64,000 bases of DNA, from the NCBI GenBank assembly GCA_938084055.1, contig CALKDK010000006.1, positions 1 through 64,000 on the forward strand, given 5' to 3'. The stretch's first letter is position 1. Each line of letters opens with the position of its first letter. The DNA is from an uncultured Luminiphilus sp. (GTDB lineage: Bacteria; Pseudomonadota; Gammaproteobacteria; Pseudomonadales; Halieaceae). The notes beneath the pieces are model-generated. The model was not told the DNA's origin. It saw only the letters and a list, made by a program, of their open reading frames with translations, and did no database searches. Position numbers and translations under genes: made by a program. Shown here in pieces: positions 1 through 64,000 of this stretch.

Positions 1-2007
1 CACAGACATGGCAGCCTCAATGAGGTCAACCTGATCGCGCAAAATATCAAGTGTACCTTCGGTAGACTTTGAATTTGAGAAAGACGGTGGGTCGAGCAAG
101 ACCACATCGTACTTACGCTCGCAGGCCTGCAGCCAGCTCGAGCAGTCCGCGCGTTCCACGCGGTGCTGGCGATCTGACAACCCGTTGAGGGCAAGGTTTT
201 CCCGCAGCCAATTCAGGTAAGTATTCGACAGGTCAATACTTGTTGAAGTCGCGGCGCCGCCCAGCGCCACCTGGATGGTCGCGGCTCCCGTGTAACAGAA
301 CAGGTTCAGGAAATGCTTACCCCTTGATTCCGTGGCCAGTCGTTCGCGGAGTGGCCGGTGATCCAAAAATAAACCGGTATCCAGATAGTCATGTAGATTA
401 ACCAATAAGCGGGCCGGTCCCTCGGTAACCGTAATACGCTCGCCTGTTTGTTTGATCTTGCTGTACTGCTGACTTCCCCGCTGCCGCTGGCGACGCTTGG
501 CGGGAATGGGCTGGTTCGCCGGAAGCGACATAAAAGCCCGAACCGCGGACAACGCCTCTTCAAATCGTTGTTGGGCTGCATGTTCGTCCACCCGTTTTGG
601 CGCGACGTACTCAGCCACGTGGGGATGGTCACCATAAATGTCGATGGCAACGGCATATTCCGGCATATCGGCATCGTAGAGGCGGTAGCAAGAAGTGCCA
701 GTCGTTTTGAGCCAGGGTTTCAGTCGACGGTAATTTTTTTGCAGACGGTTGAGAAGCATGTTTGCGCCCAGCGAAAGGTTTACCGCGGTGGCATCTTCGA
801 CGGGTGACGGTTCTGGGCCCTCGGTGGAGCGTCCCGAAAAGTGATTTCCCTCATTGAGATCGAACAGCAGTAACTGGATATCAATCGCACCGTTGTTCAG
901 GTTGTATCGCTTGTGGCTGCGCAGGCCTATCGCCCGTCCCAACTCCAGGTCCGCAGTCAGGATACCCGCGCGCCACCCCTGGAATTCACGATGCATGACC
1001 TGCCCCAACTCCCGGTACAACAAAGCCAAGGCTGTCGTCTCGCCAAGGCGCTCACCCCAGGGCGGGTTACAAACCAGCAAACCTTCTGGCATGGCTCGAT
1101 GGGTAGGTCGAGTGAGGCTGCTGAGCGCCTTGGGCCGCACCCGAATCAGGGATTCCAGTCCGAGTGCAGCGATGGTCGCTTCCGTGCGGCGAATCGCACC
1201 AATATCACCGTCGTAACCACGAAGCTCAACACCCGGCGGTGCGGACCGCACGCGACTGGAGGCCTCCGCCTTTATGGCCCCCCATTGCTCGGCGCTATGG
1301 CCCTGCCAGCCATGGAACCCCCAGTAACTTCTCCCAAGCCCCGGGGCCCGGTCCTGGGCCATCAGCGCAGCTTCCATCAGCAGGGTGCCGGAACCGCACA
1401 TGGGATCGATGAGCGGCTGCCCTGTCTCCAAGGCCTGTGGCCAGCCGCTGCGAATGAGAACCGCAGCCGCCAGATTTTCCTTTAGGGGAGCCTTACCCGG
1501 ATCGGTGCGATACCCCCTTTGGTGTAGGCTACTGCCCGACAGGTCAATCCCCACAGTAACTCGCCCCCGGTACATCCGCACATTGATACGCAGGTCCGGC
1601 GTCCGGGTATCCACGTTGGGGCGGCTGAGGCCCCGACTACGAAATACATCGACGATGGCATCCTTACAGCGTTGGGCCCCAAACTGGGTGTTGCGAACAC
1701 CCTCGGACCGACCCGAAAAATCGATCGCCAGAGTGCCCTCTGGCGCCAGGTGGTCGACCCAGGGCAAATGGGCCATCCCCTGGTACAGGTCTTCCGCATC
1801 CGAGGCGGCAAATTCACTGAGTTGAAGAATAATCCTGTTGGCGAGACGACTGCAGAGACAGGCGCGGTACCCTACTCCCAACCCGCCGAGAAACGTTACA
1901 CCGGCAACTGTTTCCCGAATCTCAGTGGCGCCAAAACTCTCCAACTCGGGAACCATCAAACTGCCCAGTCCCTTGGGACTCGTGGCAATGAAACGGTGGA
2001 CTGTCAC
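1..2007 (-). CDS. rlmKL: 23S rRNA (guanine-N2/N7) methyltransferase RlmKL (THUMP + two Rossmann MTase domains), C-terminus truncated by window edge
   Basis: Minus-strand frame open from GTG at 2007 to position 1 (absent from ORF track because no stop in window): VTVHRFIATSPKGLGSLMVPELESFGA...DPMCGSGTLLMEAAL...VCNPPWGERLG...HFLNLFCYTGAATIQVALGGA...VVLLDPPSFSNSKS. GTGA overlap with upstream gene. Confidence 0.93.
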   Translation of the reverse strand, partial: MTVHRFIATSPKGLGSLMVPELESFGATEIRETVAGVTFLGGLGVGYRACLCSRLANRIILQLSEFAASDAEDLYQGMAHLPWVDHLAPEGTLAIDFSGRSEGVRNTQFGAQRCKDAIVDVFRSRGLSRPNVDTRTPDLRINVRMYRGRVTVGIDLSGSSLHQRGYRTDPGKAPLKENLAAAVLIRSGWPQALETGQPLIDPMCGSGTLLMEAALMAQDRAPGLGRSYWGFHGWQGHSAEQWGAIKAEASSRVRSAPPGVELRGYDGDIGAIRRTEATIAALGLESLIRVRPKALSSLTRPTHRAMPEGLLVCNPPWGERLGETTALALLYRELGQVMHREFQGWRAGILTADLELGRAIGLRSHKRYNLNNGAIDIQLLLFDLNEGNHFSGRSTEGPEPSPVEDATAVNLSLGANMLLNRLQKNYRRLKPWLKTTGTSCYRLYDADMPEYAVAIDIYGDHPHVAEYVAPKRVDEHAAQQRFEEALSAVRAFMSLPANQPIPAKRRQRQRGSQQYSKIKQTGERITVTEGPARLLVNLHDYLDTGLFLDHRPLRERLATESRGKHFLNLFCYTGAATIQVALGGAATSTSIDLSNTYLNWLRENLALNGLSDRQHRVERADCSSWLQACERKYDVVLLDPPSFSNSKSTEGTLDILRDQVDLIEAAMSV

Positions 2008-3134
2008 AGTCCATCCTGTTCTAGGGAAATGATACGCGCCAGAATCCCACGCCACTGGGCATACTGCTCCTCCAGGGTGCCGGCCAGGCGCACTACATTT
2101 TCGCCGGTACCCAGTACCGTAGGTGCGGTTTCGTTATCAAAGCCGGTCGCAAGTTCAAACAGGTCCTGCTCCTGAATTCGCACGGAGCGGTAGGCAGAGT
2201 AAACCTGCTGCATAGCGGCAAAGCTCCCCTGGTCTGCCTTGAGCTCCCGGCTCGCCGCCCGGGCGGTGTAAGCCTCAAGATATTCTGCCTGCTCAAGGCT
2301 TGATCGGCGCCAGAGTTTATACGTGGGGCCGACCTCATTACCGAGATCGACATACTGCTCATCGACGGTATCGATAAACAAAGCTTCCTGGTTGCGGATG
2401 CGGTCAATACGCGCCAGCATGGGATCGCTATCGGCGGGCAGCCGCTGAATCTGGATGTAGCCACCCTGCTCAACCAGATAGGGCGAAAAAGAAGCCGGGG
2501 CCAGTTCTCCGGCGTAACGTAGATCGGCCACCTGTACCAACCTCCGAATGTCGGTTTCGCTCAGGCCATCCGCAGCGGCCGCCAATCGATTCGCAATCGC
2601 AACAAACAGGGATCGAAAGGGTTCAGAAGCTGCGTCGGTATAATCGGCAGACGATGCCACACCGTGAAAACGCTGCTGGAGCCAAACTCTGTTGGTTGCG
2701 TCCTGCGCCCTGATATCGAGCACGAAATCCCTTCCGTCAGAATGAACGATCTTTCCAGAGACGGTCAGGGCAGCAAACTGGCTGGTGGCGGGGAGCACCC
2801 GCACCGCACCCCACTGACCGGACTCGGTCAGAATATCCCGGAGAGAAGTTGCTGCAAGACGTGCCTCCACGGAGCGCAGTTTGTCCCTGGCATCCTGGGC
2901 ATCCGGGTTACGGATGCCGTCATCAAAAACAACAACACCTATCTCCAGGGCCACGGGCTCAGGTAGGACTGCCAGCTGGGTATCTGCCACTGGCGCAGGC
3001 CAATCTTCAGCCCGCCTGTCAGCCGAATCTATGTCGACAGTGGGCAGTCCCGACGTGGATTCCCGTGGACTGCTGCAACCAGTGATCGCCAGCGTCAGCA
3101 GGGAAACTATGAGGGCCAGCAGCCAAAGCTTCAC
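2004..3134 (-). CDS. putative lipoprotein of unknown function (start likely GTG near 3134)
   Basis: ORF 2004..3194; hydrophobic leader plus lipobox LLTLAITGC; overlaps rlmKL by GTGA. Confidence 0.7.
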   Translation of the reverse strand: MKLWLLALIVSLLTLAITGCSSPRESTSGLPTVDIDSADRRAEDWPAPVADTQLAVLPEPVALEIGVVVFDDGIRNPDAQDARDKLRSVEARLAATSLRDILTESGQWGAVRVLPATSQFAALTVSGKIVHSDGRDFVLDIRAQDATNRVWLQQRFHGVASSADYTDAASEPFRSLFVAIANRLAAAADGLSETDIRRLVQVADLRYAGELAPASFSPYLVEQGGYIQIQRLPADSDPMLARIDRIRNQEALFIDTVDEQYVDLGNEVGPTYKLWRRSSLEQAEYLEAYTARAASRELKADQGSFAAMQQVYSAYRSVRIQEQDLFELATGFDNETAPTVLGTGENVVRLAGTLEEQYAQWRGILARIISLEQDGL

Positions 3135-3136
3135 GA

Positions 3137-3817
3137 TCAAGGTTCCGGCTGTTCTGTGGTGCACACGGTACCCTTCGTGAGCGTCTGTGTGCACCGATAG
3201 CCCGCTTTACTTGGATCAAAACGGGAATAAACGCGATTGACAATAAACGGCTCTCGAACCACAGGCGAGTAGACGGCCGTCTGCAGGACAAGGGAGTCGG
3301 CGAGGGCCGAACGCGTCACCCGGTGCCGTATTGACAGGCCATCGGGAAGGGAAATGTCAAAGAAGAGCTGGTGGCCATCCCAACCACACTGCTCGATACC
3401 AAAAGGGGTTTCGGTCACCGTGGGTGGCGGGCGATCGGTGACGCAGATGAGTGCAAAGCTATTTTCCCGCTTTATACGCACGGTATTGTCTGTTTGTATG
3501 ACCTCCAGCAACTCGGGCGCGGTGATGATTTCCGCCATCTCAGCAAGGGCCAACAAATCACGGCCGGATGCCATAGATCCCCCGGAATAACTCTGGCCAC
3601 GCTCCGCCGCCCGGGCACGGCGGTCGGCTTCCTGTTGCAACTGCCGGATTATGGTATTGAAACGCCGTTGGATATTATCACTACGCGCATAGTCGACTTC
3701 CCAGTTCCCAGTCATATCAATGGGCTTTGCGGGGGCATAGCGTGCTGCTGCTGGTCCGCCGGATTGACAGCCCACCGCAAGGCAAGCAAAACACAGTACA
3801 CTCCAGAGTGTTTTCAT
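3137..3817 (-). CDS. putative lipoprotein of unknown function
   Basis: MKTLWSVLCFACLAVGCQSGG signal/lipobox; adjacent to the next lipoprotein gene. Confidence 0.7.
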   Translation of the reverse strand: MKTLWSVLCFACLAVGCQSGGPAAARYAPAKPIDMTGNWEVDYARSDNIQRRFNTIIRQLQQEADRRARAAERGQSYSGGSMASGRDLLALAEMAEIITAPELLEVIQTDNTVRIKRENSFALICVTDRPPPTVTETPFGIEQCGWDGHQLFFDISLPDGLSIRHRVTRSALADSLVLQTAVYSPVVREPFIVNRVYSRFDPSKAGYRCTQTLTKGTVCTTEQPEP

Positions 3818-4110
3818 GGCATCAAGTGCCTGCGGGGCAAGATGCCCACCCTAATGAACCTCGACAGCAAACTCATAACCCGGGGTAAGCCTCACCCAAC
3901 GTACCCAGCGCCGCCCTGGGGACGCCTACAAGCCCGCTCGAGGACGTAACCGAATGACCATGCACCGAGACCAATGGCGGGTAGCTGCATTCGACCTGCC
4001 GGGGATTCTGCACTGCTACATTTCTACTGAACTCAGCGCAATGCAATCCTGCTCTCCTGTTTTACCCCGGCCACGATCCAATCGCTGGCCCACTATGATA
4101 AAGGGGTTGA

Positions 4111-4731
4111 TTACTGAGGTTGGGCCACGCCCCAAACGTTAAAACCCGCCACCCGCGGCGTGCCCGGCAAATACATTTGCTCGACCTTCCCGAGGCTAAA
4201 ACCATTACCCCCAATGATACCGGTAATATCACGGTTGAGATTACAACCGCCAAAAAGCTGCTTCCAAACAGGGTTTATACGCTGCTGCCAGCGGGCAACG
4301 CCCTCATCCGGAGCGCGGCCATGCTCACAAAACACCAGAGTCCCAGACGGACGTAGGACCCGACGGGCCTCCCTCACGGCCGCGGCAGGGTCAGGTATTG
4401 TACAAAGCGAAAACGTCAACAGCACCGTATCAAAGCTGGCATCGTCGGCGGGAATATCCTCGGCCGAACCCGCCTTGAACTCAACATCGAAGGGCACAGC
4501 GCGGACTCGCGATGTGGCAAGCCGCCAGGATTCCTCGCAGGGATCGATTCCTACCACGCGCTCAACCCGGCTGGCATCGTAATGGGGCAGGTTGTGTCCC
4601 GCACCCAGACCGATTTCAAGAATCTGTCCCTGCGCCTGTGGCACAACTTTCTGACGCTGCCGAACAATAGGCTTGGTGCCGCATGCGCAGGTCACAAGTC
4701 GGGGGACTACATAGCGCCCGTACCATCCCAT
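4111..4731 (-). CDS. class I SAM-dependent methyltransferase (UbiE/type 11-like)
   Basis: ILEIGLGAGHNLPHYD, VVGIDPCEES, FDTVLLTFSLCTIPDP motifs. Confidence 0.85.
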   Translation of the reverse strand: MGWYGRYVVPRLVTCACGTKPIVRQRQKVVPQAQGQILEIGLGAGHNLPHYDASRVERVVGIDPCEESWRLATSRVRAVPFDVEFKAGSAEDIPADDASFDTVLLTFSLCTIPDPAAAVREARRVLRPSGTLVFCEHGRAPDEGVARWQQRINPVWKQLFGGCNLNRDITGIIGGNGFSLGKVEQMYLPGTPRVAGFNVWGVAQPQ

Positions 4732-5447
4732 CAGGACAGTATCTCGGCAAGAAAATCATCCAGGGCACGATAGGCCCTTCGGCTCGCCGTAGCACTGTAG
4801 ACGGTACCGAAATCAGGATCATTGGCATCCGGGTTGGTAAAGGCATGTAGGGTTTGGCCGTAGGCATGAAGCTGCCAATCGCAGCCGGCCTCGGTCATTT
4901 CAGCCGCGAAGGAAACCACCTGCTCCGGAGGCACCATGGGATCATCGTAGCCGTGCAGTACCAGCACCTTGGCAGCAATTTTTGGCGCGGGTAGATTATC
5001 CGCCGGCATAAGCAGCCCGTGCAGCGATACAACCCCCGCCACGTCCGCCCGGGCGCGCGCCAGATCCAAAACACAGAGTCCACCGAAACAAAAACCAATG
5101 GCGGCAACCGCCTCATCTGCGGTCTCAGCCAGGCCTCGGACGGCATCAGCAGCAGCACCAATACGGGCCTGCAGCAGCGCTCGATTCGAGACCACGGGCG
5201 ACATCAGTGCCGTGCACTCTTCCTTGTCACCACCGGTGGCTCCATCGCCGTACATATCCACCGCGAATCCCACATAACCAATATCGGCAAGGCGCACCGC
5301 CTGGTCTTTCTCAAAGTCCGTACAGCCCGCCCAGGTTGGCGCAACCAACACAGCTGGACGCGGTCCCAGCGCATCATCCCAGGCCAGATGGCCACGTAGC
5401 GTGGTTTCGCCGTCTGTATAAGTCACCTCTCGCGTCTGTACTGTCAT
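4731..5447 (-). CDS. dienelactone hydrolase family protein
   Basis: GFCFGGLCVLDLAR nucleophile elbow (Cys), LHGYDDPMVPPEQ, LHAF near C-terminus. Confidence 0.88.
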   Translation of the reverse strand: MTVQTREVTYTDGETTLRGHLAWDDALGPRPAVLVAPTWAGCTDFEKDQAVRLADIGYVGFAVDMYGDGATGGDKEECTALMSPVVSNRALLQARIGAAADAVRGLAETADEAVAAIGFCFGGLCVLDLARARADVAGVVSLHGLLMPADNLPAPKIAAKVLVLHGYDDPMVPPEQVVSFAAEMTEAGCDWQLHAYGQTLHAFTNPDANDPDFGTVYSATASRRAYRALDDFLAEILS

Positions 5448-5588
5448 AGTCTGCTGCTCCAGAAAAACTTGTGCTTTAGAAATAGGCTCAGGCGAACCGA
5501 TAAGACTGGTCTGTCAGTATACCCCCGGTCCTGATGGCAATAGTAATCCATCCCGCACCCGAGTCAGATGGGTGCTACGGGAAATCCG

Positions 5589-6335
5589 TTACAAAGGGTA
5601 GGCCAGCGGATCAATCACACGCATTTCAGACTCAATCCAATCCTCCACTCGGGCCATCATCTCCGCTGGGGATTCGCCGTCAGCCAATGCCATCGGTTCG
5701 CCAATCGAAACGTCAATCACCCCCGGAATAAATCGCCAGGTTCTACGGGGCCAGCACCGGCCGGAGGCCACGGCGATGGGGATGATCCTCGCACCCGTGG
5801 CGAGAGCCAGCCGCGCGGCACCACTTTTATAGTCGCCCTGCTGCCCCCTGGGCGTTCGAGTACCCTCGGGAAACATAATGATCCATTTGCCCCTGTCCAT
5901 GAGTTCGGCACCCAGCGTCGCGACCTTGTTCCAGGCCTCACTGCGGGCACTGCGATCTATATGAACCATATTCAACCGGGCCATCGACCATCCAAAAAAG
6001 GGGATGTACAGCAGTTCTTTCTTGAATACATAGGCCAGTGGATGGGGTGACATGCTGGGGAAAAAAAAGGTCTCCCAGGTCGACTGGTGTTTGGGACAGA
6101 GGATGATGCGCTGGTTGTCATCCTTGTCTGGCAGGTTCTCGAGCCCGTGGATACGGTAACGAACCCCACCAATCCTGCGTATTGCAAAAATTGCTGCGAA
6201 CAGCCAGGGCTGGGCAAACCACCACCACAGTCGGTCAGCATTGACCGCCAGCGAAAACACCAGCAGCAGCGTCCCCATGGGAACAACAGACAGGGCAATC
6301 CATAGGAATGTCAGTAGGGACCTGAACGTCCTCAT
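5589..6335 (-). CDS. 1-acyl-sn-glycerol-3-phosphate acyltransferase family (PlsC-like)
   Basis: KHQSTWETF, FPEGTRTPRGQQG; likely start MRTFRSLLTFLW at 6335. Confidence 0.88.
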   Translation of the reverse strand: MRTFRSLLTFLWIALSVVPMGTLLLVFSLAVNADRLWWWFAQPWLFAAIFAIRRIGGVRYRIHGLENLPDKDDNQRIILCPKHQSTWETFFFPSMSPHPLAYVFKKELLYIPFFGWSMARLNMVHIDRSARSEAWNKVATLGAELMDRGKWIIMFPEGTRTPRGQQGDYKSGAARLALATGARIIPIAVASGRCWPRRTWRFIPGVIDVSIGEPMALADGESPAEMMARVEDWIESEMRVIDPLAYPL

Positions 6336-6477
6336 ACCCGGGCGACCTCGATTTCTGCTTATGGCGCAGATCCAAAAACTTAACGGGATGCGCATTTAAA
6401 CAGAAAAAGGCTGTCCCGGGGTTGCCCGGAAAGGAATCCAGTGAACTTGGCAAAGGACACGGTTATACTGAGTGGCT

Positions 6478-6822
6478 ATGAAACGCGCCAGTTACCGATA
6501 CCGTGCAACCAAGGCAGACCTACGCTCTGACCTCAATAAAGACGTGGCGGCCTTTCTCTCCAGGGGCGGCAGCATCGAGCACTTCGAACCGGGAGAAACC
6601 GCTCTTGAAGCAAGGGTTTCGCCCCTTCGCACGCCCATCTTCAACGAACCAAAGACAGAGCGCACTCCCGTCGATGATGTCATGGCCGCACTCGACGCAC
6701 GACGGCGAAAAAACCTCAAGCGCGCCCCGGCACGCAAACGAGGTCGAAAACCACAACTGCGAAAACGCATTATCTACGATGATTTTGGCGAGGCACTGCG
6801 TACTGTTTGGCAGGACGACTGA
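6478..6822 (+). CDS. small basic hypothetical protein (FLSRGG...EPGE motif)
   Basis: ORF 6472..6822; likely start ATG 6478 MKRASYRYRATKADLRSDLNKDVAAFLSRGGSIEHFEPGE; basic C-terminal half. Confidence 0.65.
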   Translation: MKRASYRYRATKADLRSDLNKDVAAFLSRGGSIEHFEPGETALEARVSPLRTPIFNEPKTERTPVDDVMAALDARRRKNLKRAPARKRGRKPQLRKRIIYDDFGEALRTVWQDD

Positions 6823-6895
6823 CAGCCAGCGGTGAACTGCCATGGGGTGATGACCGTAACCCCACTGCCATTGCCAACATCCATCGGGAGCGATA

Positions 6896-8302
6896 ATGAT
6901 TACCCTTCGCGAGGAAATTACCGTAGCGCGGTCGGTACAGGACTGTTTTCGTTATGTCGCCGACTTCAGAACCGCCCCCGAATGGGATGCCACCGCCGTG
7001 CGCTCCCGAAAGGTTTCCGAAGGACCTGTCGGGCTGGGTTCGCAATTCGATGTGGACTGCGCAGTGGGTCCATCGACCCTTAAACTGCATTACGAAGTGA
7101 CTGAATATGAGCCCTGGGCAACCGTTGCCCTGGTGGGGAAAGGGCGTTTTTTCGAGGTGCAGGACACCATCACCTTCACGGAAACCGATGCCGGAACGCG
7201 CATAGTCTATTGCGCCGAATTCACCTATCGCTGGGGTCTTGAACGCTTGGAGGGACAACTGGAATCTGGCATGCGAGCCATGGGGGCCGAGAGCCTCTCT
7301 GGCATGAAGAAGGCACTTGAGAAAACCCCGAGTGTCCCGGAAATATCAGCCTGTTCAAACCGGGCAGACCGCTGGGTCGCGCCGGGTGTGGCTATGTTTT
7401 CCAGGTGGGGTTATCAGCGCAGTCTGCCACAGCGACAACCCGTAGCCCATTTCATGGATGGGCAGCACGTCGTGCTGACTGGGGCCAACAGTGGTCTGGG
7501 GCTGGCCACCGCCATTGCCCTGGCGGAGGCCGGAGCAGACCTGACCCTGATTATCAGGGACCCTAAGAAGCAGCAGGGTCTGCTCAACACACTGGAAGCC
7601 AAAACGGGCCGAACGGATGTGGAAATCGAACTGGCGGACCTGGGTCTCCTGGAGGAGGTGGAGAACCTCTCCCAACGCCTACTGGCAAAAGGGAAACCCA
7701 TCGACATCCTGATCAACAATGCCGGCGCCCTGTTCAATACCTATGGACTGACCGGGGAAGGTCTGGAGCAAAGCTTTGCCCTCCTGCTGCTGAGCCCTTG
7801 GCGGCTGACCCGTAACCTGCTCCCTCTGCTCTCTGCAAACACCCGCACAGCGCGGGTTATCAACGTGGTTTCGGGCGGAATGTACACCGAAAAGCTCGCC
7901 TGCGACCGTCTTATCATGAACCCCTCGGACTATCAGGGCCCACGGGCCTACGCCCGAGCCAAACGCGCCCTGACCGTACTCACAGAGTTGTGGGCAGAAG
8001 AATGGTCCGACCATGATATCGTCGTCAATGCCATGCATCCCGGCTGGGCTGACACGCCGGGGGTGGCTTCAGCCCTTCCTACTTTTCGCGCGGTGACCCG
8101 GCGCATCCTGCGTAGCCCTGAAGAGGGTGCGGACACCATTGTCTGGATGGCGAGGGCGAAAGAAGCCGGGAACATTACCGGCAAACTCTTCCTCGATCGC
8201 GAACCACGAACACCCTATCTGCTGGAGAAAACGCGGGAACCAGCCGCTGAGCGTCATGGGCTGGAAGCTTTTCTGGCGCAACAGCTACCCAGGCCTTCCT
8301 GA
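6896..8302 (+). CDS. fusion: N-terminal SRPBCC/polyketide-cyclase-like domain + C-terminal SDR
   Basis: N-term MITLREEITVARSVQDCFRYVADFRTAPEWD (SRPBCC-type); then VVLTGANSGLGLATAIALAEAGA, ILINNAGAL, YARAK. Confidence 0.85.
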   Translation: MITLREEITVARSVQDCFRYVADFRTAPEWDATAVRSRKVSEGPVGLGSQFDVDCAVGPSTLKLHYEVTEYEPWATVALVGKGRFFEVQDTITFTETDAGTRIVYCAEFTYRWGLERLEGQLESGMRAMGAESLSGMKKALEKTPSVPEISACSNRADRWVAPGVAMFSRWGYQRSLPQRQPVAHFMDGQHVVLTGANSGLGLATAIALAEAGADLTLIIRDPKKQQGLLNTLEAKTGRTDVEIELADLGLLEEVENLSQRLLAKGKPIDILINNAGALFNTYGLTGEGLEQSFALLLLSPWRLTRNLLPLLSANTRTARVINVVSGGMYTEKLACDRLIMNPSDYQGPRAYARAKRALTVLTELWAEEWSDHDIVVNAMHPGWADTPGVASALPTFRAVTRRILRSPEEGADTIVWMARAKEAGNITGKLFLDREPRTPYLLEKTREPAAERHGLEAFLAQQLPRPS

Positions 8303-8463
8303 GCCTTCGCCGCAGCACGGGAACGTCAAGCACCATTCCAGGGACTGTGACACCATGACTCAGGTTGTTCCCCCTCAACCGCGGTCCCTCAGCGGTCTGT
8401 ATGCTGGTCTGGTGGCGCTGCGGACGCTAAGCTGCAGTCCCTAACCTCGAGAGGAATAAGCCC

Positions 8464-9636
8464 GTGGCCGCCCCCATCAACCCGTACAAACCAAGCATAG
8501 ACGAGGATGCCATCCTCGATCTAAAGATGCGCCTCCGCGGCACCCGACTCCCCGATGAAGAGACTGTTGAAGACTGGAGCCAGGGAATACCGCTTGCATA
8601 CGTCCGGGAACTGACCGACTACTGGCGCGATGACTACGATATGGCAAGGGTCGCGGACAGCCTGAATAAATGGCCCAACTTTATGACTGAAATAGACGGA
8701 CTGGATCTACACTTTCTGTATCAGCGCTCCCCCCACAGTGGCGCCACGCCGCTGCTGCTCACCCACGGCTGGCCAGGATCGATTCTGGAATTCCGGCACG
8801 TCATTGATCGGCTTGTAAACCCGACAGAACATGGCGGACGAGCTGAGAACGCCTTCCACGTGGTCGTCCCTGCCCTACCAGGCTATGGCTTTTCCGGTAA
8901 GCCCCGCGTCCCGGGAACCAGCGTCCATCGAATCGCTGAACTGTGGATTGCCCTCATGGCACGACTGGGGCATGACCAGTTCCTGGCCCACGGGGGTGAC
9001 TGGGGTGCATTGATAACACAGGCGATTGCAACCACGCCTGGAACACCCTGTGCCGGCATCCACATTACCCTGCCGGTGGTAGCGCCCGACCCCGAGACCC
9101 TCGACAAGCTGCTGCCAGAGGAGGTGACCGCCCTCGATGCTTTTAACTTCTATCAGGAGTGGGATTCCGGGTACTCCAAGCAGCAAAGTACTCGCCCGCA
9201 GACACTGGGCTATGGCCTGGCCGATTCCCCAACAGGGCAACTCGCCTGGATTGTCGAGAAATACGGACAGTGGTGCGACTGCGAGCAAAACGGGGCACGT
9301 CACCCGGAAAATGCGGTAGCAAGAGATGAGCTCCTGGATACCGTCATGATGTATTGGCTGACCAATACCGGGGCGAGCTCAGCCCGACTCTATTGGGAAA
9401 GTTTCAACGACCCGGATATGTCAGAAGTCGCATTGCCCACCGGTATCTCCCTCTTTCCCAGGGAAATCTTCCGATCCAGTGAGCGCTGGGCAAAGAAAAA
9501 ATTCCTCGGACTCATGTACTTCAATGACAAGATTGACAAAGGGGGACACTTCTCAGCACTCGAAGTGCCTGAAACCCTGGTAACGGAACTATGGTCCTGG
9601 CGAGACGCATTACGAAGCCAGGAGATCCTCGGGTGA
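8464..9636 (+). CDS. epoxide hydrolase (EHN N-terminal domain, alpha/beta hydrolase)
   Basis: GTG start; LLLTHGWPGSILEF, GYGFSGKP, HGGDWGALI, KGGHFSALE. Confidence 0.9.
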   Translation: MAAPINPYKPSIDEDAILDLKMRLRGTRLPDEETVEDWSQGIPLAYVRELTDYWRDDYDMARVADSLNKWPNFMTEIDGLDLHFLYQRSPHSGATPLLLTHGWPGSILEFRHVIDRLVNPTEHGGRAENAFHVVVPALPGYGFSGKPRVPGTSVHRIAELWIALMARLGHDQFLAHGGDWGALITQAIATTPGTPCAGIHITLPVVAPDPETLDKLLPEEVTALDAFNFYQEWDSGYSKQQSTRPQTLGYGLADSPTGQLAWIVEKYGQWCDCEQNGARHPENAVARDELLDTVMMYWLTNTGASSARLYWESFNDPDMSEVALPTGISLFPREIFRSSERWAKKKFLGLMYFNDKIDKGGHFSALEVPETLVTELWSWRDALRSQEILG

Positions 9637-10337
9637 CAGAGAAAAGCTATACGTCACCTTTTATCTCGGAAGATATCGGCGACCTGCACTCCGAGCACTG
9701 GATTGCCCGACGCAAGATAGCCACCGCGATGCGGGACCTTATCGAGGCCTCCACGACCAGTGCTATCGACCCCGCCGAGGCCGAATCCATCGCCGACAAC
9801 ATAGAAACAATGGCGGCTCGCTTGCGAAAGCACAAGCAGCTGCGTGGCGTGATAGCACATGCAAAAACCTATGGCAGCTTTCCTGTGGCCAACCATGAGA
9901 TGTTGTCAGTTGGGGGTGCCAGTCACCCAATGGCACCGGGACTCCGGCATTGGGACGACGGTGACAAGGTCAGGGGCACAGTAACTTTTGACTGGGCTTA
10001 TGAGGGACCGCCGAATCATGTTCACGGGGGCTGGGTGGCCGCCATACTCGATCATTTCATGGGTATGGCCCAGATCCGAGCCGGCGCGCCGGGGATGACT
10101 GGCGGATTGGATGTGCGCTATCTCCAACCCACGCCCCTCAATCGCAAGCTTGATCTGGTAGCCACGCTGGAAAGACTCTCTGATCGCAAGACCCGCGTGG
10201 AGGCGACATTGGGCTGCGAGGATACCGTCACAGCATCAGCCACAGCCGTTTTCGTGAAACCGAAGGGCGCAATTTTCAGTGAGGGGATGATCAGCACCGT
10301 AATCGAAAAGGACCCACCCGCAGCTGGAAGTAGGTGA
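9633..10337 (+). CDS. hotdog-fold thioesterase (PaaI-like)
   Basis: GTG start overlapping upstream stop (GTGA); GPPNHVHGGWVAAILDHFMGMA. Confidence 0.82.
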   Translation: MTEKSYTSPFISEDIGDLHSEHWIARRKIATAMRDLIEASTTSAIDPAEAESIADNIETMAARLRKHKQLRGVIAHAKTYGSFPVANHEMLSVGGASHPMAPGLRHWDDGDKVRGTVTFDWAYEGPPNHVHGGWVAAILDHFMGMAQIRAGAPGMTGGLDVRYLQPTPLNRKLDLVATLERLSDRKTRVEATLGCEDTVTASATAVFVKPKGAIFSEGMISTVIEKDPPAAGSR

Positions 10338-10499
10338 AGCAAGAAAGGCTGTAACTACCGGGCAAGCCGCAACCCACAGATTGCCTGACAACAGGACGCT
10401 ACCCGATATTTTGGCCACCGGTTGATCCAACGTGGCACTTGCACCGCTTCCGCCAAACATGGAGCCGTCCGCCCTGCATTCAGTGGCCGGTCCGGAGGG

Positions 10500-12983
10500 C
10501 TACCAGTCGAGACGCATACCACCTTCGAGCCCTATGGTTTCGGGCTCCCCATAAAACGACATCACCCACAGGTTGGCGACCGGCAGCTCGCCTACACGGT
10601 ACCGCTCATCGGTCAGGTTTTTACCGTACAGCCGGACCCACCAGCGTCCATCACCCGCAGTAAAAGTTGCCGAGGCGTTCACCAGGGTCCGGTCGTCGGT
10701 CAGGCCGTCATCGCTACCTTCCACCGATGTGTAGGCATAAACCGCCTCATCTTCGTAGTTGACGTTAAGTGCCAAATCGAGGCGCCCTCCCCAGGCTGGC
10801 TGGTTGTATGTGAAATCAAGGTTCCAGGTGGTTTCAGGCGCCCGGGCTACAGGGCTACCGGTAAGGTCGGTATCGATCACGCCGTCAAAGTTGGTATCCG
10901 CGACGAAGGAATTAAACTCTGCATCCAGCATACCGACACTGCCAGACACGTTGAAGCGCTCGCTGACCAGCCACATGGCCTCGAATTCCACACCCTGCAC
11001 CTCAATCTCGGCCGCATTGAAATAGCGGGTTTCCTGGAATTCACTTTCTTCTATGCCATCCCCATCCCGATCTGCTGTGATTTTCGCCAACAGCTGCTGC
11101 TGGGAGTCGTCGTAGGTGACATAGAACCCCGTCAGGTTCAGCCGCAATCGGTTCTGAAGCAGCTCTGAACGGAGGCCAAGCTCAAAGGAATCGGCGAGTT
11201 CCGGGTCTGTAGGACGTGCCTGCAGAGGTTCTATCGGGTTACCACTGGTGCCCGTCTGGTCGTTGTACCCCCCGCTCTTGAAGCCTCGTGCATAGGCTCC
11301 GTAGAGATAGAGATCATCTTGCCACTGGTAGCCCAGGTTGAAGCGCCAGGTCGGCTCAGTCCAGGTTTCCTCATCTGTGAAAACCCCTTCCGGAAATCGA
11401 TCAAAATCAGCGGCAGCTATGGGCTCACCCAGCGCCTGCCAGGTGAATGCAGGGTCGAAACCACCGTCGAGGGCCTGCACAAAAACCTGGTTTCGGCCGG
11501 TCCACTTTTTCTTCTCACGTGTATACCGCACGCCGCCACCGAGAGTGAGTCGCTCAGAAATAGCCCAGGTGGCATCCAGATAGACAGCCTGGGCTGACGC
11601 GTCCTGGGCATTGGCCAGCACCTGGGGATTATTGTTGAAGTAAAAGGGATCGCCAAAAGCTGCGCCCGAGGGGATTGTCATATCAACAAAGCCAAGCACC
11701 TGAGCCACTGTAAAACGCGTGTCGTCCTGCTGGTAAAACACACCCCCAACCCAGTTCAAGGGACCTTCGAGCTCCGAAGCGATGCGCAGCTCCAACTGAG
11801 TGGTTTCACGCACATCCTGCCGATTGGCGTCAAACAGTGACACCGGGCCTACCTCACCGGTGTAGGTACTGGGCAGTCGTGAGTCAGTTTCCCGGTAACC
11901 GGCGAAGGCGCTCAGCTTATAGTCGGGATTAATATCCCAATCGACGTTCAGGTAGACCCCGTCGACATCTATCTGGTGCCCCTTACCCATCTGCAACAAC
12001 ACATCGTCGCGATTTGTAATGGCGACATTATCGAGGGGATCCCCCGGGTCGCGTGTGAAGCCAATAATGTTCCATAAATAGCCGGTATCCGGTGGCGTAT
12101 TGTTATACGACGGTGGCGAGTCACCGTCATCCCGAACAATTTCATAGGCCAGGTTGATATCCAGCGCATCAGCGGGTTGCCAGCGCAATTTCAGACGACC
12201 CGAAAAAAGATCATCTCCGCCCACGTCGGCACCGTCTCCCTGGCCACTGGTGCCTGCCAGGGGGTAACCCACCCCGAAGTCTGCCACGGGTCCGTAGGCG
12301 GCGCTGTTCGAGTACCAGCCATCGGATTTCATGTACAGCCCCGCAACGCGCAGCGCCGCAGTGTCACCGAGGGCGAGATTCATGACACCCTGCCCCTCGT
12401 AACGGCCGTATTGGGCAACCCGTCCCTGAACATCCAACGTGTTCTGGTCGAGTTGGGGGCGGTTGGTTTTGACATTGATCGCACCACCCGTCGTATTTTT
12501 CCCAAACAAAGTGCCCTGTGGTCCGCGCAGTATTTCTATGGCGGCAATATCCAGCATCTCGATATTGGCAGTCTGGATGTGAGGAATGACGAAGTCATCA
12601 ACAATGACCCCAACCTGATTTTCGTAGTAAAGAATGATGCCATTTTGGCCCACACCCCGAATCGCAAAGTTGGCGGAATTGAAGCCCGGCTGCTGACCCG
12701 CCACCACATTGGGAGCATAGATTGCGACGTCGAGCAAATCCCGAGGCGCCAGCCGCGCGACCATATCCGACGTCACCTGCGTAACGGCAATAGGTGTTGA
12801 CTGCACATCGGTCTCGGTGCGCCGAGTGGCCGTGACCAACACCTCCTCAAGCTTCGCAGACTCCTGGGCAACGGCGGAGCCAGATAGGGTGGCGACCGAA
12901 ATAGTCGGCACACAACACATCAGAGTCAAAGAGAGCCGTGTAGCGCGTGCGGAAAAATACGACCTGAAATCCTTGTCCGCCAT
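10500..12983 (-). CDS. TonB-dependent receptor
   Basis: Plug domain EEVLVTATRRTETDVQSTPIAVTQV, RGPQGTLFGKNTTGGAINV; C-terminal beta-barrel ending in aromatic residue. Confidence 0.95.
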   Translation of the reverse strand: MADKDFRSYFSARATRLSLTLMCCVPTISVATLSGSAVAQESAKLEEVLVTATRRTETDVQSTPIAVTQVTSDMVARLAPRDLLDVAIYAPNVVAGQQPGFNSANFAIRGVGQNGIILYYENQVGVIVDDFVIPHIQTANIEMLDIAAIEILRGPQGTLFGKNTTGGAINVKTNRPQLDQNTLDVQGRVAQYGRYEGQGVMNLALGDTAALRVAGLYMKSDGWYSNSAAYGPVADFGVGYPLAGTSGQGDGADVGGDDLFSGRLKLRWQPADALDINLAYEIVRDDGDSPPSYNNTPPDTGYLWNIIGFTRDPGDPLDNVAITNRDDVLLQMGKGHQIDVDGVYLNVDWDINPDYKLSAFAGYRETDSRLPSTYTGEVGPVSLFDANRQDVRETTQLELRIASELEGPLNWVGGVFYQQDDTRFTVAQVLGFVDMTIPSGAAFGDPFYFNNNPQVLANAQDASAQAVYLDATWAISERLTLGGGVRYTREKKKWTGRNQVFVQALDGGFDPAFTWQALGEPIAAADFDRFPEGVFTDEETWTEPTWRFNLGYQWQDDLYLYGAYARGFKSGGYNDQTGTSGNPIEPLQARPTDPELADSFELGLRSELLQNRLRLNLTGFYVTYDDSQQQLLAKITADRDGDGIEESEFQETRYFNAAEIEVQGVEFEAMWLVSERFNVSGSVGMLDAEFNSFVADTNFDGVIDTDLTGSPVARAPETTWNLDFTYNQPAWGGRLDLALNVNYEDEAVYAYTSVEGSDDGLTDDRTLVNASATFTAGDGRWWVRLYGKNLTDERYRVGELPVANLWVMSFYGEPETIGLEGGMRLDW

Positions 12984-13233
12984 AACAATCAGCCTCGCTT
13001 GTTATTAAAAGGGTGTTAGCGTTGCAGTCCTGACATTGTAAGAGCATAACGGCGCCATGCGTCAATGCCCCAAACCCGAGTCATGTCAACACTCACCCCG
13101 CTGTATGGCGTCACGACTTTGCGTCACGGGGGCTCCAGCCGCTACACTTCTGGCTGTGGCGTGGGTGTCTCCACCATTAATCATGTCTCCTCCACACTGC
13201 ACAAGTCGAGAGCTGGCCACGGCGAGGTGAATC

Positions 13234-13827
13234 ATGAGTAGACTGAGTTTCGTACCCACCCAATCCTGGCCCCCTGAGCTGCAGGATTTCGTGCAAGCCG
13301 ACTCGGCCACGGCTATCGAATTGGGAATTACGCGCATGCTGGCCCACGCCCCCGGTGCTGCTCTGGGTGCACTTCAATTTGGCGCGGCCGTCTCCGTCAC
13401 ACGAAGTCTGCCGGCACGACTCATCGAGCTGCTTAGACTTCGAATTGCGCTCCACAACCAGTGTCGCAGCTGCATGGCCATACGCTACAACAGTGCCCGG
13501 GGAAGTTTTGATGAAGACACTGTCTGTGACCTGGAGCAGAACAGCATACCGGAATCCCTAGCAACCGATGAGCAGCTTGCCATTGAACTGGGAGACCGCT
13601 TTGCCAACGACCACCTGGCCATCGATGACGAATTCTTCGGCAAGTTGCGCACTGCATTCAGTGAGGCTGAAGTCATGGAGTTACTTTTACACTGTGCGCT
13701 GTATGTGGGGATGGGTCGTCTTGCCGCCGTGCTGGACATGACAGAAGAACTGCCGGCGGGCTTTGCCCGCCCCTTTGGCGAGCGCGTGACACCCACGGCG
13801 GATCAACCCATTCCCGTGCGAGGATAA
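13234..13827 (+). CDS. carboxymuconolactone decarboxylase family / AhpD-like protein
   Basis: LIELLRLRIALHNQCRSCMAIRYNSAR (CxxC AhpD core). Confidence 0.85.
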   Translation: MSRLSFVPTQSWPPELQDFVQADSATAIELGITRMLAHAPGAALGALQFGAAVSVTRSLPARLIELLRLRIALHNQCRSCMAIRYNSARGSFDEDTVCDLEQNSIPESLATDEQLAIELGDRFANDHLAIDDEFFGKLRTAFSEAEVMELLLHCALYVGMGRLAAVLDMTEELPAGFARPFGERVTPTADQPIPVRG

Positions 13828-13832
13828 GCACG

Positions 13833-15884
13833 ATGCCAATTGGTTCCGCTGTTTTTAATGCTCTCGTCGCATGCACTATTTTGGCCTGCCCGCTATTGTC
13901 CAACGCAACCGGCAAACCCGTGGCCGGCTGGCCACTTCCGGGGGCACAACCCGGCGGTGGCCATTTCAGCTCTGCTGCCGCCATAACGCCGGAGAATGTT
14001 GGCCGACTGAGGGTCGCCTGGACCCATCGCTCTGGCGATTTTCGCGACGGCGCAAACTTCAGGGATGGGCTGGACGGTAATCTGCCATTGCAGTCGTCCT
14101 GGCAGGCGACACCGATACTGATCGACGACCAACTCGTAATATGCACGCCGTTCAACACCATTATTTCCATTACGGCAGCATCAGGCGAAGAACAATGGCG
14201 CTACAACCCCGACATCAATTTCGATGACTACGCCATGCCCCGCTGTCGCGGTGTTACCCAGTGGCAGCGGCCCGCGGAGAGCGATACGACACCCTGCAGC
14301 CTCGTTGTCGTCGCGCCCCTGATGGATGCGCGAATCATAGGACTCGATGCCCGCACTGGTGCGAGATGCCCTTTTGGTGAGGAAGCCGAAATTAACTTGC
14401 GGGAAGGGCTCGATCCCCATGCGCCGGGTAACTACATGCTGAACACGCCCCCTGCCATTCTTGGCAACCTATTGATCACGGGCGCCGCCATTGCTGACAA
14501 CATCTCAACCGATGTGCCAAGCGGTGTTGTGCGGGCATATGACCTGACGACAGGGCAACTGGTTTGGGACTGGGAGCCAATCCCTCCGGCTGCTGTCGTG
14601 AACACCCCCGTGGCAACCGCGGGAGACGTTGCCACGAGCAGCGATGCGGACAACATGGGCAAAGGGCTGGTTGATGGGAGCACCCTGGATTCCAGCTACA
14701 CACCCGGAACCACGAACGTCTGGTCCTACATCTCGGTTGATGAGGAACTGAACCAGGTCTATGTGCCCACAGGTAATATGTCGCCGGACTATTTTGGTGG
14801 CCAGCGCAATGGCGCAGATTTTTATTCAAGCGCTGTGGTGGCCCTCGACGGTCACTCGGGGGATGTCATCTGGCACTACCAGACAGTGCATCACGACATA
14901 TGGGACTTTGACGTCCCGTCCCAACCGACGCTCTTCGACTACACAAAGGGATCCACCACCGTTTATGGGCTCGCTCAGACCACCAAACAGGGTTATGTCT
15001 TTCTGCTCGACCGACGCACTGGAGAGCCGCTCTTCCCGATCGATGAACACCCGGTGCCACAGGGTACCGTCGCCGGTGACTACACATCACCTACCCAACC
15101 CATACCGACAAAACCAAGGTCATTGCTTGACCTGCCGGGACGCCCCCAGGATGACGTATGGGGCCTAACCCCCTGGGACCGCGCGGCCTGCGCCAATGTA
15201 CTCGAAAGCCTCCGTTACGAGGGACCCTTCACTCCCACCTCACTGCAGGGTTCGCTGCACATGCCCAGTGCTTTTGGTGGGCAGAATTGGGGCGGACCGG
15301 CACTGGATCCGGTGCGCAACCTGCTGATCGTCAATACCCAGCATGTGGGCACTGTCGTGCAACTGATACCAAGGGACCAGTGTGCACCCGAGACCGCGCC
15401 AGAGCCGATTGCCCACGGTCCTTTTCTGGATGAGCCAGCTGAGGGCACCCCCTTTTGCAACCGCCGTTGGCTGGGCTTTGTGTCGCCCCTGGGTGCGCCG
15501 TGCTCACCGCCCCCCTGGGGCACACTGGCGGGAATCAATCTCGTTACCGGCGAGGTCGAGTGGCAGGTCCCACTGGGCACCTCCAGGGACATGGCACCAT
15601 TCCCCTTCTGGTACATCAAGGGGTCCCCGAATCTTGGCGGTCCCGTCACGACGGCATCAGGGCTAACCTTCATTGCCGCCACAACCGATCACTTCCTGAG
15701 GGCCTTTGCCACAGCGACGGGCAAAGAGCTATGGAGGGGACGACTGCCCACCAGCGCACATGGCCTGCCCATCACCTTTCAACTGGAAAACGGTGAGCAG
15801 TACGTAGTCATCGCCGCGGGGGGGCACGCTGCGCTGGGCACGCCGCCGGGGGATCATCTGATCGCCTTCAAGCTAAAAGATTGA
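13833..15884 (+). CDS. secreted PQQ-dependent (glucose/quinate-type) quinoprotein dehydrogenase
   Basis: Signal peptide; repeated beta-propeller Trp-docking motifs; YQTVHHDIWDFDVPSQPTL. Confidence 0.88.
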   Translation: MPIGSAVFNALVACTILACPLLSNATGKPVAGWPLPGAQPGGGHFSSAAAITPENVGRLRVAWTHRSGDFRDGANFRDGLDGNLPLQSSWQATPILIDDQLVICTPFNTIISITAASGEEQWRYNPDINFDDYAMPRCRGVTQWQRPAESDTTPCSLVVVAPLMDARIIGLDARTGARCPFGEEAEINLREGLDPHAPGNYMLNTPPAILGNLLITGAAIADNISTDVPSGVVRAYDLTTGQLVWDWEPIPPAAVVNTPVATAGDVATSSDADNMGKGLVDGSTLDSSYTPGTTNVWSYISVDEELNQVYVPTGNMSPDYFGGQRNGADFYSSAVVALDGHSGDVIWHYQTVHHDIWDFDVPSQPTLFDYTKGSTTVYGLAQTTKQGYVFLLDRRTGEPLFPIDEHPVPQGTVAGDYTSPTQPIPTKPRSLLDLPGRPQDDVWGLTPWDRAACANVLESLRYEGPFTPTSLQGSLHMPSAFGGQNWGGPALDPVRNLLIVNTQHVGTVVQLIPRDQCAPETAPEPIAHGPFLDEPAEGTPFCNRRWLGFVSPLGAPCSPPPWGTLAGINLVTGEVEWQVPLGTSRDMAPFPFWYIKGSPNLGGPVTTASGLTFIAATTDHFLRAFATATGKELWRGRLPTSAHGLPITFQLENGEQYVVIAAGGHAALGTPPGDHLIAFKLKD

Positions 15885-16197
15885 GGGGAAAGAGCGCTGT
15901 GATCCAGAAAGGCATGTACGCCACCTGAGAGCGATATGCTGGCCGATATCCATAACATGGACTGGCTGGACGTGGGTTGCGGAACCCCTTCCAAAGTTCA
16001 GCGCCTGTGCGGGGTCACGGGCCGATCCCTGGCCCGCATTTGAACGCTCACTGTCGAGGAAACAGAAATACTGTTTCTCGGCGAGGGCGCAGTGACCTAC
16101 CTCAGGGAAGACGGCCGCGTGGATTATATTTTCAACGCACAGACGCTGCGGGATGCCCGGGGAATAACAACCCACCATTAGCCCAGCGCGAAGCTCA

Positions 16198-17400
16198 TCA
16201 CGCGCTGGCCAGGTAATCTGCAATCGTGCGCAAAAACTCAGCGCCCTGAGCACCGTTCACCAGCCTGTGGTCGCAGCCCAGCGTGATGTCCAGGCAATGC
16301 CCGGCCTCAAAGCTCTGATTCTTTTCACACCAAACCGGTTGGATTTGTACCGCGCCTACTGCCAGTACCATGATCTGTGGCGGAGTCACCATTGCGGTGA
16401 AAGCATCCACGCCGTACATGCCAAGATTGCTCAAGGTAATGGCTGCAGGTTGGTGGTCATCAGCTGTCAGTGTGCCCCGCCGGGCCCGTGACACCGTGGC
16501 CTTGAGCTGCGCGTCCAGTTCCGCTGGCGAGCTGTCGGAAACGTGGGTAATTACCGGTGCGGCTACTGCCCCATCATCCCGGGCCACCGCCAGCGCAACA
16601 ACACTCCCGGCAACAACATGCACTGCGTCGTTGTCGAACTGGATATTGCGATCCGGATGCTGGGTCAGGGCATGACTGATCGCCTGCAGTAGCAGGACGG
16701 TAACCGCACTGTGTACCTGCGGATATTGGCTTTTCATCCCGGCCAGCGCATCACCCATCGCCACACGCCGCTGGATCTGAAACAGCGGCACTGAATGCTG
16801 TGCGTCGGTCAGCCTCTGGGCCACTCTACGTTGCACGGAAGACAGCCCGACTGCATCCGCGCCTGTTCCTTGTTGCTGGCCGGCGTCCGGGGCTGAAACT
16901 TTAGCCGCGGCGGCAATAGCACGGTCGACGTCATCTTTGAGTATGCGGCCGCCTGGGCCACTGCCCTCAACATCACCGGGGGCGAGGCCCGCTTTGTCGA
17001 GCTTACGTATCAGGGCGGGACTTATCTTCGCCGCTCCGGGCTTTGTTTCCGGGGTATCGTTGGCCACCCCAGCGCCCAAATCGTCCGCGACCTCACCTGT
17101 AGTCCCAGCGGTGTGGCTGTCAATAAAGGTCTCCAAATCTGCTGGCTCATAGGCTCCCAGTGCGAGAACGCCAATCAGTGCCCCCACCGGCAGTTCATCC
17201 CCCTCAGCTACCAGAATCCTGGCAAGGGTACCTGCAACCCGGGCTTCAAAACTGTTCACAATCTTGTCCGTTTCAATCTCCACCAGGGCGCTGCCCGCCG
17301 CCACCGGGTCACCCTCGGCAAAGCACCAGGACACGACCCGACCATGGGTCATTTCTATACCCCACTTGGGAATGGTGACCGCCTCAAACTGCTTACTCAC
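16198..17400 (-). CDS. dihydrolipoamide acyltransferase (E2) of a 2-oxoacid dehydrogenase complex
   Basis: Lipoyl domain VEIETDKIVNSFEA; PSBD ISPALIRKLDKAGLAPGDVEGSGPGGRILKDDV; catalytic LGCDHRLVNGAQGAEFL. GTG start 17400 overlaps the upstream stop. Confidence 0.9.
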   Translation of the reverse strand: MSKQFEAVTIPKWGIEMTHGRVVSWCFAEGDPVAAGSALVEIETDKIVNSFEARVAGTLARILVAEGDELPVGALIGVLALGAYEPADLETFIDSHTAGTTGEVADDLGAGVANDTPETKPGAAKISPALIRKLDKAGLAPGDVEGSGPGGRILKDDVDRAIAAAAKVSAPDAGQQQGTGADAVGLSSVQRRVAQRLTDAQHSVPLFQIQRRVAMGDALAGMKSQYPQVHSAVTVLLLQAISHALTQHPDRNIQFDNDAVHVVAGSVVALAVARDDGAVAAPVITHVSDSSPAELDAQLKATVSRARRGTLTADDHQPAAITLSNLGMYGVDAFTAMVTPPQIMVLAVGAVQIQPVWCEKNQSFEAGHCLDITLGCDHRLVNGAQGAEFLRTIADYLASA

Positions 17401-19276
17401 CCGACGGGTCTCCGGCCACAGCTCGCGACTGCGGAGCAAACACCAGCAAAACATTGCCGGGTAGGCGAGCACCAAACTGATACCCGGAGTTAATCAGTAA
17501 ATGTCCGCCGGCAATCACAGGCCCGTCGGACTCTATGGCGCCCCCCTGTCCCGGCTCTCCGGACACGGTTTCAAACGCTGCAAAGGAGTTGAATTGCCAC
17601 AATACGCGGCCCGAGTCGGCGTCATACGCCTTGAGCAGGCCATCGAAGCCACCTGCGAATACCAACTCTCCGGCACTGGTCGCGGCGGCGGACAGTCCCG
17701 GATCACACAGGGGTTTGCTGTCCTCCGCGCACTCATCTGTAACCGGGCTATACCACCTCACCTGACCTGTTTCAGGATCGAGCGCATGCAGCCCCGGAAA
17801 GGCATCACCGTCCGGGACTCCGGGAAAATACGTATCTGCTATGGGTACAAACAGATTCGTGTGGCTGGCGGTCATACCCCAGTGGACGCCACCGGCAAAC
17901 CCACCCCGACCCAGCTTTCGGTGCCACACGGTCGCACCGGCATCATCCGGGTCCAGCGCATAAACATCGCCACTTTTTTGACCCACAAACAATAGATCCC
18001 GCTCCGCCCCATGCCAAAGTATGGTCGAGGCGCCAATGTCCAGATCCGGGCCATTCTCCTCTGGGCAATTACCGCCGCCGCCAATAAAGCAAGCCATGTT
18101 CCAGGCGTCCCCGGACAGCAACTGCCGTGTCCACATGATCGCGCCGTCGCTAAGACGTATCGCTATTACCGCATCGCTGGCCTCGGATGCGGGGGAGGTG
18201 TAGGCCTCTCCGGTGCCGACGTACAGCACGCCGCGCTGTGCGTCCAGGGTCGGTGAGTTCCAGATCGGCGCACCGGCCGGCGCCATTCGTTTGGCTCCCA
18301 TGGGGTTGGTAGCCCCGGTCTCACCCGGCACATCGGTTATGGCAAACGTATTCCAGATTATCTCCCCGTGCGCGGCATCGAGGGCCGTCACACTGCCGCG
18401 GAAGGTACAGCAGGCATAGCCCGGATCTGCCGCCGTCGCCCATTCTGAAGACGAAATGGGTATGTAGAGTCGCCCGTCACGGAATTTCACTGACCCCGTT
18501 ATGGTGGCGTCCCTATGGGTAGCCACATCCCGCCGCCAGACCCTCTGACCCGTCCGCGCTGAAACAGCATGAACCCGCGCCTCAAAATCACCGAAAAAAA
18601 CCAGCGGGTCTTCCTGCCCGTTTACTACACCGATGGTCGGGCCGTTGCGCACCTCTGCACCGGCCTCGTACTGCCAGCGCGCACAACCCGACCCGATATC
18701 GAGTGCATAAACCGTGCCTCGCTGTGAGCCAACAAACACCGTATCGCCGTAAACGAGGGGCTGGGATCGAGCCCGACTCGCTCCGGGGTAGGCAAAAGCC
18801 CATTTCAAGGTGAGCCCATCCAGATCGTCAGACGCTATGCCGGCCGCGTCGGCGGCCTGGAAGCGATTGTTGGTAATCCCACCTCCCCAACTGTTCCACG
18901 CGGGAATCGGGGCGCCAACCAGCGCGCTGACTTCATCCCCACATTGGGGGACCTCATAACTCACCCGTTCCTCAACACCACTGAGATATTCGGCTATGTC
19001 ACGACGCTGGTCGGCCGAAAGCTGGGCAGCCTGCTGACGCATGACCCCCTCGGTCAGTGCGCCGATAATGCTATCTGTTGACATCATGTTAAAACTGATG
19101 GAATGAGGCGCCTTCGGCACGGATCCGTCGTGGCAGTGCTGGCAATGCTGCTCAAAGAGGACGGCGCCGCCTTGGCGGCTGTTGGCATCACCAGCACCCA
19201 CCGCAGCATGGCCGAGGGATGTCGCGGTCAACATAAGCAACAAGCCGTATGCAGAGCTGGGCCGCAAGATTTTCAA
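17393..19276 (-). CDS. quinohaemoprotein: N-terminal cytochrome c domain + PQQ beta-propeller (polyvinyl-alcohol-dehydrogenase-like architecture)
   Basis: Signal peptide; LFEQHCQHCHDG (CxxCH); propeller repeats GTVYALDIGSGCARWQYEAG, GDVYALDPDDAGATVWHRKLG. Confidence 0.85.
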   Translation of the reverse strand: MKILRPSSAYGLLLMLTATSLGHAAVGAGDANSRQGGAVLFEQHCQHCHDGSVPKAPHSISFNMMSTDSIIGALTEGVMRQQAAQLSADQRRDIAEYLSGVEERVSYEVPQCGDEVSALVGAPIPAWNSWGGGITNNRFQAADAAGIASDDLDGLTLKWAFAYPGASRARSQPLVYGDTVFVGSQRGTVYALDIGSGCARWQYEAGAEVRNGPTIGVVNGQEDPLVFFGDFEARVHAVSARTGQRVWRRDVATHRDATITGSVKFRDGRLYIPISSSEWATAADPGYACCTFRGSVTALDAAHGEIIWNTFAITDVPGETGATNPMGAKRMAPAGAPIWNSPTLDAQRGVLYVGTGEAYTSPASEASDAVIAIRLSDGAIMWTRQLLSGDAWNMACFIGGGGNCPEENGPDLDIGASTILWHGAERDLLFVGQKSGDVYALDPDDAGATVWHRKLGRGGFAGGVHWGMTASHTNLFVPIADTYFPGVPDGDAFPGLHALDPETGQVRWYSPVTDECAEDSKPLCDPGLSAAATSAGELVFAGGFDGLLKAYDADSGRVLWQFNSFAAFETVSGEPGQGGAIESDGPVIAGGHLLINSGYQFGARLPGNVLLVFAPQSRAVAGDPSGE

Positions 19277-19311
19277 TCTTTCTCTCCTGTAGCAATTGAG
19301 AAACCGTGTAA

Positions 19312-20292
19312 TCAGTAATCTAACGCTTTTTTAGCTGATCTGACGATATCCGAAACACTGGGGACATACGCTTTTTCCAGGCAGGGTGTGGCCGGCACCG
19401 GGGTGTGGGGTGCAGTAACCCGCTGTATCGGCGCGTCGAGGTAATCAAAGCCGAATTCCGCAACCACTGCCGCTATCTCACTGGCCATGCTGCACAGGGG
19501 GTTCGCTTCATCCACCACGACCAAGCGCCCGGTTTTTGCCACGCTGTCCAAAATAGCCTGCTCATCGAGGGGTGAAAGCGTACGCGGATCAATGACCTCG
19601 GCACTGATCCCCTCGCTGGCCAGTTCCCCAGCCGCGTGTTCTGCCAGCACCGCCATGCGCGACAGGCCGCAGAGGGTAATGTCACTGCCTTCTACAACGG
19701 TTCGTGCCTTACCAAACGGAATAACATAGTCACCCTCTGGAACCACACACTCATCCATATACAGGGCCTTGTGTTCACAAAAAACCACCGGGTCATCCTG
19801 TCGGATTGCCTCGGCCAACAAGCCTTTGGCATCCGCGGCATTTGAAGGCACCACCACTTTGATGCCCGGGATGGCCGCGAGCATGGGATAGAGGATCTGG
19901 GAATGCTGGGGCCCCGTGCCCTCGCCTGCCCCAATCATGGTCCGAATCACGAGAGGTGTGCGTGCCTGGCCACCAAACATATAGCGAAACTTCGCAATCT
20001 GGTTGAGCAACTGGTCCAGGCAGACACCCAGAAAATCAACAAACATCAACTCAGCCACCGGTCTCAGGCCTGTCAACGCTGCACCACCCGCAGCACCGAT
20101 AATCGCGCTCTCCGTTATAGGGGTGTCGATTACCCGGGCGACGCCAAATTTTTCGGGCAGGCCCGCGGTTATGCCGTAGACACCACCCTGACCACTGGCG
20201 ACGTCTTCCCCCATGACAATCACCCGCGAATCCCGCGCCATCTCCTCATGCAAGGTCAGGTTAATGGCGTCACGGATCGACATTTTTTTCAT
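19312..20292 (-). CDS. 2-oxoacid dehydrogenase E1 beta subunit
   Basis: MGEDVASGQGGVYGITAGLPEKFG, RVIDTPITESAIIGAAGGAALTGLRPVAE. Confidence 0.93.
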   Translation of the reverse strand: MKKMSIRDAINLTLHEEMARDSRVIVMGEDVASGQGGVYGITAGLPEKFGVARVIDTPITESAIIGAAGGAALTGLRPVAELMFVDFLGVCLDQLLNQIAKFRYMFGGQARTPLVIRTMIGAGEGTGPQHSQILYPMLAAIPGIKVVVPSNAADAKGLLAEAIRQDDPVVFCEHKALYMDECVVPEGDYVIPFGKARTVVEGSDITLCGLSRMAVLAEHAAGELASEGISAEVIDPRTLSPLDEQAILDSVAKTGRLVVVDEANPLCSMASEIAAVVAEFGFDYLDAPIQRVTAPHTPVPATPCLEKAYVPSVSDIVRSAKKALDY

Positions 20293-21266
20293 CGCATCGC
20301 CCTCCCTTCATAACTGACGTAAACATCGGTATAAAGCTTGTCGGGGCTGGGATCGTCCGCCGCGAGGGCCAGCGCGACCGTACGATCCAGCTCAGCGAGA
20401 ATGTCCGCATCGATATCCGCAATGCGGTCAGCTTCCAACTCAGACGTTCGCTCATCAGCAAGAAAATGCACTAATGGATCCCCCGCCTCCCGCTGGGCCT
20501 GCAGCTCCGCTGGATCCCGATAGGCCTGGGGATCACCTTCAAAATGCCCATAGTAGCGTGCTGATACCGCCTCAATCGCCGTGGGACCACCCCCTGTACG
20601 CCCCCTTTCAATCGCTTCGCGACAGGCCGCATGTACAGCGAAAAAGTCAGAACCATCAACGACTAGCGACGGCATTCCGAAGCTTCCGGCACGGGCCGCA
20701 ATCTGTCCTTCTGATTTGGGATTACGCGTAAATTCGGCGTAAAAATTATTTTCGTACATGAAGATCATGGGGAGCTGTAACACCACAGCCAGATTGAGCG
20801 CCTCAGCGACCGTGCCCTGATCGGATGCGCCATCACCAATGAAGGCCATGGCGACGCCACCGGTACCCAGAGTCTTTGCCGTCAGCGCCGCCCCGGCTGC
20901 AATGGGTGGACCACCCCCCACGATGGCGTTGGCACCGAGCATGCCCTTGCTCATATCCGCTATGTGCATTGAGCCGCCTTTCCCATTGCACAAACCATCC
21001 TGCTTGCAGGCAAGCTCCAGCATCATTCCCTCGAGCTCACAACCCTTGGCTATGCAGTGTCCGTGACCACGGTGGGTACTGGCGATATAGTCACCGTCTG
21101 TCATGTCAAGACACGCACCCACGGCGATGGCTTCCTGATTCCGGTACATGTGGATGAAACCCGGCAACTTGCCCTGCTGGTACTCAGACCGAATCCGCTC
21201 CTCAAATTCGCGGATGGTCTTCATCAGTCGATAGGCTCGGGTCAGTTCATCCTGACTGTAATCCAT
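20289..21266 (-). CDS. 2-oxoacid dehydrogenase E1 alpha subunit (TPP-dependent)
   Basis: FIGDGASDQGTVAEALNLAVVLQLPMIFMYENN (TPP motif); overlaps E1 beta by 4 nt. Confidence 0.93.
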   Translation of the reverse strand: MDYSQDELTRAYRLMKTIREFEERIRSEYQQGKLPGFIHMYRNQEAIAVGACLDMTDGDYIASTHRGHGHCIAKGCELEGMMLELACKQDGLCNGKGGSMHIADMSKGMLGANAIVGGGPPIAAGAALTAKTLGTGGVAMAFIGDGASDQGTVAEALNLAVVLQLPMIFMYENNFYAEFTRNPKSEGQIAARAGSFGMPSLVVDGSDFFAVHAACREAIERGRTGGGPTAIEAVSARYYGHFEGDPQAYRDPAELQAQREAGDPLVHFLADERTSELEADRIADIDADILAELDRTVALALAADDPSPDKLYTDVYVSYEGRAMR

Positions 21267-21295
21267 GGCTTGGGCTCCGTGCGGATTGCGTAGAC

Positions 21296-21319
21296 AAAAA
21301 AGGGCCCAACAGGGCCCTT
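21296..21319 (-). terminator. intrinsic terminator-like hairpin: AAGGGCCC-TGTT-GGGCCCTT followed by T-run (minus strand)
   Basis: Plus strand aaaaaagggcccaacagggccctt; perfect stem and U-tract in minus orientation, between TBDR stop and E1 alpha start. Confidence 0.75.
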
Positions 21320-21336
21320 CAGACTGATCAGCCTAC

Positions 21337-23865
21337 TCAGAAGCTGTAGCCCACCTGAATGCCGTACTCCCGCGGCGCACCATGGCGGGTAAAGTTCCAA
21401 AGCGTCGCCACCGGGTTGGCGGCTACGCGATAGGTCTCGTTGCCAAGATTTTTCCCGTAAATGGATACTTCAACACCGCCGTTGGGGCCGGTATAGGTGA
21501 TATATCCGTTAACCAGCGTGCGCTCCTCCATCTGGGTAAAAGCTTTCTGGCGGATCACCGGCGAACCATCGCTATTGGCACCCTGGAAATTGGCCGGAAA
21601 TGGACTGGTCTCAGCATCATCCTGGTAGTGCATGTTCAGGTTGTAGGTCAGCGTCGCCCCGTTGGCAAGATCCTGGAAGAACGTCGCAGCGAGTGCATAA
21701 GTCAACTCGGGCGAAAAGGGCACCCGCAGACCCGACAGGTCAGGATTTATCGCATCGCCAGCGGCCAAACCCAGGTCGGCGGGGTTGATGCCCGGACGGT
21801 AGTCATCGTACTCATGATCGAGATAACCGAGCATCCCATCCAGTCGGAAATTATCCGATACTGCCCACTGGAATTCGGCTTCCACACCCCGGGCCGTTGA
21901 GGTGCCTTCGTTGACCGAAACGGTCTCCTGGAAGGTATTGCCCGCCGCATCCTGAATAGTAACAACCGTATCCCGCTGCAGGTTCTCGTACTCCGTATTG
22001 AAAGCAGCGAGGTTCAGGCGGAGGGTACCGTCCAGAAGATCCGATTTCAGGCCCACCTCAAAGTTTTCATTCTCTTCGCTGTCATAGGGTGAACAGGAAA
22101 AGGCCGAGCCGCAGGTTTCGGAAAAGCCTCCGGCCACGAAGCCGGTCGCAAAACTGGCATAGGCCATTATCTCGTCGGTGAAACGATAGTCCGCAACCAG
22201 CCGGTACGTCACTTTATCGAAGGTCTTGGAGTTCTTCTGAACGTTGCCAAAAGCGGACTCGGGTAGCGGGTTGGTATGCGGACCCTGATATTGGTCCAGT
22301 GTGATGATGTTGCTCACGGGATTGTCGGCAGTACCCAGGTTATAGCGTTCGAAATCTTTCTGGTCCTCGGTATAGCGCAGTCCGGCACTCAGGGTGAGCC
22401 GGTCAGTCAGGTCAAAGGAACCGTCTGCATAGACAGCCCAGGCGGTTCGGTCCTGAACGGTTTCCTGGACCTCATACCGGGTGTCATAGAAGTTGGTAGC
22501 AGCGAGGGGGCCGAAGAAGCCCAGATTACCAAAGACGATGAACTCCACATCGTCTCGATACACAGCAGCACCACCCACCCAGTTGAAACGGCCGTCGTAC
22601 TGGCTAACCAACCGCAGTTCCTGCTGGAACTGCTCACGCTTGGTATTGCGGCTGGCGTCGTACAGCGAAGTGTAGGCCTCACCCGTATAAGTACTGGCGA
22701 GGATCTCGTCCTGGTCACGCATACCCGTGATCGACTTAATCTGGTAGTTACCCACGGTAAATACCTGATTCAGGTAGATACCCGATGCCTCCACCTGGTG
22801 ACCGGCACTCATGTTGATGATTTCGTTCTGGGTATAGGACTGACCCGTTGTGAAGGGGCTGTCGACACCCGCCGACTCGATACCAGGAAAACCAATGATG
22901 GGCCAGATATAACCCTCACCCTCGGGTGTTTCGTTTGCAGTTGCCACTGTCTCCGACTGGTCGTCGAGGTATTCGAAGATCAAATCAGCCTCGTACCAGT
23001 CAGTAGGTTCCCACCTGAACTTGAGCTTTCCGGCCAGTACATCCTTACCGCCAATGTCTGAGCCGTCTCCTGTGGTTGGGTACGTACTCTTGATCTCAGC
23101 GGTACTTGGGTTGCCGGGCGTCGGGAACAAACCATCGCTGCACACAAAGCACTGGAAAGTACCACCCATTGGCTTGGTGTTGGAGTAATAGCCATCGGAG
23201 TAATCGCGAATAACTGACAATCTCGCCGCCAGGGTCTCACCAAGAGGCACGTTCAGTGCAAATTTGAATTTACTGAGATCGCTGTCATTGCTCGCGTAGC
23301 GGCCGAAATTGACTTCCACGTTACCCGAGACTTCTCCACCCACATCGGGTTTGACCGTGGTAAACGCAATAGCGCCCGCTGTGGTGTTTTTGCCAAAAAG
23401 AGTGCCCTGGGGGCCACGAAAAATTTCCACCTGCTCAATGTCAAAGACTTCAATGAACTGGGATTGAACGTGGTTGAAAGCAAATTCGTCCACGGTGATA
23501 CCAACCGAGGGGTCCTTCGTGACCAGAATCGAAATAAATCCCGTACCCCGCATACCACCGGCGATCGCATTGAAACCGTTTTGTGGGGTCAGGGTGACAT
23601 TAGGTGCGAACTGCGCCAATTCAGTGACTGAGTTCTGAAATGTCTTGTCCAACTGGGCGGCGGTGATGGTACTGACCGCAATGGGTAGTGACTGCTGGCT
23701 GATATCCCGTTTCGTGCCGGTTACTACGACTTCTTCGAGGGCTGTCGCTGAAGCATCCTCGTCCTGGGCGAGCGCGAAAGGGCTCGAAACGAGCATGGCA
23801 ACCGCCAGGGAAAGCGTGGACCGTCGAGAAACGAGATCTTTGGGTGACATATGAGTGGTCGTCAT
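21337..23865 (-). CDS. TonB-dependent receptor
   Basis: EEVVVTGTKRDISQQSLPIAVSTI, RGPQGTLFGKNTTAGAIAF; C-terminal YGIQVGYSF. Confidence 0.95.
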   Translation of the reverse strand: MTTTHMSPKDLVSRRSTLSLAVAMLVSSPFALAQDEDASATALEEVVVTGTKRDISQQSLPIAVSTITAAQLDKTFQNSVTELAQFAPNVTLTPQNGFNAIAGGMRGTGFISILVTKDPSVGITVDEFAFNHVQSQFIEVFDIEQVEIFRGPQGTLFGKNTTAGAIAFTTVKPDVGGEVSGNVEVNFGRYASNDSDLSKFKFALNVPLGETLAARLSVIRDYSDGYYSNTKPMGGTFQCFVCSDGLFPTPGNPSTAEIKSTYPTTGDGSDIGGKDVLAGKLKFRWEPTDWYEADLIFEYLDDQSETVATANETPEGEGYIWPIIGFPGIESAGVDSPFTTGQSYTQNEIINMSAGHQVEASGIYLNQVFTVGNYQIKSITGMRDQDEILASTYTGEAYTSLYDASRNTKREQFQQELRLVSQYDGRFNWVGGAAVYRDDVEFIVFGNLGFFGPLAATNFYDTRYEVQETVQDRTAWAVYADGSFDLTDRLTLSAGLRYTEDQKDFERYNLGTADNPVSNIITLDQYQGPHTNPLPESAFGNVQKNSKTFDKVTYRLVADYRFTDEIMAYASFATGFVAGGFSETCGSAFSCSPYDSEENENFEVGLKSDLLDGTLRLNLAAFNTEYENLQRDTVVTIQDAAGNTFQETVSVNEGTSTARGVEAEFQWAVSDNFRLDGMLGYLDHEYDDYRPGINPADLGLAAGDAINPDLSGLRVPFSPELTYALAATFFQDLANGATLTYNLNMHYQDDAETSPFPANFQGANSDGSPVIRQKAFTQMEERTLVNGYITYTGPNGGVEVSIYGKNLGNETYRVAANPVATLWNFTRHGAPREYGIQVGYSF

Positions 23866-23939
23866 GGTTATCTCCTGCACTGTTGTTTTTATGCCAATCC
23901 GCCACCGCTTTGCGGGGGTAGCAGGATTGCCTGATACAC

Positions 23940-23968
23940 TTGCTTGTGCACAACAAGGATACTATAGA
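23940..23968 (+). promoter_or_regulatory. candidate sigma70 promoter TTGCTT-17-TATAGA with palindrome TTGTGCACAA (23944-23953)
   Basis: Read directly; lies in the divergent gap between TBDR (-) and the M24 peptidase (+). Confidence 0.5.
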
Positions 23969-24052
23969 GCTATATCTGCCGGTGCAACAAGCCTGGCGGC
24001 TTTGATCCCCTTATGTGACGGCGACCGGTTCAACTTATTGGAGTGCAGAATA

Positions 24053-25312
24053 ATGAAGGGACAAATAGCGGCAATTCGTCGGCGGCTGGCTGAGACAGAT
24101 GCCGCAGGTATCGTCCTGACCACTGTCGATAACGTCGCTTACAGTAGCGGCTTAAACTCGGTCATGGATGGATGGAACCTGATTGAACCCATAGCGGCTG
24201 TGTTCATACCCGCCAAAACCGAGGGCAGGGTAACGCTTTTTCTCCCTGAAGCCAGCCTGCTAGCACTGGTTATCGCCCAACGTGAGGGTGTTCCCGTTGC
24301 CTATGACCGGTTGCGCACCTATGACATGTTGAACTTCTGCGAAACCGCCAGGGCACAGGATGCCCACCTCTCCTTACCGGAAGATTTAATTTGCGAATTG
24401 GGGCAACTCAGTGCTCAGGTGGACGGCGACTGCGCTGCTAACATCTGCAGTTCCATCGCGTCGTGTCTTGCCAATTTTGACCTAACCCATGAACTCATAC
24501 TCTTTGATGATCTGCGGGTAGCCAACGAGCTGAGCTCGCAGACAGGGCAGGCCTGGGCCGATGGGCTGGACGTTATGCTGGCATGCCGCGCCATCAAACA
24601 GCCCGATGAAATTGCTCTGCTGCGCGACAGTGGCAGGGCGGCAGACAGGATCATGGCGCACTCGGTCGCCCAGTTGGGCATCGGTGTCCGATGGAGTGAT
24701 GTGGAACGGTCAGTTGCACAATTCATGATCGAGCAGGACGTCGACCCGCTACCGGGCAGTCCAATGCTCTTTGGTGGCGCCTACGACCTGGTCTTCAGGC
24801 CTGACCTCTTTCGCACCAAATACGACACCCCCTTCAAAAGTGGCGAAATAGCCATTCTTGAGACCCAGGGCCGTTATCGGGGTTACTGGATAGACATTAA
24901 CAGGACCGCCCATATTGGCACCGCCCCCCAGGCCTACCGGGACCAGCATGCGGCAGTCCGTGAAATTTTCGATACCATCACCGCGCGACTCCAACCCGGT
25001 GCCAACACGGCGGAGATCTGTCGAACCCACAATATTCCTGCCCTGCAGCGCCTCGCTGCGCCTGAAAAACTGTTGGTAGTCGCCCATTCCATCGGTCGGG
25101 TGCCGCTGGAAAGCCCGGTCCCGTTCCCCGGAACGGGGTTACACGCGGCCCGGGATGGCTTCCGGATCGAAGCGGGGATGGCCATCAGTATTGACTGCCT
25201 ATATTTCGGCAGCAAATTAGGGCCATCCCACATGGAAAACGTGTTCCTCGTCACGGCTGACCGGGTGGAGTCGCTGTACCAGTACCCCCTGGACCTCATC
25301 GAGGCGACATAA
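24053..25312 (+). CDS. M24 family (creatinase/Xaa-Pro peptidase-like) protein
   Basis: ATG 24053 MKGQIAAIRRRLAETDAAGIVLTTVDNVAYSSG; ETQGRYRGYWIDINRTAHIG; SIGRVPLESP. Confidence 0.8.
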   Translation: MKGQIAAIRRRLAETDAAGIVLTTVDNVAYSSGLNSVMDGWNLIEPIAAVFIPAKTEGRVTLFLPEASLLALVIAQREGVPVAYDRLRTYDMLNFCETARAQDAHLSLPEDLICELGQLSAQVDGDCAANICSSIASCLANFDLTHELILFDDLRVANELSSQTGQAWADGLDVMLACRAIKQPDEIALLRDSGRAADRIMAHSVAQLGIGVRWSDVERSVAQFMIEQDVDPLPGSPMLFGGAYDLVFRPDLFRTKYDTPFKSGEIAILETQGRYRGYWIDINRTAHIGTAPQAYRDQHAAVREIFDTITARLQPGANTAEICRTHNIPALQRLAAPEKLLVVAHSIGRVPLESPVPFPGTGLHAARDGFRIEAGMAISIDCLYFGSKLGPSHMENVFLVTADRVESLYQYPLDLIEAT

Positions 25313-25351
25313 ACGCGCTCTGTGGTTCAGCCCGGAGAAGGCTTATTCGGA

Positions 25352-26173
25352 TTACTGGGCGGTGTAACCCCCGTCTACCAACATTTCCGAACCCGTCATA
25401 AATCGCGACAAATCAGACGCAAGGAATAGAATGGCATCAGCAATCTCGTCACCCTGCGCCATGTTACCGATGGGATGCGCGGCGCGGATGGCCTCCCGGG
25501 CCTCGGCGGGACTCGGAGCAAATCCTGCTTCGCCGAGTTCCGTGAGGCACTGGGCAGCGAAAGCCGTATCGACAGTTCCGGGGTGAATGGAATTGATCCT
25601 TACCATCCGGTCGAGTGCGCCGAACTCCACCGCGGCGGCCTTGGTAAACATCCGCACGGCGCCCTTGGTTGCGCAGTAGGCCGTCTGAAACGCGACGCCG
25701 ATGTTGCCGCAGATCGACGACATATTAACGATCGAACTGCGCACCCCCGCTGCCTCACCGGCCACATGTAGGTCATCCAGAAAACACTGGGTTCCCAGGA
25801 ACATCCCGGTGCTGTTGACCCGAAACAGCCGCTCCCAATCTGCCAGGGTGGTGTCTGCCACACTCCTGACCACGTCAATCCCGGCGTTGTTGACCAAAAT
25901 AGAGAGATTTCCGAAGGTCGCCTGCACGTGCTCGCGCGCCTGTTGCCAGCTCAGGGGATCACCCACATCGAGCGCACAGGCCGAGGCCTCGCCACCTGCC
26001 GCCCTAATACTGGCAGCTAGGGCGGTTAAGGACGCCTGTTCCACATCAGTCACTACGACCTGGGCGCCATGGCGCGCAAGGGCATGGGCGGTCGCAGCAC
26101 CAATGCCACCGGCGGCGCCGGTAACCAGTGCAACTCGCGACGAGCCATCGGGAAAATGGAGTAGATTATTCAT
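25352..26173 (-). CDS. SDR family oxidoreductase
   Basis: VTGAAGGIGAATAHALARHGA, LVNNAGIDV, YCATKGA. Confidence 0.92.
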   Translation of the reverse strand: MNNLLHFPDGSSRVALVTGAAGGIGAATAHALARHGAQVVVTDVEQASLTALAASIRAAGGEASACALDVGDPLSWQQAREHVQATFGNLSILVNNAGIDVVRSVADTTLADWERLFRVNSTGMFLGTQCFLDDLHVAGEAAGVRSSIVNMSSICGNIGVAFQTAYCATKGAVRMFTKAAAVEFGALDRMVRINSIHPGTVDTAFAAQCLTELGEAGFAPSPAEAREAIRAAHPIGNMAQGDEIADAILFLASDLSRFMTGSEMLVDGGYTAQ

Positions 26174-26191
26174 AATGCATGGACCCTCCAG

Positions 26192-27115
26192 TCACACTCT
26201 GCTGACTTCGTATCCTGAACTGGGAAAGTGCACCTGCCGGACCCCCAGCCCTTCCCCCTCAACGCGCAGCGTTATCAGGCGATCACCCTGGGCGAGCAAT
26301 GTCCCCCGCACACAGCCGCGGTCAGCGCCGACGGCGCAGACGGCTACCGGGGTATCCCACCAGGTCGCCAACCTGCCGACCCGGGGCTGGCCGCCAGGCA
26401 GGTCCAGGGGGTTGATGGGTTGCTGTGCCAGCGCGGCTCGCGCCACTTCGTAGTCGGACTCCAGCCGGGAACCGGCACCCATGCTGCTGACGCGAGCGAA
26501 CCAACGGTCGAGTGCGCCCAGTCCGGCAATATCATTGCTAACTTCAGGTAGACCACTGCGAACAAACCACAGTATCCCCCAGCAGTGCACATCCGCCAGG
26601 CTGCAGTGATCGCCGTCAAGATAGGCGCGGCCATCAGCAAGCTGATCGTCCAGCAGGCGCGCTGACTGCACAATCTTCAGGGCCATATGATCACGGGTCT
26701 CCGGTAGGGCTGCAAAATCAAGATGGGGAAAGACCGCCGCGCGGTCGTTGTAAAAGTGTGCGTCCCAGTCCTGGGCGTAGAGTGCCACCGCCGAGCGCAG
26801 CACGGGTTCGAAAAGCCCGTCTGCCCAAAGTCCCATGGCATCACTGACAAGGTAGGAGGGTGCAACCAAGCGGGGGGTCTCGGGGTAGAAATAATCAAGG
26901 GCGTCGGCTATGGCTACCGTATCGATAAAAATATCGCTGCCAATTTGCAGTACCGGCGTACCCCGATAACCGCCAGTCAACGCCTCGATATCGGGTTTGG
27001 GAGCAGCCATGGGCATTTCAACTGAACGCCAGTCGAGCCCCTTTATACCCAGAATTTTCTGTGCCTTTTGCGAAAAAGGAGAAGCGTCGTAGTGATGCAG
27101 TATCAAATCAGTCAT
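26192..27115 (-). CDS. glutathione S-transferase family protein
   Basis: LILHHYDASPFSQKAQKILGIKGLDW; GGYRGTPVLQIGSDIFIDTVAIADAL. Confidence 0.85.
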   Translation of the reverse strand: MTDLILHHYDASPFSQKAQKILGIKGLDWRSVEMPMAAPKPDIEALTGGYRGTPVLQIGSDIFIDTVAIADALDYFYPETPRLVAPSYLVSDAMGLWADGLFEPVLRSAVALYAQDWDAHFYNDRAAVFPHLDFAALPETRDHMALKIVQSARLLDDQLADGRAYLDGDHCSLADVHCWGILWFVRSGLPEVSNDIAGLGALDRWFARVSSMGAGSRLESDYEVARAALAQQPINPLDLPGGQPRVGRLATWWDTPVAVCAVGADRGCVRGTLLAQGDRLITLRVEGEGLGVRQVHFPSSGYEVSRV

Positions 27116-27118
27116 GCC

Positions 27119-27838
27119 CTATCCATTATCCTGGGTCGGTTGTAAAGCCCCTGCCCTTTGGTTGAGCAGCAGCGTGTAGTCCTCCGCCGGGATTTCCCGG
27201 GTGGCGTAGCGGGCCATGGCAGCCTCGACCGAAGGCCGTGAGCGCAGCGACTCGTACCATCGTGCGACTGCGGGAAATTCTGTCAGCGTCTGACCCTGCC
27301 AGTCGGCGTGAACCACCCATGGCCAGCAGGCAATATCAGCTATCGAATACGTGCCCGCCAGCCACGGCCGCCGCGATAGAACCTCATTCATAACCCCGTA
27401 CAGGCGGTTAACTTCATCGGTGTACCTGCGAATTCCATAGGGGACCCGTTCAGGCGCAAACTTGCGAAAATGATGCGCCTGCCCCGCTGCAGGTCCCAGA
27501 GCAGACATTTGCCAGTAGAGCCACTGCTTGCACAGCCAGCGCTCACTGAAACCACCCCCGATGAATCGGCCGTGCTGCTCCGCCAGAAACTCGAGAATCG
27601 CGCCCGATTCGAAAATAATCTGGCCATCTGCAAGCTGCAGCAGGGGCACCTTTCGGTTTGGATTCAAAGCAGCAAACGCGGGGCCGAGTTGCTCACCTCC
27701 TGCCAAATCAACCTGTCGACCCTGCCAGTCGATTTCGAGTTCGTGGAGGAGAATAATGACTTTCAGGGAGTTGGGAGAGGGATAGTAATACAGCACCGGT
27801 TGGGCATCCGATGCTGACGTACCGGCGCCATAAGCCAT
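27119..27838 (-). CDS. glutathione S-transferase family protein
   Basis: LYYYPSPNSLKVIILLHELEIDW, NPNRKVPLLQLADGQIIFESGAILEFLAEQ; likely start MAYGAG. Confidence 0.9.
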   Translation of the reverse strand: MAYGAGTSASDAQPVLYYYPSPNSLKVIILLHELEIDWQGRQVDLAGGEQLGPAFAALNPNRKVPLLQLADGQIIFESGAILEFLAEQHGRFIGGGFSERWLCKQWLYWQMSALGPAAGQAHHFRKFAPERVPYGIRRYTDEVNRLYGVMNEVLSRRPWLAGTYSIADIACWPWVVHADWQGQTLTEFPAVARWYESLRSRPSVEAAMARYATREIPAEDYTLLLNQRAGALQPTQDNG

Positions 27839-27860
27839 CACTGAGCCCCGGGGACTTCGT

Positions 27861-29705
27861 TCATGGATTTGTAGGAACCTCATACCAGATGGGCGAGCTA
27901 TACGCGCGATCCTGAATGAATTCCGGTGCCGCTGCGGGTCGCTCCACGCCAAAGAATGCGGCATCCCGCGTGGTCCAGCGTGGCCGGGGTACCTCGATCA
28001 CCCGGGCATAATAGACGGCATCCGCTGCGGGATCGAATTCGATGTCTGTCCACACCGTGCGCAGCGCTGCAGCGCCGTCCGTTTCCGCCGTACCGGCCAA
28101 TGCGACATCGTAAACCTGCTCCCGGCGCGCACCCGTTCCATCAATCCAGCCCTTGACGACCTGCAGCGCGTGGAGGTCAGGGCCGTCAGGTTCCTTCATG
28201 GCAAGAATGAGAAAACTGGGGGCCATGGGCTCAGCCCCATGACCCACCTGGACCGGCAGTGCCAGGGTTCCCCCCATTGGGACGCCGCGCGCATACCCCA
28301 CGGCAGAAACGGGAACCGCCTGAAGGTCTGTCTCCGTGAAATCCCAGCCGGCAAAAAATCGCAGCTGAATGCGCGAACCTGTAGTGGCATAAACCTCCCT
28401 GCGCTGGAGCGCATCGAAAAGCGCCTGCCGGGTATTTTCTGCGGCCCACACGCCCGTCAGACCGGAAGCACTCAAACGCCAGTTGTCGTTGAGAACCTGG
28501 GCCATCTGGGTGAACATGCGCTCCGCCGAGGGTTCCGTAGAACGGAACTTTCCGAAAAAATTATCCTCCGCCACAGCGCTGTAACCTGTATGTGAGTCGG
28601 TCGCACCGATCATCCCGAAACGATAGGGATTGACGCCCAGGCTGCGTCTGTAGTGCAGCCCCTGCCCCAATGCCGGGCGGGCATACTCCTGGGCAAACAT
28701 CCAGTCTGCCTTGCCCTCAGTGAGGGCAATGTTGCCTTCGTCCCAACGCTCAAAAGCGGCATAGCGATCGTCGGGCGAGAGGATCGGATGCGTCTCCGAG
28801 TCGCCCTTGACCTGGGTCACCTCGAGCAGGGGCTCCCATCGGGCCCTCATCTCGGCATAGGCTGCCCCGATTGGGACACCCGCCAATGTTTCTGGGGCAA
28901 ACATCCGGCCATTACTGACATTGGAATTATGGGGAATGGCCAATATCGAACCCTCGGTCGCGGCCTCGTAGTGCGCCATCGCGGCCCATAAATCCTCGGG
29001 GTCATTACTGTCCTGTGAGGAAAAAGGCACCAACCGGTCTGCGTAGCCCTGCCCCTCCCTGTACAGCACCACTCGATGAAGATTGTCGCCGGATATAGTG
29101 GAGGTCCACTCATAGGCTGGAAACGCCGTGAACAGGTGGGGCTGGTTGTTTCGGTCAGCCGTTGCCACTGCGTCGGCCCAGGCAGCGGTCACAACCGGCG
29201 CTGGCGTCATTTTCTCGGGCGTCGGATTCTGGAATGCATCGGCAAAAGCCATGGTGAGTTCACCCATGCGATCGCTGCGCAGCAGCTCCAACCACTCTGC
29301 AGCCAACGGCCAGTCCGCCAACCGACTATCTTCAGCATCGAGCAGACGATAGACCGAAAGGTACTCTGCATGGTCACTGATGGCGAGAAAGTCCAGCGGG
29401 TAACGGGGACGTACCGGCATGCCGTTGCCCGCTACCACCTGCTCGCCCCGGGCAAAACGATAGGCTGTATCTGGGGTTATCCGGGACCCCATGGTATAGG
29501 CGTCAGCGGAGTTACTGGTATGCAGGTGCAGGTCCCCCCAGTAAAGCTGGGTACGCTGCGGATCGGTATTGGGTGAATAGCTGGTATCCGCATCAAGACC
29601 CACTGACCACAGTGCCACGGCGACCATCAGCACAATACCGAACCGGACGGGTGCTTCGAGACCCGGGGTAGCATCGGATGTTGCCATGCCAGTAACCCGC
29701 ATCAC
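27861..29705 (-). CDS. DUF3604 domain protein (putative secreted metal-dependent hydrolase), copy A
   Basis: N-terminal signal-like helix; LYWGDLHLHTSNSADAYTMGSR, FLAISDHAEYL, GMIGATDSHTGYS. Confidence 0.88.
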   Translation of the reverse strand: MMRVTGMATSDATPGLEAPVRFGIVLMVAVALWSVGLDADTSYSPNTDPQRTQLYWGDLHLHTSNSADAYTMGSRITPDTAYRFARGEQVVAGNGMPVRPRYPLDFLAISDHAEYLSVYRLLDAEDSRLADWPLAAEWLELLRSDRMGELTMAFADAFQNPTPEKMTPAPVVTAAWADAVATADRNNQPHLFTAFPAYEWTSTISGDNLHRVVLYREGQGYADRLVPFSSQDSNDPEDLWAAMAHYEAATEGSILAIPHNSNVSNGRMFAPETLAGVPIGAAYAEMRARWEPLLEVTQVKGDSETHPILSPDDRYAAFERWDEGNIALTEGKADWMFAQEYARPALGQGLHYRRSLGVNPYRFGMIGATDSHTGYSAVAEDNFFGKFRSTEPSAERMFTQMAQVLNDNWRLSASGLTGVWAAENTRQALFDALQRREVYATTGSRIQLRFFAGWDFTETDLQAVPVSAVGYARGVPMGGTLALPVQVGHGAEPMAPSFLILAMKEPDGPDLHALQVVKGWIDGTGARREQVYDVALAGTAETDGAAALRTVWTDIEFDPAADAVYYARVIEVPRPRWTTRDAAFFGVERPAAAPEFIQDRAYSSPIWYEVPTNP

Positions 29706-31066
29706 CCGCAGGGCTCGATCGCTATCCGACGTTCGAGCTCAACATGAAAGTGTCGCAGGCGCTGCTCTTGCTCTCCCCAGAGTTGGCCCTGAAATGCCTT
29801 GCTACGCATACCCTCCTGCACCGAGGGGAGAAACGCAGCATCCTGTCCAAGCACCAGACCCAGGTTGGGATCTTCATCAATGAGATAGGTTTCCGTGGGT
29901 GCCCGGACTGTCCCGGTCACGTCCGTATTGTCCGGCAGGCCCATCCAGCCAGGGGGACAGTAGTTGGGATCATCCACCGGAAACATCAGGGTCATGGTGT
30001 CGTACCAGAATTTCTGGGGGTCAGTATCGTGGGGCAGAAAACGCATCAGGAAGATGGCTTCGGGGTGACACCCGATCTGGACATTGGGGAATATGCCCGT
30101 CGCCCAACTGTCTGATAGCTGCCCGTCGGTAAAACGCTCGTACCCCAGACCGAGTCGCTCCGAGCGGGCGCGCTTACCCTGTTGAATGGCCCTGCGGACA
30201 TCCAGAGCGGAACCAGCGAAAGTATCCGGGTCCACCCCTGCCTCCCGCAGCATGAATTGCAACCCTTCATTGACAGTCTGCTGGTCAGGGATACGTGGGC
30301 TGGGCTCCCCCAATGGAACAATCATTCTGCTGGCTCCCATGGGATACAGATCGTACTGAACGTTCAGGTCTCCCATAACGCCCCGGGTCTCTGGGTGCAC
30401 CGCATGCAGGTGATAGCTTTCATAGAACGCCTCGACGCCAACTTTCCAGTTTGAACCCCACTCACTGCAGACATGGCGAACCACTTTCATGCGGTCAATC
30501 TGATAGTTCTCGAGGTAGCCTTCTGGCAAACCCAACTCTTCGGCAAGGGGGACGGCATCGTCATCCATATTGATAAAAATAAGACCAGCATGAATCTCGC
30601 AGCGCGCCTGCCTCAGGCCGGGCCTGTGTCCGACCACTTCTGGTCTGAAGGTCTCCTCGTCAGTGATGCTGCGCAGGGCGCCGTCCTGGGTAAAACTCCA
30701 GCTATGAAATGGACAGACAAAGACTTTTCTATTGCCGCGCTCCTGGTTGAGCAGGCGTGATCCTCGATGGGGGCACACGTTATAGAACGCACGTATACCC
30801 TCCTTCGTTCTGGATATGATGAAAGATTCGTGGCCTATGCGGAACAGAAAGTAGTCGCCCAGCGCAGGAAGGTCACTGACTACGCCGGCCAGAAGCCAGC
30901 TCCGAGTCCAAACCCGATCCCATTCACGCTGCATGAAACTTGACGAAAAGTAACCGCTTTTGTCATGGATCGCCGTGCCGTTGTCGATTTCAGGCTGCTT
31001 GGCCTCCAGACACTCCGCTGGGGCATCGGGGTTAATTACCGCCACTGGTATCAATTTACTGTTCAC
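29702..31066 (-). CDS. Rieske aromatic-ring-hydroxylating oxygenase, alpha subunit
   Basis: CPHRGSRLLNQERGNRKVFVCPFHSWSF; ESYHLHAVHPET iron site. Confidence 0.93.
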   Translation of the reverse strand: MNSKLIPVAVINPDAPAECLEAKQPEIDNGTAIHDKSGYFSSSFMQREWDRVWTRSWLLAGVVSDLPALGDYFLFRIGHESFIISRTKEGIRAFYNVCPHRGSRLLNQERGNRKVFVCPFHSWSFTQDGALRSITDEETFRPEVVGHRPGLRQARCEIHAGLIFINMDDDAVPLAEELGLPEGYLENYQIDRMKVVRHVCSEWGSNWKVGVEAFYESYHLHAVHPETRGVMGDLNVQYDLYPMGASRMIVPLGEPSPRIPDQQTVNEGLQFMLREAGVDPDTFAGSALDVRRAIQQGKRARSERLGLGYERFTDGQLSDSWATGIFPNVQIGCHPEAIFLMRFLPHDTDPQKFWYDTMTLMFPVDDPNYCPPGWMGLPDNTDVTGTVRAPTETYLIDEDPNLGLVLGQDAAFLPSVQEGMRSKAFQGQLWGEQEQRLRHFHVELERRIAIEPCG

Positions 31067-31473
31067 GGGGATGCCTCTCCTTGCTGCAGTGGACTGGGGC
31101 TGAATACCGGCAACCTGCCGGCGGCGCCCACAGGCTGAAATGTCAGGACGACCGGCGTACCAATTTGCACCTGCTCGGGGTCAGGACCAACGATATGGGT
31201 CATCATCCGAACACCTTCATCGAGTTCCACCAGTGCCACTACGTAGGGGGCAATAAAATCTGCCGATACGCCCCTGCGCACCACTGTAAAACTCACCACC
31301 ACTCCCCCACCCCGGGACTCCGTCCAATCCAGCCGGTCTCCGGCGCAGTGACTGCAGGTGATACGTGGATAAAACTGACAGCGTTGGCAATCGAGACATT
31401 GCTGGATCAACAAGCGCCCGGCGTCTATGCCCTCGGCGTAAGCCTGGTTTACCTGATCGGTGCCACCCATCAA
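31063..31473 (-). CDS. DUF35 / OB-fold Zn-ribbon protein
   Basis: LIQQCLDCQRCQFYPRITCSHCAGDRLDW. Confidence 0.9.
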   Translation of the reverse strand: MMGGTDQVNQAYAEGIDAGRLLIQQCLDCQRCQFYPRITCSHCAGDRLDWTESRGGGVVVSFTVVRRGVSADFIAPYVVALVELDEGVRMMTHIVGPDPEQVQIGTPVVLTFQPVGAAGRLPVFSPSPLQQGEASP

Positions 31474-31476
31474 AAA

Positions 31477-32646
31477 CTACCCCCGGTCCCCGCGACCCAA
31501 AATCAGCGTCGCGTGACTTGACATGATGCCACCCTGTGCATGGAGCAGGGTGTGTTCCAAACGGTCCAGTTGGCGATCTCCCGCTGTGCCGCGATATTGA
31601 CGTATGGCCTCGGTAAGACCAAACATCGCACCGGGATTACCGGGGTGGCAGTGGGACAGCATGCCACCGTGGGTATTCACCGGTAGCTGCCCACCGGGTC
31701 GGGTCGCACCACTGGCCAATAAGGCCCCGGCTTCCCCTTTGTCGCAAAACCCCAGATCTTCAAGTTGAATGAGTAGCGCCGGTGAAAAACAATCATAGAG
31801 CTGCGCCAAATCCACCTCCCCCACCCCAATTCCCGCCTGGGCCAGCGCGGCCTTTCCTGAATCGACCGCCGCGGACGTCGTCAGGCTCGATGCCTGGCTG
31901 ATGTGTTCATAATGATGGCCTTCGCCGTACCCCCTGACCATAACGGGTGGGTGCGGGAGGTGATGCGCGCGGTCCAGGCTGGTGAGCACCACAGCTGCTC
32001 CCCCATCTGACACGATTGAGCAGTCCAGCAGCTTCAGGGGATCGGCGATTGGCTTTGAATTGAGGACGTCATCGACGCTCACAGGCTCGCGGTACTGGGC
32101 GGTTGGATTGAGCGATGCCCAGGCCCGGGAAGATACCATTGCCTCGGCGAAGTCCGCCTCGGTAGTGCCGTAAGTCGCCATATGAGCCCTCGCTATCAGG
32201 GCGTAGTAAGCGGGTACGGTTGGCCCGTAAGGCTGCTCATAGATGGGATGCCCAGAGCTGGACTGCACCATCATCGCCCGATCACGGGTCATGAAACTGC
32301 GCATACTGTCCGCCATGGCCACGACAACCGTGTGCGCCAGCCCGGTCTGGATCGCTGCTGCGGCGTAGCGCAATGCGGTGAAGGTAGTCCCGCCGCCGGT
32401 ACCGACGCTCAGGCAATGTCCGGGTGTCAGGCCCGCATATTCCGCCGTGGCCTCCGCGTGATACATGACCGGGACGACCAACGAGTTACAGGTAATCAGG
32501 CCGTCCACGTCGCCGGGCTTGAGGCCGGCATCTGCGATGGCGCCCAGCGTGGCCTCGACGCCAAGAGCCATGGGCCCTCGATCCGTGACAACACCCAGCG
32601 TCGTCTCATAGCTGCCAACGATGGCAATATCAGACAGCGCCCGCAT
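31477..32646 (-). CDS. thiolase-like (lipid-transfer protein/Ltp-type), nucleophile Cys apparently replaced
   Basis: MRALSDIAIVGSYETTLG; LSVGTGGGTTFTALRYAAAAI; VNTHGGMLSHCHPGNPGAMFGLTEAIRQYRG. Confidence 0.88.
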   Translation of the reverse strand: MRALSDIAIVGSYETTLGVVTDRGPMALGVEATLGAIADAGLKPGDVDGLITCNSLVVPVMYHAEATAEYAGLTPGHCLSVGTGGGTTFTALRYAAAAIQTGLAHTVVVAMADSMRSFMTRDRAMMVQSSSGHPIYEQPYGPTVPAYYALIARAHMATYGTTEADFAEAMVSSRAWASLNPTAQYREPVSVDDVLNSKPIADPLKLLDCSIVSDGGAAVVLTSLDRAHHLPHPPVMVRGYGEGHHYEHISQASSLTTSAAVDSGKAALAQAGIGVGEVDLAQLYDCFSPALLIQLEDLGFCDKGEAGALLASGATRPGGQLPVNTHGGMLSHCHPGNPGAMFGLTEAIRQYRGTAGDRQLDRLEHTLLHAQGGIMSSHATLILGRGDRG

Positions 32647-33063
32647 CTAACGGGCGCCCCGATGTAATCGAACACCGACGGTGCCGGGAGCTACTGCATC
32701 TCCCTGCTCATTCAGTATCGAGACGTCCAGCATCACCTCGCCTGTTTCGGCATCGTAGGCAGTGATGACTGCGGTCGCCGTCAGCGTATCGCCGACGTAG
32801 GTGGCGCCACGGTTGGAGTAGGCGATCGACGTGATAACGCCGGCATCGCCAAGCCATTCATCAACCACCTGATGGAGCCAATCACCCAGCATTGGCCCGG
32901 CGAGCACCAGAGCCGGATAGCCTTCGATTTCCGTCGCGTAGGGGAGATCAAAATGAATGCGGTGGCCATTCCACAGGGCGGCGTTGTAGAGCATCAACTG
33001 GACGGTGTCGGGTTTGTGTTGACGCTCCGGTAGCACGGCGCCTGCGGCGGGTGCAGGATTCAT
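32647..33063 (-). CDS. MaoC-like / hotdog dehydratase, C-terminal type
   Basis: LMLYNAALWNGHRIHFDLPYATEIEGYPALVLAGPM. Confidence 0.85.
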   Translation of the reverse strand: MNPAPAAGAVLPERQHKPDTVQLMLYNAALWNGHRIHFDLPYATEIEGYPALVLAGPMLGDWLHQVVDEWLGDAGVITSIAYSNRGATYVGDTLTATAVITAYDAETGEVMLDVSILNEQGDAVAPGTVGVRLHRGAR

Positions 33064-33515
33064 CGCAGGATCCTTGTGGTTTTCTCGCGAAGGACAAGAT
33101 CTCCCTGATCATCCCGGATTTCCATCTCAACTTCATAAAAAATCAGGGGACCGGAGCGACCGGCCTTTTCATAGATGGCTGTGAGGGTACGCACTGCGGT
33201 CAACCAATCTCCCGGGTGGATGGGTTTCAGGTACTGGATATCGAGACCACCCGCCATCGCCCGCTCCAATGGGAACTTGGGCAACAACGTATCAATCGAT
33301 ACGCCATCGGGACTGAGCTGATCAAGCGCCACCACATCCCAGAACAGGGGCACATGAAACATCGGCGGCGCCACATCACCGTCCAGATATTTTTGCTGCC
33401 TGCTCCCGGTGGCAACGGCATACTTCCGTATATCCCGCCGCGTGACGATTTCCCTCTGGGGTCTACTTTGGCGGCCCACATTGGCCAACAGTTGCTCCGA
33501 TATCAAGCTGGTCAA
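33060..33515 (-). CDS. MaoC_dehydrat_N-like hotdog protein
   Basis: IVTRRDIRKYAVATGS...YLKPIHPGDWLTAVRTL; overlaps partner hotdog gene by 4 nt. Confidence 0.8.
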   Translation of the reverse strand: MTSLISEQLLANVGRQSRPQREIVTRRDIRKYAVATGSRQQKYLDGDVAPPMFHVPLFWDVVALDQLSPDGVSIDTLLPKFPLERAMAGGLDIQYLKPIHPGDWLTAVRTLTAIYEKAGRSGPLIFYEVEMEIRDDQGDLVLREKTTRILR

Positions 33516-35068
33516 ACCTTGCTTCCCTCACCCTGCCAATAGGGATCGCGCAACGCTCGCTTGAGAATTTTCCCCGTTGGGGCCTTGGGTAAAGCCGCTA
33601 CAAAATCAACGCTTTTGGGCTTTTGGTAGGAGGCGAGGTGCTGGCTGGCGACATGGATAATATCCTCCGCTGTGGCAACCTCGCCGGGCTTCAGCACCAC
33701 AACCGCTTTAACGGCCTCGCCCCAGGTATCATCCGGTATCCCAAATACCGCTGACTCGAGCACCGCAGGGTGGTTATGGATAGCCGCCTCCACCTGCGTG
33801 CTGTAGATATTTTCTCCTCCGGAAATAATCATATCCTTCGCCCGGTCGACGATAAAAATGTAACCATCTCCGTCCCAGACCGCGATATCTCCGGTCCACA
33901 GCCAGCCATCGCGCAGCGTGTCGGCCGTGAGTTCAGGACGTCGCCAGTAGCCCACCATATTGGCCTCGGAGCGCACGATGATTTCACCCGGCGTTTGCCC
34001 ATCCCGGGGCACCTGCTGGCCATCGGCATTGACCACCTGAACCTCAGTAACGAAGCCGGGACGGCCACAGGAACTCAACCGCTCGGGATGACTACCTGCC
34101 AGGGCGTTATCGTGATCCTCCTGGGACAGAAAGGTCATGGTCATACCTTCGGTCTGCCCGTAACCCTGAATAAGCGTACAGGGAAAAGCTTTCATCGCCG
34201 CCGCCACAACGGAACGCGGCATGGGTCCCCCGCCGTACTGAAAATTGCGCAAACTGCTCAGATCGTAGTCGTCAAATCCGTCCACTGCCATCATCCAGTT
34301 AATCATGGTAGTGATCCCCAGGAACGCTGAAACTCGTTCCCTCTGGATAACCTCTAGGGCCAATTTCGCGTCAAAGTTGATCAGGACAACGGGACAACCG
34401 TGGGCCATATAATTCATGGCCAGTGCCACTGGTATGTGGAACATCTGGCCCGTCAACATGTAGACGTCGGTGGGGACAATTCGCTCAGCCACGGTCTGGT
34501 TAATCATTCCCATGTAGAGCGAATGGTGGGTGTGAAGGGCTCCCTTGGAAAGACCCGTGGTGCCGCCGGTGTAGAGGATCAATGCCGGATCATCCCCGGT
34601 GACCGTGAACGCCGACTCGGGCTCCTCCGGTGAAGCTGCGGCGATCAGTCGCTCGTAGTCATCCATTGGGTCGTCCGCGAAAACAAGCCACTCCCGGATC
34701 TGGATCCTGCCGCGCAGTCGCTCCGCAAGGTCGCGATATTCTGCAGAGACCACAATAACTTCTGGCGCCCCATCCTCAAGAAGCCGGAGGAGTTCTTCCT
34801 CACTCAGGCGCCAATTTAGCGGGAGGGCGATAAGCCCACAGCGGGCAACACCATAGAAGACTTCCATGTACTGGATGCAGTTCTTGGACAGGATGGCAAC
34901 GCGGTCGCCCTTCTGGAGCGCCAGATCATCGCGAAGCGCATTGGCGAGACGCCGGACCCGATCGTCGAGCTCGCCGTAGCTGATCCGTCTGTCATTGGGA
35001 ACATCGACCAGGGCCTCACGCCCGGAGTCAAGGCTGGCAGTCTTGGCAGGAATTCGTCCGAGGTTCAT
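33512..35068 (-). CDS. AMP-dependent acyl-CoA synthetase/ligase
   Basis: ILYTGGTTGLSKGALHTH, YGQTEG, WLWTGDIAVWDGDGYIFIVDRAKDMIISGGENIY, PKAPTGKILKRALR. Confidence 0.95.
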   Translation of the reverse strand: MNLGRIPAKTASLDSGREALVDVPNDRRISYGELDDRVRRLANALRDDLALQKGDRVAILSKNCIQYMEVFYGVARCGLIALPLNWRLSEEELLRLLEDGAPEVIVVSAEYRDLAERLRGRIQIREWLVFADDPMDDYERLIAAASPEEPESAFTVTGDDPALILYTGGTTGLSKGALHTHHSLYMGMINQTVAERIVPTDVYMLTGQMFHIPVALAMNYMAHGCPVVLINFDAKLALEVIQRERVSAFLGITTMINWMMAVDGFDDYDLSSLRNFQYGGGPMPRSVVAAAMKAFPCTLIQGYGQTEGMTMTFLSQEDHDNALAGSHPERLSSCGRPGFVTEVQVVNADGQQVPRDGQTPGEIIVRSEANMVGYWRRPELTADTLRDGWLWTGDIAVWDGDGYIFIVDRAKDMIISGGENIYSTQVEAAIHNHPAVLESAVFGIPDDTWGEAVKAVVVLKPGEVATAEDIIHVASQHLASYQKPKSVDFVAALPKAPTGKILKRALRDPYWQGEGSKV

Positions 35069-35077
35069 GCCGACCCC

Positions 35078-35506
35078 CTAATAGGCACTGTCCAGATCCA
35101 CATGCCGCCGGGCAATGCACCAACTCGGCCCCTCTCGCCGCACCACATCCCGATAGACTCCGGTCGTTAGCAAGCGCGTCTCGCCATCCTCTGTGGCAAA
35201 CAGGGTCAGGTTGGATACGACATCGACGGCGCCCTCAGATACAGCGACATCAGAGGGCGAAAACAGGTGGTTGGATACCACATGGCGACGAACATCGTTT
35301 TGCGATGCCATCGAATCACGGTAGAGCTGCATAATACTATCCCGTCCCTCGAAGGGCCCCACAAGTTCGCCTCCGGCAATCCGCAGGCTCACGACCGCAT
35401 CGTCGCAGAGACAGGATTCCAGCATTTTGAGGTCACGTTCGTCGTAACCGTAGGATGCGCGTGAAAGCAACTCGGCAATGGCAGATTTATCGTCGGCAGA
35501 CAGCAT
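35078..35506 (-). CDS. SnoaL/NTF2-like protein
   Basis: IAELLSRASYGYDERDLKMLESCLCDDAVVSL. Confidence 0.8.
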   Translation of the reverse strand: MLSADDKSAIAELLSRASYGYDERDLKMLESCLCDDAVVSLRIAGGELVGPFEGRDSIMQLYRDSMASQNDVRRHVVSNHLFSPSDVAVSEGAVDVVSNLTLFATEDGETRLLTTGVYRDVVRREGPSWCIARRHVDLDSAY

Positions 35507-35734
35507 GTAGTGGTCCTCCAGTTTGGGGGTGGATGGCTGAAAAGCCTTGCTCCCGGTATCGCCAAGCCGTGTACAAACAGGCCACAGACACCGGGGCCGA
35601 GGGGGTAGGCTTACGCAAGCAATTCAGCGCTCCGTTGCGTTGTATTGCGGTGGCCGTGGTCGGGGTGCAACCGGACGCAGCTAGCGCGCGGAACCCATGG
35701 TTCCAAGCCACGCCCAAGCCGCGCGCGCCCGCAT

Positions 35735-35751
35735 TGAACCGAATCGGTTCA
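35735..35751. repeat. inverted repeat TGAACCG-AAT-CGGTTCA
   Basis: Perfect 7-bp arms, 3-nt spacer, in the long gap upstream of the minus-strand operon starting at 35506. Confidence 0.6.
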
Positions 35752-36099
35752 CAGTTGATCAGCGCTTTTGAAGCCAGGGAGCCACGGTTGATGTCCGCCC
35801 ATTCAACAACGATTGGATCACATTTTTCCGACACCCGACGGACTCCTAAGAGCAGGGACCTGCTCGATACCCAAGACCTGCTGCCACTTCATTTTTCATG
35901 ACCGTATCGTTACTGGTCGTGCCGCAGAAATCACACCCCATCATCCATCCCGCCCAGTGCCTGTTGCCCCTGATTCACCCGGACGGGCTAACCTTTCAAG
36001 CGCCAGAGTATTACGCTTCCTTGCGCCGAACAAGTCAACGGCGCGACGGGGCGTGCTGATGGACCCGCCCGAACCTTCGTAATTCAGCGTGGAACTGAT

Positions 36100-36582
36100 T
36101 CAGCTGTCCGCTGTCAGCCACTCAGCGATAACCGGACGAAGGTCGGTGCTGACCAATTCAATGACCAGCCCCCCCGCTGCCGGCGTGAGATAGCAAATCA
36201 ATCCATAACCCGCTTCGGGCGAAGCACCCGCAGCCAGTACCTGCCAGTTCTGTGCCTGGAGCGCCGCGGCACGACCTGCCAGGTCCTCCGTCCAAAATCC
36301 CACGTGGCGGCTGTCGGGTGTGGCTGCCGGGTCGTAGAAGGGGGAACTACCCTGGCAGAGTTCCAAATGCACGGGCCCCTCCCGGCTGTAGCAGGCGTGA
36401 ACCACAATCTCGTGGTCCCCGGCCTCGGGTGTCCAGAAGGGTAAAGGATCGAAGGTGCGCACAGGACTCCATGCGACCCCAAGACTTTGTCCCAGGGATT
36501 CTCTCGCCGCATGAATATCGTGAACCGCAAAACCATTGTGGAAACAATCGCTCATATTCAACATTACAGAATCTCTCCTCAC
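36100..36582 (-). CDS. VOC/glyoxalase family protein
   Basis: HNGFAVHDIHAARESLGQSLGVAWSP; VHLELCQGSSPFYD; HVGFWTEDLAGRAAALQ. Confidence 0.8.
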   Translation of the reverse strand: MRRDSVMLNMSDCFHNGFAVHDIHAARESLGQSLGVAWSPVRTFDPLPFWTPEAGDHEIVVHACYSREGPVHLELCQGSSPFYDPAATPDSRHVGFWTEDLAGRAAALQAQNWQVLAAGASPEAGYGLICYLTPAAGGLVIELVSTDLRPVIAEWLTADS

Positions 36583-36608
36583 CCCTGATTAATCTTTGCT
36601 TAACCGCA

Positions 36609-37823
36609 TTACGACGCCCTGACGATCTCGATGGGCAGCGTATCAAGACCCATTGTCGTCCCCCCATGCCCGACGATGGTCTTGCCAGGACTGAGGGACA
36701 CCCGCTCGACACGCCTGCAGAACTCCTCGAGTACAACACGCACTTCAAGCTTGGCCAGATGCAAGCCAATACACTTGTGGGCACCGGCGCCAAAAGCGTG
36801 ATGCTGATTCAACTCGGTCCGGCTTCGTCCCGTATTAAACAGGTCGGGGACGGGGAATGTATTGGGGTCTCGAGACGTCAGTGCACTCGGGATCACAACA
36901 TTATCACCGGCTTTGAGCTGTAGGCCATCGAGTTCGATATCCGCCTCACAAATCCGATTCAGGCTGATAAAGGCATTGAGACGCAGCAATTCATCGACAG
37001 ACCCGCCAATGGATTCAGGGTTCTGGTGAAAGCCCGAATACTGCCCCGGATTCCGGGCAAATTGCAGTACGGTCAGCGAGAGCATCGAGGCAACAGTGTC
37101 AATACCCGCCAGAAACAGGAGATAGGCAATGCCGTGCACCTCCTCGGGGGTTAACTTCTCACCTTCGACCTCGGCGGCGAGTAACAGGTGCACAATGTCA
37201 TCTCCGGACTGCTGTTCCTGATGCCGCGCCACAACGCCCTGCAGGTGTTCTGAAATTTTTTGCCCACAGGCTGCACGCTCCTCCACCGTCGGGGCACGGT
37301 AGAAGCCTTGCTCCCAGGCGTAGAACTGGGGCAGCATGTCGACCTCGAGCCCCATCTGTTCAGCAAACACACGGGTCGGTATGGGCTTGGCGACGTCAGC
37401 GAGAAAGTCGAGGGCGTCAACGGTTAGGGCCTCATCGAGTACTCGTATCGCCGTCTCCCGCACGGCTCGCTCCATTTTCTGAACAACAGTGGGCTGGAAA
37501 ACTGGCAGGAGCAGCCGGCGATAACGCCGATGTTCCTCAGGGCCACTCTCCAGGGGGATTAGCCTTGGACGCTGCTGAAAGTTGGGTGGCACTCCGATTG
37601 GGAACGAGCCAAAGGCTCGGGCGTCACACAGCACCTTATGCGCAAGGCTGTGGGAAAAAATGATCCAGTGGCCTCCGTTGTGAGGGGTAAAAGCCATCGG
37701 CCTTGATTCCGCCTCCAGCCAGGCCAGCATACAACCCTGGGGATCTTCCGCCAGCCCCGGATCCGCAACAATGTCGATGTCGCAGCGCAGGGGCTCGGGC
37801 ACATCGTTCCACTGGGTGGGCAT
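36609..37823 (-). CDS. cytochrome P450
   Basis: LLFLAGIDTVASML I-helix; HHAFGAGAHKCIGLHLAKLEVRVVLEEF heme loop; likely start MPTQWNDV. Confidence 0.95.
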   Translation of the reverse strand: MPTQWNDVPEPLRCDIDIVADPGLAEDPQGCMLAWLEAESRPMAFTPHNGGHWIIFSHSLAHKVLCDARAFGSFPIGVPPNFQQRPRLIPLESGPEEHRRYRRLLLPVFQPTVVQKMERAVRETAIRVLDEALTVDALDFLADVAKPIPTRVFAEQMGLEVDMLPQFYAWEQGFYRAPTVEERAACGQKISEHLQGVVARHQEQQSGDDIVHLLLAAEVEGEKLTPEEVHGIAYLLFLAGIDTVASMLSLTVLQFARNPGQYSGFHQNPESIGGSVDELLRLNAFISLNRICEADIELDGLQLKAGDNVVIPSALTSRDPNTFPVPDLFNTGRSRTELNQHHAFGAGAHKCIGLHLAKLEVRVVLEEFCRRVERVSLSPGKTIVGHGGTTMGLDTLPIEIVRAS

Positions 37824-37828
37824 GCCAA

Positions 37829-38845
37829 TCAGTCCAGCACGACCAAACACTTGCCCCGTGACGCCCCGTGCATCATGTCACAGAACGCCTGAGGGGTTTG
37901 CTCTATACCCGTATACTGTTGATCAAATGTCTTGAGCGTCCCGTCGCGCAGCGCCGACTCCAGTGTCGCCATAACCGCTGGAAACTCATCGACATAATCG
38001 GAGAACATAAAGCCCTCCATACGGGCACGTTTGGTGATCAACTCCCAGGTGTGAGCGATGGGTTCTACCTCACTTTCGTACTGGGAAATAGCGCCGCAGA
38101 GCACCAGGCGCGCGCCTTCGGACAACTGCTGCATAACCGTGTTCAGTACGCCACCCCCGACATTGTCAAAAAACAAATCGATGCCGGAGGGGGCGGCTTC
38201 GGCAAGCGCTGCGGCCAGGTCGGGCTGCGCCTCACGGGATATGGCAACATCGTAGCCCACCTCATCCGTAAGCCACTGCGCCTTGGCAGACGAGCTTACC
38301 AGCCCAATGGTTCGACAGCCCGCGGCTTTGGCAAGCTGCCCGACAATCGTTCCAACGGCCCCGCCCGCGGCGCTGACCACAAGCACGTCTCCGTTTCGGG
38401 GTTTACCGATTCGGAATAGGCCCAGCCACGCGGTCATGCCGGTAGGTCCCAGGGTCGACATGTAGTCCTGCAGGGGGATGTCCTGTGCACACTGCAGGGG
38501 GGCACAGAGGTCAGATCCATCCAGCAGGCTCATTTCTTCCCAGGCCGTCCTCGCGTTGACCAGCGTGCCGACCGGGTAGTCAGGGTGCAGCGACTCCACC
38601 ACCTCCCCCAGCACAATGCTTTGGACCGGCTCGTCCAGGGGCATGCCCGTCAAATAGTTGTCACCAGCACCCTCTGACATCCACTGCCTGAATCCGGCGT
38701 CCAGGGAAAACACTCGGTTGCGAATAAGAAACCAACCGTCCTGTACCTCAGGACGCGGCACCTCCACCACTGCAAAATCCTCCGGTGCAATCGCCCCTTG
38801 GGGGTATCTGGCCAAATTAACCGCTCGAGGCATGTCGTTCTCCAT
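37829..38845 (-). CDS. zinc-independent MDR NADP-dependent oxidoreductase (CurA/LTB4DH-like)
   Basis: VLVVSAAGGAVGTIVGQLAKAAGCRTIGL; IDLFFDNVGGGVLNTVMQQL. Confidence 0.9.
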   Translation of the reverse strand: MENDMPRAVNLARYPQGAIAPEDFAVVEVPRPEVQDGWFLIRNRVFSLDAGFRQWMSEGAGDNYLTGMPLDEPVQSIVLGEVVESLHPDYPVGTLVNARTAWEEMSLLDGSDLCAPLQCAQDIPLQDYMSTLGPTGMTAWLGLFRIGKPRNGDVLVVSAAGGAVGTIVGQLAKAAGCRTIGLVSSSAKAQWLTDEVGYDVAISREAQPDLAAALAEAAPSGIDLFFDNVGGGVLNTVMQQLSEGARLVLCGAISQYESEVEPIAHTWELITKRARMEGFMFSDYVDEFPAVMATLESALRDGTLKTFDQQYTGIEQTPQAFCDMMHGASRGKCLVVLD

Positions 38846-38879
38846 GGGGCTGACTACCCCGATCCGGATCGGTTGTCAG

Positions 38880-38917
38880 AATATCGCATACGGTAATTTC
38901 AATAACAAACCGATTTG
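38880..38917 (-). promoter_or_regulatory. candidate promoter TTGTTA-17-GATATT (minus) with overlapping dyad CAAATCGGTTTG
   Basis: -35 at 38903-38908, -10 at 38880-38885, dyad 38906-38917; upstream of MDR-P450-VOC operon. Confidence 0.5.
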
Positions 38918-39023
38918 AATGTTTGTATTGAAAAAGTGGGCTGCGCCGATTACCGTCGAGAGGGAGGCAAGGGTTTAATATCGCCCTGCCCATTTCCACA
39001 ACTCGAGCCAGGAAGGAGTAACC

Positions 39024-39434
39024 ATGGCCAGCGGCGGCTGTCTCTGCGGGGATGTAACGTACCAATACAACAGCGGCGATGCCGCTGCGGCACTGCACTG
39101 CCATTGTCGCGACTGCCAGAAAGTCACTGGCTCCGGGAAGGCCACGATCGTTATGTTCCCCCAAAATGCGATCGAGATTTCGGGCCAATTTAAGCAATAC
39201 GGCAGCATTGGTAGTGATGGCTCCCATGTACACCGCGGCTTTTGCCCTCGTTGCGGCAGCCAGATGTTCACGCACATCGATGAAATGCCTGGCCTGATGT
39301 TTATCAAAGCGGGCACCATGGAGGATTCGAGCTGGGTCGAGGTTAGCCTCAACTGCTGGGAGTCGACGGCATCCATGTGGTCCCCTGCCGACAACAGGTT
39401 GCCCGGCGTACCGAGAAACCCCGAGCCACTCTAG
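39024..39434 (+). CDS. GFA (CENP-V/glutathione-dependent formaldehyde-activating-like) family protein
   Basis: GGCLCGDVTYQY, HCHCRDCQKVTGSG, FCPRCGSQMF. Confidence 0.92.
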   Translation: MASGGCLCGDVTYQYNSGDAAAALHCHCRDCQKVTGSGKATIVMFPQNAIEISGQFKQYGSIGSDGSHVHRGFCPRCGSQMFTHIDEMPGLMFIKAGTMEDSSWVEVSLNCWESTASMWSPADNRLPGVPRNPEPL

Positions 39435-39682
39435 TCCCGTGGCGCCAGGTGCACAGGTCGCGACCCAACCTCTTGTGACACGAGAGCGTGTTGCGGTTGA
39501 TGCCCCAGGGACGGAGCCGGATGTCTCCGGACGCGCCTGCACCCCCTACACCGGAAACGACAGGGGCGATAACACCTGGCCCATCAACGGGTGTAAAAAT
39601 ACAGGCCTGGCATCGAGCAGGTACACTGCGATCCGGGCTGGCTGATGCATTACCAGAGCAGGGCAGATGGGAGAGAAGCAAT

Positions 39683-40438
39683 ATGGGTTCCGGGTTAGAA
39701 GGCAAGACAGCTATCGTTACGGGTGCCGGTGCCGGTATTGGCCTCGCCTGTGCAACGACCCTGGCCCACAGCGGGGTCTCGGTGTGTCTCGCCGATATTG
39801 ACTCGGCTGCCGCCGAGCGGGCAGCTGCCGAACTCAACGCAACCGGACACCGTTGCATTGCCATGACGGCTGATGTCAGTGATGCCGGGCAGGTAGCGGA
39901 ACTTTTCCAACAGGCCCACGAGCAGCTGGGTGCCATTGCCATTGTCGTGAACAATGCGGGAATCGGCGCCCCACTGACTCCCCTTGCTGAGTCTGAGGAG
40001 GTCGACTTTGACCGCGTAATGGCGGTCAACTTAAAAGGCGTCTGGCTGTGTATGCGCGAGGCACTGCGCTACATGGAACCCCGGGCTGAAGGCTCAATCA
40101 TTAATATGGCCTCAGCCCTGAGCCTTACCACCTTTCCGGGCACCGGTCTGTACACAGCGAGCAAACACGCCGTTGCGGGACTCACCCGGAGTACTGCTGT
40201 CGAGTATGCCGAGCGAGGAATTCGAGTTAATGCGGTCTGCCCGGGCTTTATTTCCACCCCCCTCCTGCACAACACGGTCAGCAGTGACGTGGCCGAAGGG
40301 ATGGCTGGCAAGCACCCCATGAACCGGCTTGGAACACCGGAAGAAGTGGCTGCTGCCGTTGCTTATCTGGCATCGGACGCCGCGTCGTTCGTCACAGGCA
40401 CCCTGTTCTCTGTGGACGGGGGCTGGACCGCGACCTGA
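39683..40438 (+). CDS. SDR family oxidoreductase
   Basis: AIVTGAGAGIGLACATTLA, VVNNAGIGAP, YTASKHAV; start ATG 39683. Confidence 0.93.
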   Translation: MGSGLEGKTAIVTGAGAGIGLACATTLAHSGVSVCLADIDSAAAERAAAELNATGHRCIAMTADVSDAGQVAELFQQAHEQLGAIAIVVNNAGIGAPLTPLAESEEVDFDRVMAVNLKGVWLCMREALRYMEPRAEGSIINMASALSLTTFPGTGLYTASKHAVAGLTRSTAVEYAERGIRVNAVCPGFISTPLLHNTVSSDVAEGMAGKHPMNRLGTPEEVAAAVAYLASDAASFVTGTLFSVDGGWTAT

Positions 40439-40568
40439 TTCCAACACCGCTTCGGTACCCGCCGCGGGCATCAACGAGCAGAGATTTCGGGCTATCGCCG
40501 ATCGGGCGCCACATCAGGCCTGACTGTGAGCGCCCTGTAGCGCCACTCGCCCCAACCGACGGGAGCCG

Positions 40569-40880
40569 TCAGTCCAATTTAACCCCGATCATTCCTGATT
40601 CGACCTGCACCTGGTAGGTCGACAGCGGAATCCGTGTCAACTGGCCCACCGGCTCGCCGGTGCGCAGATTAAAACGGGCGCCGTGCAACGGGCAGGATAT
40701 GTGCCCTCGTCGAATGCGTCCGCCGACAAGGGGCTCCTGTTGATGGGTGCAGCGACCTCCCACCGCAAACACCTCACCACCCGAATGGCAAAGCAGAACC
40801 TCACAGCCCTGTACAGTAACAAGCGCGCTGCTATCGGGTGCCAGCGCCGCCAATTCAAGAACGGGAATGTAATCACTCAT
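40569..40880 (-). CDS. Rieske-type ferredoxin
   Basis: GGRCTHQQEPLVGGRIRRGHISCPLHGARFNLRTG. Confidence 0.9.
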   Translation of the reverse strand: MSDYIPVLELAALAPDSSALVTVQGCEVLLCHSGGEVFAVGGRCTHQQEPLVGGRIRRGHISCPLHGARFNLRTGEPVGQLTRIPLSTYQVQVESGMIGVKLD

Positions 40881-40939
40881 TTTACCGAGCCGAGGTTAAG
40901 GCGGCCTTCAACCATAATCACCGCCGGGGCAAATGGCAA

Positions 40940-40981
40940 CAAACAAACCTGCTTGCTTCTTTTTCAAAGCGGGGCTAGCGT
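40940..40981 (+). promoter_or_regulatory. candidate promoter TTGCTT-17-TAGCGT with 19-mer CAAACAAACCTGCTTGCTT (site A)
   Basis: -35 40953-40958, -10 40976-40981; 19-mer at 40940-40958 identical to site B at 47286. Confidence 0.6.
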
Positions 40982-41013
40982 AGGCCCATTGCCAACCACT
41001 AGGGAGTTAATTC

Positions 41014-42024
41014 GTGGAAACCATTACCAAACAGCAATGGACATTAAAGAAGCGCCCACTAGGCATCCCTGACCGCAGTGAAATCGATATAGAAAGCCGC
41101 ACAATTGATGATCTGCCGGCAGATCACCTGCTCATTGAGTGCCTGTACTTTTCCCTGGACCCGGCCATTCGTGGCTGGATGTCTGATGTGCCCAGTTACC
41201 TTCCTCCCATTCCGATTGGCGACCCAGTCCGCTCAACGGTCGTCGGACGGGTATTACACAGTGCCGCCGAAGGTTTCAGCACCGGAGACATGGTGGTGGG
41301 TATGGGCGCCTGGGAAACCTGTGGTGTTGTTCCCGCAGCGTATTTTACGGTAATTCCATCCGACAGCCCGTTTCCGCCTCACTACTATTTAAGCGTTCTC
41401 GGTGCCGTAGGACTAACCCCCTACTTTGGCCTGATCAGCGCCGGAAAAGCAGCGGCCGGGCAGACCTTGCTGATGAGCGCCGCGGCGGGTGCCGTTGGTT
41501 CAATTGGGGGCCAGATCGGAAAGATTCTGGGCCAGCGGGTCGTCGGCCTTGCCGGGACGGATGAAAAGTGTCGCTGGGTGACCGAAGAACTGGGCTTCGA
41601 TGGCTGCATCAATTACAAAACCTGCGGCGACATGGAGGAAGCCATACGGTCAGCGTGCCCAGAAGGCGTTGATCTGTTCTTTGATAACGTCGGGGGCGAC
41701 ACGCTGGACGCTGCGCTGATGAATCTCAACAAGGACGCCACCGTTGTATTTTGTGGCAGCATCAGCAGTTACAACGCGACGGAACCGACCCCGGGCCCCT
41801 ACAACTGGTGGCAGGTCCTGGCACGGAGCGTCACGGTACAGGGTTACCTGATCAGTGATTATGTGCCGCAGTTTCCGGAAGGCCAGGCACAGATGGCCGA
41901 GTGGTTGAAGGCGGGTAAGCTGCAATTCAAGGAGCACATCGTGGATGGATTTGAGAACTGCCTGGACGCCTACAACCTGCTGTTCGAGGGAAAAAATACT
42001 GGCAAGTTAATGGTTAAAGTTTGA
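41014..42024 (+). CDS. MDR NADP-dependent oxidoreductase (CurA/LTB4DH-like), paralog of 37829..38845
   Basis: LMSAAAGAVGSIGGQIGKILGQRVVGLAGTDEKC; VDLFFDNVGGDTLDAALMNL. Confidence 0.92.
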   Translation: METITKQQWTLKKRPLGIPDRSEIDIESRTIDDLPADHLLIECLYFSLDPAIRGWMSDVPSYLPPIPIGDPVRSTVVGRVLHSAAEGFSTGDMVVGMGAWETCGVVPAAYFTVIPSDSPFPPHYYLSVLGAVGLTPYFGLISAGKAAAGQTLLMSAAAGAVGSIGGQIGKILGQRVVGLAGTDEKCRWVTEELGFDGCINYKTCGDMEEAIRSACPEGVDLFFDNVGGDTLDAALMNLNKDATVVFCGSISSYNATEPTPGPYNWWQVLARSVTVQGYLISDYVPQFPEGQAQMAEWLKAGKLQFKEHIVDGFENCLDAYNLLFEGKNTGKLMVKV

Positions 42025-42076
42025 CGGTCGTACTGTCCGGGGCACCCCAGCCCCGGGCGCTGCAAGTTCCCTGAGG

Positions 42077-43249
42077 TTATAGGCTCGGCATATCACCCAC
42101 GGCCCCATCAGCAAAATATTGAATACAGCGGTGAGCAAACTGATTGCCGCTTTCGTTCCTGCCAAAGATCACGTCTGCGAGATGACCGGATTGCAGCCCG
42201 CGCTGCACCTGCAAACCAACCTGGTAATCCTCTTCATCAACCACCTGCATCAACCAATCAGCCATTTGCTCCAACGCCTGAATGCCCTCCTCATCCTCTG
42301 GCCGGGTATGGTGAATGAAATGCAGGACAGTCGTGTTTTCCAGTGGGCCGGGCCCGGGTATCAGCTGCGCAATCTGTGTGATCTCGGGGGCGACGAAGAT
42401 AGAGACGTTGGGAAAGATCAACCGAATAAAGTCATAGCCATCATTTTCATGTTGCCAGAGATCGTCCGTCGCGATGTCCCGTAATTTTTCGATCGTCTTG
42501 GAGGCATACCCCACCAGCATGTGAGGTCCGTAGGCCTCAAAAGCCATGATGTTGGTATAGGTCCGCGGCGCAATGGTCTCGGGGTGAGCCGTCTGAAAGT
42601 GGTATCCCTCCAGATATCCATCAAGGGCCACTTTCCAGTTGGCACCCTGTATCACCCGCTGCCCCACGTAGTGCCAATCTTCAAAATGCTTCTCCGCGAT
42701 ATCGTCCATCATCTCACCGAGAAACGCCCGGATATCGACATCTGAGTGCGCGTCCAGAACGGCAAAAATCAGACCCCCTTGCTCGTGGCATGGAAACGAC
42801 ACGAGATCGCGTGTCCCCCGGCAGTCTTCACCAAATTTGACGACGTCAGTGACGCCCCTCAATCGGCCATCAGCGCCGTACGTCCAGGCGTGATAGGGAC
42901 AGCTGAACGTCTTCTTATTTCCTGATGGTCGTGATTCCAGGGTCATACCGCGATGGGTGCACACGTTCATGAGCACCTTGGCACCCCCGTCGGCCTGTCG
43001 GCTGATCAGCAGGGGCGTGCCAAGGATATCAAGGGTCTTAAAGTCACCGGGCTCGGGTATCTCGTGGGAGAGGCCCACCATGACGGGGAGACTCTTGAAA
43101 ATACCGTCCATTTCACTCTGCCAGACACCAGAATCCGTATAACTGGCGGCAGGCACCCGCATGGTCTCCGCCGCGTAATCAGTAGTGCCGTTGGCGACGT
43201 GATCCAGCAAACGGGTCACCATCTGGTTGTAAAGCGCATGCCTGTCCAT
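42077..43249 (-). CDS. Rieske aromatic-ring-hydroxylating oxygenase, alpha subunit
   Basis: CTHRGMTLESRPSGNKKTFSCPYHAWTYGADG; EGYHFQTAHPET. Confidence 0.93.
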   Translation of the reverse strand: MDRHALYNQMVTRLLDHVANGTTDYAAETMRVPAASYTDSGVWQSEMDGIFKSLPVMVGLSHEIPEPGDFKTLDILGTPLLISRQADGGAKVLMNVCTHRGMTLESRPSGNKKTFSCPYHAWTYGADGRLRGVTDVVKFGEDCRGTRDLVSFPCHEQGGLIFAVLDAHSDVDIRAFLGEMMDDIAEKHFEDWHYVGQRVIQGANWKVALDGYLEGYHFQTAHPETIAPRTYTNIMAFEAYGPHMLVGYASKTIEKLRDIATDDLWQHENDGYDFIRLIFPNVSIFVAPEITQIAQLIPGPGPLENTTVLHFIHHTRPEDEEGIQALEQMADWLMQVVDEEDYQVGLQVQRGLQSGHLADVIFGRNESGNQFAHRCIQYFADGAVGDMPSL

Positions 43250-43337
43250 AACCGACTCCAAAAGTTAGCAATCTGATTTTTATTTCTGGTGTTGACCCGA
43301 CGGATTCACCGGACGTTGCTCCCCACTCCATAAATTG

Positions 43338-43401
43338 AGGCTAGGATTCGTGCAAGAAAAAGTCAAGCATGCTTGCTTTTTTACAGGTGCTTAAATAACC
43401 T
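43338..43401. promoter_or_regulatory. divergent overlapping promoters around palindrome CAAGCATGCTTG (43364-43375)
   Basis: Minus: TTGACT(43361-43366)-17-TAGCCT(43338-43343). Plus: TTGCTT(43373-43378)-17-TAACCT(43396-43401). Confidence 0.6.
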
Positions 43402-43487
43402 GATCCGATGTCGTAGTAATCAGGCTGCGGGATCAGTATTGACCTGCTTCGTCACCAATGTGGGCGAGGGGCAGTGAGGGGAAGGCT

Positions 43488-44273
43488 ATGGGCGACAAGC
43501 TCTCGGGAAAAGTGGCGCTCATCACGGGCGGAACAAACGGTATTGGTAAAGCCACAGTTGAGGGCTTCATGGACGAGGGTGCTGCTGGCGTGGTGTTCAC
43601 GGGTAACAACGTCGAGGCCGGCAATGCCATAGCTGCGGCCACGGGGGCGGACTTCATCCAGCACGCGGTTCAGGACATCCCAGGTTGGTCAAACATAGAA
43701 AAGCACATCCAGGAAAAATTTGGTCGCCTTGACATAGCCTTTGCCAATGCCGGCACCAATACGGACGACGCAAATATTGAGGATGTTTCACCTGAAGCGT
43801 GGCAGAACTTGCTGGACATCAACCTCACTGGTCCCATGCTGACTATCAAGACCGCCATTAAATTAATGCGCACAAACCCTGAGGGACCCGGTGGCTCCAT
43901 CGTACTCAATAGCTCCATCAATGGCATTCTCGCCCTCGCAGGCGATGTTACCTATTCAACTACGAAGGGCGCCATGCGCTTATTGGCAAAGTCCAGTGCA
44001 GTCCACCTGGCCAAGGAGAGGACCAAAATTCGGGTCAACACGATCCACCCGGGTGTTATAGAGACACCTCTTATTGAGGGGGCGATCAACGGCGCACCCG
44101 ATCCTTCAGCCGCGAGAGCCATGCTGGAGGGCATTGCGCCTATGGGCCGGCTGGGGCAGATGGAGGAGATAGTTTCACTGGTGGTTTACCTTGGCAGTGA
44201 CGACTCGCGCTTCATGACCGGGTCAGAGTTGGTGATTGACGGCGGCTCCACCGCCGGATTGCCGGGCGTTTAA
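43488..44273 (+). CDS. SDR family oxidoreductase
   Basis: ALITGGTNGIGKATVEGF, YSTTKGAMRLLAKSSAVHLA. Confidence 0.92.
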   Translation: MGDKLSGKVALITGGTNGIGKATVEGFMDEGAAGVVFTGNNVEAGNAIAAATGADFIQHAVQDIPGWSNIEKHIQEKFGRLDIAFANAGTNTDDANIEDVSPEAWQNLLDINLTGPMLTIKTAIKLMRTNPEGPGGSIVLNSSINGILALAGDVTYSTTKGAMRLLAKSSAVHLAKERTKIRVNTIHPGVIETPLIEGAINGAPDPSAARAMLEGIAPMGRLGQMEEIVSLVVYLGSDDSRFMTGSELVIDGGSTAGLPGV

Positions 44274-44303
44274 AGCCAGCCCGAGCAACACAGACCAGAG
44301 GCG

Positions 44304-44720
44304 CTACTCCCCGTGCAGAACCCGAAAGCGACGCAGTGAAAACTTCCACTCGCCATTAACTCGGACGCATTCGTCCTCGTATTCACCCCGCGGTTCTATC
44401 TGGCTTCCATCCTGCATCACTGCCACTTCATTGGTGTAACTGCGCATTGTGGCGCTATCACCGGTAACCGAGATATACCCTGGCTGCGCCATCATATTGA
44501 CAAAGGGAAAGAGCTTCATGGCCTCTACCCACGCCGCAATAATGTTGTCGCGCCCGGTGATCCCTTTCATTTCGAGATGGGGTAGCTCCCAAACTGCATC
44601 GTCCGCCCAGGTGCTTCCCCAAATTTCAGCATCACGCTGATTAACGCCATCGCAGTAGCGCTCTAATAACGCCCGGATTGCCAGCTGATCCTCAATGTCT
44701 CTCATACCAGGCTCCTTCAT
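44304..44720 (-). CDS. SnoaL/NTF2-like protein
   Basis: DQLAIRALLERYCDGVNQRDAEIWGSTWADDAVWELP. Confidence 0.85.
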   Translation of the reverse strand: MKEPGMRDIEDQLAIRALLERYCDGVNQRDAEIWGSTWADDAVWELPHLEMKGITGRDNIIAAWVEAMKLFPFVNMMAQPGYISVTGDSATMRSYTNEVAVMQDGSQIEPRGEYEDECVRVNGEWKFSLRRFRVLHGE

Positions 44721-44749
44721 CTATTTGACCATGACGACCGACCTACGCC

Positions 44750-45523
44750 TTACTGATTGATCATGCCGCCATCGACAACCAACTGCGTCCCCGTAATGTA
44801 GGATGACAGGTCGCTGGCCAGAAACAGTGCCGCATCGCCTATGGTTTTTGGTGGCCCCATGTAGCCCATGGGGATAGCCGATGTGAGCGCTTCGTACTCG
44901 TCGGTATTTTCGGTTGCGGCCTGCTTGTTCATATTGGTGGCAATCATCCCTGGGTGGATGGTGTTGCAGCGAATTCCCTCAGCGGCAGTTTCCGCCGCGA
45001 CTGCTTTGGTAAACCCAAGTACACCCCCTTTGCTGGCGGCGTAGGCCGTCACACCTATCACACCAACCAGCGCCGCTACTGACGACATGTTGATAATTGA
45101 GCCTTTGGTTCCGGTCTCACGCATCAAGGCAACTGCAGACTGCGTACCCAAAAATACACTCGTCATGTTGACAACCATCTGCCGGTTGTAGTCCTCAAGG
45201 GTAATTTCCTCAAGCCTCTTGAGCACGGCAATGCCCGCGTTGTTGACCAGTACATCAATGCGTCCGTGGTCATCCCGTATCCTGCCCAGGGTCGCCTGCC
45301 AACCATCTGGATCGGTCACGTCCTGCCGCCAGCCGGTCGCATTGCCACCGGCGGCATTAATACTCTCGGCCGTCGCAAGCGCACCATCTCCATCGACATC
45401 GGTGGCTATCACTTTGGCACCCTCGGCACCGAAGCAGTGCGCTATGGCGTGACCAAGGCCGGGGTTTGAGGCCGCACCCGTTACCAGGCAAACTTTATTG
45501 CTGAGAAGTCCCATATTTTTCAT
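44750..45523 (-). CDS. SDR family oxidoreductase
   Basis: VTGAASNPGLGHAIAHCFGAEGA, LVNNAGIAV, YAASKGGVLGFTKA. Confidence 0.92.
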   Translation of the reverse strand: MKNMGLLSNKVCLVTGAASNPGLGHAIAHCFGAEGAKVIATDVDGDGALATAESINAAGGNATGWRQDVTDPDGWQATLGRIRDDHGRIDVLVNNAGIAVLKRLEEITLEDYNRQMVVNMTSVFLGTQSAVALMRETGTKGSIINMSSVAALVGVIGVTAYAASKGGVLGFTKAVAAETAAEGIRCNTIHPGMIATNMNKQAATENTDEYEALTSAIPMGYMGPPKTIGDAALFLASDLSSYITGTQLVVDGGMINQ

Positions 45524-45565
45524 CTCCGTTGTAGTTACTGTGCGAATTAAGGTATCCGGCAGATA

Positions 45566-46384
45566 TCAAGGTGCTGGAATCTCCCCTGCCCTGATCATTG
45601 CCTCCTCCAATTCGTGGGCTCGCGGATTTCTGCGCAGGCAGAGGCCACCGTTGACCTGAAGGTTTTCTCCCGTCATGAAGCAGTCATCGCTGGCAAGAAA
45701 CAGCGCGGCGGCAGCGATATCATCGGAGGTTCCGTACCGTCCCAGCGGATAGCAATCACTAAACGCCTTCCCCAGGGCTGCACTCTGTAGGGCCTCAGCT
45801 GTCATGGGGGTGTCAGTCAACCCGGGGGAAATGCTGTTGGCGCGGATCCCATGGCAGCCAAACTCATTGGCAACCGTCCTGATAACGTGATCAATCCCGG
45901 CCTTGGTTCCCATATAGGCCGCGTGATTATCGAGCATTATTTTCGCGGTCGCGGAGGAGATCTGGATGATGGCGCCACGCTCCTGGTGTGACATGACGTC
46001 AACCAACCGTTGCAGCCAAATAAACGGGCCCTTGAATTGGAGATCGACCATGCGGTCCAACTCCGCCTCCGTCGTCTCGCAAAACCCTGTAAGGAGGCCC
46101 CAACCTGTAGCGTTGATAGCAACATCAATAGCGCCGTGCCGGTTCCGTATTTCATCAACCATATGCGTGATGGATGATCGGTCACAAAAATCGCAGGCCA
46201 CCCAGTCCCCGTCAATTGCATGGGCCAGGTCCGCCAGGACATCTGTGCGTCGACCCGATACGACTACCTTAGCGCCCGCCTCAGCAAACCGTCGAGCCAT
46301 GACCTGCCCCATATTACCCGGAGACCCCGCACCCACTATGGACACGACCTTTCCCGCGCCCGAAAACCCTCCGAACATAGTCAC
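45566..46384 (-). CDS. SDR family oxidoreductase
   Basis: SIVGAGSPGNMGQVMARRFAEAGAKVVVSGR; YMGTKAGIDHVIRTVANE. Confidence 0.9.
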   Translation of the reverse strand: MTMFGGFSGAGKVVSIVGAGSPGNMGQVMARRFAEAGAKVVVSGRRTDVLADLAHAIDGDWVACDFCDRSSITHMVDEIRNRHGAIDVAINATGWGLLTGFCETTEAELDRMVDLQFKGPFIWLQRLVDVMSHQERGAIIQISSATAKIMLDNHAAYMGTKAGIDHVIRTVANEFGCHGIRANSISPGLTDTPMTAEALQSAALGKAFSDCYPLGRYGTSDDIAAAALFLASDDCFMTGENLQVNGGLCLRRNPRAHELEEAMIRAGEIPAP

Positions 46385-46421
46385 CCCGTACCGTTGCAGT
46401 TATTCGTATTGGAACTCAAAA

Positions 46422-46450
46422 AAAATACAGCATGTTTTTTTGCTCAACAA
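46422..46450 (-). promoter_or_regulatory. candidate promoter TTGTTG-17-TATTTT (minus), degenerate member of the TGyTTGyT -35 group
   Basis: -35 46445-46450, spacer 46428-46444, -10 46422-46427; preceded by ATGC as in the 43.4 kb site. Confidence 0.45.
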
Positions 46451-46478
46451 GCATACGAAGGCGCGCATCGAACGTGCG

Positions 46479-47195
46479 CTACGCCTCCAGTTTATAGATT
46501 TCAACAAGTTGGTCTGTTACCAGATCTATGATGTGTTCCGCCCGTTTTTTTCTATTGCTGGAGCGGTATGTGGTCGCCATGCCATGCATCACAAAATGCA
46601 CCAGGTCATGGGCAGCCTGAAAAGACCTCACCGACCGCCATTGGGGAAACACAGTTTTTGCAGTGCGCAGGAACTGTTTCTCAAACTCTTTTTCGGATGC
46701 GTCTATGACCTCACCGAGTTCCTCATCGGTTCGAGCGGCGGACTGCAGCTCCTGGTATGCCACAAAACTGGGCAGGTTGTGATAAGTCCATGCCGCCTCA
46801 ACCGAACGGCGGATATCTTCACGGGTAATCTGCTCCGGAATGTCATTCTCCGCCATGAGTTGCCGATACTCTTCGAGTCGTTGCTGGTGAAGGTGCGCAA
46901 TCACCGCTTTCATGACCTCAGCCCGGGCGGAAAAATGATGCATCATGGCCCCTCTGGAGACGCCCGCCTCCGCGGCAATCATTGCGGTGGTGGTCTTGGT
47001 ATAACCCTCCCGGACAAAACAACGAACGGCGCCCTCAAGAATAGCCTTGCGCGTCAGCGCACTTTTTTCTGCCTGCCAGCCGTCACTGGAGCGCGCACCA
47101 TTGGCCCCCGCCCTGATTTTTTTTGACGGTGCCTTTCCCTTTGCTCCCCCACGTTTGGCAGACGCACCAACCTGGCTTCGAGTGGTTTCAGTCAT
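46479..47195 (-). CDS. TetR family transcriptional regulator
   Basis: AILEGAVRCFVREGYTKTTTAMIAAEAGVSRGAMMHHFSARAEVMKAVIAHL; long basic N-terminal extension. Confidence 0.93.
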   Translation of the reverse strand: MTETTRSQVGASAKRGGAKGKAPSKKIRAGANGARSSDGWQAEKSALTRKAILEGAVRCFVREGYTKTTTAMIAAEAGVSRGAMMHHFSARAEVMKAVIAHLHQQRLEEYRQLMAENDIPEQITREDIRRSVEAAWTYHNLPSFVAYQELQSAARTDEELGEVIDASEKEFEKQFLRTAKTVFPQWRSVRSFQAAHDLVHFVMHGMATTYRSSNRKKRAEHIIDLVTDQLVEIYKLEA

Positions 47196-47285
47196 AGTTT
47201 TTGAGGGATCCTAGCTATGGTGGCATAGTCAACGCGCCCAGAATCCTACAAAGTGCAGGCAAACGCAATCAGAGGGAGAACAGAC

Positions 47286-47327
47286 CAAACAAACCTGCTT
47301 GCTTTTTTTTAGAGCGGTTCCTAGTAT
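47286..47327 (+). promoter_or_regulatory. candidate promoter TTGCTT-17-TAGTAT with 19-mer CAAACAAACCTGCTTGCTT (site B)
   Basis: -35 47299-47304, -10 47322-47327; in the TetR/DUF35 divergent gap. Confidence 0.65.
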
Positions 47328-47537
47328 CGGACCGTGCTGGAGAAAACATGCACAAAGCACGCGAGTCTGCGCAGCCGCCGACTCAGCTCAGCAAAGTGCT
47401 GTTGAGCACCCGGTCGAGAGTGGGGCAGCCCGGAACAACCGTGCTGCCCTCATGAGTCAAGGTGCATGTTACTGTGATTCAGGCACGTTGGGTGCGATCA
47501 CCCTTTCGACCGTCACAGGCAACCAGGGGAAAATAAA

Positions 47538-47969
47538 ATGGCGAGCCAACATCCTCTCCAACCCGGTCTGTTCAGCTGGCCGAGCGAAGACCCGGAGCTG
47601 CTGGGCAGCCGCTGTATGGATTGTGGTGAACACGCCTTTCCGAGCCAGGACAGCTGTCGCGCATGCAGCAGTGAGCAAACCGAAATCGTAGGCCTTGGCC
47701 GTTCCGGACGGTTGTGGACGTGGACCATACAGAGTTTTATGCCGAAATCCCCTTACCTGACCTACGAAACAGCGGAAACCTTCCACCCTTATGGCGTCGG
47801 TTATGTCGAGCTTCCCTGTGGATTAAAAGTTGAAAGCAGATTGCGGGAGAACAGTCCTGAGACCTTGGCAATAGGTCTCGACATGGATCTGGAAATAGTG
47901 CCCGTGCGCAGTGATGATGATGGGAGACAGCTCATGACGTTTCAATTTCACGCCGCGGTGTCGCCATGA
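47538..47969 (+). CDS. DUF35 / OB-fold Zn-ribbon protein
   Basis: LLGSRCMDCGEHAFPSQDSCRACSSEQTEIVGLGRSGRLWTWTI. Confidence 0.9.
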   Translation: MASQHPLQPGLFSWPSEDPELLGSRCMDCGEHAFPSQDSCRACSSEQTEIVGLGRSGRLWTWTIQSFMPKSPYLTYETAETFHPYGVGYVELPCGLKVESRLRENSPETLAIGLDMDLEIVPVRSDDDGRQLMTFQFHAAVSP

Positions 47970-49111
47970 CAGATGTTGCAATAGTCGGACTGGGTATCCA
48001 CCCCTTTGGCCGCAGTCCAAGTCTCACTGGATTGGAGCAGGGTGCCCTTGCCGCTCGCGCTGCACTGGTGGATGCCGGCACTGATTTTAAAGCCATGCAA
48101 TTTGCTTTTGGCGGCAGCCAGGATGGGGGTAACGCTGATTCACTGGTAAATCTACTGGGATTGACCGGCCTGCAGTTCACCAATATCTGGAACGGTTGTG
48201 CCACAGGAGGCAGTTCGTTAAATGCCGCCTATTCGGCTATTAAGTCGGGACAGTACGATACGGGCCTCGTGGTGGGTTTTGACAAGCACGCCCGGGGAGC
48301 GTTTAACCCCCAACCCCGGGACTGGGGGTTGGACGACTGGTATGGCGAGACAGGCCTCATGCTGACGACTCAGTACTTTGCCATGAAAATACAGCGCTAC
48401 ATGCACGACCATGGGATATCACGTGACACCCTGATCCGTGTCGCGGAGAAGGCTTTTCGCAATGGCTCGATAACCCCCACGGCCTGGCGCCAGACGGCAC
48501 TCAGCAGGGATGAGATTGAGCAGGCGCCCATGGTGAGTGAACCCCTCAATAAATACATGTTCTGCTCGCCTGCGGAGGGTGGCTGCGCACTGGTTCTGTG
48601 CCGTGCCGACAAGGCCCACCAGTTCACCAGCAAGCCCGTGCTGCTGAAAAGTGCTGTGGTTCGGTCCCGACACTATGGGAGCTTTGAAGTCTTCAGTCCG
48701 TCACAGGCACCCACCGTGGCCCCCTCCCCCACCGTGACCGCATCCAGGGCCGCCTTTGAATTTGCAGGCATTGGCCCGGAGGATGTCCAGGTTGCGCAGC
48801 TACAGGACACTGAGGTTGGCGCAGAAATAATGCACATGGCTGAAAATGGATTTTGTCGTCATGGCGAACAGGAGCGCTGGCTGCGCGAGGGCATGACGGA
48901 GATTCAGGGCAAATTACCGGTCAATACAGATGGGGGCTGCCTGGCCAACGGAGAACCCGTTGGCGCCTCTGGCCTACGGCAGGTTTTTGAAATCTGCCAT
49001 CAACTGCGCGGCACGGCCGGCGCCCGTCAGGTACCCAATGCCCCCAAGGTGGGCTATACCCACGTGTACGGTGCTCCTGGCATCAGCGGCGTCAACATTC
49101 TGGCAACCTAA
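47966..49111 (+). CDS. thiolase-like (Ltp-type) protein, Cys retained, GHP motif altered to GEP
   Basis: IWNGCATGGSSLNAAYSAI; VNTDGGCLANGEPVGASGLRQVFEICHQLRG; overlaps DUF35 gene by 4 nt. Confidence 0.9.
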   Translation: MTDVAIVGLGIHPFGRSPSLTGLEQGALAARAALVDAGTDFKAMQFAFGGSQDGGNADSLVNLLGLTGLQFTNIWNGCATGGSSLNAAYSAIKSGQYDTGLVVGFDKHARGAFNPQPRDWGLDDWYGETGLMLTTQYFAMKIQRYMHDHGISRDTLIRVAEKAFRNGSITPTAWRQTALSRDEIEQAPMVSEPLNKYMFCSPAEGGCALVLCRADKAHQFTSKPVLLKSAVVRSRHYGSFEVFSPSQAPTVAPSPTVTASRAAFEFAGIGPEDVQVAQLQDTEVGAEIMHMAENGFCRHGEQERWLREGMTEIQGKLPVNTDGGCLANGEPVGASGLRQVFEICHQLRGTAGARQVPNAPKVGYTHVYGAPGISGVNILAT

Positions 49112-49146
49112 CAAGTCAAACAGCATTTGAGTTTCTGGAGGGCAAA

Positions 49147-50529
49147 TTGAATAAGGCAGAAGATAAGAAACAGGGTGACGGAGGCCGCTTCAAGGGCACG
49201 ACCTTTCAAGATCTATTGGACCTGGAAAACGTCGAGGTCCCAGAATTTCTGCGAATGAAAAGTAATCCACACCTCGGAGACGAAGACCTCTCGGTGGCTC
49301 GCTACATCGATCAGGAATTCTTTGATCGTGAGAAATCCCATATGTGGTCCAGGGTCTGGCAGATGGTCTGTCGGGAGGAGGATATCGCTGAACCCGGTGA
49401 CCACCACGTTTACAACATTATCGACAGCAGTGTGATTGTTACACGCACGCCATCGGGCACGATCAAGGGATTCATTAACAGCTGCCTGCACCGCGGTCGG
49501 TGCCTGCGGGACGAGTCGGGCACCGTAAATGAATTCCGGTGCCCCTTCCATGGGGCCACCTGGAATCTCGACGGTGAATTCCAGGGCATTCCCTGCCAGT
49601 GGGATTTCGAGCATCTTGAAGACCGGGATATGTCGCTACCGGAGGTGCAGACGGGAACCTGGGGTGGCTTCGTCTTCATCAACTTTGATCCCAACTGCCC
49701 GTCGCTTGAAAGTTACATGGAAATCATGCCTGACCACTTTTCACGCTACCCCCTGGAAAACTACTTTAAGGGCGTGCACGTGCAGCGCGTGATGAACTGC
49801 AATTGGAAGGTGGGGGCCGAAGCATTTATGGAGTCCTGGCACACGGTCGAAACCCACAAGCAAATTCTTACTTTTACAGGGGACGAGAATTCCCAATACG
49901 ACACGTTTGGCGACAATGTCAGCCGTTCGGTAACGCCGATGGCCGTTCATAGTCCGCATCTGGACAGTATTTCAGACGAAGCCATCATCCGTGACATTCT
50001 GAAATTATCCGGTCGTATGGCGCTGGATAGCGATGAGGGTGTTGAGATGCCCAACGGTATTTCAGCGCGGCGCTACGTGGCGGACATGAATCGGGAGATG
50101 TTCGAGGAAGCCTCTGGACAGGACCTCTCTGACGCCACCATGGCCGAGTTAGAGGACGCCATTCTCTACAGTCTGTTCCCCAACTTCCAGGTATGGATTG
50201 GTTACAACGGCAATATTGTCTACCGCTTTCTACCCAATGGTAATGATCCCCACAGCTGTATCTTTGACATTATGATCCTCCTGCGCTACCCGGAGGGCTC
50301 AGAACGCCCTGATCCGGCGACTTGCATTGTGCTTCCGGTGGAAGAACCTTTTTCTTCTGTTCCTGAACTCGGCGCACTTGGCCCGGTCTTTGACCAGGAC
50401 GATGCGAACCTGCCGGCGGTGCAGCGCGGCATGAGAGCGTCACGAAAAGGTGCAGTAAGCCTCGCCAGTTACCAGGAAAGTCGCATTCGCCACCTTCACG
50501 CCACCCTCGATAAATACCTCAGTGGTTGA
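49147..50529 (+). CDS. Rieske aromatic-ring-hydroxylating oxygenase, alpha subunit
   Basis: CLHRGRCLRDESGTVNEFRCPFHGATWNLDG; ESWHTVETHKQ. Confidence 0.93.
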   Translation: MNKAEDKKQGDGGRFKGTTFQDLLDLENVEVPEFLRMKSNPHLGDEDLSVARYIDQEFFDREKSHMWSRVWQMVCREEDIAEPGDHHVYNIIDSSVIVTRTPSGTIKGFINSCLHRGRCLRDESGTVNEFRCPFHGATWNLDGEFQGIPCQWDFEHLEDRDMSLPEVQTGTWGGFVFINFDPNCPSLESYMEIMPDHFSRYPLENYFKGVHVQRVMNCNWKVGAEAFMESWHTVETHKQILTFTGDENSQYDTFGDNVSRSVTPMAVHSPHLDSISDEAIIRDILKLSGRMALDSDEGVEMPNGISARRYVADMNREMFEEASGQDLSDATMAELEDAILYSLFPNFQVWIGYNGNIVYRFLPNGNDPHSCIFDIMILLRYPEGSERPDPATCIVLPVEEPFSSVPELGALGPVFDQDDANLPAVQRGMRASRKGAVSLASYQESRIRHLHATLDKYLSG

Positions 50530-50539
50530 GGAGTTCGAA

Positions 50540-51349
50540 ATGAAAGAAGCCCGGACAGCCGGTCGTATTAACGGCATTCTTGTCGCCAGCGGCGCCTGGC
50601 ATGATATTGATTTTGCACGTCTGGAACTGCTGAAATTGCTCGCAGAATTCGATCGGGTGCGTATCCGTGTTTTTGAGGATTACGAAAATCTTGAGGCCCT
50701 CGCGGAAGCTGATTTTCTGGTCAGTTACACCTGCAATGTGGTTCCCTCGCTCGCCGCCCAGGAGGGGCTGCGAGACTGGGTCGCTGAAGGCGGTCGCTGG
50801 TATGCGCTGCACGGCACCAATTCGATTATTCGCCTCATGTCAGACGGTATATTTGAAACCCCGGACTGGGCACCCCTGTTTGCAGACACGCTGGGCTCCA
50901 TGTTTCGCTCTCACCCGCCCATCGAGCCCTACGCCGTCACCGTCGCGGATCCTGACCACCCGCTGGTGGCGGGTCTCGATGCATTTGAGGCCACCGATGA
51001 GCTGTATCTGATGCATACCCATGGTGATCTTAAAGTGCTTCTTGAGACTGAGTTTGGGGGCGACGCACCGGGATTCAGAGAGGATCAATGGCCTGACGGA
51101 AAACATCCCGTGTTCTACATCAAGGAACAGGGCAAAGGCGCCGTGCTGTACCTGACCCTGGGGCACTGTCGTCACCATTACGATATGCAGCCGCTCATGG
51201 ATTATTGGCCCAATATCGAGCGCTGCGCATGGGACACACCACAATTTTACGAGCTGTTAAGGCGAGGATTGGCCTGGGCCATGGAGCCGGTTGAGGCAAC
51301 CAGCCTCGCCGCTGCCGCTGCAGCACGCGCCAATGCGCCCACGCTCTAG
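50540..51349 (+). CDS. ThuA-like (glutamine-amidotransferase-fold) protein
   Basis: AWHDIDFARLELLKLLAE...ADFLVSYTCN...LRDWVAEGGRWYALHG...PVFYIKEQGKGAVLYLTLGHCRHHYD. Confidence 0.75.
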   Translation: MKEARTAGRINGILVASGAWHDIDFARLELLKLLAEFDRVRIRVFEDYENLEALAEADFLVSYTCNVVPSLAAQEGLRDWVAEGGRWYALHGTNSIIRLMSDGIFETPDWAPLFADTLGSMFRSHPPIEPYAVTVADPDHPLVAGLDAFEATDELYLMHTHGDLKVLLETEFGGDAPGFREDQWPDGKHPVFYIKEQGKGAVLYLTLGHCRHHYDMQPLMDYWPNIERCAWDTPQFYELLRRGLAWAMEPVEATSLAAAAAARANAPTL

Positions 51350-53288
51350 GCGAGACTCGGTGCGCCCGGCCCTGAAAAAACCCCGTGGCGTTGGTCTGTG
51401 GCTGCGGCTGCTGTTGCCCCCCTTCATGTTTGGCAACCTGCTGGTTACTCAGGCTGCAGCCGCTGGCTCATCCGTCCAGCAGGGCAGTAATGCCCTTGCG
51501 TCAGGTACCTACTCCCCTGTAGTAGCGCATGATGAGCGACAGTTGCTCTGGGGAGACACCCACCTGCACTCCAATGTCTCCGCCGATGCATTCACCCTCG
51601 GCTCACGCATGGGACCCGCACAGGCCTACCGCTTTGCGATGGGTTTGCAGGTGACTAACGAGGTGGGACAGACCGCCAGGCTGCGGACCCCATTGGACTT
51701 TCTCGCGCTGACGGACCACGCCGAGTACCACGGTGTATTTCCACTGCTGGAAAATCGAAATTCCGAATTGGATGGCTGGCCGCTGGGTCAGCAAATGGCC
51801 GACCTGCTGCAGGCCGACAAAAACATTGAGTTGGCCAAGTTATTTTCCGATGCAATCCAAAGCACAGATCCTGCACTTCGAACCCCCGGGCCGCTGGTTG
51901 AAAGTGCCTGGCACGCCAGCATTGATGCCGCTGAGGCTGCCTATACTCCCGGTGTCTTTACGACCTTGATCGGGTACGAATGGACCTCAATGGTGACCGG
52001 TGACAACTTACATCGGGTGGTCCTTTTTCGTGATGGCCCCGAACGAACGCAGCAGGTCATTCCTTTTTCTGCCCAGGACAGCACGGATCCGGAAGCCCTC
52101 TGGTCAGCATTGTCAGACTACGAGACAGGTACCGGTGGGCGGGTCATGGCCATTCCACACAACGGCAACCTGAGTAATGGACGCATGTTCAGCCCACAGC
52201 GAAACGACGGCCAATCCCTCGATGCCAACTACGCAATGCAACGACGCTACTGGGAACCCCTCTATGAGATGACGCAGGTCAAGGGCGATGCCGAGACCCA
52301 CCCACGCCTGTCCCCAGAGGATCCTTTTGCCGACTTTGAAACATGGGATGACGGTAACATTACGCTCACCACCCCCAAGCAAGAGCAGATGCTAGCTTAT
52401 GAGTATGCGCGCTCAGCACTGGGGTTGGGCCTGGCCCACCGGGAAGACCTTGGGGTTAATCCATTCGACTTTGGTGTCATTGGCTCCAGCGACATCCACA
52501 CGGCACTGTCCACCGTGGAGGAGGATAATTACTTCGGAAAATTCCTCCATGACGGACCCGCGCCGGGTCGCACTGAACTGAAAATGGCGGGGCAGCTACA
52601 ACAAATCTGGCGCATGGTGTCCTCGGGATTGGCTGCGGTCTGGGCGACGGAGAACACCCGGGAGGCGATTTTTGATGCCATGGTACGACGCGAGGTCTAC
52701 GCCACCACCGGTAGTCGTATCCGGGTACGGGTATTCGGTGGCTGGGACTTCGATGGGAATGTCCTGAGTGCGTCAAATTGGGCCGAGTTAGGCTACGCCA
52801 ACGGCGCGCCTATGGGGGGTTACCTGACACCGCCACCGTTGGCAGGTGCCGCACCAACCCTCATGATCAAGGCGCAAAAAGATCCCGATTCTGCCCACCT
52901 TGACCGACTGCAGGTCATCAAGGGCTGGCTGGACAAGACGGGCAAGAACCATGAAAAAGTCTATGATGTCACTGCCTCAGCTGGACGCGCCCGGGATCCA
53001 CATTCTGGCCTCTATGAACCCGTTCAGGACACCACCGACCTGAGTCAAGCCACCTACAGTAATCGCTTTGGCTCTGCCCTCCTTGAAGGTGTCTGGCGAG
53101 ATCCTGATTTCGATGCTTCACAGGCAGCCTTTTACTACGTCAGGGTGCTTGAGATTCCGACACCGCGCTGGACAACCTACGACGCCGTGCGCTTTGGTGA
53201 ACAGCGGGCCGCTGGCGATGTCGGCAAACTGCAGGAACGCGCGTACACCTCGGCCATCTGGTATTACCCCCACGAAAATAATCCCTGA
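51333..53288 (+). CDS. DUF3604 domain protein (putative secreted metal-dependent hydrolase), copy B
   Basis: Signal-like N-term; LLWGDTHLHSNVSADAFTLGSRMG, FLALTDHAEYH, GVIGSSDIHTALS. Confidence 0.88.
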   Translation: MRPRSRRDSVRPALKKPRGVGLWLRLLLPPFMFGNLLVTQAAAAGSSVQQGSNALASGTYSPVVAHDERQLLWGDTHLHSNVSADAFTLGSRMGPAQAYRFAMGLQVTNEVGQTARLRTPLDFLALTDHAEYHGVFPLLENRNSELDGWPLGQQMADLLQADKNIELAKLFSDAIQSTDPALRTPGPLVESAWHASIDAAEAAYTPGVFTTLIGYEWTSMVTGDNLHRVVLFRDGPERTQQVIPFSAQDSTDPEALWSALSDYETGTGGRVMAIPHNGNLSNGRMFSPQRNDGQSLDANYAMQRRYWEPLYEMTQVKGDAETHPRLSPEDPFADFETWDDGNITLTTPKQEQMLAYEYARSALGLGLAHREDLGVNPFDFGVIGSSDIHTALSTVEEDNYFGKFLHDGPAPGRTELKMAGQLQQIWRMVSSGLAAVWATENTREAIFDAMVRREVYATTGSRIRVRVFGGWDFDGNVLSASNWAELGYANGAPMGGYLTPPPLAGAAPTLMIKAQKDPDSAHLDRLQVIKGWLDKTGKNHEKVYDVTASAGRARDPHSGLYEPVQDTTDLSQATYSNRFGSALLEGVWRDPDFDASQAAFYYVRVLEIPTPRWTTYDAVRFGEQRAAGDVGKLQERAYTSAIWYYPHENNP

Positions 53289-53417
53289 CTAACCTTGAAC
53301 TGCCGTACCATAAGGCCACTGCCGGATGCCGTTAGATGACGACCCTTTCTCGGGCCTCGTTAGCATGCGAACCGTGCACCGGTCAAACCAAAGCGCTTTG
53401 TACAGGAGTCAATAGCC

Positions 53418-53546
53418 ATGGAAGGGCTGGAATTAATGGGCTTTATTTTTGGAGTTTTTGGCGTAGTCGCCCTGGTCAGATTGGAAAAGCTCACCAAGAC
53501 CCTGAAAGAAAAAGGCATTCTTGAAGAGAACTACAAGGAAGAATAG
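53418..53546 (+). CDS. 42-aa small membrane-type protein MEGLELMGFIFGVFGVVALVRLEKLTKTLKEKGILEENYKEE
   Basis: ATG 53418, TAG ending 53546; AGGAG at 53403-53407; hydrophobic N-terminal half plus charged C-terminal helix. Below ORF-track length cutoff. Confidence 0.75.
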   Translation: MEGLELMGFIFGVFGVVALVRLEKLTKTLKEKGILEENYKEE

Positions 53547-53615
53547 TCCACCCGAGGGTCCACCTCGGTCACCCGTCATCGGCGTTTGGACGCCAACCGC
53601 CGCCGGAGGGTCGTT

Positions 53616-56042
53616 TCAAATAGAATCGATCTCTGCGAGCAGCGCCGCCTCGTCAACCGCATCAATCTGCTCAGCCGGGAGAAATTGTTCCGCATAGGAA
53701 CGATAAACCCCCGAAGTAATCAGGAGACGAACCAGGTCGGGGTCAAGGTGACTGTCCGCCGCCATCTTGATCATGATTTGGAGTGCGACTGAAAGGGGTT
53801 TGGCTTTTTTATAGGGGCGATCTGAAGCTGTCAGCGCCTCCATAACATCCGCAACCGCGAGAATCCTCGCCGGGACCGAAAGCTGCTCCGCCTTGAGAGA
53901 TCGCGGGTAGCCCGTGCCATCAAGCTTCTCGTGGTGGCCACCGGCATATTCGGGTATGCGACTCAGTTCGTCGGGCCAGGGCAGCGACTCGAGCATTTTA
54001 ATGGTCGCAATAATGTGCTCATTGATAACATAACGATCTTCTGGGGTCAGCGTACCCCGCTGGATGGAAAGATTGTAAATCTCCCCAAGATTCTGCTTGA
54101 ACTCGCCGGGCGTCATTGTGAACGCCAGCCCTGCATAGCGTGACTGGGCCATATCATCTTGGAAAACGTGCTCCGGCCGATCTGACAGCAGTGTCTCCAC
54201 CGCGGGCGTCTCGCCTGGAAATCGGCTCAAATGGAGCTCCTCTGCTGGAGATAAACCCAGGCGGTTGTCCAGATACCGCGTCCAGGTAGTCGCGCCTACC
54301 GAGCGCAACCGAGCCAGTCGCTTCTCATCCATGAACTCACCACCCACGTTGCACTCTGCGACGAAGACAAAGTCGGCCATTAATTCACGCCGCTCCTCAG
54401 CGAGTTGTGCAGCCAGGACCGCCTCTGCGTCGGGCTGCTCATGCCGCTGTTCCAGGTAGCGGATATGCGCATCCCGCAACAAGACTTCGAAACGCATTCG
54501 CACTTCGTGAATGCGGTTGTACTGGGCTTCCAGCTTGCTGCCCTTATCCACAATATGCTCAGGGGTCGTAATCTTGCCGCAGTCGTGCAGCCACGCCGCA
54601 AGTCGAAACTCACGCCACGCCTCCTCGCCAACAAGCTCAAAATTCACAAAAGGTGTCGAATCATTCTGGGAGGCCGCTTGCGCAAGGGCTATTCCCAGTT
54701 CGGGCACTCGCTCACAGTGACCGGCCGTGTAAGGCGATTTCTGATCAATGGCATCGGCAATCAGGCGAACAATACTGTCGTGCAATGTTTGCTGCTGAAG
54801 CTGGTAGTGCTGGATATCCTCCGCCATGCTGACAAGGGAGCCAGACAACCTTGCCAATTCAGTGATACGCGTCCGAACGGGCACCACAGCCTCAAATTTA
54901 CGTTCGCTTATTTTCCCCGTTTCACCCGCCAGTGCCCGTATCGGTTTCACCAACTTGGCGGCCGCCCACAGGGCAGCAAGAATGCCGAGAATTGATACGA
55001 CAAACGATACCCCGAGGCCTCTAAGCAATGCGGCCCGGGCAGGCTCGAGTACCTCGGTAACGCTGGCACTGAGCGCGATAAACCCGAGTTGCCGCGAATC
55101 ACCAAAACTGCCAACCCGGTTGATGTACATGTAGTAGGGTTCGCCACCCACATCGCGCGTCACCAGTTGCCCCCAAATTTCCGGATCAGAGCTCAGGGAT
55201 GTGAGCGCCGCCAGCCTTTGGCTGTGCTGGGGACCAGCTTCATCCCGGCCCTCACCACCGCCGTCAGTTCGCGCCAGCGCCTTACCGGATTCGTCGAAAA
55301 AAACCGCCAGATATGAGTCGGGATAGATATCCTGCCTAAGGCTGTCATTAAGGCTCGATAACAGCATGATCGCACCCGCGACGTAGCCGTTTCGGTCGGC
55401 ACTGCTAAAGCTCAAAGCCATGCGATCCACCATGGCGAGTCGGTAGGGATCAGTTCGGTGCACCTTGAGGTATTCCGCGCCGGCAAACCACGGTCGCTTA
55501 TTGGCTTGATAGTCACTGGGTTTTTGCAGCGATCTCTGTTGGTCGAGGCCTTCGTTCAGGAATTCGAGTCGTTCCATCCGACCCGCTGGGCCATCGAAAA
55601 CCTTGTTGACTACCCATCGCTCCCCAGGAGCGGCCTCCCAGAGATCGCGAATACCGGCCTCCGCGTCAAGATTGGAAACCTCAATATAGTCTCCACTGGG
55701 GTGCCCTATAAAAGCGCTAAAAATATGATCGCCCTTGTGGAGCAGGGCCGACATCCCGTCGATCAAAGGGTGCTCTACCGAATCACCCAGTGGGTGATTG
55801 ATATCGGGGTTGCTCGCGAGCGCAAGTGCTATTTGCTCTCCCTCGCGCTCAAGGTTCGATGCGCCCAGCGTGATCTGGTGCGTAATGAGCCTGAAGCGTT
55901 CTTCGGCCTCTCCTTTTCTGTCCACAAACTCCCGGCTGGCCTGCAGCAGGGTGATGGCGCCCGACGTCAGGAGAATGGGAAGGATCACCAGCCCCAGGAG
56001 TATCAGCCGGATACCTAACACCTGATGACCCCGCAAACACAA
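53616..56042 (-). CDS. membrane-anchored HD-GYP domain protein (sensor/HAMP + HD-GYP phosphodiesterase-like)
   Basis: N-terminal TM, second TM VVSILGILAALWAA; WLHDCGK and HHEKLDGTGYP. Confidence 0.9.
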   Translation of the reverse strand: MCLRGHQVLGIRLILLGLVILPILLTSGAITLLQASREFVDRKGEAEERFRLITHQITLGASNLEREGEQIALALASNPDINHPLGDSVEHPLIDGMSALLHKGDHIFSAFIGHPSGDYIEVSNLDAEAGIRDLWEAAPGERWVVNKVFDGPAGRMERLEFLNEGLDQQRSLQKPSDYQANKRPWFAGAEYLKVHRTDPYRLAMVDRMALSFSSADRNGYVAGAIMLLSSLNDSLRQDIYPDSYLAVFFDESGKALARTDGGGEGRDEAGPQHSQRLAALTSLSSDPEIWGQLVTRDVGGEPYYMYINRVGSFGDSRQLGFIALSASVTEVLEPARAALLRGLGVSFVVSILGILAALWAAAKLVKPIRALAGETGKISERKFEAVVPVRTRITELARLSGSLVSMAEDIQHYQLQQQTLHDSIVRLIADAIDQKSPYTAGHCERVPELGIALAQAASQNDSTPFVNFELVGEEAWREFRLAAWLHDCGKITTPEHIVDKGSKLEAQYNRIHEVRMRFEVLLRDAHIRYLEQRHEQPDAEAVLAAQLAEERRELMADFVFVAECNVGGEFMDEKRLARLRSVGATTWTRYLDNRLGLSPAEELHLSRFPGETPAVETLLSDRPEHVFQDDMAQSRYAGLAFTMTPGEFKQNLGEIYNLSIQRGTLTPEDRYVINEHIIATIKMLESLPWPDELSRIPEYAGGHHEKLDGTGYPRSLKAEQLSVPARILAVADVMEALTASDRPYKKAKPLSVALQIMIKMAADSHLDPDLVRLLITSGVYRSYAEQFLPAEQIDAVDEAALLAEIDSI

Positions 56043-56138
56043 ATGAACGCCTCGGTTGTCAACGGAGGCCCAGAGGCTGAACGGGTCAACCGGGCGCTTC
56101 CGAGCCCCCTAGCCAAGGCGCAATGTGTCAGCCAGCCG

Positions 56139-56549
56139 CTACCCGGCCCGCTTGGCTTTAAACGCTTCATGAGCCGCACGCATGGGTGCTGCATCAAAAT
56201 AGTAAGGCTTGATTTCACACACCTTGTCGTCCCGAAATCGGAACATCTCACACAGGTACGCGGGTTCCAGCCCGTCGGCAAACTCAAAGTATAGGATTGC
56301 GACCACATGCTCTCCCCCCACGGTCATCCCTGTGCGCTGGACGCCAGTGACCTCCACCATGCCAAAAACCTGGGCATAGAGGTTGCGCAGCGCTGTGATG
56401 CCCGTGTAAGTCCCGGCCATAGGCGTATCGTCGGCCTCCGTGATGAAGAAGTCATCGGTCAGCATTGTTTCACAGCTGTCAAAATCCCCGACCGCAGAGC
56501 GCTCATACAGTTTATTTACAATCGCTATTTTTTCATCGTCAGCCAGCAT
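56139..56549 (-). CDS. SnoaL/NTF2-like protein
   Basis: IAIVNKLYERSAVGDFDSCETMLTDDFFITEADDTPMAGTYTG; likely start MLADDEK. Confidence 0.85.
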   Translation of the reverse strand: MLADDEKIAIVNKLYERSAVGDFDSCETMLTDDFFITEADDTPMAGTYTGITALRNLYAQVFGMVEVTGVQRTGMTVGGEHVVAILYFEFADGLEPAYLCEMFRFRDDKVCEIKPYYFDAAPMRAAHEAFKAKRAG

Positions 56550-56562
56550 TTTTTCGTCTCCC

Positions 56563-57783
56563 CTATTTTGAAAATCGCTCAATGATTTGCTTACCCAATG
56601 CCATCTGGTGAACCTCATCGGGACCATCTGCCTGACGGCACCAGCGCGCGTAATTGAAGTTTTCTGCCATCGACCAGTCCTCTGTGAGGCCTCCAGCACC
56701 GTGCATCTGCATACACCGGTCAATGACCGTTTGAATCATTAAGGGCACCGAGGTTTTGGTCGCTGCGATCATGGGGATCGCTGCCTTGACCCCTTCGTGA
56801 TCAATGGTCCAGCAGGTTTTAAGCACCAGCAGGCGGGCCATTTCAATCTCGGAATAGGATTTCGAAATATTTTCACGTATGGATTGATGCTTGCTTAGGG
56901 GACGGCCAAAAGTCTGGCGCCGGGTAACGCGCTGGCAGGCCTGTTCCAGGGCACGCTGTCCGGCGCCGATCAGGCGCATGCAATGATGCATGCGCCCCGG
57001 TGCGAGCCGCGTCTGGGCAATCTCGAATCCACGTCCCTCCCCCGCCAGCACATTCTCCAAGGGCACGCGGACGTCATTGAATACGATCTCGGCGTGGCCA
57101 AGGGGCGCGTCGTCATAGCCCAGGGTCGTCAACGGCCTGATGATCTCCACTCCGGGGGTATCCTTGGGTACCAAAATCTGGCTCTGCTGAAGATGCCTGT
57201 TGGTGTTATCCGGATCGCTCTTGCCCATGACAATCAGGATCTTGCAGCGCTCATAGAGGGCGCCGGTAATAAACCACTTCCGCCCGCTCAGCAGCCACGC
57301 GTCCCCATCCCTGCGGATGCTGAGCTGAACATTGGTTGCATCACTCGAAGCAACCTGCGGTTCCGTCATCGCGTAGGAGGACCGAATTTCACCCGCCAAC
57401 AGTGGCACCAGCCACCGGGCCTTCTGTGCCTCGGTTCCGAAATTCATGAAAACTTCCATATTGCCCGTATCAGGCGCATTGCAATTGAAAACCTCAGGGG
57501 ACCAAATCACCCGCCCCATCGCCTCGGCAAGGGGCGCATAGTCGAGGAATGTCAGTCCTCCGTGCTCGCTGTACTGCTCATGGTCCGGCGGCACAAACAG
57601 ATTCCATAACCCCTCCGAGGCTGCCTTGGCCTTCAGTTCATCCATCAATGGCAATGGGGCAAACCGATTGGCTGCGGTGGCAAGGGCGATTTTATACTCC
57701 TCCTCCCGGGGGTAGATGTGGGCATCCATGAAGGCATTCAGTGCACTCAGTAATGCCTGTGATTTGGGGGTGACCGTGTGCAT
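56563..57783 (-). CDS. acyl-CoA dehydrogenase family
   Basis: YAMTEPQVASSDATNVQLSI, GRKWFITGAL, QMHGAGGLTEDW; likely start MHTVTPK. Confidence 0.93.
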   Translation of the reverse strand: MHTVTPKSQALLSALNAFMDAHIYPREEEYKIALATAANRFAPLPLMDELKAKAASEGLWNLFVPPDHEQYSEHGGLTFLDYAPLAEAMGRVIWSPEVFNCNAPDTGNMEVFMNFGTEAQKARWLVPLLAGEIRSSYAMTEPQVASSDATNVQLSIRRDGDAWLLSGRKWFITGALYERCKILIVMGKSDPDNTNRHLQQSQILVPKDTPGVEIIRPLTTLGYDDAPLGHAEIVFNDVRVPLENVLAGEGRGFEIAQTRLAPGRMHHCMRLIGAGQRALEQACQRVTRRQTFGRPLSKHQSIRENISKSYSEIEMARLLVLKTCWTIDHEGVKAAIPMIAATKTSVPLMIQTVIDRCMQMHGAGGLTEDWSMAENFNYARWCRQADGPDEVHQMALGKQIIERFSK

Positions 57784-57832
57784 GGCGTCCTCGTTATCTT
57801 TTCTAGACAGATTCAACGTAATCCCCTGCCGG

Positions 57833-58003
57833 CTAGGGACCCAAAAACAGCACCATCACGGCTGGCAACAGGAACAGCCCCACAGCGATCGGCGTACCCA
57901 TGCCATAGCGGCCGACAGGATGGCGGGCGGATGCCAAAAACACCGGCGCCGCACCGAGACAAATGACCGGCGTTACTTCTGAGACGGAATGGGTCTCGTC
58001 CAT
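57833..58003 (-). CDS. 56-aa small protein with C-terminal hydrophobic helix
   Basis: Minus-strand ATG 58003 to TAG 57833: MDETHSVSEVTPVICLGAAPVFLASARHPVGRYGMGTPIAVGLFLLPAVMVLFLGP; AGGAG upstream inside the end of the ferredoxin gene. Not in ORF track. Confidence 0.5.
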   Translation of the reverse strand: MDETHSVSEVTPVICLGAAPVFLASARHPVGRYGMGTPIAVGLFLLPAVMVLFLGP

Positions 58004-58012
58004 GGGGCAGAC

Positions 58013-58342
58013 CTACTCCTCGGGGGCTATTTCGAGGGTTAAGCCGCCCATTACGTCGCTCAGCTGAATCTGGCAGCTCAATCTCGAGCGGGCGGGATCA
58101 AAGTGTTCCGAATAGGTCAACAGCAAATCCTCTACCTGATCTCGGGGCGGGATACGATCGACCCATTCCTCACTGATGTATACATGACAGGTGGCACAGG
58201 ACGCACAGCCGCCACAGGCGGCCTCTACACCCTGGTCACTTTCGTACAGCAACTGCATCAGCGTCTCATGCCCAGCACCCCGCCGGAGCGTGTTGGTTAC
58301 TCCATCGCGTGTAATTACTTTTATCTCGAGTTCTTCAGACAT
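58013..58342 (-). CDS. [2Fe-2S] ferredoxin (putidaredoxin/adrenodoxin type)
   Basis: EAACGGCASCATCHVYISEEW ... SRLSCQIQL. Confidence 0.92.
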   Translation of the reverse strand: MSEELEIKVITRDGVTNTLRRGAGHETLMQLLYESDQGVEAACGGCASCATCHVYISEEWVDRIPPRDQVEDLLLTYSEHFDPARSRLSCQIQLSDVMGGLTLEIAPEE

Positions 58343-58495
58343 GATGCCAATACCTCCCAAACCAATCCGGCACATTCAACACACCACGACAAGTGGCTAT
58401 GGTGCGACTGTAACATTCATTATTCAATCCGGAGCACCTGAGACAGGGGAAACATAAATGCACCATGCAGCTGTACTTTGCCAGCCATCGCACTG

Positions 58496-58538
58496 ACAAA
58501 CAATCTTGTTTGTTTGCCCTGAGTGCGCTTGCTATATT
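58496..58538 (+). promoter_or_regulatory. candidate promoter TTGTTT-17-TATATT with dyad ACAAACA-ATCT-TGTTTGT
   Basis: Dyad 58496-58513, -35 58510-58515, -10 58533-58538; upstream of CoA ligase operon and in the divergent gap to ferredoxin. Confidence 0.6.
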
Positions 58539-58623
58539 CTGCCTGTCTGAGCTATCGAACCGTCGGAAAATATCGGCGGCCCACTCAGAGCAAACGATAA
58601 CCTTAGAGACAGGCAAGGGTACA

Positions 58624-60213
58624 ATGACATTCAACAGGCACCGAAATACAACCCTTGCTGTGCAGGCACAGCGGCTTGCTGCTGAATGTCCCGATGAGAT
58701 TGCCATTTATTTCTGTGATGGCAGCACCTTGAGCTATGGACAGGCCTGGACCCGGGGCTGTGCATTGGCGTCGGGCTTGCGAGCGCGGGGTGTGAGGGCC
58801 GGTGAAACACTGAGTTTTCAGCTGCCAAATGGACCCGAGGCCGTAATCGTCATGATGGCGGCAGCGATCGCCGGTCTGGTTGTCAATCCTATCGTTCCCA
58901 TTTACAGGGAAAGGGAAACCCGCTACATCCTCGGCCATGCACGGACTCGCGTTCTCTTCATTCCCACGTCGTTCCGTGGCTTTGATTACCCCGCCATGAT
59001 CCAGGGGTTGCAGGCGGATTGCCCCGAGCTCACCCATGTTATCTGTACCGGCACGACGTCAGAAATCCCTCCTGACTTCGAATTATTTGAGCAGGTCGTT
59101 CAATCAGGCGCAGCAAATCCGATAACACCCGCTGTCGTCCATCCTGATGACACCAAAATCCTGCTGTATACCTCGGGGACCACCGGGGACCCGAAGCAGG
59201 TACGCCACAGTCACAATACGCTGACCGCGGCACTGGACAATGGCAGGGAGGGTTGGGCTCTTACCGCAGACGACCTCATGCTAATGCCCTCCCCGGTAAC
59301 TCACATTACAGGCTACGTGAACGGTATGGAGATGCCCTTTCTGACGCCTACCAAATCTCTTTTGATGGCGCATTGGAATGTCGACCAGGCCATCGATCTC
59401 ATCGAACGGGTGGGTGCGACAGCCTGCGTCAGTGCCACACCATTCCTCAAGGAACTGGTCGACACCTGCCAGGTAAGGGGAAAAACGCTGCCCGGCTTTC
59501 GCCTGTTCGCCTGTGGGGGCGCATCGGTACCCCCCGCCTTGATCCATTCGGCGTGGGACGTCCTCGAGGACTGTAGGGCGGTCAGGGTATACGGCTCGAC
59601 GGAAGTCCCCCTGGTAACGGTGGGGTATACCTCCCCGGATGAGCGTGACCTCGCGGCTGAAACCGATGGACGAGTGTGCAACTATGACGTGCGAATCGTC
59701 GATGACAATGACAACAATCTTGCGGCTGGAGAAGAAGGGGAAATCCTCGCTCGCGGACCCGCCATGATGCAGGGATATGGAGACACCGCCCAGAATCGAG
59801 AGGCTTTCACCCCTGACGGCTACTTCAGGACAGGCGATATTGGGCGGCTGACAAACTCGGGGGCACTGCTCATTACCGATCGCAAAAAGGACATCATCAT
59901 CCGTGGCGGCGAAAACATTGCCGCCCGGGAAATCGAAGAGGTATTGCTGTCTTCTGATGCCATAGCCGAGATTGCTGTGGTCGCTGTTCCCCACGGGCGG
60001 CTCGGTGAGGGTGTGGGCGCCTGCGTGGTCACCGCAGGTGGACAGGCATTGGATGAGGATGCCCTCTACAACACCCTGTCCAGCAGCGGCCTGGCGAAGC
60101 AGAAATGGCCCCAGCATATCGCCGTCTACGATGCGTTACCCAAGACCGCCTCAGGCAAGGTCCAGAAAGAGGTGTTACGTCAGCAACTCCGGGACCAAGG
60201 GGTCAGTCTATGA
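58624..60213 (+). CDS. AMP-dependent acyl-CoA synthetase/ligase
   Basis: ILLYTSGTTGDPKQVRHSH, YGSTEVP, YFRTGDIGRLTNSGALLITDRKKDIIIRGGENIAARE. Confidence 0.95.
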   Translation: MTFNRHRNTTLAVQAQRLAAECPDEIAIYFCDGSTLSYGQAWTRGCALASGLRARGVRAGETLSFQLPNGPEAVIVMMAAAIAGLVVNPIVPIYRERETRYILGHARTRVLFIPTSFRGFDYPAMIQGLQADCPELTHVICTGTTSEIPPDFELFEQVVQSGAANPITPAVVHPDDTKILLYTSGTTGDPKQVRHSHNTLTAALDNGREGWALTADDLMLMPSPVTHITGYVNGMEMPFLTPTKSLLMAHWNVDQAIDLIERVGATACVSATPFLKELVDTCQVRGKTLPGFRLFACGGASVPPALIHSAWDVLEDCRAVRVYGSTEVPLVTVGYTSPDERDLAAETDGRVCNYDVRIVDDNDNNLAAGEEGEILARGPAMMQGYGDTAQNREAFTPDGYFRTGDIGRLTNSGALLITDRKKDIIIRGGENIAAREIEEVLLSSDAIAEIAVVAVPHGRLGEGVGACVVTAGGQALDEDALYNTLSSSGLAKQKWPQHIAVYDALPKTASGKVQKEVLRQQLRDQGVSL

Positions 60214-60265
60214 AGTGGACCATTACCAAGGGGCCCGAAGAAAACGGTTTTTTGAGGAAACGCCA

Positions 60266-61453
60266 ATGACTGACTACACCACCTTTCGCAACAGCATCAG
60301 GGATTTTCTTGCCGAAGCGCTGACACCAGACCTGCAGCGGGCGGGGGCGTTGACCACGTCGGTCTTTTCGGATTTTGATGCGGCCCTCAGGTGGCAGAAA
60401 AAACTGCATGGCAAAGGCTGGGTCGCTCCCGACTGGCCAGAAGAATACGGCGGACCGGGCTGGGATATACAGCAGCGCTATATTTTTCAGGAGGAATGTA
60501 AGCTCGCCAATGCACCAAGTCTGGTCATGATGGGTATCCAGATGCTGGGCCCGATGCTAATGCATTACGGGACAGAGCAACAAAAAAAGCATTACCTCCC
60601 GCGCATGCTCTCGGGAGAAGATATCTGGTGCCAGGGTTACTCTGAGCCCGGAGCAGGGTCTGACCTCGCCTCCCTCAAGACCAGTGCGGTTCAGGACGGC
60701 GATGACTACGTGGTCACGGGGACAAAAATCTGGACCAGCATGGCGCACCACGCCAATCGCATATTTTGTTTGGTGCGCACCGATAAAACGGTCAAGCCCC
60801 AGGCCGGGATCAGTTTTTTGCTGGTGGATCTCGACACCCCAGGCATCACCATTTCACCCATCGTCAGCCTCGATGGCCAGGTTGAGCAATGTCAGGTGTT
60901 TTTTGATGAGGTCAGGGTGCCTGTCGTCAATTTGGTGGGCAATGAGAACGATGGCTGGTCCGTCGCCAAATTCCTGCTTGAATATGAGCGGGGTGGGCAC
61001 AACTTCACCATCGATGTAAAAAAACAGCTCAGGAAAATCTATCGGCAGGCCGAGCTTGCACCCTGGGGCGCGTCCTGCCGCAGTGAGGATCGGGTATTCC
61101 AGCATCGCCTGGCGGAGGCGGAAATCGACGCCATGGCGCTTGAACAAACTGAGCTCAGGATCAAGGGGACGGCAGAAGCCGGGGGTAACCCGGGGGCACT
61201 CTCCTCCCTGGTCAAGGTGGTGGGAACTGAACTGGGACAACGTCTGAACGAACTCTCTATGGACCTGGTCGGTCCGGCTGCGGGACCCATGTGCCTGGAA
61301 GCACTGGACCCCACTTACTCGGGTGATACCGCGGTACCTGAACATGCGCTGACCACCATGGCTGAATACATCAACAACCGCGCTGCAACCATTTACGGTG
61401 GGACAGCCGAAATTCAACGCTCCATCATTGCCAAGAAGGTTTTGGGGCTGTGA
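60266..61453 (+). CDS. acyl-CoA dehydrogenase
   Basis: CQGYSEPGAGSDLASLKTSAV, GTKIWTSMAHHA, YGGTAEIQRSIIAKKVLGL. Confidence 0.94.
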   Translation: MTDYTTFRNSIRDFLAEALTPDLQRAGALTTSVFSDFDAALRWQKKLHGKGWVAPDWPEEYGGPGWDIQQRYIFQEECKLANAPSLVMMGIQMLGPMLMHYGTEQQKKHYLPRMLSGEDIWCQGYSEPGAGSDLASLKTSAVQDGDDYVVTGTKIWTSMAHHANRIFCLVRTDKTVKPQAGISFLLVDLDTPGITISPIVSLDGQVEQCQVFFDEVRVPVVNLVGNENDGWSVAKFLLEYERGGHNFTIDVKKQLRKIYRQAELAPWGASCRSEDRVFQHRLAEAEIDAMALEQTELRIKGTAEAGGNPGALSSLVKVVGTELGQRLNELSMDLVGPAAGPMCLEALDPTYSGDTAVPEHALTTMAEYINNRAATIYGGTAEIQRSIIAKKVLGL

Positions 61454-61481
61454 GCAAAGTTGAAAATCCGGAGAACCGTCT

Positions 61482-62564
61482 GTGACTGATGAGCAACAGA
61501 TGCTGCGCGATAGCGCTGAACGCTACCTCCGCGATAACTACGCGTTTGCCGAGCGCCAGATACTTGCCGACCGCGGCGAACCTATTGACCAATCCCACTG
61601 GCAGGCATTCGTTGAGATGGGCTGGGCAACCATGCCATTTTCCGAGGCCGATGGTGGCTTTGGTTTCGGGCTTGCTGCCACGGTACCGCTGGCGGAATTG
61701 TTTGGTTACTACCTCGTGCGTGAACCTTTGCTTGAGTCCGTGTTGGTTGCCGGCAGTGTCATCGCCTCTGGCCCAGAGGCGGCCCGGCAGCGTTTTCTCC
61801 CTGGAATCATGGATGGATCGATAATCGCGACTGTGCCCCATCCACCCGATCCGCTACCGACGCTGCTCAAGCAAGGCGATCAACTGATCATCCAGGGTCG
61901 CCTGGAGTACGTCCCCTCTGGGGGCAGTGCAACACACCTGGTGACGCCGGCTAACCATGGGGACGCACTGAACTGGGTCATCGTGGACCTGGCCCGTGAA
62001 GGCGCACTGCGCGACGTTTTCATGACCCATGACGGACGCCTGGGTGGACATATAACCCTAGATGTGACGCTGGACCCGCAGTCCCTGCTGCTCTCGGGAG
62101 TACCAGCAGAAACAGCGCATAAGACGGCTTACCACCGCGCGATGCTGTTGGCGACTGCGGAGGGCGTAGGTGCCATGCAGGCTGCCCTCGACCTCACCGT
62201 GGAATACACGCGTCAGCGGTATCAATTCGGTCAGCCCCTGTCCTCCTTTCAGGCACTGCAGCACCGCATGGCCGATATGCTGATCCAGATTGAACTCTCC
62301 CGATCATTGCTGGGCGCGGCCTGTCTCGCTACGGATCAGGGTACCGACGACGCTGCCGAGCTGACGCTCGCGGCAAAAGCCAAGGTCGACGCGGCGGCAC
62401 GCGGGGTTACTCAGGAAGCCATCCAGATGCATGGGGGTATCGCAACGACTAACGAATATCGCGTGGGTCACTATTTCAAGCGCATGGCACTGCTGGCAAG
62501 CTGGCCCCAGCACCGTGATGCACTGGTGGAAGAATTTATCAGGATTCGCAGGGAAACGAACTGA
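61482..62564 (+). CDS. acyl-CoA dehydrogenase (second subunit-like)
   Basis: GTG start VTDEQQMLRDSAERYL; RYQFGQPLSSFQALQHRMADM; IQMHGGIATTNEYRVGHYFKR. Confidence 0.92.
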   Translation: MTDEQQMLRDSAERYLRDNYAFAERQILADRGEPIDQSHWQAFVEMGWATMPFSEADGGFGFGLAATVPLAELFGYYLVREPLLESVLVAGSVIASGPEAARQRFLPGIMDGSIIATVPHPPDPLPTLLKQGDQLIIQGRLEYVPSGGSATHLVTPANHGDALNWVIVDLAREGALRDVFMTHDGRLGGHITLDVTLDPQSLLLSGVPAETAHKTAYHRAMLLATAEGVGAMQAALDLTVEYTRQRYQFGQPLSSFQALQHRMADMLIQIELSRSLLGAACLATDQGTDDAAELTLAAKAKVDAAARGVTQEAIQMHGGIATTNEYRVGHYFKRMALLASWPQHRDALVEEFIRIRRETN

Positions 62565-62609
62565 CAGGCGTTCCCTCACTATACCGTCAATAACAGCAGG
62601 AGAAGCACC

Positions 62610-63371
62610 ATGGATCTAGAACTCGCAGGGAAAGTGGCACTGATCACCGGCTCAACCAAAGGTATCGGCCGCGGGATCGCGGAACGATTTGCGGCAGAGG
62701 GGTGCCATGTCGGCATCTGCGCCCGCAATGAGGCCGAAGTCAACCAGGCCATTGAGGAACTTGGCGCCCATGGGGTTCAGGTGGTCGGAGCCGCGGTGGA
62801 TGTGGCCAGTGCCGAATCAATGCAGGGGTGGATCGATCAGTGCGCGGCAGCGCTGGGCGGGATTGATATTTTTGTTCCCAACGTTTCGGCTGGTGGTGCT
62901 GATGCCTCGGAGGAAGGATGGCGAGCCAATTTTGAGGTCGACATGCTGGCGACCTGGCGCGGCGTGCAGCTGGTGACGCCACACCTCGAGAAATCAGGCG
63001 CGGGGAACATCGTCGTGATCTCATCCACGGCGGCCCTGGAGGCTTTTGCCGGCGCGGTACCCTACAGCGCCTTGAAAGCGGCGCTGCTCAATTATTCAGG
63101 GAATCTCGCGCAGGATATGGCTCCGAAAGGCATTCGCGTCAACGCGGTAAGTCCAGGACCCATCTTTATTGATGGAGGAGCCTGGGACAATATCAAGCAG
63201 GCCATGCCTGAGATATATGAGGGTACGGTAGCCGCGATTCCTATGGGTCGTATGGGTAGTGCAGCTGAAGTCGCTGATGCCGTCGCCTTCCTGGCCAGTC
63301 CGCGCTCAGGCTTCACGACAGGGACCAACATGGTGCTCGACGGCGGCTTCACCAAACGCCTGCAGTTCTGA
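62610..63371 (+). CDS. SDR family oxidoreductase
   Basis: ALITGSTKGIGRGIAERFAAEGC, YSALKAALLNYSGNLAQDMAPKGIRVNAVSPG. Confidence 0.92.
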   Translation: MDLELAGKVALITGSTKGIGRGIAERFAAEGCHVGICARNEAEVNQAIEELGAHGVQVVGAAVDVASAESMQGWIDQCAAALGGIDIFVPNVSAGGADASEEGWRANFEVDMLATWRGVQLVTPHLEKSGAGNIVVISSTAALEAFAGAVPYSALKAALLNYSGNLAQDMAPKGIRVNAVSPGPIFIDGGAWDNIKQAMPEIYEGTVAAIPMGRMGSAAEVADAVAFLASPRSGFTTGTNMVLDGGFTKRLQF

Positions 63372-63419
63372 CAGCTCACCGAGCGCATGTGGGGTCCATC
63401 CCCACAGCGCCCTGCGGGA

Positions 63420-64000
63420 TCAAGAGGGGGACATCAGGTCATTGAGATGTTCATGGAAGGACTGTACCCGACGCTCCTGGTTGGGCATCCAAAACCCCTG
63501 GAACCCCTCAGATGCCAGGCCAGCCTGCTGGGATCGCGCGATACTCAAATCCTGGTCCGCAGTGGTTCCCAGGGTCTTCTCCCCGTAGGCAATATGCTCG
63601 TGTTCGGCGTCCTCAACCGGTAGGTCAGGGCCACCCGCTGGCGAGGGGGTCATGTCCTGGCCCGCCACCCGGTTAACCAACCACCAGTGATCAAAATAGC
63701 AGCGGCCTGGATCCTTGGGGTGGGGCCTGGGTCTCAGCAATTGCACCCCATCGGGGCCTACTGTGATGACGTTATTGGGAAACAGGTTGTAAATGACGTA
63801 ATCCGTCAGCTGGTAGTCGGAGCGGTAGGCATAGTGCACAAAGCCCCGCTCAACCCCCAGAGCACGCTTGGACTTCTGTATGGCGAGGCGGAGATCGGTC
63901 CATGTGGATCTCCCGGGGTAGTCGTCGCTGTTGATATCCCAGGCTCCCGCCATACTTTTCAAGGGTTCGCCAATCACCTCAGAACCGTACTGCTGGCTGG
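63420..64000 (-). CDS. Rieske-type ring-hydroxylating oxygenase alpha subunit, C-terminal fragment (continues past window)
   Basis: YVIYNLFPNNVITVGPDGVQLLRPRPHPKDPGRCYFDHWWL; Q..EGFQGFWMPNQERRVQSFHEHL. Frame remains open to 64000. Confidence 0.8.
   Translation of the reverse strand, partial: SQQYGSEVIGEPLKSMAGAWDINSDDYPGRSTWTDLRLAIQKSKRALGVERGFVHYAYRSDYQLTDYVIYNLFPNNVITVGPDGVQLLRPRPHPKDPGRCYFDHWWLVNRVAGQDMTPSPAGGPDLPVEDAEHEHIAYGEKTLGTTADQDLSIARSQQAGLASEGFQGFWMPNQERRVQSFHEHLNDLMSPS

Follow-up and report, generated by a model that had tools for sequence, protein, structure and literature searches.

Two distinct Rieske, DUF35 and thiolase-like operons of Luminiphilus each carry a gene for a predicted exported PHP-fold DUF3604 hydrolase

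The window, a stretch of 64,000 nucleotides from an uncultured Luminiphilus sp., contains two operons in which genes for DUF35, a thiolase-like protein, a Rieske oxygenase alpha subunit and DUF3604 occur together (Table 1). A preceding sequence-only reading had assigned these families to the two operons; all of the genes were found at the positions given there, and the DUF3604 motifs it quoted are exact in the sequence. The co-directional run of operon A goes beyond the end assigned to it and reaches 25352 with two GST-family genes and an SDR gene. This tail has an identical gene order in HTCC2080, which shows the same arrangement of both operons. Adjacent genes of operon A share 4 nt or stand at most 9 nt apart, and the overlap of the DUF3604 and Rieske genes amounts to 4 nt. 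For the second, short MaoC-like protein of this operon, the Pfam search gave nothing above cut-off. In operon B, the listed reading frame of the DUF3604 gene begins at 51291, but the likely start is the ATG at 51333, within the 3' end of the ThuA gene; the ThuA-family protein has no signal peptide. A TetR-family gene lies divergently next to operon B, and many B-type operons have a TetR gene nearby. A cytochrome P450 gene is also present in the window.

Table 1. Features of the two operons, with positions in the window and supporting matches
Feature	Position	Strand	Evidence
Operon A tail: SDR	25352-26173	-	
Operon A tail: second GST-family gene	26192-27115	-	
Operon A tail: GST-family gene	27119-27964	-	
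Operon A: DUF3604, predicted exported PHP-fold metallohydrolase	27861..29705	-	PF12228 1.5e-203
Operon A: Rieske oxygenase alpha subunit	29702..31066	-	Ring_hydroxyl_A 3.8e-21, Rieske 6.2e-15
Operon A: DUF35 (ChsH2 C-terminal domain type), putative aldolase partner	31063..31473	-	OB_ChsH2_C 5.9e-21, zf-ChsH2 3.4e-10
Operon A: thiolase-superfamily protein, Sal/SLP-type retro-aldolase active site	31477..32646	-	Thiolase_C_1 2e-58
Operon A: second short MaoC-like (hot-dog) subunit, weakly recognised	32647..33063	-	also retained in A-type operons
Operon A: MaoC-like hydratase subunit	33060..33515	-	FAS1_DH_region 2.1e-16; kept across A-type operons
Operon A: acyl-CoA ligase	33512..35068	-	AMP-binding 2.7e-79
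Operon A: SnoaL_4 protein, candidate small (beta) subunit of Rieske oxygenase	35078..35506	-	Pfam SnoaL_4 9.5e-17, Ring_hydroxyl_B 1.4e-6
TetR-family regulator, divergent from operon B	46479..47195	-	TetR_N 1e-13
Operon B: DUF35	47538..47969	+	OB_ChsH2_C 8.7e-10; BbsA-like 2.2e-15
Operon B: thiolase-like protein, atypical active site (NGC, QDTE, GEP)	47966..49111	+	Thiolase_C_1 7.9e-31
Operon B: Rieske oxygenase alpha subunit	49147..50529	+	Ring_hydroxyl_A 4.9e-18, Rieske 7.3e-14
Operon B: ThuA-family protein	50522..51349	+	ThuA 1.9e-20
Operon B: DUF3604, predicted exported PHP-fold metallohydrolase	51333..53288	+	PF12228 4.2e-233

Judged by alignment, the thiolase-like protein of operon A has the motif and the lost nucleophile of Sal-type retro-aldolases. 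The motif YDCF, shared by the window protein and the eight A-type orthologues aligned with it, matches the catalytic residues Tyr302 and Cys304 of CtSal (PMC12329534), and the position of the nucleophilic cysteine is occupied by glycine (GGG(T) in A-type rows). The best solved relatives are 4u4e and the lipid-transfer protein 6ok1, and the adjacent gene supplies a DUF35 partner with a zinc ribbon (zf-ChsH2, OB_ChsH2_C). Sets of MaoC-type, thiolase-superfamily and DUF35 proteins carry out hydration and retro-aldol cleavage (PMC12329534, PMC12502768). Among steroid side-chain aldolase systems are Sal-Shy from Comamonas testosteroni and Ltp2-ChsH2(DUF35) with the ChsH1/ChsH2 MaoC hydratase (igr operon type). 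Operon A resembles these in its two MaoC-type proteins, its YDCF-bearing thiolase-superfamily protein without the nucleophilic cysteine and its DUF35. Unlike them, it has DUF35 as a stand-alone protein, includes genes for a CoA ligase and a Rieske oxygenase, and lacks a ChsE-type dehydrogenase pair; a steroid is a possible substrate. Halieaceae isolates are able to catabolise steroids (PMC5790920).

The thiolase-like protein of operon B is built differently. The pattern YD[HC][FY] is absent, all B-type rows aligned having QDTE or QDTD, and the catalytic GHP histidine and an HDCF-type motif are missing, their places being taken by GEP and QDTE. The cysteine of NGC is retained, and the motifs are invariant in the B orthologues. 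The closest solved relative is benzoylsuccinyl-CoA thiolase BbsA/BbsB (7pxp), which is also what the B DUF35 matches most closely in NCBIfam and is likewise a DUF35-thiolase pair. The matches of B lie far under the family cut-offs, however, and where B has QDTE and GEP, BbsB aligns LHDA and GHP. The invariant atypical site possibly represents an undescribed variant of CoA-dependent C–C cleaving enzymes.

No match of DUF3604 to PHP Pfam models was obtained at E values up to 10, and sequence searches of the PDB returned no PHP chain and no chain at all. As no solved relative was thus available, structure comparison was used. For the AF2 model of the operon B protein (595 mature residues, pLDDT 94.5, with a beta-rich C-terminal part), the top PDB match in Foldseek was the PHP-like phosphoesterase 3e38 (E 5.3e-6, probability 1.00), a partial match with TM 0.31/0.49. 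Among solved structures it is also the one closest to Sb-PDE and No-PDE, two known PHP phosphodiesterases (PMC11656708). Equivalents of all nine published ligands (PMC11656708), mapped by motif order, are H91, H93, D401, H290, H241, E230, D99, H143 and H403 (numbering of the full-length B reading frame), with a conservation of 0.99-1.00 in 128 proteins. Hydrophobic leaders were found in 70 of 75 DUF3604 proteins, compared to none of 45 DUF35 and one of 138 Rieske proteins, in agreement with the proposal that DUF3604 acts outside the cytoplasm and the other enzymes inside. From model and motifs, DUF3604 therefore appears to be an exported enzyme of the PHP fold with a site predicted to hold three metals, and the hydrolase role suggested for it earlier is supported by the predicted structure and the Foldseek match.

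The enzyme cores of the two operons are, on sequence comparison, two different conserved modules. Core A comprises SnoaL, CoA ligase, two MaoC-like proteins, thiolase-like protein, DUF35 and Rieske oxygenase; core B comprises DUF35, thiolase-like protein and Rieske oxygenase. Both are widespread without DUF3604, and in other families of the order each has its own orthologues and its own gene order, mostly without DUF3604. DUF3604 is a lineage-specific add-on and not a core part of either operon. Within Luminiphilus, an adjacent DUF3604 gene accompanies Rieske-A in 6 of 27 genomes and Rieske-B in 8 of 24, some MAG contigs ending early. Where DUF3604-A is present it always adjoins the A-type Rieske gene (6/6 genomes), and among the 18 Luminiphilus genomes with both Rieske genes, all five with the A copy also have the B copy.

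The source genome holds 7 DUF3604, 4 DUF35 and 10 Rieske alpha genes in 2.92 Mb. These densities predict about 0.2 pairs of DUF3604 and DUF35 genes within 10 kb, against two seen, so that their proximity is not due to chance in this genome. Enrichment among relatives had been set beforehand as a consequence of the proposed link, but was not found: in 28 genomes across the order, with expectations calculated as gene densities from whole-genome position lists, 3 DUF3604-DUF35 pairs within 10 kb were observed versus 3.7 expected, and 4 DUF3604-Rieske pairs versus 3.3, among the matches listed, the DUF3604 counts being lower bounds in several genomes. A general DUF3604-Rieske association is thereby ruled out at the level of the order. 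DUF3604 itself occurs in 41 of 146 genomes sampled across the order. In the DUF3604 tree, every Rieske- or DUF35-linked copy falls into one subclade, with clades of 12 (100) and 4 (99) within a set of 20 rows (97); the linked rows come from no more than about three or four lineages, and a Rieske query was the source of many of them. The link proposed by the sequence-only reading consequently holds for this subclade and not as a general rule. Its idea of a shared pathway module was partly right: the cores are two separate ones, conserved and usually without DUF3604, but the linked copies form one subclade and co-occur.

Our preferred reading, to which we assign a probability of about 0.5, is that each operon received a duplicated copy from this DUF3604 subclade, and that these copies are exported phosphoesterases trimming a conjugated substrate for the lyase pathways of A and B. 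The lack of order-wide enrichment counts against such a pathway role, and so does the fact that most Luminiphilus Rieske-A and -B genes have no adjacent DUF3604. It might instead be supposed that the operons are copies of one ancestral four-gene module, rearranged afterwards, as the same four families occur twice inside 26 kb and the DUF3604 proteins, which fall together in the tree, are 49% identical. Yet the partners share only 24-30% identity (Rieske 30%, thiolase-like 29%, DUF35 24%), the active-site motifs differ, and the cores have separate orthologues and gene orders; segmental duplication is ruled out by these identities and the separate cores, and the ancestral module, already contradicted, is hardly credible. 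Rather unlikely, but to be taken seriously, is that DUF3604 serves as a general secreted hydrolase, for instance in phosphorus scavenging, whose mobile paralogues hitch-hike at both operons. The absence of order-wide enrichment and the existence of both cores elsewhere without DUF3604 fit this, as do the 1-13 candidate copies per Luminiphilus genome, among the matches listed, with their very varied neighbourhoods. DUF3604 is found more often beside a PpiC-type rotamase and a HupE/UreJ protein, which are unrelated to Rieske pathways; such cassettes, with the same DUF3604 family, occur in Gammaproteobacteria and on Rhizobiaceae plasmids, where the DUF3604 proteins are 46-50% identical to the B copy (best 40 records). 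In contrast to operons A and B, the five plasmid loci inspected contain no Rieske, DUF35 or thiolase genes, whereas the fetched Luminiphilus operons lack HupE, and only in L. syltensis, whose strain NOR5-1B has operon B with DUF3604, does a PpiC gene come next. Against hitch-hiking stand the tight overlap of DUF3604 with the upstream gene in both operons, the single subclade of linked copies and the joint presence of copies A and B in genomes.

As to the bond cleaved, DUF3604 is, from the model, most likely a phosphomono- or diesterase. It shares with Sb-PDE, No-PDE and 3e38 the predicted fold, the nine ligands by motif order and a predicted signal peptide, which in Sb-PDE is cleaved (PMC5460133). 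The missing sequence-level PHP match, a difference from Sb-PDE and No-PDE, the partial Foldseek match and the mapping of ligands by motif order were counted against this assignment, and phosphoester hydrolysis is what we infer rather than observe. It appears improbable that DUF3604, with its PHP fold, serves both pathways by cutting a different bond in a conjugated substrate, namely an amide, a sulfate or a carboxylic ester. The PHP domain is a member of the amidohydrolase superfamily (PMC5460133), and DUF3604, with its beta-rich C-terminal part, exceeds mature Sb-PDE by about 180 residues (595 modelled versus 413), but the PHP activities described act on phosphoesters (PMC5460133, PMC11656708).

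Under the preferred reading, the region would be a catabolic island with two operons, each pairing a Rieske oxygenase with a DUF35/thiolase-superfamily C–C lyase, both probably breaking down a bulky carbon compound. Operon A would resemble a steroid side-chain unit: the ligase would form a CoA thioester, the MaoC-type proteins would add water to it, and the thiolase-like protein, bound to DUF35, would cleave the β-hydroxyacyl-CoA by retro-aldol chemistry. Operon B would use a related lyase of different build. The DUF3604 copies, most likely derived from duplication within the family, may act outside the cytoplasm and trim a conjugated substrate, which would then be taken up and oxidised inside the cell; this hints at an extracellular cutting step feeding both pathways with a possibly steroid- or terpenoid-like compound. 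A more specific version is speculative and unlikely: the subclade would be a secreted PHP-fold phosphodiesterase freeing a steroid- or terpenoid-like marine lipid from its phosphate conjugate, with one duplicated copy wired to each operon, unmasking and side-chain cleavage co-transcribed, and B providing a new C–C lyase site (cysteine kept, QDTE/GEP). Literature searches for Luminiphilus with Rieske gave no paper and for HTCC2080 with catabolism only unrelated ones; for DUF3604, one mention was found in the open literature and no member with known activity. The confident fold and complete ligand set make this large, heavily multiplied family a testable enzyme family, and the operon links suggest a metabolic setting, in marine bacteria, for one of its subclades.

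We conclude that one lineage attached an exported DUF3604 protein to two distinct oxygenase/C-C-lyase operons. The existence of these operons, their contents and their cores are firmly established. Gene calls and profile matches in the window recovered both gene sets claimed by the sequence-only reading, and the DUF3604 motifs cited there are exact in both proteins. The co-directional run of operon A extends past DUF3604 to 25352 and takes in a pair of GST genes plus one SDR gene. The most likely start codon of DUF3604-B is ATG 51333, within the end of the ThuA gene. Besides the P450 and MDR genes, 36609-63371 includes additional genes for Rieske, SDR and acyl-CoA dehydrogenase proteins. The source genome (2.92 Mb assembly, 83% complete) carries 7 DUF3604, 10 Rieske-alpha and 4 DUF35 genes; two DUF3604-DUF35 neighbour pairs were observed versus ~0.2 expected, so the pairing exceeds chance within this genome.

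Operons and intervening oxidoreductase genes in the window
Feature	Coordinates	Strand	Remark
Operon A	35506 to 27861	minus	neighbours overlap by 4 nt or lie ≤9 nt apart
Operon B	47538 to 53288	plus	
Cytochrome P450	36609-37850		between operons A and B, beside the two MDR genes
Curcumin-reductase-like MDR genes	37829-38845 and 41014-42024		

Identity between the A and B proteins was 49% for DUF3604, 30% for Rieske, 29% for the thiolase-like protein and 24% for DUF35. Reverse searches with each Rieske protein showed that A and B each have their own orthologous core elsewhere in the order Pseudomonadales, in further genera and families: SnoaL, CoA ligase, two MaoC-like proteins, thiolase-like, DUF35 and Rieske for A, and DUF35, thiolase-like and Rieske for B, often with a TetR gene close by. 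The differing gene order noted earlier thus reflects two old modules; with these separate cores, a rearranged duplicate is very unlikely as its source. Among the fetched loci outside Luminiphilus, nearly all cores of both types lack DUF3604. In other genera, TonB receptor, GST and PQQ dehydrogenase genes often come after the A core; in loci L198-L201, a TonB receptor or directly GST follows the A-type Rieske, in the position of DUF3604 in Luminiphilus. The operon B Rieske query retrieved Luminiphilus and Halieaceae loci at 73-93% identity. The same-genus genome G282 contains both operons ~18 kb apart, with the gene order of HTCC2080 contig AAVV01000007.1.

Across the 57 Luminiphilus genomes searched, Rieske-A orthologues were found in 27 and Rieske-B in 24. 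DUF3604-A was present in six and adjoined Rieske-A in all six; DUF3604-B adjoined Rieske-B in at least eight among the matches listed, and one further contig ends early. Of 18 genomes with both Rieskes, five had both DUF3604 copies, one the B copy only, none the A copy only, and 11-12 neither (Fisher p 0.0007-0.002 for co-occurrence, kinship ignored). In another family, a B-like DUF35-thiolase-Rieske run is preceded by DUF3604 (G008, L119; L254); the same holds, judged from positions, on contig 72 of G114. G003 and G048 each have a DUF3604 ~8 kb away from a Rieske gene of the A type. Two Halieaceae genomes (L227, L228) have B operons with neither ThuA nor DUF3604; the one in G318 (L180) has ThuA but no adjacent DUF3604.

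The proposed enrichment of DUF3604 beside Rieske and DUF35 genes in relatives, on which the idea of a conserved module had been staked, does not hold at order level. In 28 DUF3604-bearing genomes (at least 144 DUF3604, 103 DUF35 and 96 Rieske matches), pairs within 10 kb, counted by eye in position lists, were about as frequent as gene density predicts: 3 versus 3.7 expected for DUF35 and 4 versus 3.3 for Rieske among the matches listed. In a tree of the fetched DUF3604 proteins, however, the linked ones (copies near Rieske/DUF35 genes) did not scatter: they formed clades of 12 (support 100) and 4 (99), both within a 20-row set (97). Similarly, the 128-row tree confined them to one 19-row set, with 5/8 rows linked versus 0/~105 others for loci fetched via DUF3604 itself only; these are rows rather than events and represent some three or four lineages. 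The DUF3604-A branch is clearly longer (0.98 versus ~0.2-0.5 for B copies), which suggests that the protein may have changed faster after joining operon A.

The AlphaFold2 model of mature DUF3604-B (mean pLDDT 94.5) had the PHP-like phosphoesterase 3e38 as best PDB match (E 5.3e-6, probability 1.00, partial overlap), and the PHP fold is well predicted. Sequence searches against PDB chains and Pfam PHP models did not pick up this link. In PHP diesterases modelled on 3e38, the metal ligands are H61, H63, D260; H203, H142; E135; D68, H93, H262 (PMC11656708). By motif order, the DUF3604 equivalents (full-length B numbering) are H91, H93, D401; H290, H241; E230; D99, H143, H403, all nine conserved at ≥0.99 in 128 proteins. 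The signal-like N-termini described earlier for DUF3604, and not for the internal enzymes, were borne out: hydrophobic leaders occurred in 70/75 DUF3604 versus 1/138 Rieske, 0/45 DUF35 and 0/19 ThuA proteins. DUF3604 is predicted to be an exported PHP enzyme and probably cleaves phosphoesters. DUF3604-A and -B may have a common biochemical role in both operons, which deserves testing.

A PpiC-type peptidylprolyl isomerase and HupE/UreJ both lie within 3 kb of DUF3604 in 17/128 members. The combination occurs in the gammaproteobacterial loci L058, L064, L065, L076, L096, L105, L118, L122, L126 and others. Of five plasmid loci examined from rhizobia or roseobacteria, four have it too (L278, L279, L281, L282), and all five lack Rieske and DUF35. 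This looks like the more general DUF3604 cassette; an exported metalloenzyme would be well served by a foldase of its own and by a protein resembling metal permeases.

In the alignment, Gly occupies the thiolase nucleophile position in the thiolase-like protein of operon A and in its orthologues, and all of them have a YDCF motif. CtSal, with Gly at that position, performs retro-aldol cleavage through Tyr302 and Cys304 of YDCY (PMC12329534). With its MaoC-like genes and DUF35, operon A agrees with the hydratase-plus-aldolase logic for which Comamonas testosteroni provides genetic evidence (PMC12502768). The lipid-transfer protein 6ok1 is among the solved relatives of the A protein. As Halieaceae isolates degrade steroids (PMC5790920), a steroid-like substrate is plausible for this region. 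In B-type orthologues of the thiolase-like protein (47966-49111), the Cys of NGC is kept, and GEP at the thiolase GHP position and QDTE/QDTD at the HDCF-type position are invariant, so that in this alignment B lacks the motif of an aldolase as well as that of a thiolase.
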